In this document: positions 1-64,000 of the stretch, piece after piece | Position numbering within the stretch: the stretch's first letter is position 1 | Layout: every line of letters starts with the position of its first letter | Origin: Arenicola marina | Taxonomy: Eukaryota; Annelida; Polychaeta; Arenicolidae | Assembly (NCBI GenBank): GCA_964019135.1 | Contig: OZ025263.1 | Coordinates: 32,528,133-32,592,132 of the forward strand | DNA: 64,000 nucleotides | Reading direction: 5' to 3' | Notes under the pieces: generated by a model | Told to the model about the DNA's origin: nothing | The model's input: only the letters and a program-made list of their open reading frames with translations | Database searches by the model: none | Translations under genes and position numbers: made by a program

Positions 1-27
1 ACCCGACCACCAGTGAGTCCACAAGAG
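1..27 (+). CDS. 3' end of a repeat exon, cut by the window edge
   Basis: The first 27 bases match the last 27 of the 159-bp exon and are followed by the GTCAGT donor at 28. The penultimate codon change ACA to AGA makes the final full residue Arg instead of Thr, the T53R variant found only in the left part of the array. Confidence 0.75.
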
Positions 28-3000
28 GTCAGTGATACAACTTCATCATTTTATGTTTAAAGGAAACGTATTGTCTAGAAGGAAACTGGCGTAAAACTCT
101 AACTTCTTAAACGTCACTTTATAAGCGACATCGGCGATAATATATCGATTCTCAGCAGCTCAAAGTAGGATTGTAAGTCTGTATGCTGATTCTTTTGATA
201 AGCACGTATGGTGCAGCGTGGTATTCTCTTTCCACCATAGTGGCGAGTACGACTAGCGCAACCAGCGCCAGCACCACTGCGGAGAGCACCACCAGCTTGA
301 CAACCCCAACGACAGTCTCGGAAACCACAAGCACCGGAACCAGTGTGACGACGACAACTCCCACCACTGTAACCCCGACCACCAGTGAGTCCACAACAGG
401 TCAGTGATAAAACTTTATCATTTTATGTTTAAAGGAAACGTATTGTCTAGAATGAAACGGGCGTAAAATAAACTCTAACTTCTTAAACGTCACTTTATAA
501 GCGACATCGGCGATAATATATCGATTCGCAGCAGCTCAAAGTAGGATTGTAAGTCTGTATGCTGATTCTTTTGATAAGCACGTATGGTGCAGCGTTGTAT
601 TCTCTTTCCACCATAGTGGCGAGTACGACTAGCGCAACCAGCGCCAGCACCACTGCGGAGAGCACCACCAGCTTGACAACCCCAACGACAGTCTCGGAAA
701 CCACAAGCACCGGAACCAGTGGGACGACGACAACTCCCACCACTGTCACCCCGACCACCAGTGAGTCCACAACAGGTCAGTTGTACAACTTTATCATTTT
801 ATGTTTAAAGGAAACGTATTGTCTAGAAGGAAACGGGCGTAAAATAAACTCTAACTTCTTAAACGTCACTTTATAAGCGACATCGGCGATAATATATCGA
901 TTCTCAGCAGCTCAAAGTAGGAATGTAAGTCTGTATGCTGATTCTTTTGATAAGCACGTATGGTGCAGCGTTGTATTCTCTTTCCACCATAGTGGCGAGT
1001 ACGACTAGCGCAACCAGCGCCAGCACCACTGCGGAGAGCACCACCAGCTTGACAACCCCAACGACAGTCTCGGAAACCACAAGCACCGGAACCAGTGGGA
1101 CGACGACAACTCCCACCACTGTAACCCCGACCATCAGTGAGTCCACAACAGGTCAGTGATAAAACTTTATCATTTTATGTTTAAAGGAAACGTATTGTCT
1201 AGAATGAAACGGGCGTAAAATAAACTCTAACTTCTTAAACGTCACTTTATAAGCGACATCGGCGATAATATATCGATTCTCAGCAGCTCAAAGTAGGATT
1301 GTAAGTCTGTATGCTGATTCTTTTGATAAGCACGTATGGTGCAGCGTGGTATTCTCTTTCCACCATAGTGGCGAGTACGACTAGCGCAACCAGCGCCAGC
1401 ACCACTGCGGATAGCACCACCAGCTTGACAACCCCAACGACAGTCTCGGAAACCACAAGCACCGGAACCAGTGGCACGACGACAACTCCCACCACTGTCA
1501 CCCCGACCACCAGTGAGTCCACAACAGGTCAGTGATACAACTTTATCATTTTATGTGTAAAGGAAACGTATTGTCTAGAATGAAACGGGCGTAAAACCCT
1601 AACTTCTTAAACGTCACTTTATAAGCGACATCGGCGATAATATATCGATTCTCATCAGCTCAAAGTAGGATTGCAAGTCTGTATGCTGATTCTTTTGATA
1701 AGCACGTATGGTGCAGCGTTGTATTCTCTTTCCACCATAGTGGCGGGTACGACTAGCGCAACCAGCGCCAGCACCACTGCGGAGAGCACCACCAGCTTGA
1801 CAACCCCAACGACAGTCTCGGAAACCACAAGCACCGGAACCAGTGGGACGACGACAACTCCCACCACTGTCACCCCGACCACCAGTGAGTCCACAACAGG
1901 TCAGTGATACAACTTTATCATTTTATGTTTAAAGGAAACGTATTGTCTAGAAGGAAACGGGCGTAAAACTCTAACTTCTTAAACGTCACTTTACAAGCGA
2001 CATTGGCGATAATATATCGATTCTCAGCAGCTCAAAGTAGGAATGTAAGTCTGTATGCTGATTCTTTTGATAAGCACGTATGGTGCAGCGTAGTATTCTC
2101 TTTCCACCATAGTGGCGAGTACGACTAGCGCAACCAGCGCCAGCACCACTGCGGAGAGCACCACCAGCTTGACAACCCCAACGACAGTCTCGGAAACCAC
2201 AAGCACCGGAACCAGTGGGACGACGACAACTCCCACCACTGTCACCCCGACCACCAGTGAGTCAACAACAGGTCAGTGATACAACTTTATCATGTTATGT
2301 GTAAAGGAAACGTATTGTCTAGAATGAAACGGGCGTAAAACCCTAACTTCTTAAACGTCACTTTATAAGCGACATCGGCGATAATATATCGATTTTCAGC
2401 AGCTCAAAGTAGGATTGCAAGTCTGTATGCTGATTCTTTTGATAAGCACGTATGGTGCAGCGTTGTATTCTCTTTCCACCATAGTGGCGAGTACGACTAG
2501 CGCAACCAGCGCCGGCACCACTGCGGAGAGCACCACCAGCTTGACAACCCCAACGACAGTCTCGGAAACCACAAGCACCGGAACCAGTGGGACGACGACA
2601 ACTCCCACCACTGTCACCCCGACCACCAGTGAGTCCACAACAGGTCAGTGATACAACTTTATCATTTTATGTTTAAAGGAAACGTATTGTCTAGGATGAA
2701 ACGGGCGTAAAACAAACTCTAACTTCTTAAACGTCACTTTATAAGCGACATCGGCGATAATATATCGATTCTCATCAGCTCAAAGTAGGATTGTAAGTCT
2801 GTATGCTGATTCTTTTGATAAGCACGTATGGTGCAGCGTTGTATTCTCTTTCCGCCATAGTGGCGAGTACGACTAGCGCAACCAGCGCCAGCACCACTGC
2901 GGAGAGCACCACCAGCTTGACAACCCCAACGACAGTCTCGGAAACCACAAGCACCGGAACCAGTGGCACGACGACAACTCCCACCACTGTCACCCCGACC

Positions 3001-6000
3001 ACCAGTGAGTCCACAACAGGTCAGTGATACAACTTTATCATTTTATGTTTCAAGGAAACGTATTGTCTAGAAGGAAACGGGCGTAAAACTCTAACTTCTT
3101 AAACGTCACTTTATAAGCGACATTGGCGATAATATATCGATTCTCAGCAGCTCAATGTAGGAATGTAAGTCTGTATGCTGATTCTTTTGATAAGCACGTA
3201 TGGTGCAGCGTTGTATTCTCTTTCCACCATAGTGGCGAGTACGACTAGCGCAACCAGCGCCAGCACCACTGCGGAGAGCACCACCAGCTTGACAACCCCA
3301 ACGACAGTCTCGGAAACCACAAGCACCGGAACCAGTGGCACGACGACAACTCCCACCACTGTCACCCCGACCACCAGTGAGTCCACAAGAGGTCAGTGAT
3401 ACAACTTCATCATTTTATGTTTAAAGGAAACGTATTGTCTAGAAGGAAACTGGCGTAAAACTCTAACTTCTTAAACGTCACTTTATAAGCGACATCGGCG
3501 ATAATATATCGATTCTCAGCAGCTCAAAGTAGGATTGTAAGTCTGTATGCTGATTCTTTTGATAAGCACGTATGGTGCAGCGTGGTATTCTCTTTCCACC
3601 ATAGTGGCGAGTACGACTAGCGCAACCAGCGCCAGCACCACTGCGGAGAGCACCACCAGCTTGACAACCCCAACGACAGTCTCGGAAACCACAAGCACCG
3701 GAACCAGTGGGACGACGACAACTCCCACCACTGTAACCCCGACCACCAGTGAGTCCACAACAGGTCAGTGATAAAACTTTATCATTTTATGTTTAAAGGA
3801 AACGTATTGTCTAGAATGAAACGGGCGTAAAATAAACTCTAACTTCTTAAACGTCACTTTATAAGCGACATCGGCGATAATATATCGATTCGCAGCAGCT
3901 CAAAGTAGGATTGTAAGTCTGTATGGTGATTCTTTTGATAAGCACGTATGGTGCAGCGTTGTATTCTCTTTCCACCATAGTGGCGAGTACGACTAGCGCA
4001 ACCAGCGCCAGCACCACTGCGGAGAGCACCACCAGCTTGACAACCCCAACGACAGTCTCGGAAACCACAAGCACCGGAACCAGTGGGACGACGACAACTC
4101 CCACCACTGTCACCCCGACCACCAGTGAGTCCACAACAGGTCAGTTGTACAACTTTATCATTTTATGTTTAAAGGAAACGTATTGTCTAGAAGGAAACGG
4201 GCGTAAAATAAACTCTAACTTCTTAAACGTCACTTTATAAGCGACATCGGCGATAATATATCGATTCTCAGCAGCTCAAATTAGGAATGTAAGTCTGTAT
4301 GCTGATTCTTTTGATAAGCACGTATGGTGCAGCGTTGTATTCTCTTTCCACCATAGTGGCGAGTACGACTAGCGCAACCAGCGCCAGCACCACTGCAGAG
4401 AGCACCACCAGCTTGACAACCCCAACGACAGTCTCGGAAACCACAAGCACCGGAACCAGTGGGACGACGACAACTCCCACCACTGTCACCCCGACCACCA
4501 GTGAGTCCACAACAGGTCAGTGATACAACTTTATCATTTTATGTTTAAAGGAAACGTATTGTCTAGAAGGAAACGGGCGTAAAACTCTAACTTCTTAAAC
4601 GTCACTTTATAAGCGACATTGGCGATAATATATCGATTCTCAGCAGCTCAATGTAGGAATGTAAGTCTGTATGCTGATTCTTTTGATAAGCACGTATGGT
4701 GCAGCGTTGTATTCTCTTTCCACCATAGTGGCGAGTACGACTAGCGCAACCAGCGCCAGCACCACTGCGGAGAGCACCACCAGCTTGACAACCCCAACGA
4801 CAGTCTCGGAAACCACAGGCACCGGAACCAGTGGCACGACGACAACTCCCACCACTGTCACCCCGACCACCAGTGAGTCCACAACAGGTCAGTGATACAA
4901 CTTCATCATTTTATGTTAAAAGGAAACGTATTGTCTAGAAGGAAACTGGCGTAAAACTCTAACTTTTTAAACGTCACTTTATAAGCGACATCGGCGATGA
5001 TATATCGATTCTCAGCAGCTCAAAGTAGGATTGTAAGTCTGTATGCTGATTCTTTTGATAAGCACGTATGGTGCAGCGTGGTATTCTCTTTCCACCATAG
5101 TGGCGAGTACGACTAGCGCAACCAGCGCCAGCACCACTGCGGAGAGCACCACCAGCTTGACAACCCCAACGACAGTCTCGGAAACCACAAGCACCGGAAC
5201 CAGTGGGACGACGACAACTCCCACCACTGTAACCCCGACCACCAGTGAGTCCACAACAGGTCAGTGATAAAACTTCATCATTTTATGTTTAAAGGAAACG
5301 TATTGTCTAGAATGAAACGGGCGTAAAATAAACTCTAACTTCTTAAACGTCACTTTATAAGCGACATCGGCGATAATATATCGATTCGCAGCAGCTCAAA
5401 GTAGGATTGTAAGTCTGTATGCTGATTCTTTTGATAAGCACGTATGGTGCAGCATTGTATTCTCTTTCCACCATAGTGGCGAGTACGACTAGCGCAACCA
5501 GCGCCAGCACCACTGCGGAGAGCACCACCAGCTTGACAACCCCAACGACAGTCTCGGAAACCACAAGCACCGGAACCAGTGGGACGACGACAACTCCCAC
5601 CACTGTCACCCCGACCACCAGTGAGTCCACAACAGGTCAGTTGTGCAACTTTATCATTTTATGTTTAAAGGAAACGTATTATCTAGAAGGAAACGGGCGC
5701 AAAATAAACTCTAACTTCTTCAACGTCACTTTATAAGCGACATCGGCGATAATATATCGATTCTCAGCAGCTCAAAGCAGGATTGTAAGTCTGTATGCTG
5801 ATTCTTTTGATAAGCACGTATGGTGCAGCGTTGTATTCTCTTTCCACCATAGTGGCGAGTACGACTAGCGCAACCAGCGCCAGCACCACTGCGGAGAGCA
5901 CCACCAGCTTGACAACCCCAACGACAGTCTCGGAAACCACAAGCACCGGAACCAGTGGCACGACGACAACTCCCACCACTGTCACCCCGACCACCAGTGA

Positions 6001-9000
6001 GTCCACAACAGGTCAGTGATACAACTTTATCATTTTATGTTTAAAAGAAACGTATTGTCTAGAATGAAACGGGCGTAAAATAAACTCTAACTTCTTAAAC
6101 GTCACTTTATAAGCGACATCGGCGATAATATATCGATTCTCAGCAGCTCAAAGTAGGATTGTAAGTCTGTATGCTGATTCTTTTGATAAGCACGTATGGT
6201 GCAGCGTTGTATTCTCTTTCCACCATAGTGGCGAGTACGACTAGCGCAACCAGCGCCAGCACCACTGCGGAGAGCACCACCAGCTTGACAACCCCAACGA
6301 CAGTCTCGGAAACCACAAGCACCGGAACCAGTGGGACGACGACAACTCCCACCACTGTCACCCCGACCACCAGTGAGTCCACAACAGGTCAGTGATACAA
6401 CTTCATCATTTTATGTTTAAAGGAAACGTATTGTCTAGAAGGAAACTGGCGTAAAACTCTAACTACTTAAACGTCACTTTATAAGCGACATCGGCGATAA
6501 TATATCGATTCTCAGCAGCTCAAAGTAGGATTGTAAGTCTGTATGCTGATTCTTTTGATAAGCACGTATGGTGCAGCGTGGTATTCTCTTTCCACCATAG
6601 TGGCGAGTACGACTAGCGCAACCAGCGCCAGCACCACTGCGGAGAGCACCACCAGCTTGACAACCCCAACGACAGTCTCGGAAACCACAAGCACCGGAAC
6701 CAGTGGGACGACGACAACTCCCACCACTGTAACCCCGACCACCAGTGAGTCCACAACAGGTCAGTGATAAAACTTTATCATTTTATGTTTAAAGGAAACG
6801 TATTGTCTAGAATGAAACGGGCGTAAAATAAACTCTAACTTCTTAAACGTCACTTTATAAGCGACATCGGCGATAATATATCGATTCGCAGCAGCTCAAA
6901 GGAGGATTTTAAGTCTGTATGCTGATTCTTTTGATAAGCACGTATGGTGCAGCGTTGTATTCTCTTTCCACCATAGTGGCGAGTACGACTAGCGCAACCA
7001 GCGCCAGCACCACTGCGGAGAGCACCACCAGCTTGACAACCCCAACGACAGTCTCGGAAACCACAAGCACCGGAACCAGTGGCACCACGACAACTCCCAC
7101 CACTGTCACCCCGACCACCAGTGAGTCCACAACAGGTCAGTTGTACAAATTTATCATTTTATGTTTAAAGGAAACGTATTGTCTAGAAGGAAACGGGCGT
7201 AAAATAAACTCTAACTTCTTAAACGTCACTTTATAAGCGACATCGGCGATAATATATCGATTCTCAGCAGCTCAAAGTAGGATTGTAAGTCTGTATGCTG
7301 ATTCTTTTGATAAGCACGTATGGTGCAGCGTTGTATTCTCTTTCCACCATAGTGGCGAGTACGACTAGCGCAACCAGCGCCAGCACCACTGCGGAGAGCA
7401 CCACCAGCTTGACAACCCCAACGACAGTCTCGGAAACCACAAGCACCGGAACCAGTGGGACGACGACAACTCCCACCACTGTCACCCCGACCACCAGTGA
7501 GTCCACAACAGGTCAGTGATACAACTTTATCATTTTATGTTCAGAGGAAACGTATTGTCTAGAAGGAAACGGGCGTAAAACTCTAACTTCTTAAACGTCA
7601 CTTTATAAGCGACATTGGCGATAATATATCGATTCTCAGCAGCTCGATGTAGGAATGTAAGTCTGTATGCTGATTCTTTTGATAAGCACGTATGGTGCAG
7701 CGTTGTATTCTCTTTCCACCATAGTGGCGAGTACGACTAGCGCAACCAGCGCCAGCACCACTGCGGAGAGCACCACCAGCTTGACAACCCCAACGACAGT
7801 CTCGGAAACCACAAGCACCGGAACCAGTGGGACGACGACAACTCCCACCACTGTAACCCCGACCATCAGTGAGTCCACAACAGGTCAGTGATAAAACTTT
7901 ATCATTTTATGTTTAAAGGAAACGTATTGTCTAGAATGAAACGGGCGTAAAATAAACTCTAACTTCTTAAACGTCACTTTATAAGCGACATCGGCGATAA
8001 TATATCGATTCTCAGCAGCTCAAAGTAGGAATGTAAGTCTGTATGCTGATTCTTTTGATAAGCACGTATGGTGCAGCGTTGTATTCTCTTTCCGCCATAG
8101 TGGCGAGTACGACTAGCGCAACCAGCGCCAGCACCACTGCGGAGAGCACCACCAGCTTGACAACCCCAACGACAGTCTCGGAAACCATAAGCACCGGAAC
8201 CAGTGGCACGACGACAACTCCCACCACTGTCACCCCGACCACCAGTGAGTCCACAACAGGTCAGTGATACAACTTTATCATTTTATGTGTAAAGGAAACG
8301 TATTGTCTAGAATGAAACGGGCGTAAAACCCTAACTTCTTAAACGTCACTTTATAAGCGACATCGGCGATAATATATCGATTCTCATCAGCTCAAAGTAG
8401 GATTGCAAGTCTGTATGCTGATTCTTTTGATAAGCACGTATGGTGCAGCGTTGTATTCTCTTTCCACCATAGTGGCGGGTACGACTAGCGCAACCAGCGC
8501 CAGCACCACTGCGGAGAGCACCACCAGCTTGACAACCCCAACGACAGTCTCGGAAACCACAAGCACCGGAACCAGTGGCACGACGACAACTCCCACCACT
8601 GTAACCCCGACCACCAGTGAGTCCACAACAGGTCAGTGATAAAACTTTATCATTTTATGTTTAAAGGAAACGTATTGTCTAGAATGAAACGGGCGTAAAA
8701 TAAACTCTAACTTCTTAAACGTCACTTTATAAGCGACATCGGCGATAATATATCGATTCGCAGCAGCTCAAAGTAGGATTGTAAGTCTGTATGCTGATTC
8801 TTTTGATAAGCACGTATAGTGCAGCGTTGTATTCTCTTTCCACCATAGTGGCGAGTACGACTAGCGCAACCAGCGCCAGCACCACTGCGGAGAGCACCAC
8901 CAGCTTGACAACCCCAACGACAGTCTCGGAAACCACAAGCACCGGAACCAGTGGGACGACGACAACTCCCACCACTGTCACCCCGACCACCAGTGAGTCC

Positions 9001-12000
9001 ACAACAGGTCAGTTGTACAACTTTATCATTTTATGTTTAAAGGAAACGTATTGTCTAGAAGGAAACGGGCGTAAAATAAACTCTAACTTCTTAAACGTCA
9101 CTTTATAAGCGACATCGGCGATAATATATCGATTCTCAGCAGCTCAAAGTAGGATTGTAAGTCTGTATGCTGATTCTTTTGATAAGCACGTATGGTGCAG
9201 CGTTGTATTCTCTTTCCACCATAGTGGCGAGTACGACTAGCGCAACCAGCGCCAGCACCACTGCGGAGAGCACCACCAGCTTGACAACCCCAACGACAGT
9301 CTCGGAAACCACAAGCACCGGAACCAGTGGGACGACGACAACTCCCACCACTGTCACCCCGACCACCAGTGAGTCCACAACAGGTCAGTGATACAACTTT
9401 ATCATTTTATGTTTAAAGGAAACGTATTGTCTAGAAGGAAACGGGCGTAAAACTCTAACTTCTTAAACGTCACTTTATAAGCGACATCGGCGATAATATA
9501 TCGATTCTCAGCAGCTCGATGTAGGAATGTAAGTCTGTATGCTGATTCTTTTGATAAGCACGTATGGTGCAGCGTTGTATTCTCTTTCCACCATAGTGGC
9601 GAGTACGACTAGCGCAACCAGCGCCAGCACCACTGCGGAGAGCACCACCAGCTTGACAACCCCAACGACAGTCTCGGAAACCACAAGCACCGGAACCAGT
9701 GGCACGACGACAACTCCCACCACTGTCACCCCGACCACCAGTGAGTCCACAACAGGTCAGTGATACAACTTCATCATTTTATGTTTAAAGGAAACGTATT
9801 GTCTAGAAGGAAACGGGCGTAAAACTCTAACTTCTTAAACGTCACTTTATAAGCGACATTGGCGATAATATATCGATTCTCAGCAGCTCAATGTAGGAAT
9901 GTAAGTCTGTATGCTGATTCTTTTGATAAGCACGTATGGTGCAGCGTTGTATTCTCTTTCCACCATAGTGGCGAGTACGACTAGCGCAACCAGCGCCAGC
10001 ACCACTGCGGAGAGCACCACCAGCTTGACAACCCCAACGACAGTCTCGGAAACCACAAGCACCGGAACCAGTGGGACGACGACAACTCCCACCACTGTAA
10101 CCCCGACCATCAGTGAGTCCACAACAGGTCAGTGATAAAACTTTATCATTTTATGTTTAAAGGAAACGTATTGTCTAGAATGAAACGGGCGTAAAATAAA
10201 CTCTAACTTTTTAAACGTCACTTTATAAGCGACATCGGCGATAATATATCGATTCTCAGCAGCTCAAAGTAGGATTGTAAGTCTGTATGCTGATTCTTTT
10301 GATAAGCACGTATGGTGCAGCGTTGTATTCTCTTTCCACCATAGTGGCGAGTACGACTAGCGCAATCAGCGCCAGCACCACTGCGGAGAGCACCACCAGC
10401 TTGACAACCCCAACGACAGTCTCGGAAACCACAAGCACCGGAACCAGTGGCACGACGACAACTCCCACCACTGTCACCCCGACCACCAGTGAGTCCACAA
10501 CAGGTCAGTGATACAACTTCATCATTTTATGTTTAAAGGAAACGTATTGTCTAGAATGAAACGGGCGTAAAACCCTAACTTCTTAAACGTCATTTTATAA
10601 GCGACATCGGCGATAATATATCGATTCTCATCAGCTCAAAGTAGGATTGCAAGTCTGTATGCTGATTCTTTTGATAAGCACGTATGGTGCAGCGTTGTAT
10701 TCTCTTTCCACCATAGTGGCGGGTACGACTAGCGCAACCAGCGCCAGCACCACTGCGGAGAGCACCACCAGCTTGACAACCCCAACGACAGTCTCGGAAA
10801 CCACAAGCACCGGAACCACTGGCACGACGACAACTCCTACCACTGTCACCCCGACCACCAGTGAGTCCACAACAGGTCAGTGATACAACTTTATCATTTT
10901 ATGTTTAAAGGAAACGTATTGTCTAGAAGGAAACGGGCGTAAAACTCTAACTTCTTAAACGTCACTTTATAAACGACATTGGCGATAATATATCGATTCT
11001 CAGCAGCTCAAAGTAGGAATGTAAGTCTGTATGCTGATTCTTTTGATAAGCACGTATGGTGCAGCGTAGTATTCTCTTTCCACCATAGTGGCGAGTACGA
11101 CTAGCGCAACCAGCGCCAGCACCACTGCGGAGAGCACCACCAGCTTGACAACCCCAACGACAGTCTCGGAAACCACAAGCACCGGAACCAGTGGGACGAC
11201 GACAACTCCCACCACTGTCACCCCGACCACCAGTGAGTCAACAACAGGTCAGTGATACAACTTTATCATTTTATGTGTAAAGGAAACGTATTGTCTAGAA
11301 GGAAACGGGCGTAAAACTCTAACTTCTTAAACGTCACTTTATAAGCGACATTGGCGATAATATATCGATTCTCAGCAGCTCAATGTAGGAATGTAAGTCT
11401 GTATGCTGATTCTTTTGATAAGCACGTATGGTGCAGCGTTGTATTCTCTTTCCACCATAGTGGCGAGTACGACTAGCGCAACCAGCGCCAGCACCACTGT
11501 GGAGAGCACCACCAGCTTGACAACCCCAACGACAGTCTCGGAAACCACAAGCACCGGAACCAGTGGCACGACGACAACTCCCACCACTGTCACCCCGACC
11601 ACCAGTGAGTCCACAAGAGGTCAGTGATACAACTTCATAAAGTAGGATTGTAAGTCTGTATGCTGATTCTTTTGATAAGCACGTATGGTGCAGCGTTGTA
11701 TTCTCTTTCCACCATAGTGGCGAGTACGACTAGCGCAACCAGCGCCAGCACCACTGCGGAGAGCACCACCAGCTTGACAACCCCAACGACAGTCTCGGAA
11801 ACCACAAGCACCGGAACCAGTGGCACGACGACAACTCCCACCACTGTCACCCCGACCACCAGTGAGTCCACAACAGGTCAGTGATAAAACTTCATCATTT
11901 TATGTTTAAAGGAAACGTATTGTCTAGAAGGAAACTGGCGTAAAACTCTAACTTCTTAAACGTCACTTTATAAGCGACATCGGCGATAATATATCGATTC

Positions 12001-15000
12001 GCAGCAGCTCAAAGTAGGATTGTAAGTCTGTATGCTGATTCTTTTGATAAGCACGTATGGTGCAGCGTTGTATTCTCTTTCCACCATAGTGGCGAGTACG
12101 ACTAGCGCAACCAGCGCCAGCACCACTGCGGAGAGCACCACCAGCTTGACAACCTCAACGACAGTCTCGGAAACCACAAGCACCGGAACCAGTGGGACGA
12201 CGACAACTCCCACCACTGTCACCCCGACCACCAGTGAGTCCACAACAGGTCAGTTGTACAACTTTATCATTTTATGTTTAAAGGAAACGTATTGTCTAGA
12301 AGGAAACGGGCGTAAAATAAACTCTAACTTCTTAAACGTCACTTTATAAGCGACATCGGCGATAATATATCGATTCTCAGCAGCTCAAAATAGGAATGTA
12401 AGTCTGTATGCTGATTCTTTTGATAAGCACGTATGGTGCAGCGTTGTATTCTCTTTCCACCATAGTGGCGAGTACGACTAGCGCAACCAGCGCCAGAACC
12501 ACTGCGGAGAGCACCACCAGCTTGACAACCCCAACGACAGTCTCGGAAACCACAAGCACCGGAACCAGTGGGACGACGACAACTCCCACCACTGTCACCC
12601 CGACCACCAGTGAGTCCATAACAGGTCAGTGATACAACTTCATCATTTTATGTTTAAAGGAAACGTATTGTCTAGAAGGAAACGGGCGTAAAATAAACTC
12701 TAACTTCTTAAACGTCACTTTATAAGCGACATCGGCGATAATATATCGATTCTCAGCAGCTCAAAGTAGGATTGTAAGTCTGTATGCTGATTCTTTTGAT
12801 AAGCACGTATGGTGCAGCGTTGTATTCTCTTTCCTCCATAGTGGCGAGTACGACTAGCGCAACCAGCGCCAGCACCACTGCGGAGAGCACCACCAGCTTG
12901 ACAACCCCAACGACAGTCTCGGAAACCACAAGCACCGGAACCAGTGGGACGACGACAACTCCCACCACTGTCACCCCGACCACCAGTGAGTCCACAACAG
13001 GTCAGTGATACAACTTTATCATTTTATGTTTAAAGGAAACGTATTGTCTAGAAGGAAACGGGCGTAAAACTCTAACTTCTTAAACGTCACTTTATAAGCG
13101 ACATTGGCGATAATATATCGATTCTCAGCAGCTCAATGTAGGAATGTAAGTCTGTATGCTGATTCTTTTGATAACCACGTATGGTGCAGCGTTGTATTCT
13201 CTTTCCACCATAGTGGCGAGTACGACTAGCGCAACCAGCGCCAGCACCACTGCGGAGAGCACCACCAGCTTGACAACCCCAACGACAGTCTCGGAAACCA
13301 CAAGCACCGGAACCAGTGGCACGACGACAACTCCCACCACTGTCACCCCGACCACCAGTGAGTCCACAACAGGTCAGTGATACAACTTGATCATTTTATG
13401 TTAAAAGGAAACGTATTGTCTAGAAGGAAACTGGCGTAAAACTCTAACTTCTTAAACGTCACTTTATAAGCGACATCGGCGATGATATATGGATTCTCAG
13501 CAGCTCAAAGTAGGATTGTAAGTCTGTATGCTGATTCTTTTGATAAGCACGTATGGTGCAGCGTTGTATTCTCTTTCCACCATAGTGGCGAGTACGACTA
13601 GCGCAACCAGCGCCAGCACCACTGCGGAGAGCACCACCAGCTTGACAACCCCAACGACAGTCTCGGAAACCACAAGCACCGGAACCAGTGGGACGACGAC
13701 AACTCCCACCACTGTCACCCCGACCACCAGTGAGTCCACAACAGGTCAGTTGTGCAACTTTATCATTTTATGTTTAAAGGAAACGTATTGTCTAGAAGGA
13801 AACGGGCGTAAAATAAACTCTAAATTCTTAAACGTCACTTTATAAGCGACATCGGCGATAATATATCGATTCTCAGCAGCTCAAAGTAGGATTGTAAGTC
13901 TGTATGCTGATTCTTTTGATAAGCACGTATGGTGCAGCGTTGTATTCTCTTTCCACCATAGTGGCGAGTACGACTAGCGCAACCAGCGCCAGCACCACTG
14001 CGGAGAGCACCACCAGCTTGACAACCCCAACGACAGTCTCGGAAACCACAAGCACCGGAACCAGTGGCACGACGACAACTCCCACCACTGTCACCCCGAC
14101 CACCAGTGAGTCCACAAGAGGTCAGTGATACAACTTCATCATTTTATGTTTAAAGGAAACGTATTGTCCAGAAGGAAACTGGCGTAAAACTCTAACTACT
14201 TAAACGTCACTTTATAAGCGACATCGGCGATAATATATCGATTCTCAGCAGCTCAAAGTAGGATTGTAAGTCTGTATGCTGATTCTTTTGATAAGCACGT
14301 ATGGTGCAGCGTGGTATTCTCTTTCCACCATAGTGGCGAGTACGACTAGCGCAACCAGCGCCAGCACCACTGCGGAGAGCACCACCAGCTTGACAACACC
14401 AACGACAGTCTCGGAAACCACAAGCACCGGAACCAGTGGGACGACGACAACTCCCACCACTGTAACCCCGACCACCAGTGAGTCCACAACAGGTCAGTGA
14501 TAAAACTTTATCATTTTATGTTTAAAGGAAACGTATTGTCTAGAATGAAACGGGCGTAAAATAAACTCTAACTTCTTAAACGTCACTTTATAAGCGACAT
14601 CGGCGATAATATATCGATTCGCAGCAGCTCAAAGTAGGATTGTAAGTCTGTATGCTGATTCTTTTGATAAGCACGTATGGTGCAGCGTTGTATTCTCTTT
14701 CCACCATAGTGGCGAGTACGACTAGCGCAACCAGCGCCAGCACCACTGCGGAGAGCACCACCAGCTTGACAACCCCAACGACAGTCTCGGAAACCACAAG
14801 CACCGGAACCAGTGGCACGACGACAACTCCCACCACTGTCACCCCGACCACCAGTGAGTCCACAAGAGGTCAGTGATACAACTTCATCATTTTATGTTTA
14901 AAGGAAACGTATTGTCCAGAAGGAAACTGGCGTAAAACTCTAACTACTTAAACGTCACTTTATAAGCGACATCGGCGATAATATATCGATTCTCAGCAGC

Positions 15001-18000
15001 TCAAAGTAGGATTGTAAGTCTGTATGCTGATTCTTTTGATAAGCACGTATGGTGCAGCGTGGTATTCTCTTTCCACCATAGTGGCGAGTACGACTAGCGC
15101 AACCAGCGCCAGCACCACTGCGGAGAGCACCACCAGCTTGACAACACCAACGACAGTCTCGGAAACCACAAGCACCGGAACCAGTGGGACGACGACAACT
15201 CCCACCACTGTAACCCCGACCACCAGTGAGTCCACAACAGGTCAGTGATAAAACTTTATCATTTTATGTTTAAAGGAAACGTATTGTCTAGAATGAAACG
15301 GGCGTAAAATAAACTCTAACTTCTTAAACGTCACTTTATAAGCGACATCGGCGATAATATATCGATTCGCAGCAGCTCAAAGTAGGATTGTAAGTCTGTA
15401 TGCTGATTCTTTTGATAAGCACGTATGGTGCAGCGTTGTATTCTCTTTCCACCATAGTGGCGAGTACGACTAGCGCAACCAGCGCCAGCACCACTGCGGA
15501 GAGCACCACCAGCTTGACAACCCCAACGACAGTCTCGGAAACCACAAGCACCGGAACCAGTGGGACGACGACAACTCCCACCACTGTCACCCCGACCACC
15601 AGTGAGTCCACAACAGGTCAGTTGTACAACTTTATCATTTTATGTTTAAAGGAAACGTATTGTCTAGAATGAAACGGGCGTAAAATAAACTCTAACTTCT
15701 TAAACGTCACTTTATAAGCGACATCGGCGATAATATATCGATTCGCAGCAGCTCAAAGTAGGATTGTAAGTCTGTATGCTGATTCTTTTGATAAGCACGT
15801 ATGGTGCAGCGTTGTATTCTCTTTCCACCATAGTGGCGAGTACGACTAGCGCAACCAGCGCCAGCACCACTGCGGAGAGCACCACCAGCTTGACAACCCC
15901 AACGACAGTCTCGGAAACCACAAGCACCGGAACCAGTGGGACGACGACAACTCCCACCACTGTCACCCCGACCACCAGTGAGTCCACAACAGGTCAGTTG
16001 TACAACTTTATCATTTTATGTTTAAAGGAAACGTATTGTCTAGAAGGAAACGGGCGTAAAATAAACTCTAACTTCTTAAACGTCACTTTATAAGCGACAT
16101 CGGCGATAATATATCGATTCTCAGCAGCTCAAAGTAGGATTGTAAGTCTGTATGCTGATTCTTTTGATAAGCACGTATGGTGCAGCGTTGTATTCTCTTT
16201 CCACCATAGTGGCGAGTACGACTAGCGCAACCAGCGCCAGCACCACTGCGGAGAGCACCACCAGCTTGACAACCCCAACGACAGTCTCGGAAACCACAAG
16301 CACCGGAACCAGTGGCACGACGACAACTCCCACCACTGTCACCCCGACCACCAGTGAGTCCACAAGAGGTCAGTGATACAACTTTATCATTTTATGTTTA
16401 AAGGAAACGTATTGTCTAGAAGGAAACGGGCGTAAAACTCTAACTTCTTAAACGTCACTTTATAAGCGACATTGGCGATAATATATCGATTCTCAGCAGC
16501 ACAATGTAGGAATGTAAGTCTGTATGCTGATTCTTTTGATAAGCACGTATGGTGCAGCGTTGTATTCTCTTTCCACCATAGTGGCGAGTACGACTAGCGC
16601 AACCAGCGCCAGCACCACTGCGGAGAGCACCACCAGCTTGACAACCCCAACGACAGTCTCGGAAACCACAAGCACCGGAACCAGTGGGACGACGACAACT
16701 CCCACCACTGTCACCCCGACCACCAGTGAGTCCACAACAGGTCAGTTGTGCAACTTTATCATTTTATGTTTAAAGGAAACGTATTGTCTAGAAGGAAACG
16801 GGCGCAAAATAAACTCTAACTTCTTAAACGTCACTTTATAAGCGACATCGGCGATAATATATCGATTCTCAGCAGCTCAAAGCAGGATTGTAAGTCTGTA
16901 TGCTGATTCTTTTGATAAGCACGTATGGTGCAGCGTTGTATTCTCTTTCCACCATAGTGGCGAGTACGACTAGCGCAACCAGCGCCAGCACCACTGCGGA
17001 GAGCACCACCAGCTTGACAACCCCAACGACAGTCTCGGAAACCACAAGCACCGGAACCAGTGGGACGACGACAACTCCCACCACTGTCACTCCGACCACC
17101 AGTGAGTCCACAACAGGTCAGTGATACAACTTTATCATTTTATGTTTAAAAGAAACGTATTGTCTAGAATGAAACGGGCGTAAAATAAACTCTAACTTCT
17201 TAAACGTCACTTTATAAGCGACATCGGCGATAATATATCGATTCTCAGCAGCTCAAAGTAGGATTGTAAGTCTGTATGCTGATTCTTTTGATAAGCACGT
17301 ATGGTGCAGCGTTGTATTCTCTTTCCACCATAGTGGCGAGTACGACTAGCGCAACCAGCGCCAGCACCACTGCGGAGAGCACCACCAGCTTGACAACCCC
17401 AACGACAGTCTCGGAAACCACAAGCACCGGAACCAGTGGGACGACGACAACTCCCACCACTGTCACCCCGACCACCAGTGAGTCCACAACAGGTCAGTGA
17501 TACAACTTTATCATTTTATGTTTAAAGGAAACGTATTGTATAGAATGAAACGGGCGTAAAATAAACTCTAACTTCTTAAACGTCACTTTATTAGCGACAT
17601 CGGCGATAATATATCGATTCTCAGCAGCTCAATGTAGGAATGTAAGTCTGTATGTTTATTCTTTTGATAAGCACGTATGGTGCAGCGTTGTATTCTCTTT
17701 CCACCATAGTGGCGAGTACGACTAGTGCAACCAGCACCAGCACCACTGCGGAGAGCACCACCAGCTTGACAACCCCAACGACAGTCTCGGAAACCACAAG
17801 CACCGGAACCAGTGGGACGGCGACAACTCCCACCACTGTCACCCCGACCACAAGTGAGTCAACAACAGGTCAGTGATACAACTTTATCATTTTATGTTTA
17901 AAGGAAACGTATTGTCTAGAATGAAACGGGCGTAAAATAAACTCTAACTTTTTAAACGTCACTTTATTAGCGACATCGACGATAATATATCGATTCTCAG

Positions 18001-21000
18001 CAGCTCAATGTAGGAATGTAAGTCTGTATGTTTATTCTTTTGATAAGCACGTATGGTGCAGCGTTGTATTCTCTTTCCACCATAGTGGCGAGTACGACTA
18101 GTGCAACCAGCGCCAGCACCACTGCGGAGAGCACCACCAGCTTGACAACCCCAACGACAGTCTCGGAAACCACAAGCACCGGAACCAGTGGGACGACGAC
18201 AACTCCCACCACTGTCACTCCGACCACCAGTGAGTCCACAACAGGTCAGTGATACAACTTTATCATTTTATGTTTAAAGGAAACGTATTGTCTAGAAGGA
18301 AACGGGCGTAAAACAAACTCTAACTTCTTAAACGTCACTTTATAAGCGACATCGGCGATAATATATCGATTCTCAGCAGCTCAAAGTAGGAATGTAAGTC
18401 TGTATGCTGATTCTTTTGATAAGCACGTATGGTGCAGCGTTGTATTCGCTTTCCACCATAGTGGCGAGTACGACTAGCGCAACCAGCGCCAGCACCACTG
18501 CGGAGAGCACCACCAGCTTGACAACCCCAACGACAGTCTCGGAAACCACAAGCACCGGAACCAGTGGGACGACGACAACTCCCACCACTGTCACCCCGAC
18601 CACCAGTGAGTCCACAACAGGTCAGTGATACAACTTGATCATTTTATGTTTAAAGGAAACGTATTGTCTAGAATGAAACGGGCGTAAAACAAACTCTAAC
18701 TTCTTAAACGTAACTTTATAAGCGACATCGGCGATAATATATCGATTCTCAGCAGCTCAAAGTAGGATTGTAAGTCTGTATGCTGATTCTTTTGATAAGC
18801 ACGTATGGTGCAGCGTTGTATTCTCTTTCCACCATAGTGGCGAGTACGACTAGCGCAACCAGCGCCAGCACCACTGCGGAGAGCACCACCAGCTTGACAA
18901 CCCCAACGACAGTCTCGGAAACCACAAGCACCGGAACCAGTGGCACGACGACAACTCCCACCACTGTCACCCCGACCGCCAGTGAGTCCACAACAGGTCA
19001 GTGATACAACTTTATCATTTGATGTTTAAAGGAAACGTATTGTCTAGAAGGAAACTGGCGTAAAACTCTAACTTCTTAAACGTCACTTTATAAGCGACAT
19101 TGGTGATAATATATCGATTCTCAGCAGCTCAATGTAGGAATGTAAGTCTGTATGCTGATTCTTTTGATAAGCACGTATGGTGCAGCGTTGTATTCTCTTT
19201 CCACCATAGTGGCGAGTACGACTAGCGCAACCAGCGCCAGCACCACTGCGGAGAGCACCACCAGCTTGACAACCCCAACGACAGTCTCGGAAACCACAAG
19301 CACCGGAACCAGTGGGACGACGACAACTCCCACCACTGTCACCCCGACCACCAGTGAGTCAACAACAGGTCAGTGATACAACTTTATCATTTTATGTTCA
19401 AATGAAACGTATTGTATAGAATGAAACGGGCGTAAAATAAACTCTAACTTCTTAAACGTCACTTTATTAGCGACATCGGCGATAATATATCGATTCTCAG
19501 CAGCTCAATGTAGGAATGTAAGTCTGTATGTTTATTCTTTTGATAAGCACGTATGGTGCAGCGTTGTATTCTCTTTCCACCATAGTGGCGAGTACGACTA
19601 GTGCAACCAGCACCAGCACCACTGCGGAGAGCACCACCAGCTTGACAACCCCAACGACAGTCTCGGAAACCACAAGCACCGGAACCAGTGGGACGGCGAC
19701 AACTCCCACCACTGTCACCCCGACCACAAGTGAGTCAACAACAGGTCAGTGATACAACTTTATCATTTTATGTTTAAAGGAAACGTATTGTCTAGAATGA
19801 AACGGGCGTAAAATCAACTCTAACTTCTTAAACGTCACTTTATTAGCGACATCGACGATAATATATCGATTCTCAGCAGCTCAATGTAGGAATGTAAGTC
19901 TGTATGTTTATTCTTTTGATAAGCACGTATGGTGCAGCGTTGTATTCTCTTTCCACCATAGTGGCGAGTACGACTAGAGCAACCAGCGCCAGCACCACTG
20001 CGGAGAGCACCACCAGCTTGACAACCCCAACGACAGTCTCGGAAACCACAAGCACCGGAACCAGTGGGACGACGACAACTCCCACCACTGTCACTCCGAC
20101 CACCAGTGAGTCCACAACAGGTCAGTGATACAACTTTATCATTTTATGTTTAAAGGAAACGTATTGTCTAGAAGGAAACGGGCGTAAAACAAACTCTAAC
20201 TTCTTAAACGTCACTTTATAAGCGACATCGGCGATAATATATCGATTCTCAGCAGCTCAAAGTAGGAATGTAAGTCTGTATGCTGATTCTTTTGATAAGC
20301 ACGTATGGTGCAGCGTTGTATTCGCTTTCCACCATAGTGGCGAGTACGACTAGCGCAACCAGCGCCAGCACCACTGCGGAGAGCACCACCAGCTTGACAA
20401 CCCCAACGACAGTCTCGGAAACCACAAGCACCGGAACCAGTGGGACGACGACAACTTCCACCACTGTCACCCCGACCACCAGTGAGTCCACAACAGGTCA
20501 GTGATACAACTTGATCCTTTTATGTTCAAAGGAAACGTGTTGTCTAGGAGGAAACGGGCGTAAAACTCTAACTTCTTAAACGTCACTTTATAAGCGACAT
20601 CGACGATAATATATCGATTCTCAGCAGCTCAATGTAGGAATGTAAGTCTGTATGTTTATTCTTTTGATAAGCACGTATGGTGCAGCGTTGTATTCTCTTT
20701 CCACCATAGTGGCGAGTACGACTAGAGCAACCAGCGCCAGCACCACTGCGGAGAGCACCACCAGCTTGACAACCCCAACGACAGTCTCGGAAACCACAAG
20801 CACCGGAACCAGTGGGACGACGACAACTCCCACCACTGTCACTCCGACCACCAGTGAGTCCACAACAGGTCAGTGATACAACTTTATCATTTTATGTTTA
20901 AAGGAAACGTATTGTCTAGAAGGAAACGGGCGTAAAACAAACTCTAACTTCTTAAACGTCACTTTATAAGCGACATCGGCGATAATATATCGATTCTCAG

Positions 21001-24000
21001 CAGCTCAAAGTAGGAATGTAAGTCTGTATGCTGATTCTTTTGATAAGCACGTATGGTGCAGCGTTGTATTCGCTTTCCACCATAGTGGCGAGTACGACTA
21101 GCGCAACCAGCGCCAGCACCACTGCGGAGAGCACCACCAGCTTGACAACCCCAACGACAGTCTCGGAAACCACAAGCACCGGAACCAGTGGGACGACGAC
21201 AACTTCCACCACTGTCACCCCGACCACCAGTGAGCCCACAACAGGTCAGTGATACAACTTGATCCTTTTATGTTCAAAGGAAACGTGTTGTCTAGGAGGA
21301 AACGGGGGTAAAATAAACTCTAACTTCTTAAACGTCACTTTATAAGCGACATCGGCGATAATATATCGATTCTCAGCAGCTCAAATTAGGAATGTATGTC
21401 TGTATGCTGATTCTTTTGATAAGCACGTATGGTGCAGCGTTGTATTATCTTTCCACCATAGTGGCGAGTACGACTAGCGCAACCAGCGCCAGCACCACTG
21501 CGGAGAGCACCACCAGCTTGACAACCCCAACGACAGTCTCGGAAACCACAAGCACCGGAACCAGTGGGACGACGACAACTCCCACCACTGTCACCCCGAC
21601 CACCAGTGAGTCCACAACAGGTCAGTGATACAACTTGATCATTTTATGTTTAAAGGAAACGTATTGTCTAGAATGAAACAGGCGTAAAACAAACTCTAAC
21701 TTCTTAAACGTAACTTTATAAGCGACATCGGCGATAATATATCGATTCTCAGCAGCTCAAAGTAAGATTGTAAGTCTGTATGCTGATTCTTTTGATAAGC
21801 ACGTATGGTGCAGCGTTGTATTCTCTTTCCACCATAGTGGCGAGTACGACTAGCGCAACCAGCGCCAGCACCACTGCGGAGAGCACCACCAGCTTGACAA
21901 CCCCAACGACAGTCTCGGAAACCACAAGCACCGGAACCAGTGGGACGACGACAACTCCCACCACTGTCACCCCGACCGCCAGTGAGTCCACAACAGGTCA
22001 GTGATACAACTTTATCATTTGATGTTTAAAGGAAACGTATTGTCTAGAAGGAAACTGGCGTAAAACTCTAACTTCTTAAACGTCACTTTATAAGCGACAT
22101 TGGTGATAATATATCGATTCTCAGCAGCTCAATGTAGGAATGTAAGTCTGTATGCTGATTCTTTTGATAAGCACGTATGGTGCAGCGTTGTATTCTCTTT
22201 CCACCATAGTGGCGAGTACGACTAGCGCAACCAGCGCCAGCACCACTGCGGAGAGCACCACCAGCTTGACAACCCCAACGACAGTCTCGGAAACCACAAG
22301 CACCGGAACCAGTGGGACGACGACAAATCCCACCACTGTCACTCCGACCACCAGTGAGTCCACAACAGGTCAGTGATAAAACTTGATCATTTTATGTTTA
22401 AAGGAAACGTATTGTCTAGAAGGAAACGAGCGTAGAACAAACTCTTAACTTCTTAAACGTCACTTTATCGGCGACATCAGCGATAATATATCGATTCCCA
22501 GCAGCTCAAAGTAGGATTGTAAGTCTGTATGCTGATTCTTTTGATAAGCACGTATGGTGCAGCGTTGTATTCTCTTTCCACCATAGTGGCGAGTACGACT
22601 AGCGCAACCAGCGCCAGCACCACTGCGGAGAGCACCACCAGCTTGACAACCCCAACGACAGTCTCGGAAACCACAAGCACCGGAACCAGTGCGACGACGA
22701 CAACTCACACCACTGTCACCCCGACCACCAGTGAGTCCACAACAGGTCAGTGATACAACTTTATCATTTTATGTTTAAAGGAAAGGTATTGTCTAGAAGG
22801 AAACGGGCGTAAAACTCTAACTTCTTCAACGTCACTTTATAAGCGACATTGGCGATAATATATCGATTCTCAGCAGCTCAAATTAGGAATGTATGTCTGT
22901 ATGCTGATTCTTTTGATAAGCACGTATGGTGCAGCGTTGTATTCTCTTTCCACCATAGTGGCGAGTACGACTAGCGCAACCAGCGCCGGCACCACTGCGG
23001 AGAGCACCACCAGCTTGACAACCCCAACGACAGTCTCGGAAACCACAAGCACCGGAACCAGTGGGACGACGACAACTCCCACCACTGTCACTCCGACCAC
23101 CAGTGAGTCCACAACAGGTCAGTGATACAACTTTATCATTTTATGTTTAAAGGAAACGTATTGTCTAGAAGGAAACGGGCGTAGAACAAACTCTAACTTC
23201 TTAAACGTCACTTTATAAGCGACATCGGCGATAATATATCGATTCTGAGCAGCTCAAAGTAGGATTGTAAGTCTGTATGCTGATTCTTTTGATAAGCACG
23301 TATGGTGCAGCGTTGTATTCTCTTTCCACCATAGTGGCGAGTACGACTAGCGCAACCAGCGCCAGCACCACTGCGGAGAGCACCACCAGCTTGACAACCC
23401 CAACGACAGTCTCGGAAACCACAAGCACCGGAACCAGTGAGACGACGACAACTCCCACCACTGTCACCCCGACCACCAGTGAGTCCACAACAGGTCAGTG
23501 ATACAACTTGATCATTTTATGTTTAAAGGAAACGTATTGTCTAGAATGAAACGGGCGTGAAATAAACTCTAACTTCTTAAACGTCACTTTATAAGCGACA
23601 TCGGCGATAATATGTCGATTCTCAGCAGCTCAAAGTATGATTGTAAGTCTGTATGCTGATTCTTTTGATAAGCACGTATGGTGCAGCGTTGTATTCTCTT
23701 TCCACCATAGTGGCGAGTACGACTAGCGCAACCAGCGCCAGCACCACTGCGGAGAGCACCACCAGCTTGACAACCCCAACGACAGTCTCGGAAACCACAA
23801 GCACCGGAACCAGTGGGACGACGACAACTCCCACCACTGTCACTCCGACCACCAGTGAGTCCACAACAGGTCAGTGATACAACTTTATCATTTTATGTTT
23901 AAAGGAAACGTATTGTCTAGAAGGAAACGAGCGTAGAACAAACTCTTAACTTCTTAAACGTCACTTTATCAGCGACATCAGCGATAATATATCGATTCTC

Positions 24001-27000
24001 AGCAGCTCAAAGTAGGATTGTAAGTCTGTATGCTGATTCTTTTGATAAGCACGTATGGTGCAGCGTTGTATTCTCTTTCCACCATAGTGGCGAGTACGAC
24101 TAGCGCAACCAGCGCCAGCACCACTGCGGAGAGCACCACCAGCTTGACAACCCCAACGACAGTCTCGGAAACCACAAGCACCGGAACCAGTGGGACGACG
24201 ACAACTCCCACCACTGTCACCCCGACCACCAGTGAGTCCACAACAGGTCAGTGATACAACTTTATCATTTTATGTTTAAAGGAAACGTATTGTCTAGAAT
24301 GAAACGGGCGTAAAACAAACTCTAACTTCTTAAACGTCACTTTATAAGCGACATCGGCGATAATATATCGATTCTCAGCAGCTCAAAGTAGGATTGTAAG
24401 TCTGTATGCTGATTCTTTTGATAAGCACGTATGGTGCAGCGTTGTATTCTCTTTCCACCATAGTGGCGAGTACGACTAGCGCAACCAGCGCCAGCACCAC
24501 TGCGGAGAGCACCACCAGCTTGACAACCCCAACGACAGTCTCGGAAACCACAAGCACCGGAACCAGTGGGACGACGACAACTCCCACCACTGTCACCCCG
24601 ACCGCCAGTGAGTTCACAACAGGTCAGTGATACAACTTTATCATTTGATGTTTATAGGTAACGTATTGTCTAGAAGGAATCTGGCGTAAAACTCTAACTT
24701 CTTAAACGTCACTTTATAAGCGACATTGGTGATAATATATCGATTCTCAGCAGCTCAATGTAGGAATGTAAGTCTGTATGCTGATTCTTTTGATAAGCAC
24801 GTATGGTGCAGCGTTGTATTCTCTTTCCACCATAGTGGCGAGTACGACTAGCGCAACCAGCGCCAGCACCACTGCGGAGAGCACCACCAGCTTGACAACC
24901 CCAACGACAGTCTCGGAAACCACAAGCACCGGAACCAGTGGGACGACGACAACTCCCACCAATGTCACTCCGACCACCAGTGAGTCCACAACAGGTCAGT
25001 GATACAACTTGATCATTTTATGTTTAAAGGAAACGTATTGTCTAGAAGGAAACGAGCGTAGAACAAACTCTTAACTTCTTAAACGTCACTTTATCAGCGA
25101 CATCAGCGATAATATATCGATTCTCAGCAGCTCAAAGTAGGATTGTAAGTCTGTATGCTGATTCTTTTGATAAGCACGTATGGTGCAGCGTTGTATTCTC
25201 TTTCCACCATAGTGGCGAGTACGACTAGCGCAACCAGCGCCAGCACCACTGCGGAGAGCACCACCAGCTTGACAACCCCAACGACAGTCTCGGAAACCAC
25301 AAGCACCGGAACCAGTGGGACGGCGACAACTCCCACCACTGTCACCCCAACCACCAGTGAGTCCACAACAGGTCAGTGATACAACTTTATCATTTTATGT
25401 TTAAAGGAAAGGTATTGTCTAGAAGGAAACGGGCGTAAAACTCTAACTTCTTCAACGTCACTTTATAAGCGACATTGGCGATAATATATCGATTCTCAGC
25501 AGCTCAATGTAGGAATGTAAGTCTGTATGCTGATTCATTTGATAAGCACGTATGGTGCAGCGTTGTATTCTCTTTCCACCATAGTGGCGAGTACGACTAG
25601 CGCAACCAGCGCCAGCACCACTGCGGAGAGCACCACCAGCTTGACAACCCCAACGACAGTCTCGGAAACCACAAGCACCGGAACCAGTGGGACGACGACA
25701 ACTCCCACCACTGTCACCCCGACCACCAGTGAGTCCACAACAGGTCAGTGATACAACTTTATCATTTTATGTTTAAAGGAAACGTATTGTCTAGAAGGAA
25801 ACGGGCGTAGAACAAACTCTAACTTCTTAAACGTCACTTTATAAGCGACATCGGCGATAATATATCGATTCTGAGCAGCTCAAAGTAGGATTGTAAGTCT
25901 GTATGCTGATTCTTTTGATAAGCACGTATGGTGCAGCGTTGTATTCTCTTTCCACCATAGTGGCGAGTACGACTAGCGCAACCAGCGCCAGCACCACTGC
26001 GGAGAGCACCACCAGCTTGACAACCCCAACGACAGTCTCGGAAACCACAAGCACCGGAACCAGTGAGACGACGACAACTCCCACCACTGTCACCCCGACC
26101 ACCAGTGAGTCCACAACAGGTCAGTGATACAACTTTATCATTTGATGTTTAAAGGAAACGTATTGTCTAGAATGAAACGGGCGTGAAATAAACTCTAACT
26201 TCTTACACGTCACTTTATAAGCGACATCGGCGATAATATGTCGATTCTCAGCAGCTCAAAGTAGGATTGTAAGTCTGTATGCTGATTCTTTTGATAAGCA
26301 CGTATGGTGCAGCGTTGTATTCTCTTTCCACCATAGTGGCGAGTACGACTAGCGCAACCAGCGCCAGCACCACTGCGGAGAGCACCACCAGCTTGACAAC
26401 CCCAACGACAGTCTCGGAAACCACAAGCACCGGAACCAGTGGGACGACGACAACTCCCACCACTGTCACCCCGACCACCAGTGAGTCCACAACAGGTCAG
26501 TGATACAACTTTATCATTTGATGTTTAAAGGAAACGTATTGTCTAGAAGGAAACGGGCGTAAAACTCTAACTTCTTAAACGTCACTTTATAAGCGACATT
26601 GGCGATAATATATCGATTCTCAGCAGCTCAAAGTAGGATTGTAAGTCTGTATGCTGATTCTTTTGATAAGCACGTATGGTGCAGCGTTTTATTCTCTTTT
26701 CACCATAGTGGCGAGTACGACTAGCGCAACCAGCGCCAGCACCACTGCGGAGAGCACCACCAGCTTGACAACCCCAACGACAGTCTCGGAAACCACAAGC
26801 ACCGGAACCAGTGGGACGACGACAACTCCCACCACTGTCACTTCGACCACCAGTGAGTCCACAACAGGTCAGTGATACAACTTGATCATTTTATGTTCAA
26901 AGGAAACGTATTGTCTAGAAGGAAACGGGCGTAAAACTCTAACTTCTTAAACGTCACTTTATAAGCGACATTGGCGATAATATATCGATTCTCAACAGCT

Positions 27001-30000
27001 CAATGTAGGAATGTAAGTCTGTATGCTGATTCTTTTGATAAGCACGTATGGTGCAGCGTTGTATTCTCTTTCCACCATAGTGGCGAGTACGACTAGCGGA
27101 ACCAGCGCTAGCACCACTGCGGAGAGAACCACCAGCTTGACAACCCCAACGACAGTCTCGGAAACCACAAGCACCGGAACCAGTGGGACCACGACAACTC
27201 CCACCACTGTTACTCCGACCACCAGTGAGTCCACAACAGGTCAGTGATACAACTTTATCATTTTATGTTTAAAGGAAACGTATTATCTAGAAGGAAACGG
27301 GCGTAGAACAAACTCTAACTTCTTAAACGTCACTTTATAAGCGACATCAGCGATAATATATCGATTCTCAGCAGCTCAAAGTAGGATTCTAAGTCTGTAT
27401 GCTGATTCTTTTGATAAGCACGTATGGTGCAGGGTTGTATTCTCTTTCCACCATAGTGGCGAGTACGACTAGCGGAACCAGCGCCAGCACTACTGCGGAG
27501 AGCACCACCAGCTTGACAACCCCAACGACAGTCTCGGAAACCACAAGCACCGGAACCAGTGGGACGACGACAACTCCCACCACTGTCACCCCGACCACCA
27601 GTGAGTCCACAACAGGTCAGTGATACAACTTGATCATTTTATGTTCAAAGGAAACGTATTGTCTAGAAGGAAACGGGCGTAAAATCAACTCTAACTTCTT
27701 AAACGTCGCTTTATCTGCGACATCGGCGATAATATATCGATTCTCAGCAGCTCAAAGTAGCAATGTAAGTCTGTATGATGATTCTTTTGATAAGCACGTA
27801 TGGTGCAGCGTTGTATTCTCTTTCCACCATAGTGGCGAGTACGACTAGCGCAACCAGCGCCAGCACCACTGCGGAGAGCACCACCAGCTTGACAACCCCA
27901 ACGACAGTCTCGGAAACCACAAGCACCGGAACCAGTGGGACGACGACAACTCCCACCACTGTCACCCCGACCACCAGTGAGTCCACAACAGGTCAGTGAT
28001 ACAACTTGATCATTTTATGTTCAAAGGAAACGTATTGTCTAGAAGGAAACGGGCGTAAAATACACTCTTACTTCTTAAACGTCACTTTATAAGCGACATC
28101 GGCGATAATATATCGATTCTCAGCAGTTCAAAGTAGGAATGTAAGTCTGTATGCTGATTCTTTTGATAAGCACGTATGGTGCAGCGTTGTATTCTCTTTC
28201 CACCATAGTGGCGAGTACGACTAGCGCAACCAGCGCCAGCACCACTGCGGAGAGCACCACCAGCTTGACAACCCCAACGACAGTCTCGGAAACCACAAGC
28301 ACCGGAACCATTGGGACGACGACAACTCCCACCACTGTCACCCCGACCACCAGTGAGTCCACAACAGGTCAGTGATAAAACTTGATCATTTTATGTTCGA
28401 AGGAAACGTATTGTCTAGAAGGAAACGGGCGTAAAACTCTAACTTCTTAAACGTCACTTTATAAGCGACATTGGCGATAATATATCGATTCTCAGCAGCT
28501 CAATGGAGGAATGTAAGTCTGTATGCTGATTTATTTGATAAGCACGTATGGTGCAGCGTTGTATTCGCTTTCCACCATAGTGGCGAGTACGACTAGCGCA
28601 ACCAGCGCCAGCACCACTGCGGAGAGCACCACCAGCTTGACAACCCCAACGACAGTCTCGGAAACCACAAGCACCGGAACCAGTGGGACGACGACAACTC
28701 CCACCACTGTCACTCCGACCACCAGTGAGTCCACAACAGGTCAGTGATACAACTTTATCATTTTATGTTTAAAGGAAACGTATTGTCTAGAAAGAAACGG
28801 GCGTAGAACAAATTCTAACTTCTTAAACGTCACTTTATAAGCGACATCGGCGATAATATATCGATTCTCAGCAGCTCAAAGTAGGATTGTAAGTCTGTAT
28901 GCTGATTCTTTTGATAAGCACGTATGGTGCAGCGTTGTATTCTCTTTCCACCATAGTGGCGAGTACGACTAGCGCAACCAGCGCCAGCACCACTGCGGAG
29001 AGCACCACCAGCTTGACAACCCCAACGACAGTCTCGGAAACCACAAGCACCGGAACCAGTGGGACGACGACAACTCCCACCACTGTCACCCCGACCACCA
29101 GTGAGTCCACAACAGGTCAGTGATACAACTTTATCATTTGATGTTTAAAGGAAACGTATTGTCTAGAAGGAAACGGGCGTAAAACTCTAACTTCTTAAAC
29201 GTCACTTAATAAGCGACATTGGCGATAATATATCGATTCTCAGCAGCTCAATGTAGGAATATAAGTCTGTATGCTGATTCTTTTGATAATCACGTATGGT
29301 GCAGCGTTGTATTCTCTTTCCACCATAGTGGCGAGTACGACTAGCGCAACCAGCGCCAGCACCACTGCGGAGAGCACCACCAGCTTGACAACCCCAACGA
29401 CAGTCTCGGAAACCACAAGCACCGAGACCAGTGGGACGACGACAACTCCCACCACTGTCACCCCGACCACCAGTGAGTCCACAACAGGTCAGTGATACAA
29501 CTTCATCATTTTATGTTTAAAGGAAACGTATTATCTAGAAGGAAACGGGCGTAAAACAAACTCTAACTTCTTAAACGTCACTTTATAAGCGACATCGGCG
29601 ATAATATATCGATTCACATCAGCTCAAAGTAGGATTGTAAGTTTGTATGGTGATTCTTTTGATAAGCACGTATGGTGCAGCGTTGTATTCGCTTTCCACC
29701 ATAGTGGCGAGTACGACTAGCGCAACCAGCGCCAGCACCACTGCGGAGAGCACCACCAGCTTGACAACCCCAACGACACTCTCGGAAACCACAAGCACCG
29801 GAACCAGTGGGACGACGACAACTCCCACCACTGTCACCCCGACCAGCAGTGAGTCCACAACAGGTCAGTGATACAACTTTATTATTTTATTTTTAAAGAA
29901 AACGTATTGTCCAGAAGGAAACGGGCGTAAAATAAACTCTAACTTCTTAAACGTCACTTTATGAGCGACATCGGCGATAATATATCGATTCTCAGCAGCT

Positions 30001-33000
30001 CAAAGTAGGATTGTAAGTCTGTATGCTGATTCTTTTGATAAGCACGTATGGTGCAGCGTTGTATTCTCTTTCCACTATAGTGGCGAGTACGACTAGCGCA
30101 ACCAGCGCCAGCACCACTGCGGAGAGCACCACCAGCTTGACAACCCCAACGACAGTCTCGGAAACCACAAGCACCGGAACCAGTGGGACGACGACAACTT
30201 CCACCACTGTCATCCCGACCACCAGTGAGTCCACAACAGGTCAGTGGTACAACTTGATCATTTTATGTTCAAAGGAAACGTATTGTCTAGAAGGAAACGG
30301 GCGTAAAACTCTAACTTCTTAAACGTCACTTTATAAGCGACATTGGAGATAATTAAATCGATTCTCAGCAGCTCAAAGTAGGATTGTAAGTCTGTATGCT
30401 GATTCTTTTGATAAGCACGTATGGTGCAGCGTTGTATTCTCTTTCCACCATAGTGGCGAGTACGACTAGCGCAACCAGCGCCAGCACCACTGCGGAGAGC
30501 ACCACCAGCTTGACAACCCCAACGACAGTCTCGGAAACCACAAGCACCGGAACCATTGGGACGACGACAACTCCCACCACTGTCACCCCGACCACCAGTG
30601 AGTCCACAACAGGTCAGTGATAAAACTTGATCATTTTATGTTCGAAGGAAACGTATTGTCTAGAAGGAAACGGGCGTAAAACTCTAACTTCTTAAACGTC
30701 ACTTTATAAGCGACATTGGCGATAATATATCGATTCTCAGCAGCTCAATGGAGGAATATAAGTCTGTATGCTGATTTATTTGATAAGCACGTATGGTGCA
30801 GCGTTGTATTCTCTTTCCACCATAGTGGCGAGTACGACTAGCGCAACCAGCGCCAGCACCACTGCGGAGAGCACCACCCGCTTGACAAACCCAACGACAC
30901 TCTCGGAAACCACAAGCACCGGAACCAGTGGGACGACGACAACTCCCACCACTGTCACTCCGACCACCAGTGAGTCCACAACAGGTCAGTGATATAACTT
31001 TATCATTTTATGTTTAAAGGAAACGTTTTGTCTAGAAAGAAACGGGCGTAGAACAAACTCTAACTTCTTAAACGTCACTTTATAAGCGACATCGGCGATA
31101 ATATATCGATTCTCAGCAGCTCAAAGTAGGATTGTAAGTCTGTATGCTGATTCTTTTGATAAGCACGTATGGTGCAGCGTGGTATTCTCTTTCCACCATA
31201 GTGGCGAGTACGACTAGCGCAACCAGCGCCAGCACCACTGCGGAGAGCACCACCAGCTTGACAACCCCAACGACACTCTCGGAAACCACAAGCACCGGAA
31301 CCAGTGGGACGACGACAACTCCCACTACTGTCACCCCGACCAGCAGTGAGTCCACAACAGGTCAGTGATACAACTTTATTATTTTATTTTTAAAGAAAAC
31401 GTATTGTCTAGAAGGAAACGGGCGTAAAACTCTAACTTCTTAAACGTCACTTTATAAGCGACATTGGAGATAATATATCGATTCTCAGCAGCTCAAAGTA
31501 GGATTGTAAGTCTGTATGCTGATTCTTTTGATAAGCACGTTTGGTGCAGCGTTGTATTATCTTTCCACCATAGTGGCGAGTACGACTAGCGCAACCAGCG
31601 TCAGCACCACTGCGGAGAGCACCACCAGCTTGACAACCCAAACGACAGTCTCGGAAACCACAAGTACCGGAACCAGTGGGACGACGACAACTCTCACCAC
31701 TGTCACCCCGACCACCAGTGAGTCCACAACAGGTCAGTGATACAACTTTATCATTTTATGTTTAAAGAAAACGTATTGTCTAGAATGAAACGGGCGTAAA
31801 ATAATCTCTAACTTCTTAAACGTCACTTTATAAGCGACATCGGCGATAATATATCGATTCTCAGCAGCTCAAAGTAGGAATGTAAGTCTGTATGCTGATT
31901 CTTTTGATAAGCACGTATGGTGCAGCGTTGTATTCTCTTTCCACCATAGTGGCGAGTACGACTAGCGCAACCAGCGCCAGCACCACTGCCGAGAGCACCA
32001 CCAGCTTGACAACCCCAACGACAGTCTCGGAAACCACAAGCACCGAGACCAGTGGGACGACGACAACTCCCACCACTGTCACCCCGACCACCAGTGAGTC
32101 CACAACAGGTCAGTGATACAACTTTATCATTTTGTGTTTAAAGGAAACGTATTGTCTAGAATGAAACGGGCGTAAAACCCGAACTTCTTAAGCGTCATTT
32201 TTGAGCGACATCGGCGATAATATATCGATTCTCAGCAGTTCAAAGTAGGAATGTAAGTCTGTATGCTGATTCTTTTGATAAGCACGTATGGTGCAGCGTT
32301 GTATTCTCTTTCCACCATAGTGGCGAGTACGACTAGCGCAACCAGCGCCAGCACCACTGCCGAGAGCACCACCAGCTTGACAACCCCAACGACAGTCTCG
32401 GAAACCACAAGCACCGAGACCAGTGGGACGACGACAACTCCCACCACTGTCACCCCGACCACCAGTGAGTCCACAACAGGTCAGTGATACAACTTCATCA
32501 TTTTATGTTTAAAGGAAACGTATTATCTAGAAGGAAACGGGCGTAAAACAAACTCTAACTTCTTAAACGTCACTTTATAAGCGACATCGGCGATAATATA
32601 TCGATTCACATCAGCTCAAAGTAGGATCGTAAGTCTGTATGCTGATTCTTTTGATAAGCACGTATGGTGCAGCGTGGTATTCTCTTTCCACCATAGTGGC
32701 GAGTACGACTAGCGCAACCAGCGCCAGCACCACTGCGGAGAGCACCACCAGCTTGACAACCCCAACGACACTCTCGGAAACCACAAGCACCGGAACCAGT
32801 GGGACGACGACAACTCCCACCACTGTCACCCCGACCAGCAGTGAGTCCACAACAGGTCAGTGATACAACTTTATTATTTTATTTTTAAAGAAAACGTATT
32901 GTCCAGAAGGAAACGGGCGTAAAATAAACTCTAACTTCTTAAACGTCACTTTATGAGCGACATCGGCGATAATATATCGATTCTCAGCAGCTCAAAGTAG

Positions 33001-36000
33001 GATTGTAAGTCTGTATGCTGATTCTTTTGATAAGCACGTATGGTGCAGCGTTGTATTCTCTTTCCACTATAGTGGCGAGTACGACTAGCGCAACCAGCGC
33101 CAGCACCACTGCGGAGAGCACCACCAGCTTGACAACCCCAACGACAGTCTCGGAAACCACAAGCACCGGAACCAGTGGGACGACGACAACTTCCACCACT
33201 GTCATCCCGACCACCAGTGAGTCCACAACAGGTCAGTGGTACAACTTGATCATTTTATGTTCAAAGGAAACGTATTGTCTAGAAGGAAACGGGCGTAAAA
33301 CTCTAACTTCTTAAACGTCACTTTATAAGCGACATTGGAGATAATATATCGATTCTCAGCAGCTCAAAGTAGGATTGTAAGTCTGTATGCTGATTCTTTT
33401 GATAAGCACGTTTGGTGCAGCGTTGTATTATCTTTCCACCATAGTGGCGAGTACGACTAGCGCAACCAGCGCCAGCACCACTGCGGAGAGCACCACCAGT
33501 TTGACAACCCCAACGACAGTCTCGGAAACCACAAGCACCGGAACCAGTGGGACGACGACAACTCCCACCACTGTCACCCCGACCACCAGTGAGTCCACAA
33601 CAGGTCAGTGATACAACTTCATCATTTTATGTTTAAAGGAAACGTATTATCTAGAAGGAAACGGGCGTAAAACAAACTCTAACTTCTTAAACGTCACTTT
33701 ATAAGCGACATCGGCGATAATATATCGATTCACATCAGCTCAAAGTAGGATCGTAAGTCTGTATGCTGATTCTTTTGATAAGCACGTATGGTGCAGCGTG
33801 GTATTCTCTTTCCACCATAGTGGCGAGTACGACTAGCGCAACCAGCGCCAGCACCACTGCGGAGAGCACCACCAGCTTGACAACCCCAACGACACTCTCG
33901 GAAACCACAAGCACCGGAACCAGTGGGACGACGACAACTCCCACCACTGTCACCCCGACCAGCAGTGAGTCCACAACAGGTCAGTGATACAACTTTATTA
34001 TTTTATTTTTGAAGAAAACGTATTGTCCAGAAGGAAACGGGCGTAAAATAAACTCTAACTTCTTAAACGTCACTTTATGAGCGACATCGGCGATAATATA
34101 TCGATTCTCAGCAGCTCAAAGTAGGATTGTAAGTCTGTATGCTGATTCTTTTGATAAGCACGTATGGTGCAGCGTTGTATTCTCTTTCCACTATAGTGGC
34201 GAGTACGACTAGCGCAACCAGCGCCAGCACCACTGCGGAGAGCACCGCCAGCTTGACAACCCCAACGACAGTCTCGGAAACCACAAGCACCGGAACCAGT
34301 GGGACGACGACAACTTCCACCACTGTCATCCCGACCACCAGTGAGTCCACAACAGGTCAGTGGTACAACTTGATCATTTTATGTTCAAAGGAAACGTATT
34401 GTCTAGAAGGAAACGGGCGTAAAACTCTAACTTCTTAAACGTCACTTTATAAGCGACATTGGAGATAATATATCGATTCTCAGCAGCTCAAAGTAGGATT
34501 GTAAGTCTGTATGCTGATTCTTTTGATAAGCACGTTTGGTGCAGCGTTGTATTATCTTTCCACCATAGTGGCGAGTACGACTAGCGCAACCAGCGTCAGC
34601 ACCACTGCGGAGAGCACCACCAGCTTGACAACCCCAACGACAGTCTCGGAAACCACAAGCACCGGAACCAGTGGGACGACGACAACTCCCACCACTGTCA
34701 CCCCGACCACCAGTGAGTCAACAACAGGTCAGTGATGCAACTTTATCATTTGATGTTTAAAGGAAACGTATTGTCTAGAATGAAACGGGCGTAAAATAAA
34801 CTCTAACTTCTTAAACGTCACTTTATTTGCGACATCGGCGATAATATATCGATTCTCAGCAGCTCAATGTAGGAATGTAAGTCTGTATGTTTATTTTTTT
34901 GATAAGCACGTATGGTGCAGCGTTGTATTCTCTTTCCACCATAGTGGCGAGTACGACTAGTGCAACCAGCGCCAGCACCACTGCGGAGAGCACCACCAGG
35001 TTGACAACCCCAACGACAGTCTCGGAAACCACAAGCACCGGAACCAGTGGGACGACGACAACTCCCACCACTGTCACTCCGACCACCAGTGAGTCCACAA
35101 CAGGTCAGTGATACAACTTTATCATTTTATGTTTAAAGGAAACGTATTGTCTAGAAGGAAACGGGCGTAAAACAAACTCTAACTTCTTAAACGTCACTTT
35201 ATAAGCAACATTGGCGATAATATATCGATTCTCAGCAGCTCAAAGTAGGATTGTAAGTCTGTATGCTGATTCTTTTGATAAGCACGTTTGGTGCAGCGTT
35301 GTATTATCTTTCCGCCATAGTGGCGAGTACGACTAGCGCAACCAGCGTCAGCACCACTGCGGAGAGCACCACCAGCTTGACAACCCCAACGACAGTCTCG
35401 GAAACCACAAGCACCGGAACCAGTGGGACGACGACAACTCCCACCACTGTCACCCCGACCACCAGTGACTCAACAACAGGTCAGTGATACAACTTTATCA
35501 TTTTATGTTGAAAGGAAACGTATTGTCTTGAATGAAACGGGCGTAAAATAAACTCTAACTTCTTAAACGTCACTTTATTAGCGACATCGGCGATAATATA
35601 TCGATTCTCAGCAGCTCAATGTAGGAATGTAAGTCTGTATGTGTATTCTTTTGATTAGCACGTATGGTGCAGCGTTGTATTCTCTTTCCACCATAGTGGC
35701 GAGTACGACTAGTGCAACCAGCGCCAGCACCACTGCGGAGAGCACCACCAGCTTGACAACCCCAACGACAGTCTCGGAAACCACAAGCACCGGAACCAGT
35801 GGGACGACGACAACTCCCACCACTGTCACCCCGACCAGCAGTGAGTCCACAACAGGTCAGTGATACAACTTTATTATTTTATTTTTAAAGAAAACGTATT
35901 GTCCAGAAGGAAACGGGCGTAACATAAACTCTAACTTCTTAAACGTCACTTTATAAGCGACATCGGCGATAATATATCGATTCTCAGCAGCTCAAAGTAG

Positions 36001-39000
36001 GAATGTAAGTCTGTATGCTGATTCTTTTGATAAGCACGTATGGTGCAGCGTTGTATTCCCTTTCCATCATAGTGGCGAGTACGACTAGCGCAACCAGCGC
36101 CAGCACCACTGCGGAGAGCACCACCAGCTTGACAACCCCAACGACAGTCTCGGAAACCACAAGCACCGAAACCAGTGGGACGACGACAACTCCCACCACT
36201 GTCACCCCGACCACCAGTGAGTCAACAACAGGTCAGTGATACAACTTTATCATTTTATGTTTAAAAGAAACGTATTGTCTAGAATGAAACGGGCGTAAAA
36301 TAAACTCTAACTTCTTAAACGTTACTTTATTAGCGACATCGGCGATAATATATCGATTTTCAGCAGCTCAAAGTAGGATTGTAAGTCTGTATGCTGATTC
36401 TTTTGATAAGCACGTTTGGTGCAGCGTTGTATTCTCTTTCCACCATAGTGGCGAGTACGACTAGCGCAACCAGCGCCAGCACCACTGCGGAGAGCACCAC
36501 CAGCTTGACAACCCCAACGACAGTCTCGGAAACCACAAGCACCGGAACCAGTGGGACGACGACAACTCCCACCAATGTCACCCCGACAACCAGTGAGTCC
36601 ACAACAGGTCAGTGATACAACTTTATCATTTTATGTTTAAAGGAAACGTATTGTCTAGAATGAAACGGGCGTAAAATAAACTCTAACTTCTTAAACGTCA
36701 CTTTATAAGCGACATCGGCGATAATATATCGATTCTCAGCAGCTCCAAGTAGGATTGTAAGTCTGTATGCTGATTCTTTTGATAAGCACGTATGGTGCAG
36801 CGTTGTATTCTCTTTCCACCATAGTGGCGAGTACGACTAGCGCAACCAGCGCCAGCACCACTGCGGAGAGCACCACCAGCTTGACAACCCCAACGACAGT
36901 CTCGGAAACCACAAGCACCGGAACCAGTGGGACGACGACAACTCCCACCACTGTCACCCCGACCACCAGTGAGTCCACAACAGGTCAGTGATACAACTTT
37001 ATTATTTTATTTTTAAAGAAAACGTATTGTCCAGAAGGAAACGGGCGTAAAATAAACTCTAACTTCTTAAACGTCACTTTATAAGCGACATCGGCGATAA
37101 TATATCGATTCTCAGCAGCTCAAAGTAGGAATGTAAGTCTGTATGCTGATTCTTTTGATAAGCACGTATGGTGCAGCGTTGTATTCTCTTTCCATCATAG
37201 TGGCGAGTACGACTAGCGCAACCAGCGCCAGCACCACTGCGGAGAGCACCACCAGCTTGACAACCCCAACGACAGTCTCGGAAACCACAAGCACCGAAAC
37301 CAGTGGGACGACGACAACTCCCACCACTGTCACCCCGACCACCAGTGAGTCAACAACAGGTCAGTGATACAACTTTATCATTTTATGTTTAAAAGAAACG
37401 TATTGTCTAGAATGAAACGGGCGTAAAATAAACTCTAACTTCTTAAACGTCACTTTATTAGCGACATCGGCGATAATATATCGATTTTCAGCAGCTCAAA
37501 GTAGGATTGTAAGTCTGTATGCTTATTCTTTTGATAAACACGTATGGTGCAGCGTTGTATTCTCTTTCCACCATAGTGGCGAGTACGACTAGCGCAACCA
37601 GCGCCAGCACCACTGCGGAGAGCACCACCAGCTTGACAACCCCAACGACAGTTTCGGAAACCACAAGCACCGGAACCAGTAGGACGACGACAACTTCCAC
37701 CACTGTCACCCCGACCACCAGTGAGTCCGCAACAGGTCAGTGATACAACTTGATCATTTTAAGTTCAAAGGAAACGTATTGTCTAGAATGAAACGGGCGT
37801 AAAACTCTAACTTCTTAAACGTCACTTTATAAGCGACATCCGCGATAATATATCGATTCTCAGCAGCTCAAAGTAGGATTGTAAGTCTGTATGCTGATTC
37901 TTTTGATAAGCACGTTTGGTGCAGCGTTGTATCCTCTTTCCACCATAGTGGCGAGTACGACTAGCGCAACCAGCGCCAGCACCACTGCGGAGAGCACCAC
38001 CAGCTTGACAACCCCAACGACAGTCTCGGAAACCACAAGCACCGGAACCAGTGGGACGACGACAACTCCCACCAATGTCACCCCGACAACCAGTGAGTCC
38101 ACAACAGGTCAGTGATACAACTTTATCATTTTATGTTTAAAGGAAACGTATTGTCTAGAATGAAACGGGCGTAAAATAAACTCTAACTTCTTAAACGTCA
38201 CTTTATAAGCGACATCGGCGATAATATATCGATTCTCAGCAGCTCAAAGTAGGAATGTAAGTCTGTATGCTGATTCTTTTGATAAGCACGTATGGTGCAG
38301 CGTTGTATTATCTTTCAACCATAGTGGCGAGTACGACTAGCGCAACCAGCGCCAGCACCACTGCGGAGAGCACCACCAGCTTGACAACCCCAACGACAGT
38401 CTCGGAAACCACAAGCACCGGAACCAGTGGGACGACGACAACTCCCACCACTGTCACCGCGACCACCAGTGAGTCAACAACAGGTCAGTGATACAACTTT
38501 ATCATTTTATGTTTAAAGGAAACGTATTGTCTAGAAGGAAACGGGCGTAAAACAAACTCTAACTTCTTAAACGTCACTTTATAAGCGACATCGGCGATAA
38601 TATATCGATACTCAGCAGCTCAAAGTAGGAATGTAAGTCTGTATGCTGATTCTTTTGATAAGCACGTATGGTGCAGCGTTGTATTCTCTTTCCACCATAG
38701 TGGCGAGTACGACTAGTGCAACCAGCGCCAGCACCACTGCGGAGAGCACCACCAGCTTGACAACCCCAACGACAGTCTCGGAAACCACAAGCACCGGAAC
38801 CAGTGGGACGACGACAACTCCCACCACTGTCACCCCGACCACCAGTGAGTCCACAACAGGTCAGTGATACAACTTGATCATTTTATGTTCAAAGGAAACG
38901 TATTGTCTAGAAGGAAACGGGCGTAAAACTCTAACTTCTTAAACGTCACTTTATAAGCGACATTGGCGATAATATATCGATTCTCAGCCGCTCAAAGTAG

Positions 39001-42000
39001 GATTGTAAGTCTGTATGCTGATTCTTTTGATAAACACGTTTGGTGCAGCGTTGTATTCTCTTTCCACCATAGTGGCGAGTACGACTAGCGCAACCAGCGT
39101 CAGCACCACTGCGGAGAGCACCACCAGCTTGACAACCCCAACGACAGTCTCGGAAACCACAAGCACCGGAACCAGTGGGACGACGACAACTCCCACCACT
39201 GTCACCCCGACCACCAGTGAGTCAACAACAGGTCAGTGATACAACTTTATCATTTTATGTTTAAAGGAAACGTATTGTCTAGAATGAAACGGGCGTAAAA
39301 TAAACTCTAACTTCTTAAACGTCACTTTATTAGCGACATCGGCGATAATATATCGATTCTCAGCAGCTCAATGTAGGAATGTAAGTCTGTATGTTTGTTC
39401 TTTTGATAAGCACGTATGGTGCAGCGTTGTATTCTCTTTCCACCATAGTGGCGAGTACGACTAGTGCAACCAGCGCCAGCACCACTGCGGAGAGCACCAC
39501 CAGCTTGACAACCCCAACGACAGTCTCGGAAACCACAAGCACCGGAACCAGTGGGACGACGACAACTCCCACCACTGTCACCCCGACCAGCAGTGAGTCC
39601 ACAACAGGTCAGTGATACTTTATTATTTTATTTTTAAAGAAAACGTATTGTCCAGAAGGAAACGGGCGTAAAATAAACTCTAACTTCTTAAACGTCACTT
39701 TATGAGCGACATCGGCGATAACATATCGATTCTCAGCAGCTCAAAGTAGGATTGTAATTCTGTATGCTGATACTTTTGATAAACACGTTTGGTGCAGCGT
39801 TGTATTATCTTTCCACCATAGTGGCGAGTACGACTAGCGCAACCAGCGTCAGCACCACTGCGGAGAGCACCACCAGCTTGACAACCCCAACGACAGTCTC
39901 GGCAACCACAAGCACCGGAACCAGTGGGACGACGACAACTCCCACCCCTGTCACCCCGACCACCAGTGAGTCAACAACAGGTCAGTGATACAACTTTATC
40001 ATTTTATGTTTAAAGGAAACCTATTGTCTAGAATGAAACGGGCGTAAAATAAACTCTAACTTCTTAAACGTCACTTTATAAGCGACATTGGAGATAATAT
40101 GTCGATTCTCAGCAGCCCAATGTAGGAATGTAAGTCTGTATGTTTATTCTTTTGATAAGCACGTATGGTGCAGCGTTGTATTCTCTTTCCACCATAGTGG
40201 CGAGTACGACTAGTGCAACCAGCGCCAGCACCACTGCGGAGAGCACCACCAGCTTGACAACCCCAACGACAGTCTCGGAAACCACAAGCACCGGAACCAG
40301 TGGGACGACGACAACTCCCACCACTGTCACTCCGACCACCAGTGAGTCCACAACAGGTCAGTGATACAACTTTATCATTTTATGTTTAAAGGAAACGTAT
40401 TGTCTAGAAGGAAACGGGCGTAGAACAAACTCTAACTTCTTAAACGTCACTTAATAAGCGACATCGGCGATAATATATCGATTCTCAGCAGCTCAAAGAA
40501 GGAATGTAAGTCTGTATGCTGATTCTTTTGATAAGCACGTATGGTGCAGCGTTGTATTCTCTTTCCACCATAGCGGCGAGTACGACTAGTGCAACCAGCG
40601 CCAGCACCACTGCAGAGAGCACCACCAGCTTGACAACCCCAACGACAGTCTCGGAAACCACAAGCACCGGAACCAGTGGGACGACGACAACTCCCACCAC
40701 TGTCACCCCGACCACCAGTGAGTCCACAACAGGTCAGTGATACAACTTGATCATTTTATGTTCAAAGGAAACGTATTGTCTAGAAGGAAACGGGCGTAAA
40801 ACAAACTCTAACTTCTTAAACGTCACTTTATAAGCGACATCGGCGATAATATATCGATACTCAGCAGCTCAAAGTAGGAATGTAAGTCTGTATGCTGATT
40901 CTTTTGATAAGCACGTATGGTGCAGCGTTGTATTCTCTTTCCACCATAGTGGCGAGTACGACTAGTGCAACCAGCGCCAGCACCACTGCGGAGAGCACCA
41001 CCAGCTTGACAACCCCAACGACAGTCTCGGAAACCACAAGCACCGGAACCAGTGGGACGACGACAACTCCCACCACTGTCACCCCGACCACCAGTGAGTC
41101 CACAACAGGTCAGTGATACAACTTTATCATTTTATGTTTAAAGGAAACGTATTGTCTAGAATGAAACGGGCGTAAAATAAACTCTAACTTCTTAAACGTC
41201 ACTTTATTAGCGACATCGGCGATAATATATCGATTCTCAGCAGCTCAATGTAGGAATGTAAGTCTGTATGTTTGTTCTTTTGATAAGCACGTATGGTGCA
41301 GCGTTGTATTCTCTTTCCACCATAGTGGCGAGTACGACTAGTGCAACCAGCGCCAGCACCACTGCGGAGAGCACCACCAGCTTGACAACCCCAACGACAG
41401 TCTCGGAAACCACAAGCACCGGAACCAGTGGGACGACGACAACTCCCACCACTGTCACCCCGACCAGCAGTGAGTCCACAACAGGTCAGTGATACTTTAT
41501 TATTTTATTTTTAAAGAAAACGTATTGTCCAGAAGGAAACGGGCGTAAAATAAACTCTAACTTCTTAAACGTCACTTTATGAGCGACATCGGCGATAACA
41601 TATCGATTCTCAGCAGCTCAAAGTAGGATTGTAATTCTGTATGCTGATACTTTTGATAAACACGTTTGGTGCAGCGTTGTATTATCTTTCCACCATAGTG
41701 GCGAGTACGACTAGCGCAACCAGCGTCAGCACCACTGCGGAGAGCACCACCAGCTTGACAACCCCAACGACAGTCTCGGCAACCACAAGCACCGGAACCA
41801 GTGGGACGACGACAACTCCCACCCCTGTCACCCCGACCACCAGTGAGTCAACAACAGGTCAGTGATACAACTTTATCATTTTATGTTTAAAGGAAACCTA
41901 TTGTCTAGAATGAAACGGGCGTAAAATAAACTCTAACTTCTTAAACGTCACTTTATAAGCGACATTGGAGATAATATGTCGATTCTCAGCAGCCCAATGT

Positions 42001-45000
42001 AGGAATGTAAGTCTGTATGTTTATTCTTTTGATAAGCACGTATGGTGCAGCGTTGTATTCTCTTTCCACCATAGTGGCGAGTACGACTAGTGCAACCAGC
42101 GCCAGCACCACTGCGGAGAGCACCACCAGCTTGACAACCCCAACGACAGTCTCGGAAACCACAAGCACCGGAACCAGTGGGACGACGACAACTCCCACCA
42201 CTGTCACCCCGACCACCAGTGAGTCCACAACAGGTCAGTGATACAACTTGATCATTTTATGTTCAAAGGAAACGTATTGTCTAGAAGGAAACGGGCGTAA
42301 AACTCTAACTTCTTAAACGTCACTTTATAAGCGACATTGGCGATAATATATCGATTCTCAGCAGCTCAAAGTAGGATTGTAAGTCTGTATGCTGATTCTT
42401 TTGATAAACACGTTTGGTGCAGCGTTGTATTCTCTTTCCACCATAGTGGCGAGTACGACTAGCGCAACCAGCGTCAGCACCACTGCGGAGAGCACCACCA
42501 GCTTGACAACCCCAACGACAGTCTCGGAAACCACAAGCACCGGAACCAGTGGGACGACGACAACTCCCACCACTGTCACCCCGACCACCAGTGAGTCAAC
42601 AACAGGTCAGTGATACAACTTTATCATTTTATGTTTAAAGGAAACGTATTGTCTAGAATGAAACGGGCGTAAAATAAACTCTAACTTCTTAAACGTCATT
42701 TTATTAGCGACATCGGCGATAATATATCGATTCTCAGCAGCTCAATGTAGGAATGTAAGTCTGTATGTTTGTTCTTTTGATAAGCACGTATGGTGCAGCG
42801 TTGTATTCTCTTTCCACCATAGTGGCGAGTACGACTAGTGCAACCAGCGCCAGCACCACTGCGGAGAGCACCACCAGCTTGACAACCCCAACGACAGTCT
42901 CGGAAACCACAAGCACCGGAACCAGTGGGACGACGACAACTCCCACCACTGTCACCCCGACCACAAGTGAGTCAACAACAGGTCAGTGATACAACTTTAT
43001 CATTTTATGTTTAAAGGAAACGTATTGTCTAGAATGAAACGGGCGTAAAATAAACTCTAACTTCTTAAACGTCACTTTATTAGCGACATCGACGATAATA
43101 TATCGATTCTCAGCAGCTCAATGTAGGAATGTAAGTCTGTATGTTTATTCTTTTGATAAGCACGTATGGTGCAGCGTTGTATTCTCTTTCCACCATAGTG
43201 GCGAGTACGACTAGCGCAACCAGCGCCAGCACCACTGCGGAGAGCACCACCAGCTTGACAACCCCAACGACAGTCTCGGAAACCACAAGCACCGGAACCA
43301 GTGGGACGACGACAACTCCCACCAATGTCACCCCGACAACCAGTGAGTCCACAACAGGTCAGTGATACAACTTTATCATTTTATGTTTAAAGGAAACGTA
43401 TTGTCTAGAATGAAACGGGCGTAAAATAAACTCTAACTTCTTAAACGTCACTTTATAAGCGACATCGGCGATAATATATCGATTCTCAGCAGCTCAAATT
43501 AGGAATGTATGTCTGTATGCTGATTCTTTTGATAAGCACGTATGGTGCAGCGTTGTATTATCTTTCCACCATAGTGGCGAGTACGACTAGCGCAACCAGC
43601 GCCAGCACCACTGCGGAGAGCACCACCAGCTTGACAACCCCAACGACAGTCTCGGAAACCACAAGCACCGGAACCAGTGGGACGACGACAACTCCCACCA
43701 CTGTCACCCCGACCACCAGTGAGTCCACAACAGGTCAGTGATACAACTTAATCATTTTATGTTTAAAGGAAACGTATTGTCTAAAATGAAACGGGCGTAA
43801 AACAAACTCTAACTTCTTAAACGTAACTTTATAAGCGACATCGGCGATAATATATCGATTCTCAGCAGCTCAAAGTAGGATTGTAAGTCTGTATGCTGAT
43901 TCTTTTGATAAGCACGTATGGTGCAGCGTTGTATTCTCTTTCCACCATAGTGGCGAGTACGACTAGCGCAACCAGCGCCAGCACCACTGCGGAGAGCACC
44001 ACCAGCTTGACAACCCCAACGACAGTCTCGGAAACCACAAGCACCGGAACCAGTGGCACGACGACAACTCCCACCACTGTCACCCCGACCGCCAGTGAGT
44101 CCACAACAGGTCAGTGATACAACTTTATCATTTGATGTTTAAAGGAAACGTATTGTCTAGAAGGAAACTGGCGTAAAACTCTAACTTCTTAAACGTCACT
44201 TTATAAGCGACATTGGTGATAATATATCGATTCTCAGCAGCTCAATGTAGGAATGTAAGTCTGTATGCTGATTCTTTTGATAAGCACGTATGGTGCAGCG
44301 TTGTATTCTCTTTCCACCATAGTGGCGAGTACGACTAGCGCAACCAGCGCCAGCACCACTGCGGAGAGCACCACCAGCTTGACAACCCCAACGACAGTCT
44401 CGGAAACCACAAGCACCGGAACCAGTGGGACGACGACAACTCCCACCACTGTCACTCCGACCACCAGTGAGTCCACAACAGGTCAGTGATACAACTTTAT
44501 CATTTTATGTTTAAAGGAAACGTATTGTCTAGAAGGAAACGAGCGTAGAACAAACTCTTAACTTCTTAAACGTCACTTTATAAGCGACATTGGAGATAAT
44601 ATATCGATTCTCAGCAGCCCAATGTAGGAATGTAAGTCTGTATGTTTATTCTTTTGATAAGCACGTATGGTGCAGCGTTGTATTCTCTTTCCACCATAGT
44701 GGCGAGTACGACTAGTGCAACCAGCGCCAGCACCACTGCGGAGAGCACCACCAGCTTGACAACCCCAACGACAGTCTCGGAAACCACAAGCACCGGAACC
44801 AGTGGGACGACGACAACTCCCACCACTGTCACTCCGACCACCAGTGAGTCCACAACAGGTCAGTGATACAACTTTATCATTTTATGTTTAAAGGAAACGT
44901 ATTGTCTAGAAGGAAACGGGCGTAGAACAAACTCTAACTTCTTAAACGTCACTTAATAAGCGACATCGGCGATAATATATCGATTCTCAGCAGCTCAAAG

Positions 45001-48000
45001 TAGGAATGTAAATCTGTATGCTGATTCTTTTGATAAGCACGTATGGTGCAGCGTTGTATTCTCTTTCCACCATAGTGGCGAGTACGACTAGTGCAACCAG
45101 CGCCAGCACCACTGCGGAGAGCACCACCAGCTTGACAACCCCAACGACAGTCTCGGAAACCACAAGCACCGGAACCAGTGGGACGACGACAACTCCCACC
45201 AATGTCACCCCGACCACCAGTGTTTCCACAACAGGTCAGTGATACAACTTGATCATTTTATGTTCAAAGGAAACGTATTGTCTAGAAGGAAACGGGCGTA
45301 AAATAAACTCTAACTTCTTAAACGTCACTTTATAAGCCACATTGGCGATAATATATCGATTCTCAGCAGCTCAATGTAGGAATGTAAGTCTGTATGTTTA
45401 TTCTTTTGATAAGCACGTATGGTGCAGCGTTGTATTCTCTTTCCACCATAGTGGCGAGTACGACTAGTGCAACCAGCGCCAGCACCACTGCGGAGAGCAC
45501 CACCAGCTTGACAACCCCAACGACAGTCTCGGAAACCACAAGCACCGGAACCAGTGGGACGACGACAACTCCCACCACTGTCACCCCGACCACCAGTGAG
45601 TCCACAACAGGTCAGTGATACAACTTTATCATTTTATGTTTAAAGGAAACGTATTGTATAGAATGAAACGGGCGTAAAATAAACTCTAACTTCTTAAACG
45701 TCACTTTATTAGCGACATCGGCGATAATATATCGATTCTCAGCAGCTCAATGTAGGAATGTAAGTCTGTATGTTTATTCTTTTGATAAGCACGTATGGTG
45801 CAGCGTTGTATTCTCTTTCCACCATAGTGGCGAGTACGACTAGTGCAACCAGCGCCAGCACCACTGCGGAGAGCACCACCAGCTTGACAACCCCAACGAC
45901 AGTCTCGGAAACCACAAGCACCGGAACCAGTGGGACGACGACAACTCCCACCACTGTCACTCCGACCACCAGTGAGTCCACAACAGGTCAGTGATACAAC
46001 TTTATCATTTTATGTTTAAAGGAAACGTATTGTCTAGAAGGAAACGGGCGTAAAACAAACTCTAACTTCTTAAACGTCACTTTATAAGCGACATCGGCGA
46101 TAATATATCGATTCTCAGCAGCTCAAAGTAGGAATGTAAGTCTGTATGCTGATTCTTTTGATAAGCACGTATGGTGCAGCGTTGTATTCGCTTTCCACCA
46201 TAGTGGCGAGTACGACTAGCGCGACCAGCGCCAGCACCACTGCGGAGAGCACCACCAGCTTGACAACCCCAACGACAGTCTCGGAAACCACAAGCACCGG
46301 AACCAGTGGGACGACGACAACTTCCACCACTGTCACCCCGACCACCAGTGAGTCCACAACAGGTCAGTGATACAACTTGATCATTTTATGTTCAAAGGAA
46401 ACGTATTGTCTAGGAGGAAACGGGCGTAAAACTCTAACTTCTTAAAAGTCACTTTATAAGCGACATTGGCGATAATATATCGATTCTCAGCAGCTCAAAG
46501 TAGGATTGTAAGTCTGTATGCTGATTCTTTTGATAAGCACGTATGGTGCAGCGTTGTATTCTCTTTCCACCATAGTGGCGAGTACGACTAGCGCAACCAG
46601 CGCCAGCACCACTGCGGAGAGCACCACCAGCTTGACAACCCCAATGACAGTCTCGGAAACCACAAGCACCGGAACCAGTGGGACGACGACAACTCCCACC
46701 ACTGTCACCCCGACCGCCAGTGAGTCCACAACAGGTCAGTGATACAACTTTATCATTTGATGTTTAAAGGAAACGTATTGTCTAGAAGGAATCTGGCGTA
46801 AAACTCTAACTTCTTAAACGTCACTTTATAAGCGACATTGGAGATAATATATCGATTCTCAGCAGCTCAATGTAGGAATGTAAGTCTGTATGCTGATTCT
46901 TTTGATAAGCACGTATGGTGCAGCGTTTTATTCTCTTTCCACCATAGTGGCGAGTACGACTAGCGCAACCAGCGCCAGCACCACTGCGGAGAGCACCACC
47001 AGCTTGACAACCCCAACGACAGTCTCGGAAACCACAAGCACCGGAACCAGTGGGACGACGACAACTCCCACCACTGTCACCCCGACCACCAGTGAGTCCA
47101 CAACAGGTCAGTGATACAACTTCATCATTTTATGTTTAAAGGAAACGTATTGTCTAGAAGGAAACGAGCGTAGAACAAACTCTTAACTTCTTAAACGTCA
47201 CTTTATAAGCGACATTGGAGATAATATATCGATTCTCAGCAGCCCAATGTAGGAATGTAAGTCTGTATGTTTATTCTTTTGATAAGCACGTATGGTGCAG
47301 CGTTGTATTCTCTTTCCACCATAGTGGCGAGTACGACTAGTGCAACCAGCGCCAGCACCACTGCGGAGAGCACCACCAGCTTGACAACCCCAACGACAGT
47401 CTCGGAAACCACAAGCACCGGAACCAGTGGGACGACGACAACTCCCACCACTGTCACTCCGACCACCAGTGAGTCCACAACAGGTCAGTGATACAACTTT
47501 ATCATTTTATGTTTAAAGGAAACGTATTGTCTAGAAGGAAACGGGCGTAGAACAAACTCTAACTTCTTAAACGTCACTTAATAAGCGACATCGGCGATAA
47601 TATATCGATTCTCAGCAGCTCAAAGTAGGAATGTAAATCTGTATGCTGATTCTTTTGATAAGCACGTATGGTGCAGCGTTGTATTCTCTTTCCACCATAG
47701 TGGCGAGTACGACTAGTGCAACCAGCGCCAGCACCACTGCAGAGAGCACCACCAGCTTGACAACCCCAACGACAGTCTCGGAAACCACAAGCACCGGAAC
47801 CAGTGGGACGACGACAACTCCCACCAATGTCACCCCGACCACCAGTGTTTCCACAACAGGTCAGTGATACAACTTGATCATTTTATGTTCAAAGGAAACG
47901 TATTGTCTAGAAGGAAACGGGCGTAAAATAAACTCTAACTTCTTAAACGTCACTTTATAAGCCACATTGGCGATAATATATCGATTCTCAGCAGCTCAAT

Positions 48001-51000
48001 GTAGGAATGTAAGTCTGTATGTTTATTCTTTTGATAAGCACGTATGGTGCAGCGTTGTATTCTCTTTCCACCATAGTGGCGAGTACGACTAGTGCAACCA
48101 GCGCCAGCACCACTGCGGAGAGCACCACCAGCTTGACAACCCCAACGACAGTCTCGGAAACCACAAGCACCGGAACCAGTGGGACGACGACAACTCCCAC
48201 CACTGTCACCCCGACCACCAGTGAGTCCACAACAGGTCAGTGATACAACTTTATCATTTTATGTTTAAAGGAAACGTATTGTATAGAATGAAACGGGCGT
48301 AAAATAAACTCTAACTTCTTAAACGTCACTTTATTAGCGACATCGGCGATAATATATCGATTCTCAGCAGCTCAATGTAGGAATGTAAGTCTGTATGTTT
48401 ATTCTTTTGATAAGCACGTATGGTGCAGCGTTGTATTCTCTTTCCACCATAGTGGCGAGTACGACTAGTGCAACCAGCGCCAGCACCACTGCGGAGAGCA
48501 CCACCAGCTTGACAACCCCAACGACAGTCTCGGAAACCACAAGCACCGGAACCAGTGGGACGACGACAACTCCCACCACTGTCACTCCGACCACCAGTGA
48601 GTCCACAACAGGTCAGTGATACAACTTTATCATTTTATGTTTAAAGGAAACGTATTGTCTAGAAGGAAACGGGCGTAAAACAAACTCTAACTTCTTAAAC
48701 GTCACTTTATAAGCGACATCGGCGATAATATATCGATTCTCAGCAGCTCAAAGTAGGAATGTAAGTCTGTATGCTGATTCTTTTGATAAGCACGTATGGT
48801 GCAGCGTTGTATTCGCTTTCCACCATAGTGGCGAGTACGACTAGCGCGACCAGCGCCAGCACCACTGCGGAGAGCACCACCAGCTTGACAACCCCAACGA
48901 CAGTCTCGGAAACCACAAGCACCGGAACCAGTGGGACGACGACAACTTCCACCACTGTCACCCCGACCACCAGTGAGTCCACAACAGGTCAGTGATACAA
49001 CTTGATCATTTTATGTTCAAAGGAAACGTATTGTCTAGGAGGAAACGGGCGTAAAACTCTAACTTCTTAAAAGTCACTTTATAAGCGACATTGGCGATAA
49101 TATATCGATTCTCAGCAGCTCAAAGTAGGATTGTAAGTCTGTATGCTGATTCTTTTGATAAGCACGTATGGTGCAGCGTTGTATTCTCTTTCCACCATAG
49201 TGGCGAGTACGACTAGCGCAACCAGCGCCAGCACCACTGCGGAGAGCACCACCAGCTTGACAACCCCAATGACAGTCTCGGAAACCACAAGCACCGGAAC
49301 CAGTGGGACGACGACAACTCCCACCACTGTCACCCCGACCGCCAGTGAGTCCACAACAGGTCAGTGATACAACTTTATCATTTGATGTTTAAAGGAAACG
49401 TATTGTCTAGAAGGAATCTGGCGTAAAACTCTAACTTCTTAAACGTCACTTTATAAGCGACATTGGAGATAATATATCGATTCTCAGCAGCTCAATGTAG
49501 GAATGTAAGTCTGTATGCTGATTCTTTTGATAAGCACGTATGGTGCAGCGTTTTATTCTCTTTCCACCATAGTGGCGAGTACGACTAGCGCAACCAGCGC
49601 CAGCACCACTGCGGAGAGCACCACCAGCTTGACAACCCCAACGACAGTCTCGGAAACCACAAGCACCGGAACCAGTGGGACGACGACAACTCCCACCACT
49701 GTCACCCCGACCACCAGTGAGTCCACAACAGGTCAGTGATACAACTTCATCATTTTATGTTTAAAGGAAACATATTATCTAGAAGGAAACGGGCGTAAAA
49801 TAAACTCTAACTTCTTAAACGTCACTTTATAAGCGACATCGGCGATAATATATCGATTCTCAGCAGCTCAAAGTAGGATTGTAAGTCTGTATGTTTATTC
49901 TTTTGATAAGCACGTATGGTGCAGCGTTGTATTCTCTTTCCACCATAGTGGCGAGTACGACTAGCGCAACCAGCGCCAGCACCACTGCGGAGAGCACCAC
50001 CAGTTTGACAACCCCAACGACAGTCTCGGAAACCACAAGCACCGGAACCAGTGGGACGACGACAACTCCCACCACTGTCACTCCGACCACCAGTGAGTCC
50101 ACAACAGGTCAGTGATACAACTTTATCATTTTATGTTTAAAGGAAACGTATTGTCTAGAAGGAAACGGGCGTAAAATCAACTCTAACTTCTTAAACGTCG
50201 CTTTATAAGCGACATCGGCGATAATATATCGATTCTCAGCAGCTCAAAGTAGGAATGTAAGTCTGTATGCTGATTCTTTTGATAAGCACGTATGGTGCAG
50301 ACTTGTATTCTCTTTCCACCATAGTGGCGAGTACGACTAGCGCAACCAGCGCCAGCACCACTGCGGAGAGCACCACCAGCTTGACAACCCCAACGACAGT
50401 CTCGGAAACCACAAGCACCGGAACCAGTGGGACGACGACAACTCCCACCACTGTCACCCCGACCACCAGTGAGTCGACAACAGGTCAGTGATACAACTTG
50501 ATCATTTTATGTTCAAAGGAAACGTATTGTCTAGAAGGAAACGGGCGTAAAACTCTAACTTCTTTAACGTCACTTTATAAGCAACATCGGCGATAATATA
50601 TCGATTCTCAACAGCTCAAAGTAGGATTGTAAGTCTGTATGGTGATTCTTTTGATAAGCACGTATGGTGCAGCGTTGTATTCTCTTTCCACCATAGTGGC
50701 GAGTACGACTAGCGCAACCAGCGCCAGCACCACTGCGGAGAGCACCACCAGCTTGACAACCCCAACGACAGTCTCGGAAACCACAAGCACCGGAACCAGT
50801 GGGACGACGACAACTCCCACCACTGTCACCCCGACCACCAGTGAGTCCACAACAGGTCAGTGATACAACTTTATCATTTTATGTTTAAAGGAAACGTATT
50901 GTCTAGAATGAAACGGGCGTAAAATAAACTCTAACTTCTTAAACGTCACTTTATAAGCGACATCGGCGATAATATATCAATTCTCAGCAGCTCAAAGTAG

Positions 51001-54000
51001 GATTGTAAGTCTGTATGCTGATTCTTTTGATAAGCACGTATGGTGCAGCGTTGTATTCTCTTTCCACCATAGTGGCGAGTACGACTAGCGCAACCAGCGC
51101 CAGCACCACTGCGGAGAGCACCACCAGCTTGACAACCCCAACGACAGTCTCGGAAACCACAAGCACCGGAACCAGTGGGACGACGATAACTCCCACCACT
51201 GTCACCCCGACCACCAGTGAGTCCACAACAGGTCAGTGATACAACTTTATCATTTTATGTTTAAAGGAAACGTATTGTCTAGAATGAAACGGGCGTAAAA
51301 TAAACTCTAACTTCTTAAACGTCACTTTATAAGCGACATCGGCGATAATATATCGATTCTCAGCAGCTCAAAGTAGGATTGTAAGTCTGTATGCTGATTC
51401 TTTTGATAAGCACGTATGGTGCAGCGTTGTATTCTCTTTCCACCATAGTGGCGAGTACGACTAGCGCAACCAGCGCCAGCACCACTGCGGAGAGCACCAC
51501 CAGCTTGACAACCCCAACGACAGTCTCGGAAACCACAAGCACCGGAACCAGTGGGACGACGACAACTCCCACCACTGTCACCCCGACCACCAGTGAGTCC
51601 ACAACAGGTCAGTGATACAACTTTATCATTTGATGTTTAAAGGAAACGTATTGTCTAGAAGGAAACGGGCGTAAAACTCTAACTTCTTAAACGTCACTTT
51701 ATAAGCGACATTGGCGATAATATATCGATTCTCAGCAACTCAATGTAGGAATATAAGTCTGTATGCTGATTTTTTTGATAAGCACGTATGGTGCAGCGTT
51801 GCATTCTCTTTCCACCATAGTGGCGAGTACGACTAGCGCAACCAGCGCCAGCACCACTGCGGAGAGCACCACCAGCTTGACAACCCCAACGACAGTCTCG
51901 GAAACCACAAGCACCGGAACCAGTGGGACGACGACAACTCCCACCACTGTCACCCCGACCACCAGTGAGTCCACAACAGGTCAGTGATACAACTTTATCA
52001 TTTTATGTTTAAAGGAAACGTATTGTCTGGAAGGAAACGGGCGTAGAACAAACTCTAACTTCTTAAACGTCACTTTATAAGCGACATCAGCGATAATATA
52101 TCGATTCTCAGCAGCTCAAAGTAGGATTGTAAGTCTGTATGCTGATTCTTTTGATAAGCACGTATGGTGCAGCGTTGTATTCTCTTTCCACCATAGTGGC
52201 GAGTACGACTAGCGCAACCAGCGCCAGCACCACTGCGGAGAGCACCACCAGCTTGACAACCCCAACGACAGTCTCGGAAACCACAAGCACCGGAACCAGT
52301 GGGACGACGACAACTCCCACCACTGTCACCCCGACCACCAGTGAGTCCACAACAGGTCAGTGATACAACTTTATCATTTGATGTTTAAGGGAAACGTATT
52401 GTCTTGAAGGAAACGGGCGTAAAACTCTAACTTCTTAAACGTCACTTTATAAGCGACATTGGCGATAATATATCGATTCTCAGCAGCTCAGTGTAGGAAT
52501 ATCAGTCTGTATGCTGATTCTTTTGATAAGCACGTATAGTGCAGCGTTGTATTCTCTTTCCACCATAGTGGCGAGTACGACTAGCGCAACCAGCGCCAGC
52601 ACCACTGCGGAGAGCACCACCAGCTTGACAACCCCAACGACAGTCTCGGAAACCACAAGCACCGGAACCAGTGGGACGACGACAACTCCCACCACTGTCA
52701 CCCCGACCACCAGTGAGTCCACAACAGGTCAGTGATACAACTTTATCATTTGATGTTTAAAGGAAACGTATTGTCTAGAAGGAAACGGGCGTAAAACTCT
52801 AACTTCTTAAACGTCACTTTATAAGCGACATTGGCGATAATATATCGATTCTCAGCAACTCAATGTAGGAATATAAGTCTGTATGCTGATTTTTTTGATA
52901 AGCACGTATGGTGCAGCGTTGTATTCTCTTTCCACCATAGTGGCGAGTACGACTAGCGCAACCAGCGCCAGCACCACTGCGGAGAGCACCACCAGCTTGA
53001 CAACCCCAACGACAGTCTCGGAAACCACAAGCACCGGAACCAGTGGGACGACGACAACTCCCACCACTGTCACTCCGACCACCAGTGAGTCCACAACAGG
53101 TCAGTGATACAACTTTATCATTTTATGTTTAAAGGAAACGTATTGTCTAGAAGGAAACGGGCGTAGAACAAACTCTAACTTCTTAAACGTCACTTTATAA
53201 GCGACATCAGCGATAATATATCGATTCTCAGCAGCTCAAAGTAGGATTGTAAGTCTGTATGCTGATTCTTTTGATAAGCACGTATGGTGCAGCGTTGTAT
53301 TCTCTTTCCACCATAGTGGCGAGTACGACTAGCGCAACCAGCGCCAGCACCACTGCGGAGAGCACCACCAGCTTGACAACCCCAACGACAGTCTCGGAAA
53401 CCACAAGCACCGGAACCAGTGGGACGACGACAACTCCCACCACTGTCACCTCGACCACCAGTGAGTCCACAACAGGTCAGTGATACAACTTTATCATTTT
53501 ATGTTGAACGGAAACGTATTGTCTAGAAGGAAACGGGCGTAAAACAAACTCTAACTTCTTAAACGTCACCTGATAAGCGACATCGGCGATAATATATCGA
53601 TTCTCAGCAGCTCAAAGTAGGATTGTAAGTCTGTATGCTGATTCTTTTGATAAGCACGTATGGTGCAGCGTTGTATTCTCTTTCCACCATAGTGGCGAGT
53701 ACGACTAGCGCAACCAGCGCCAGCACCACTGCGGAGAGCACCACCAGCTTGACAACCCCAACGACAGTCTCGGAAACCACAAGCACCGGAACCAGTGGCA
53801 CGACGACAACTCCCACCACTGTCACCCCGACCGCCAGTGAGTCCACAACAGGTCAGTGATACAACTTTATCATTTGATGTTTAAAGGAAACGTATTGTCT
53901 AGAAGGAAACTGGCGTAAAACTCTAACTTCTTAAACGTCACTTTATAAGCGACATTGGTGATAATATATCGATTCTCAGCAGCTCAATGTAGGAATGTAA

Positions 54001-57000
54001 GTCTGTATGCTGATTCTTTTGATAAGCACGTATGGTGCAGCGTTGTATTCTCTTTCCACCATAGTGGCGAGTACGACTAGCGCAACCAGCGCCAGCACCA
54101 CTGCGGAGAGCACCACCAGCTTGACAACCCCAACGACAGTCTCGGAAACCACAAGCACCGGAACCAGTGGGACGACGACAACTCCCACCACTGTCACTCC
54201 GACCACCAGTGAGTCCACAACAGGTCAGTGATACAACTTTATCATTTTATGTTTAAAGGAAACGTATTGTCTAGAAGGAAACGAGCGTAGAACAAACTCT
54301 TAACTTCTTAAACGTCACTTTATAAGCGACATTGGAGATAATATATCGATTCTCAGCAGCCCAATGTAGGAATGTAAGTCTGTATGTTTATTCTTTTGAT
54401 AAGCACGTATGGTGCAGCGTTGTATTCTCTTTCCACCATAGTGGCGAGTACGACTAGTGCAACCAGCGCCAGCACCACTGCGGAGAGCACCACCAGCTTG
54501 ACAACCCCAACGACAGTCTCGGAAACCACAAGCACCGGAACCAGTGGGACGACGACAACTCCCACCACTGTCACTCCGACCACCAGTGAGTCCACAACAG
54601 GTCAGTGATACAACTTTATCATTTTATGTTTAAAGGAAACGTATTGTCTAGAAGGAAACGGGCGTAGAACAAACTCTAACTTCTTAAACGTCACTTAATA
54701 AGCGACATCGGCGATAATATATCGATTCTCAGCAGCTCAAAGTAGGAATGTAAATCTGTATGCTGATTCTTTTGATAAGCACGTATGGTGCAGCGTTGTA
54801 TTCTCTTTCCACCATAGTGGCGAGTACGACTAGTGCAACCAGCGCCAGCACCACTGCAGAGAGCACCACCAGCTTGACAACCCCAACGACAGTCTCGGAA
54901 ACCACAAGCACCGGAACCAGTGGGACGACGACAACTCCCACCAATGTCACCCCGACCACCAGTGTTTCCACAACAGGTCAGTGATACAACTTGATCATTT
55001 TATGTTCAAAGGAAACGTATTGTCTAGAAGGAAACGGGCGTAAAATAAACTCTAACTTCTTAAACGTCACTTTATAAGCCACATTGGCGATAATATATCG
55101 ATTCTCAGCAGCTCAATGTAGGAATGTAAGTCTGTATGTTTATTCTTTTGATAAGCACGTATGGTGCAGCGTTGTATTCTCTTTCCACCATAGTGGCGAG
55201 TACGACTAGTGCAACCAGCGCCAGCACCACTGCGGAGAGCACCACCAGCTTGACAACCCCAACGACAGTCTCGGAAACCACAAGCACCGGAACCAGTGGG
55301 ACGACGACAACTCCCACCACTGTCACCCCGACCACCAGTGAGTCCACAACAGGTCAGTGATACAACTTTATCATTTTATGTTTAAAGGAAACGTATTGTA
55401 TAGAATGAAACGGGCGTAAAATAAACTCTAACTTCTTAAACGTCACTTTATTAGCGACATCGGCGATAATATATCGATTCTCAGCAGCTCAATGTAGGAA
55501 TGTAAGTCTGTATGTTTATTCTTTTGATAAGCACGTATGGTGCAGCGTTGTATTCTCTTTCCACCATAGTGGCGAGTACGACTAGTGCAACCAGCGCCAG
55601 CACCACTGCGGAGAGCACCACCAGCTTGACAACCCCAACGACAGTCTCGGAAACCACAAGCACCGGAACCAGTGGGACGACGACAACTCCCACCACTGTC
55701 ACTCCGACCACCAGTGAGTCCACAACAGGTCAGTGATACAACTTTATCATTTTATGTTTAAAGGAAACGTATTGTCTAGAAGGAAACGGGCGTAAAACAA
55801 ACTCTAACTTCTTAAACGTCACTTTATAAGCGACATCGGCGATAATATATCGATTCTCAGCAGCTCAAAGTAGGAATGTAAGTCTGTATGCTGATTCTTT
55901 TGATAAGCACGTATGGTGCAGCGTTGTATTCGCTTTCCACCATAGTGGCGAGTACGACTAGCGCGACCAGCGCCAGCACCACTGCGGAGAGCACCACCAG
56001 CTTGACAACCCCAACGACAGTCTCGGAAACCACAAGCACCGGAACCAGTGGGACGACGACAACTTCCACCACTGTCACCCCGACCACCAGTGAGTCCACA
56101 ACAGGTCAGTGATACAACTTGATCATTTTATGTTCAAAGGAAACGTATTGTCTAGGAGGAAACGGGCGTAAAACTCTAACTTCTTAAACGTCACTTTATA
56201 AGCGACATTGGCGATAATATATCGATTCTCAGCAGCTCAAAGTAGGATTGTAAGTCTGTATGCTGATTCTTTTGATAAGCACGTATGGTGCAGCGTTGTA
56301 TTCTCTTTCCACCATAGTGGCGAGTACGACTAGCGCAACCAGCGCCAGCACCACTGCGGAGAGCACCACCAGCTTGACAACCCCAATGACAGTCTCGGAA
56401 ACCACAAGCACCGGAACCAGTGGGACGACGACAACTCCCACCACTGTCACCCCGACCGCCAGTGAGTCCACAACAGGTCAGTGATACAACTTTATCATTT
56501 GATGTTTAAAGGAAACGTATTGTCTAGAAGGAATCTGGCGTAAAACTCTAACTTCTTAAACGTCACTTTATAAGCGACATTGGAGATAATATATCGATTC
56601 TCAGCAGCTCAATGTAGGAATGTAAGTCTGTATGCTGATTCTTTTGATAAGCACGTATGGTGCAGCGTTTTATTCTCTTTCCACCATAGTGGCGAGTACG
56701 ACTAGCGCAACCAGCGCCAGCACCACTGCGGAGAGCACCACCAGCTTGACAACCCCAACGACAGTCTCGGAAACCACAAGCACCGGAACCAGTGGGACGA
56801 CGACAACTCCCACCACTGTCACCCCGACCACCAGTGAGTCCACAACAGGTCAGTGATACAACTTCATCATTTTATGTTTAAAGGAAACATATTATCTAGA
56901 AGGAAACGGGCGTAAAATAAACTCTAACTTCTTAAACGTCACTTTATAAGCGACATCGGCGATAATATATCGATTCTCAGCAGCTCAAAGTAGGATTGTA

Positions 57001-60000
57001 AGTCTGTATGTTTATTCTTTTGATAAGCACGTATGGTGCAGCGTTGTATTCTCTTTCCACCATAGTGGCGAGTACGACTAGCGCAACCAGCGCCAGCACC
57101 ACTGCGGAGAGCACCACCAGTTTGACAACCCCAACGACAGTCTCGGAAACCACAAGCACCGGAACCAGTGGGACGACGACAACTCCCACCACTGTCACTC
57201 CGACCACCAGTGAGTCCACAACAGGTCAGTGATACAACTTTATCATTTTATGTTTAAAGGAAACGTATTGTCTAGAAGGAAACGGGCGTAAAATCAACTC
57301 TAACTTCTTAAACGTCGCTTTATAAGCGACATCGGCGATAATATATCGATTCTCAGCAGCTCAAAGTAGGAATGTAAGTCTGTATGCTGATTCTTTTGAT
57401 AAGCACGTATGGTGCAGACTTGTATTCTCTTTCCACCATAGTGGCGAGTACGACTAGCGCAACCAGCGCCAGCACCACTGCGGAGAGCACCACCAGCTTG
57501 ACAACCCCAACGACAGTCTCGGAAACCACAAGCACCGGAACCAGTGGGACGACGACAACTCCCACCACTGTCACCCCGACCACCAGTGAGTCGACAACAG
57601 GTCAGTGATACAACTTGATCATTTTATGTTCAAAGGAAACGTATTGTCTAGAAGGAAACGGGCGTAAAACTCTAACTTCTTTAACGTCACTTTATAAGCA
57701 ACATCGGCGATAATATATCGATTCTCAACAGCTCAAAGTAGGATTGTAAGTCTGTATGGTGATTCTTTTGATAAGCACGTATGGTGCAGCGTTGTATTCT
57801 CTTTCCACCATAGTGGCGAGTACGACTAGCGCAACCAGCGCCAGCACCACTGCGGAGAGCACCACCAGCTTGACAACCCCAACGACAGTCTCGGAAACCA
57901 CAAGCACCGGAACCAGTGGGACGACGACAACTCCCACCACTGTCACCCCGACCACCAGTGAGTCCACAACAGGTCAGTGATACAACTTTATCATTTTATG
58001 TTTAAAGGAAACGTATTGTCTAGAATGAAACGGGCGTAAAATAAACTCTAACTTCTTAAACGTCACTTTATAAGCGACATCGGCGATAATATATCAATTC
58101 TCAGCAGCTCAAAGTAGGATTGTAAGTCTGTATGCTGATTCTTTTGATAAGCACGTATGGTGCAGCGTTGTATTCTCTTTCCACCATAGTGGCGAGTACG
58201 ACTAGCGCAACCAGCGCCAGCACCACTGCGGAGAGCACCACCAGCTTGACAACCCCAACGACAGTCTCGGAAACCACAAGCACCGGAACCAGTGGGACGA
58301 CGATAACTCCCACCACTGTCACCCCGACCACCAGTGAGTCCACAACAGGTCAGTGATACAACTTTATCATTTTATGTTTAAAGGAAACGTATTGTCTAGA
58401 ATGAAACGGGCGTAAAATAAACTCTAACTTCTTAAACGTCACTTTATAAGCGACATCGGCGATAATATATCGATTCTCAGCAGCTCAAAGTAGGATTGTA
58501 AGTCTGTATGCTGATTCTTTTGATAAGCACGTATGGTGCAGCGTTGTATTCTCTTTCCACCATAGTGGCGAGTACGACTAGCGCAACCAGCGCCAGCACC
58601 ACTGCGGAGAGCACCACCAGCTTGACAACCCCAACGACAGTCTCGGAAACCACAAGCACCGGAACCAGTGGGACGACGACAACTCCCACCACTGTCACCC
58701 CGACCACCAGTGAGTCCACAACAGGTCAGTGATACAACTTTATCATTTGATGTTTAAAGGAAACGTATTGTCTAGAAGGAAACGGGCGTAAAACTCTAAC
58801 TTCTTAAACGTCACTTTATAAGCGACATTGGCGATAATATATCGATTCTCAGCAACTCAATGTAGGAATATAAGTCTGTATGCTGATTTTTTTGATAAGC
58901 ACGTATGGTGCAGCGTTGCATTCTCTTTCCACCATAGTGGCGAGTACGACTAGCGCAACCAGCGCCAGCACCACTGCGGAGAGCACCACCAGCTTGACAA
59001 CCCCAACGACAGTCTCGGAAACCACAAGCACCGGAACCAGTGGGACGACGACAACTCCCACCACTGTCACCCCGACCACCAGTGAGTCCACAACAGGTCA
59101 GTGATACAACTTTATCATTTTATGTTTAAAGGAAACGTATTGTCTGGAAGGAAACGGGCGTAGAACAAACTCTAACTTCTTAAACGTCACTTTATAAGCG
59201 ACATCAGCGATAATATATCGATTCTCAGCAGCTCAAAGTAGGATTGTAAGTCTGTATGCTGATTCTTTTGATAAGCACGTATGGTGCAGCGTTGTATTCT
59301 CTTTCCACCATAGTGGCGAGTACGACTAGCGCAACCAGCGCCAGCACCACTGCGGAGAGCACCACCAGCTTGACAACCCCAACGACAGTCTCGGAAACCA
59401 CAAGCACCGGAACCAGTGGGACGACGACAACTCCCACCACTGTCACCCCGACCACCAGTGAGTCCACAACAGGTCAGTGATACAACTTTATCATTTGATG
59501 TTTAAGGGAAACGTATTGTCTTGAAGGAAACGGGCGTAAAACTCTAACTTCTTAAACGTCACTTTATAAGCGACATTGGCGATAATATATCGATTCTCAG
59601 CAGCTCAGTGTAGGAATATCAGTCTGTATGCTGATTCTTTTGATAAGCACGTATAGTGCAGCGTTGTATTCTCTTTCCACCATAGTGGCGAGTACGACTA
59701 GCGCAACCAGCGCCAGCACCACTGCGGAGAGCACCACCAGCTTGACAACCCCAACGACAGTCTCGGAAACCACAAGCACCGGAACCAGTGGGACGACGAC
59801 AACTCCCACCACTGTCACCCCGACCACCAGTGAGTCCACAACAGGTCAGTGATACAACTTTATCATTTGATGTTTAAAGGAAACGTATTGTCTAGAAGGA
59901 AACGGGCGTAAAACTCTAACTTCTTAAACGTCACTTTATAAGCGACATTGGCGATAATATATCGATTCTCAGCAACTCAATGTAGGAATATAAGTCTGTA

Positions 60001-63000
60001 TGCTGATTTTTTTGATAAGCACGTATGGTGCAGCGTTGTATTCTCTTTCCACCATAGTGGCGAGTACGACTAGCGCAACCAGCGCCAGCACCACTGCGGA
60101 GAGCACCACCAGCTTGACAACCCCAACGACAGTCTCGGAAACCACAAGCACCGGAACCAGTGGGACGACGACAACTCCCACCACTGTCACTCCGACCACC
60201 AGTGAGTCCACAACAGGTCAGTGATACAACTTTATCATTTTATGTTTAAAGGAAACGTATTGTCTAGAAGGAAACGGGCGTAGAACAAACTCTAACTTCT
60301 TAAACGTCACTTTATAAGCGACATCAGCGATAATATATCGATTCTCAGCAGCTCAAAGTAGGATTGTAAGTCTGTATGCTGATTCTTTTGATAAGCACGT
60401 ATGGTGCAGCGTTGTATTCTCTTTCCACCATAGTGGCGAGTACGACTAGCGCAACCAGCGCCAGCACCACTGCGGAGAGCACCACCAGCTTGACAACCCC
60501 AACGACAGTCTCGGAAACCACAAGCACCGGAACCAGTGGGACGACGACAACTCCCACCACTGTCACCTCGACCACCAGTGAGTCCACAACAGGTCAGTGA
60601 TACAACTTTATCATTTTATGTTGAACGGAAACGTATTGTCTAGAAGGAAACGGGCGTAAAACAAACTCTAACTTCTTAAACGTCACCTGATAAGCGACAT
60701 CGGCGATAATATATCGATTCTCAGCAGCTCAAAGTAGGATTGTAAGTCTGTGTGCTGATTCTTTTGATAAGCACGTATGGTGCAGCGTTGTATTCTCTTT
60801 CCACCATAGTGGCGAGTACGACTAGCGCAACCAGCGCCAGCACCACTGCGGAGAGCACCACCAGCTTGACAACCCCAACGACAGTCTCGGAAACCACAAG
60901 CACCGGAACCAGTGGGACGACGACAACTCCCACCACTGTCACCCCGACCACCAGTGAGTCCACAACAGGTCAGTGATACAACTTTATCATTTGATGTTTA
61001 AAGGAAACGTATTGTCTAGAAGGAAACGGGCGTAAAACTCTAACTTCTTAAACGTCACTTTATAAGCGACATTGGCGATAATATATCGATTCTCAGCAGC
61101 TCAATGTAGGAATATCAGTCTGTATGCTGATTCTTTTGATAAGCACGTATGGTGCAGCGTTGTATTCTCTTTCCACCATAGTGGCGAGTACGACTAGCGC
61201 AACCAGCGCCAGCACCACTGCGGAGAGCACCACCAGCTTGACAACCCCAACGACAGTCTCGGTAACCACAAGCACCGGAACCAGTGGGACGACGATAACT
61301 CCCACCACTGTCACCCCGACCACCAGTGAGTCCACAACAGGTCAGTGATACAACTTTATCATTTTATGTTTAAAGGAAACGTATTGTCTAGAATGAAACG
61401 GGCGTAAAATAAACTCTAACTTCTTAAACGTCACTTTATAAGCGACATCGGCGATAATATATCGATTCTCAGCAGCTCAAAGTAGGATTGTAAGTCTGTA
61501 TGCTGATTCTTTTGATAAGCACGTATGGTGCAGCGTTGTATTCTCTTTCCACCATAGTGGCGAGTACGACTAGCGCAACCAGCGCCAGCACCATTGCGGA
61601 GAGCACCACCAGCTTGACAACCCCAACGACAGTCTCGGAAACCACAAGCACCGGAACCAGTGGGACGACGACAACTCCCACCACTGTCACCCCGACCACC
61701 AGTGAGTCCACAACAGGTCAGTGATACAACTTTATCATTTGATGTTTAAGGGAAACGTATTGTCTTGAAGGAAACGGGCGTAAAACTCTAACTTCTTAAA
61801 CGTCACTTTATAAGCGACATTGGCGATAATATATCGATTCTCAGCAGCTCAATGTAGGAATATCAGTCTGTATGCTGATTCTTTTGATAAACACGTATAG
61901 TGCAGCGTTGTATTCTCTTTCCACCATAGTGGCGAGTACGACTAGCGCAACCAGCGCCAGCACCACTGCGGAGAGCACCACCAGCTTGACAACCCCAACG
62001 ACAGTCTCGGAAACCACAAGCACCGGAACCAGTGGGACGACGACAACTCCCACCACTGTCACCCCGACCACCAGTGAGTCCACAACAGGTCAGTGATACA
62101 ACTTTATCATTTTATGTTTAAAGGAAACGTATTGTCTAGAAGGAAACGGGCGTAGAACAAACTCTAACTTCTTAAACGTCACTTTATAAGCGACATCAGC
62201 GATAATATATCGATTCTCAGCAGCTCAAAGTAGGATTGTAAGTCTGTATGCTGATTCTTTTGATAAGCACGTATGGTGCAGCGTTGTATTCTCTTTCCAC
62301 CACAGTGGCGAGTACGACTAGCGCAACCAGCGCCAGCACCACTGCGGAGAGCACCACCAGCTTGACAACCCCAACGACAGTCTCGGAAACCACAAGCACC
62401 GGAACCAGTGGGACGACGACAACTCCCACCACTGTCACCCCGACCACGAGTGAGTCCACAACAGGTCAGTGATACAACTTTATCATTTTATGTTTAAAGG
62501 AAACGTATTGTCTAGAATGAAACGGGCGTAAAATAAACTCTAACTTCTTAAACGTCACTTTATAAGCGACATTGGCGATAATATATCGATTCTCAGCAGC
62601 TCAAAGTAGGATTGTAAGTCTGTATGCTGATTCTTTTGATAAGCACGTATGGTGCAGCGTTGTATTCTCATTCCACTATAGTGGCGAGTACGACTAGCGC
62701 AACCAGCGCCAGCACCACTGCGGAGAGCACCACCAGCTTGACAACCCCAACGACAGTCTCGGAAACCACAAGCACCGGAACCAGTGGGACGACGACAACT
62801 CCCACCACTGTCACCCCGACCACCAGTGAGTCCACAACAGGTCAGTGATACAACTTTATCATTTTATGTTTAAGGGAAACGTATTGTCTAGAAGGAAACG
62901 GGCGTAGAACAAACTCTAACTTCTTAAACGTCACTTTATAAGCGACATCAGCGATAATATATCGATTCTCAGCAGCTCAAAGTAGGATTGTAAGTCTGTA

Positions 63001-63967
63001 TGCTGATTCTTTTGATAAGCACTATGGTGCAGCGTTGTATTCTCTTTCCACCATAGTGGCGAGTACGACTAGCGCAACCAGCGCCAGCACCACTGCGGAG
63101 AGCACCACCAGCTTGACAACCCCAACGACAGTCTCGGAAACCACAAGCACCGGAACCAGTGGGACGATGACAACTCCCACCACTGTCACCTCGACCACCA
63201 GTGAGTCCACAACAGGTCAGTGATACAACTTTATCATTTTATGTTTAAAGGAAACGTATTGTCTAGAAGGAAACGGGCGTAGAACAAACTCTAACTTCTT
63301 AAACGTCACTTTATAAGCGACATCAGCGATAATATATCGATTCTCAGCAGCTCAAAGTAGGATTGTAAGTCTGTATGCTGATTCTTTTGATAAGCACGTA
63401 TGGTGCAGCGTTGTATTCTCTTTCCACCACAGTGGCGAGTACGACTAGCGCAACCAGCGCCAGCACCACTGCGGAGAGCACCACCAGCTTGACAACCCCA
63501 ACGACAGTCTCGGAAACCACAAGCACCGGAACCAGTGGGACGACGACAACTCCCACCACTGTCACCCCGACCACCAGTGAGTCCACAACAGGTCAGTGAT
63601 ACAACTTTATCATTTTATGTTTAAAGGAAACGTATTGTCTAGAATGAAACGGGCGTAAAATAAACTCTAACTTCTTAAACGTCACTTTATAAGCGACATT
63701 GGCGATAATATATCGATTCTCAGCAGCTCAAAGTAGGATTGTAAGTCTGTATGCTGATTCTTTTGATAAGCACGTATGGTGCAGCGTTGTATTCTCATTC
63801 CACTATAGTGGCGAGTACGACTAGCGCAACCAGCGCCAGCACCACTGCGGAGAGCACCACCAGCTTGACAACCCCAACGACAGTCTCGGAAACCACAAGC
63901 ACCGGAACCAGTGGGACGACGACAACTCCCACCACTGTCACCCCGACCACCAGTGAGTCCACAACAG
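1..63967 (+). CDS. Giant mucin-like Ser/Thr-rich repeat protein, internal part of a multi-exon gene
   Basis: The gene is read as 171 complete 159-bp exons and one 3' exon remnant, joined through phase-1 introns. Every internal exon is open, none has an indel, and the last base G of each joins TG of the next to make Val. The product in this window is about 9,070 residues of a 53-residue repeat, about 70% Ser plus Thr, with scattered Pro (TTPTT, TTPTT, VTPTT), no Cys and almost no charge. Such PTS domains in mucins are heavily O-glycosylated and extended; a secreted or surface role is inferred from composition only. Neither terminus is present, so signal peptide, membrane anchor and von Willebrand or cysteine-knot domains cannot be assessed. 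Alternatives are an array of small secreted-peptide genes or a non-coding satellite grown from a mucin exon. No gene symbol is justified. Confidence 0.72.
241..5259 (+). CDS. Repeat exons 1-14 (left subfamily)
   Basis: Each exon is 159 bp; starts are 241, 617, 993, 1369, 1741, 2113, 2485, 2861, 3233, 3605, 3981, 4357, 4729 and 5101. Residue changes from the reference: exon 241 G36V; 993 T48I; 1369 E15D; 1741 S3G; 2485 S11G; 3233 T53R; 4729 S31G. Silent variants typical of the left end are GTA for V44 and GGC for G36. The edge exon to exon 3 corresponds to exons 9-12 at an offset of 3,364 bp. The intron before 2113 carries TAG at 2091-2093, in frame with the following exon, which blocks any unspliced reading from the upstream ATG in that unit. 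Confidence 0.75.
617..775 (+). CDS. Reference repeat exon (159 bp, 53 codons, phase 1-1)
   Basis: This copy defines the residue numbers used in other entries: V1 (split codon), A2, S3 to T53. The repeat has 26 Thr, 11 Ser, 4 Ala, 3 Pro, 3 Val, 3 Glu, 2 Gly and 1 Leu. Sub-motifs are TTPTT at 21-25 and 39-43 and TPTT at 45-48. Pro next to or near Thr is the context preferred by many polypeptide GalNAc-transferases. Thr codons are mixed (12 ACC, 6 ACA, 4 ACG, 4 ACT), so the repeat is not a simple codon microsatellite. The exon starts after AG at 615-616 and ends before GT at 776-777. An in-frame internal GTGAGT at 761-766 is a second possible donor that would shorten the exon to 144 bp. No N-glycosylation sequon exists in the consensus. 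Confidence 0.78.
776..781 (+). other. 5' splice donor (AACAG|GTCAGT)
   Basis: GTCAGT follows the exon in every copy I read, while the next bases vary (GATAC, GATAA, TGTAC, GGTAC, TGTGC). The match to the U1 consensus is good except C at +3. A second donor-like GTGAGT lies 15 nt upstream in the exon. Confidence 0.72.
887..899. repeat. Short intronic inverted repeat CGATA-ATA-TATCG
   Basis: A perfect 5-bp inverted repeat around a 3-nt spacer occurs in most introns. It is degraded in several copies (ATATGTCG, GAGATAATATATCG, AACATATCG) and deleted with the middle of the 98-bp intron. No function can be assigned. Confidence 0.6.
938..951 (+). other. Candidate branch sites CTGAT and TTGAT
   Basis: Two matches to yUnAy place the branch adenosine 51 and 42 nt before the intron's last base. 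Both remain in the 98-bp intron at 11,620-11,717, whereas the better-looking CTAAC about 138 nt upstream is deleted there. The TTTAT variant that replaces CTGAT in the TATGTTTATTC subfamily also fits the consensus. Confidence 0.45.
978..992 (+). other. 3' splice acceptor with pyrimidine tract
   Basis: CTCTTTCCACCATAG precedes the exon. Variants across copies keep the final AG (CCGCCATAG, CCATCATAG, CCACTATAG, and CCACAG before 62,306 and 63,433). The nearest upstream AG is GTGCAG, 24 nt before the exon. Confidence 0.75.
5477..10127 (+). CDS. Repeat exons 15-27 (left subfamily)
   Basis: Starts are 5477, 5853, 6229, 6601, 6977, 7353, 7725, 8101, 8473, 8849, 9225, 9597 and 9969, each 159 bp. 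Changes: 7725 T48I; 8101 T30I; 8473 S3G; 9969 T48I; the rest match at protein level. Introns after 5477, 6977 and 8849 begin GTCAGTTG and lack the immediate stop. Exons 15-17, with introns marked by GTTGTGC, GGGCGCAAAA, CAAAGCAGG and TTAAAAGAAACG, recur as exons 45-47 at an offset of 11,105 bp. Exons 14-16 and 18-20 form a related four-unit pattern at 1,500 bp. Confidence 0.75.
10345..11876 (+). CDS. Repeat exons 28-32, around the short intron
   Basis: Starts are 10345, 10717, 11089, 11461 and 11718. Changes: 10345 T8I; 10717 S3G and S35T; 11461 A14V and T53R. Exons 10717 and 11089 repeat the pair 1741 and 2113 at an offset of 8,976 bp, including the TAG upstream of the second (11067-11069). 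The last two exons are only 257 bp apart because the intron between them lost about 115 bp. Confidence 0.75.
11620..11717 (+). other. Shortened 98-bp intron (internal deletion)
   Basis: After the donor and the start of the TACAACTTCAT segment the sequence jumps directly to AAAGTAGGATTG, so the middle of the intron is missing (about 115 bp against a 372-bp unit). The donor, both proximal branch candidates, the pyrimidine tract and the acceptor remain. The inverted repeat, TATA-like stretch, AATAAA site and distal CTAAC are gone. Only this copy of 171 has a deletion of this size. Confidence 0.85.
12090..17492 (+). CDS. Repeat exons 33-47 (left subfamily)
   Basis: Starts are 12090, 12466, 12842, 13214, 13586, 13962, 14334, 14710, 15082, 15458, 15834, 16210, 16582, 16958 and 17334, each 159 bp. 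Changes: 12090 P23S; 12466 S11R and T52I; 13962, 14710 and 16210 T53R. The others match the reference peptide. Exons 14334 and 15082 share a silent ACA at T22. Introns after 12090, 13586, 15458, 15834 and 16582 start GTCAGTTG. The T53R endings and GTCAGTTG introns do not occur to the right of this block. Confidence 0.75.
14121..15616 (+). repeat. Two-unit higher-order repeat, 2 x 748 bp
   Basis: Exons 14334 and 14710 with their introns recur as 15082 and 15458. Shared rare markers are GTCCAGAAGG and AACTACTTAAAC in the intron, the silent ACA at T22, and the TGG variant just before the acceptor. The second copy's last exon ends in Thr with a GTCAGTTG intron, while the first ends in Arg, so the join lies inside that unit. 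Confidence 0.85.
17493..21335 (+). repeat. Five-unit (1,876 bp) and nested two-unit (748 bp) higher-order repeats
   Basis: Exons 17710, 18086 and 18462 correspond to 19586, 19962 and 20338 at 1,876 bp, sharing GACGGCGACAAC, the silent ACA at T48 and TTATTAGCG introns. Exons 19962 and 20338 are then repeated as 20710 and 21086 at 748 bp, sharing S6R, P41S and the intron markers GATCCTTTTATG, AAACGTGTTG and CTAGGAGG. S6R is absent in the 18086 copy, so the 748-bp duplication followed the 1,876-bp one. Confidence 0.82.
17710..22745 (+). CDS. Repeat exons 48-61 (TATGTTTATTC subfamily appears)
   Basis: Starts are 17710, 18086, 18462, 18838, 19210, 19586, 19962, 20338, 20710, 21086, 21462, 21838, 22210 and 22587. 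Changes: 17710 and 19586 A10T and T38A; 18838 and 21838 T48A; 19962 and 20710 S6R; 20338 P41S; 21086 P41S and S51P; 22210 T40N; 22587 G36A and P41H. T40N gives Asn-Pro-Thr, which is not a usable N-glycosylation site. A new intron subfamily with TATGTTTATTC and TTATTAGCG begins here. Confidence 0.75.
22959..28367 (+). CDS. Repeat exons 62-76
   Basis: Starts are 22959, 23335, 23711, 24088, 24464, 24836, 25213, 25585, 25961, 26337, 26709, 27081, 27457, 27833 and 28209. Changes: 22959 S11G; 23335 and 25961 G36E; 24464 T48A and S51F; 24836 T43N, which creates an Asn-Val-Thr sequon; 25213 T38A; 26709 P46S; 27081 A7G and S16R; 27457 A7G; 28209 S35I. Several introns have the one-base-longer ACTCTTAAC form. 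Exons 23335 and 23711 recur as 25961 and 26337 at 2,626 bp, with GATTCTGAGC and the ATATGTCGATT variant. Confidence 0.75.
28581..35103 (+). CDS. Repeat exons 77-94
   Basis: Starts are 28581, 28957, 29329, 29705, 30081, 30454, 30826, 31202, 31574, 31950, 32321, 32697, 33073, 33445, 33821, 34197, 34569 and 34945. Changes: 29329, 31950 and 32321 G33E; 29705, 31202, 32697 and 33821 V26L with T48S; 30081 and 33073 P41S with T45I; 34197 the same plus T18A; 30454 S35I; 30826 S19R, T22N and V26L; 31574 A10V, P23Q and P41L; 34569 A10V; 34945 S19R. Introns after 30081, 33073 and 34197 start GTCAGTGG, so they lack the immediate TGA. This is the most divergent stretch of the array at protein level. Confidence 0.74.
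32480..34727 (+). repeat. Three-unit higher-order repeat, 2 x 1,124 bp
   Basis: Exons 32697, 33073 and 33445 recur as 33821, 34197 and 34569. Shared markers are ATTCACATCAGC, GGATCGTAAG, V26L with T48S, the TTATTATTTTATTTTT intron, P41S with T45I, and the GTCAGTGG intron. The first two of the three also resemble 29705 and 30081 at an offset of 2,992 bp, an older copy. Confidence 0.87.
35321..39231 (+). CDS. Repeat exons 95-105
   Basis: Starts are 35321, 35697, 36073, 36449, 36825, 37201, 37577, 37949, 38325, 38701 and 39073. Changes: 35321 A10V and E50D; 35697 T48S; 36073 and 37201 G33E; 36449 and 37949 T43N (Asn-Val-Thr sequon); 37577 G36R, P41S and T52A; 38325 P46A; 39073 A10V. E50D alters the internal GTGAGT to GTGACT while the terminal GTCAGT is kept. 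Exons 36073 and 37201 form a 1,128-bp repeat; 36449 and 37949 are 1,500 bp apart. Confidence 0.75.
38484..42981 (+). repeat. Five-unit higher-order repeat (1,877 bp) with shuffled flanks
   Basis: Exons 39449, 39822 and 40198 correspond to 41326, 41699 and 42075, sharing the 3-nt intron deletion, GATAACATATCG, GTAATTCTG, AAACCTATTG and CAGCAGCCCAATG. Flanking units are reused out of order. 38701 and 40950 share the rare CGATACTCAGC (2,249 bp apart); 39073 and 42447 share A10V with the AAACACG intron variant (3,374 bp apart). Confidence 0.83.
39449..43357 (+). CDS. Repeat exons 106-116
   Basis: Starts are 39449, 39822, 40198, 40574, 40950, 41326, 41699, 42075, 42447, 42823 and 43199. Changes: 39449 and 41326 T48S; 39822 and 41699 A10V, E28A and T43P; 40574 V1A, where the first exon base changes T to C so the junction codon becomes GCG; 42447 A10V; 43199 T43N (Asn-Val-Thr sequon). 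The introns after 39449 and 41326 lack three bases (GATACTTTATT). Confidence 0.75.
43575..53475 (+). CDS. Repeat exons 117-143
   Basis: Starts are 43575, 43951, 44323, 44700, 45076, 45452, 45828, 46204, 46576, 46948, 47325, 47701, 48077, 48453, 48829, 49201, 49573, 49949, 50325, 50697, 51073, 51449, 51821, 52197, 52569, 52941 and 53317. Changes: 43951 T48A; 45076 and 47701 T43N with E50V; 46204 and 48829 P41S; 46576 and 49201 T24M with T48A; 51073 T39I; 53317 P46S. The E50V copies convert the internal GTGAGT to GTGTTT. T43N gives Asn-Val-Thr. Confidence 0.75.
43862..53603 (+). repeat. 19-unit higher-order repeat, first copy with internal expansion (9,742 bp)
   Basis: This is the longer copy of a 19-unit block. 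Removing one of the two 2,625-bp internal copies leaves 7,117 bp, the exact length of the next block. Units 43951 and 44323 match 53693 and 54065; units 49949 to 53317 match 57066 to 60434. The crossover lies near 53,6xx, because the intron before 53693 matches the end of the block and its exon matches the start. Confidence 0.9.
44482..49731 (+). repeat. Seven-unit higher-order repeat, 2 x 2,625 bp
   Basis: Exons 44700 to 46948 recur as 47325 to 49573, one for one. Shared rare markers in order are CAGCAGCCCAATG, GTGTTTCC (E50V) with GTAAATCTG, ATAAGCCACATTGG, TTGTATAGAATG, GCGCGACC, AAAAGTCACTTT, CCAATGACAG (T24M) and GCGTTTTATTC. One visible difference is GCG against GCA for A14 in the second exon. 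Confidence 0.92.
53604..60720 (+). repeat. 19-unit higher-order repeat, second copy (7,117 bp)
   Basis: Nineteen units repeat the preceding block in the same order, with shared private markers such as CATATTATCT, GTGCAGACTTG, CAATTCTCAGC, GTTGCATTC, TGTCTGGAAGG, AGTGTAGGAATATCAG and CACCTGATAAGC. A difference is AAACGTCAC before exon 56318, where both earlier copies have AAAAGTCAC. The near-identity suggests a recent duplication. Confidence 0.92.
53693..60592 (+). CDS. Repeat exons 144-162
   Basis: Starts are 53693, 54065, 54442, 54818, 55194, 55570, 55946, 56318, 56690, 57066, 57442, 57814, 58190, 58566, 58938, 59314, 59686, 60058 and 60434. Changes: 53693 T48A; 54818 T43N with E50V; 55946 P41S; 56318 T24M with T48A; 58190 T39I; 60434 P46S. 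The others match the reference peptide. Confidence 0.75.
60810..63967 (+). CDS. Repeat exons 163-171, right edge of window
   Basis: Starts are 60810, 61182, 61558, 61930, 62306, 62682, 63057, 63433 and 63809. Changes: 61182 E28V and T39I; 61558 T13I; 63057 T38M and P46S. The intron before 60810 has GTG in place of the usual upstream ATG, and the intron before 63057 lacks one G (AGCACTATGG). Both would harm a mini-gene reading but not a spliced exon. After 63967 the donor and 33 intron bases run to the window edge. Confidence 0.75.
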
Positions 63968-64000
63968 GTCAGTGATACAACTTTATCATTTTATGTTTAA
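62089..64000 (+). repeat. Three-unit higher-order repeat of 1,127 bp, second copy cut by the edge
   Basis: Exons 62306 and 62682 recur as 63433 and 63809. The first of each pair has the CCACCACAG acceptor and the second has CTCATTCCACTATAG. The unit between them (63057) would be expected again just beyond the window. The one-base shortfall from 1,128 is the G missing in the intron before 63057. Confidence 0.85.

What the first reader, a model, noticed from the sequence alone, without database searches (positions are those of the whole stretch)
1..64000. Mucin-like gene with at least 171 tandem symmetric exons, one PTS repeat per exon
Each 53-residue Ser/Thr-rich repeat sits in its own 159-bp phase 1-1 exon. 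In the well-known gel-forming mucins (for example MUC2, MUC5B) the PTS repeats lie mostly inside one giant exon, so an intron between every repeat over more than 64 kb is atypical. The window alone would give about 9,070 residues and reaches neither end of the gene.
Basis: partly seen in the sequence, partly recalled or inferred. Interest (0 to 1): 0.85.

Follow-up and report, generated by a model that had tools for sequence, protein, structure and literature searches.

The report
Giant mucin-like gene, one-repeat exons
An unnamed animal's chromosome carries what looks like a working gene for a giant slime-type protein, built from well over a thousand near-identical small exons that each code for one sugar-bearing repeat; if read as one gene it would make one of the largest proteins known.

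Summary
The window has 171 complete 159-bp exons, open in one frame in 171 of 171 and in the other two in 0 of 171; spliced, it reads 9,071 codons without a stop. It is part of a larger locus: 264 kb of fetched sequence holds 706 units, and 0 of 702 standard exons have a stop. The array is estimated at about 485 kb and 1,290 units. Next to it lies an array of diverged exons, also 159 bp and phase 1-1, whose last exon reads in frame into a 2,769-bp exon ending in another phase-1 donor. Exons of the two arrays have dN/dS 0.05-0.07, so the peptide is selected; this is not idle satellite DNA. Upstream lie open frames of up to 24,171 codons with third-position excess. Best reading: a giant mucin-like gene that grows by whole-exon duplication. 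No VWD match was found nearby, so it is not filed as a gel-forming mucin. One repeat per exon has a small precedent, chicken Muc13. Transcription, single-gene status and both gene ends are unproven.

The parts
1..64000 (+). part of tandem array A: units of about 374 bp, each one 159-bp phase 1-1 exon plus one intron
1..27 (+). 3' end of an exon cut by the window start; donor after base 27
   Evidence: (donor position, spliced translation), sequence
241..399 (+). first complete exon; full codons begin at base 243 (phase 1)
400..616 (+). typical 217-bp intron, GTCAGT...CCACCATAG
11461..11619 (+). intact exon in front of the shortened intron
   Evidence: (listed there one base low)
11620..11717 (+). 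98-bp intron: 119-bp internal deletion, both splice sites kept
63809..63967 (+). last complete exon (171st); its intron runs past the window end

Best explanation
The window is an interior stretch of the coding region of a giant mucin-like gene (Pro/Thr/Ser-rich product, presumably O-glycosylated and secreted or on the cell surface). Shown from sequence: each unit is one symmetric phase 1-1 exon of 159 bp coding a 53-residue repeat, plus one intron; the exon peptide is under purifying selection; array A (estimated 1,290 units, C18 about 32.328-32.813 Mb) is followed by array B of diverged 159-bp exons (about 234 by span, 32.813-32.9595 Mb) and by a 2,769-bp PTS exon C (32959770-32962538), on one strand, and the last B exon reads in frame into exon C. 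Inferred: the exons are spliced into one mRNA; the array grows and shrinks by unequal crossing-over of whole exon-intron units, which never shifts the frame because exon ends share a phase, so repeat number can drift while the peptide is held; a unit that loses a splice site can be skipped without frame loss. The product would be a long unfolded Thr/Ser brush that binds water as mucus, coat or glue. A+B+C would be about 81,700 residues by my arithmetic.
For: Exon reading: (171 of 171 window exons open in one frame, 0 of 171 in the others; 0 of 702 with a stop over 264 kb; GT 704 of 704, AG 706 of 706). Indels in 705 units: 18 kinds in the intron, 16 not multiples of three; three kinds in the exon, two of 3 bp and one of 16 bp that removes the exon end and donor. 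Diversity: exon pi 0.018, introns 0.038-0.039, donor positions 1, 2, 6 and the AG invariant in the 647 introns of 213 or 217 bp. Between arrays (52 codons, consensus or single sequences): A-B1 dS 2.3, dN 0.11; A-B2 dS 1.9, dN 0.13; B1-B2 dS 0.255, dN 0.018. B exons measured: 8 of 8 are 159 bp and phase 1-1. In-frame link from last B exon to exon C, exon C length divisible by three, phase-1 donor GTGAGT at its end. Block duplication: identical runs of 11 units at lag 19 and 10 units at lag 21; 548 distinct units of 705. Control: a minus-strand PTS array at 33.026-33.059 Mb has in-frame TGAs and, in its one 2-kb sample, no clear third-position excess (0.110/0.087/0.129, p 0.05), so PTS DNA here does decay when not selected.
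Against: No transcript data. The A-B junction, and the stretch between the upstream open frames and A, were not read. Left of A's first unit, itself broken by a deletion, 658 bp show no unit or PTS frame by eye. Within array A rare variants show no deficit of amino-acid changes (N:S 54:14 among singletons, against 337:134 possible); a lower ratio appears only among commoner variants (65:23, 21:10, 0:3), and distinct variants per possible change are 0.415 N and 0.373 S. Low diversity is not confined to the exon: its last 59 bp are at about 0.028 and the last 36 bp of the intron at about 0.018. Absence of stops alone is weak: only 6 single-base changes could make one. One of 705 units has lost its donor and would hit stops if its intron were kept. 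Third-position excess in exon C is modest (0.215/0.148/0.335 in 1 kb).
Confidence: 0.78

Rival explanations
1. The locus is a cluster of several mucin-like genes (upstream giant frames; array A; array B plus exon C), each with its own start and end, rather than one gene.
For: No unit or PTS frame seen in the 658 bp left of A's first unit; the upstream open frames lie in three genome frames and are separate (my arithmetic on positions); a detached A-type array exists at 28.61-28.66 Mb.
Against: Same strand, same phase; A and B exon peptides are homologous (42 of 52 residues); B reads in frame into C; by span and count A appears to abut B.
Confidence: 0.35
2. Array A is a macrosatellite seeded by a mucin exon; most units are never expressed and look open only because they were copied recently.
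For: Units are alike (mean 14 differences in about 376); rare variants in A show no deficit of amino-acid changes; a detached copy array at 28.6 Mb.
Against: 16 of 18 intron indel kinds would shift a frame; none lies wholly inside an exon in 705 units, about 11.7 kinds expected at the intron rate by my arithmetic. GT and AG invariant. Array B, with saturated synonymous divergence from A, keeps peptide, exon length and phase. A nearby PTS array does show stops.
Confidence: 0.1
3. The number of units is inflated by assembly error in a repeat.
For: Not testable here without reads; two runs of 8 or more consecutive identical units occur (11 and 10 units).
Against: 548 of 705 units differ from one another; no N in 264 kb; the array lies inside a 38-Mb contig.
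Confidence: 0.1
4. The exons are alternatives (Dscam-like), one or a few chosen per transcript.
For: Symmetric exons would permit it; Lang et al. 2006 raise control of repeat number by splicing for chicken Muc13.
Against: Near-identical exons would give little diversity. Partial skipping that varies length remains possible.
Confidence: 0.07

Closest known systems
Chicken Muc13 (PMC1552070: abstract, passages and section 8 seen)
   Same: PTS domain coded by many exons, one repeat per exon, exons nearly identical
   Different: at least 12 repeats of 20 aa there; an estimated 1,290 of 53 aa here; Muc13 has a SEA and a transmembrane domain, here no SEA match in the whole genome (a test without a positive control)
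Gel-forming mucins (MUC2, MUC5AC, MUC5B)
   Same: Thr/Ser/Pro-rich tandem repeats
   Different: their repeats lie in a large exon (passages of PMC13345508 and PMC1552070); they carry VWD domains, and no VWD match was found in C18:32.1-33.1 Mb
Human MUC12 (PMC13345508, passages seen)
   Same: very long repeat region in a single giant exon; the upstream frames here look alike in that respect
   Different: up to 23,080 aa, said to contain the largest exon of the human genome; here one upstream frame alone has 24,171 codons, stop to stop
Titin/connectin (PMC12198301, passages seen)
   Same: giant protein grown by internal duplication
   Different: 363 exons and 38,138 aa, folded Ig and FN3 domains; here an estimated 1,500 exons of PTS repeats
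Giant bacterial frames, e.g. Velamenicoccus archaeovorus 39,678 aa (PMC10066038, passages seen)
   Same: extreme predicted length, surface role proposed
   Different: bacterial open reading frame, not an exon array

Membership tests
mucin-like (PTS) proteins in the broad sense | tandem repeats rich in Pro, Thr, Ser | tested here: met
   76% T+S+P in the window's 171 exons; 75.5% in the consensus repeat
mucin-like (PTS) proteins in the broad sense | dense O-glycosylation | not testable with these tools
   composition only
mucin-like (PTS) proteins in the broad sense | signal peptide or membrane anchor | not tested
gel-forming mucins (MUC2/MUC5 type) | VWD domains | tested here: not met
   68 VWD matches in the genome, none within C18:32.1-33.1 Mb, nearest listed C18:35121702 (exon-wise search, 150 of 257 candidates scored, so a weak exon could be missed)
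gel-forming mucins (MUC2/MUC5 type) | PTS repeats in one large exon | tested here: not met
   one repeat per exon in arrays A and B; the upstream frames and exon C are of the large-exon kind
SEA-type membrane mucins (Muc13 type) | SEA domain | tested here: inconclusive
   0 matches genome-wide, 17 of 17 candidates scored, but the search rang in no control genome
SEA-type membrane mucins (Muc13 type) | one PTS repeat per exon (chicken form) | tested here: met
chitin-binding (peritrophic-type) mucins | CBM_14 domains | tested here: inconclusive
   150 of 382 candidates scored; none of the 150 matches is on C18

The most novel reading that the evidence does not exclude
A single gene of about 800 kb (C18 about 32.165 to beyond 32.9625 Mb) with about 1,500 coding exons and an upstream exon of up to 72.5 kb, giving a mucin of about 130,000 residues: 49,960 codons in five upstream frames, about 68,400 in A, 12,400 in B, 923 in C. 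That would exceed every protein length and exon number that I saw reported, with some 1,500 introns spliced from each transcript.
Probability: 0.33. Interest if true: 0.95.

Novelty: new variant of a known kind. Interest (0 to 1): 0.82.

Why it matters
If transcribed as read, it pushes known limits of exon number, exon size and protein length in animals severalfold, and offers a natural test of how splicing handles more than a thousand near-identical introns and how repeat number is controlled. It also shows how a coding repeat can expand like a satellite without harm when exon ends share a phase. Length differences between individuals would be easy to measure.

Tried and rejected
Accidental satellite: rejected on indels, splice sites and dN/dS. 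Gel-forming mucin of the VWD type: no VWD match near. Chitin-binding mucin: none of the 150 CBM_14 matches is on C18 (150 of 382 scored). Naming the organism: not achieved; haemocyanin beta-sandwich gave 0 matches (no control rang); CpG observed/expected is 0.84-1.22 in five loci and the window, which I take only as a hint of an invertebrate. Absence of stops as proof: dropped as weak, since only 6 changes in the exon can make one. Pfam on the A and upstream repeats: 0 families for 2 proteins. One search used a frame and coordinates one base off; superseded. Literature: the listings showed no report of a mucin with hundreds of one-repeat exons; only open-licence papers are held, and of most I saw the listing only. 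PMC11573180 (huge proteins) and PMC11237159 (frog glue, exon duplication) were looked at in passages and did not change the reading.

Full report
What is in the window. The window lies at C18:32528133-32592132 of an unnamed 867-Mb genome in 762 contigs. It is tandem repeat from base 2 to 64000. Anchored on both splice sites it holds 171 complete exons, 171 of 171 of them 159 bp, plus the end of one more at bases 1-27; 171 of 171 are open in the phase-1 frame and 0 of 171 in each other frame; spliced, it reads 9,071 codons without a stop. The consensus repeat is ASTTSATSASTTAESTTSLTTPTTVSETTSTGTSGTTTTPTTVTPTTSESTT plus a Val codon split by the intron; 48 peptides occur in the window.

It is much longer than the window. 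A further 200 kb around it makes 264 kb with 706 acceptors, 0 N and no unit spacing above 377 bp. Of 705 exons measured, 702 are 159 bp, two are 156 bp and one has lost its donor; 0 of 702 have a stop. Of 20 two-kilobase samples, the 6 from 32342133 to 32782133 hold the same array. A 31-base piece of the exon, which finds 706 of 706 units in the fetched part, has 1,424 forward and 29 reverse matches in the genome with up to 3 mismatches. Part of the forward ones lie in a detached array at 28.614-28.662 Mb (about 129 by span, not counted one by one) and one at 31.33 Mb; since one search lists only 100 places, more may lie elsewhere. So array A has an estimated 1,290 units. Span agrees: from the first, broken unit at 32328158 to the first listed B exon at 32813180, at 374.26 bp a unit, gives about 1,296. 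The middle and right parts of A outside the 264 kb were only sampled.

What follows on the 3' side. Samples at 32.83, 32.88 and 32.93 Mb hold a related exon. In them 8 of 8 exons measured are 159 bp and phase 1-1, two per unit of about 1,248 bp, with GTAAGT donors (sequence). Listed matches run from 32813180 to 32959472 (150 of 1,745 candidates scored), which is about 117 units or 234 exons by span. The last B exon is followed by a 296-bp intron and by exon C, which continues the frame. Exon C is 2,769 bp, divisible by three, lies in one 939-codon open frame and ends ACAG|GTGAGT in phase 1 at 32962538. The next exon was not seen in the following 1.16 kb.

What precedes it. Three samples at 32.19, 32.24 and 32.29 Mb are open end to end, 666 codons each, with a TTTPTTTQTTTPTTTETTTQ repeat. 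A protein search gave plus-strand open frames of 7,048, 24,171, 9,038, 5,449 and 4,254 codons for matches between 32165314 and 32321282 (stop to stop, so ends may include intron; 150 of 50,031 candidates scored). In the three samples, repeats 60 bases apart differ at codon positions 1, 2, 3 by 0.028-0.063, 0.043-0.104 and 0.372-0.392; at the best-matching lag the figures are 0.035-0.059, 0.050-0.099 and 0.204-0.363. That is strong selection on the protein, shown for 6 kb of this stretch. Whether these frames splice to A is unknown. The three middle frames share one genome frame (my arithmetic), so a lone in-frame stop between the 24,171 and 9,038 frames is possible; I could not read that junction.

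Is it coding or copied junk? Four tests. First, indels in 705 units: the intron shows 18 kinds, 16 of them not multiples of three; the exon shows two 3-bp deletions and one 16-bp deletion that takes the exon end and donor. At the intron rate about 11.7 frame-shifting kinds would be expected in the exon (my arithmetic, equal rates assumed; introns are richer in simple runs, which may raise theirs). Second, splice sites: donor positions 1, 2 and 6 and the AG do not vary in the 647 introns of 213 or 217 bp, which average 0.038-0.039. Third, divergence between A and B exons: dN/dS 0.048 and 0.068, and 0.069 between the two B exons; 31 of 42 and 30 of 43 A-B differences fall at third positions (52 codons, consensus A against single B sequences, dS near saturation). 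Fourth, a control: the minus-strand PTS array at 33.026-33.059 Mb has in-frame TGAs inside 3 of 147 listed matches and frames of 802-3,860 codons between stops, and in its one sampled 2 kb differs by 0.110, 0.087 and 0.129 by codon position (p 0.05, positions not independent). Against: among rare variants within A the ratio of amino-acid to silent changes is not low (54:14 singletons, then 65:23, 21:10 and 0:3 with rising frequency; possible changes 337:134 plus 6 stops), and diversity changes gradually rather than at the exon edge. So selection on single recent changes in A is weak or slow, as one may expect when one repeat among a thousand matters little, while the peptide is held over the long run. 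Exon C shows a smaller third-position excess (0.215/0.148/0.335).

How it most likely works. Because the exons start and end in phase 1, units can be gained or lost by unequal exchange without a frameshift, and a unit with a damaged splice site (one of 705) can be skipped. Identical runs of 11 units at lag 19 and of 10 at lag 21 are traces of block duplication. The repeat would form a Cys-free Thr/Ser brush. Splicing into one mRNA, secretion, glycosylation and a role in mucus, coat or glue are inferred.

Compared with what is known. One PTS repeat per exon is published for chicken Muc13 (at least 12 repeats of 20 aa, EST support, and an unpublished zebrafish case; section 8 of PMC1552070). So the kind is known and the scale is new. 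Titin has 363 exons and 38,138 residues (PMC12198301, passage); MUC12 reaches 23,080 residues (PMC13345508, passage); a bacterial frame of 39,678 residues is reported (PMC10066038, passage); PKZILLA-1 is given as 4.7 MDa (PMC12194139, passage). Larger bacterial predictions exist as far as I recall, from no call. A+B+C here would be about 81,700 residues, with the upstream frames about 131,700 (my arithmetic on estimates). No VWD match was found in the surrounding megabase.

Noticed in passing
G000 C18:33026326-33058765 (minus strand; L045): Another PTS array (STTVSTTATTTPTTTE, 48-bp unit) interrupted by in-frame TGAs and without clear third-position excess in its one sample: probably a decaying mucin-like gene.
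   Followed up: partly
G000 C18:28614016-28662273 (L049, L050): Detached A-type exon array 3.7 Mb away on the same strand; best long matches of two sampled pieces to the main array are 95.3-95.7% identical.
   Followed up: partly
G000 C1:9722508-9822339: 62 of the 150 CBM_14 matches listed lie here, mostly about 1.4 kb apart on one strand, the first inside a 1,576-codon open frame: a second tandem-exon giant gene candidate.
   Followed up: no
G000, places not listed; and C18:31334795: 29 reverse-strand copies of the A exon 31-mer somewhere in the genome, and a lone forward copy at C18:31334795.
   Followed up: no
L060 140-1300 (C18:32962539-32963699): The intron after exon C looks by eye like a C-rich degenerate minisatellite.
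   Followed up: no
L061 1-950 (C18:32327500-32328449): Left of array A lies, by eye, another degenerate minisatellite-like stretch; the first A unit is broken by a deletion that fuses exon to intron.
   Followed up: partly
L029, L031, L047, L048: Sampled 2-kb stretches around the locus hold other repeats, open over 75-234 codons; the region is repeat-rich.
   Followed up: no
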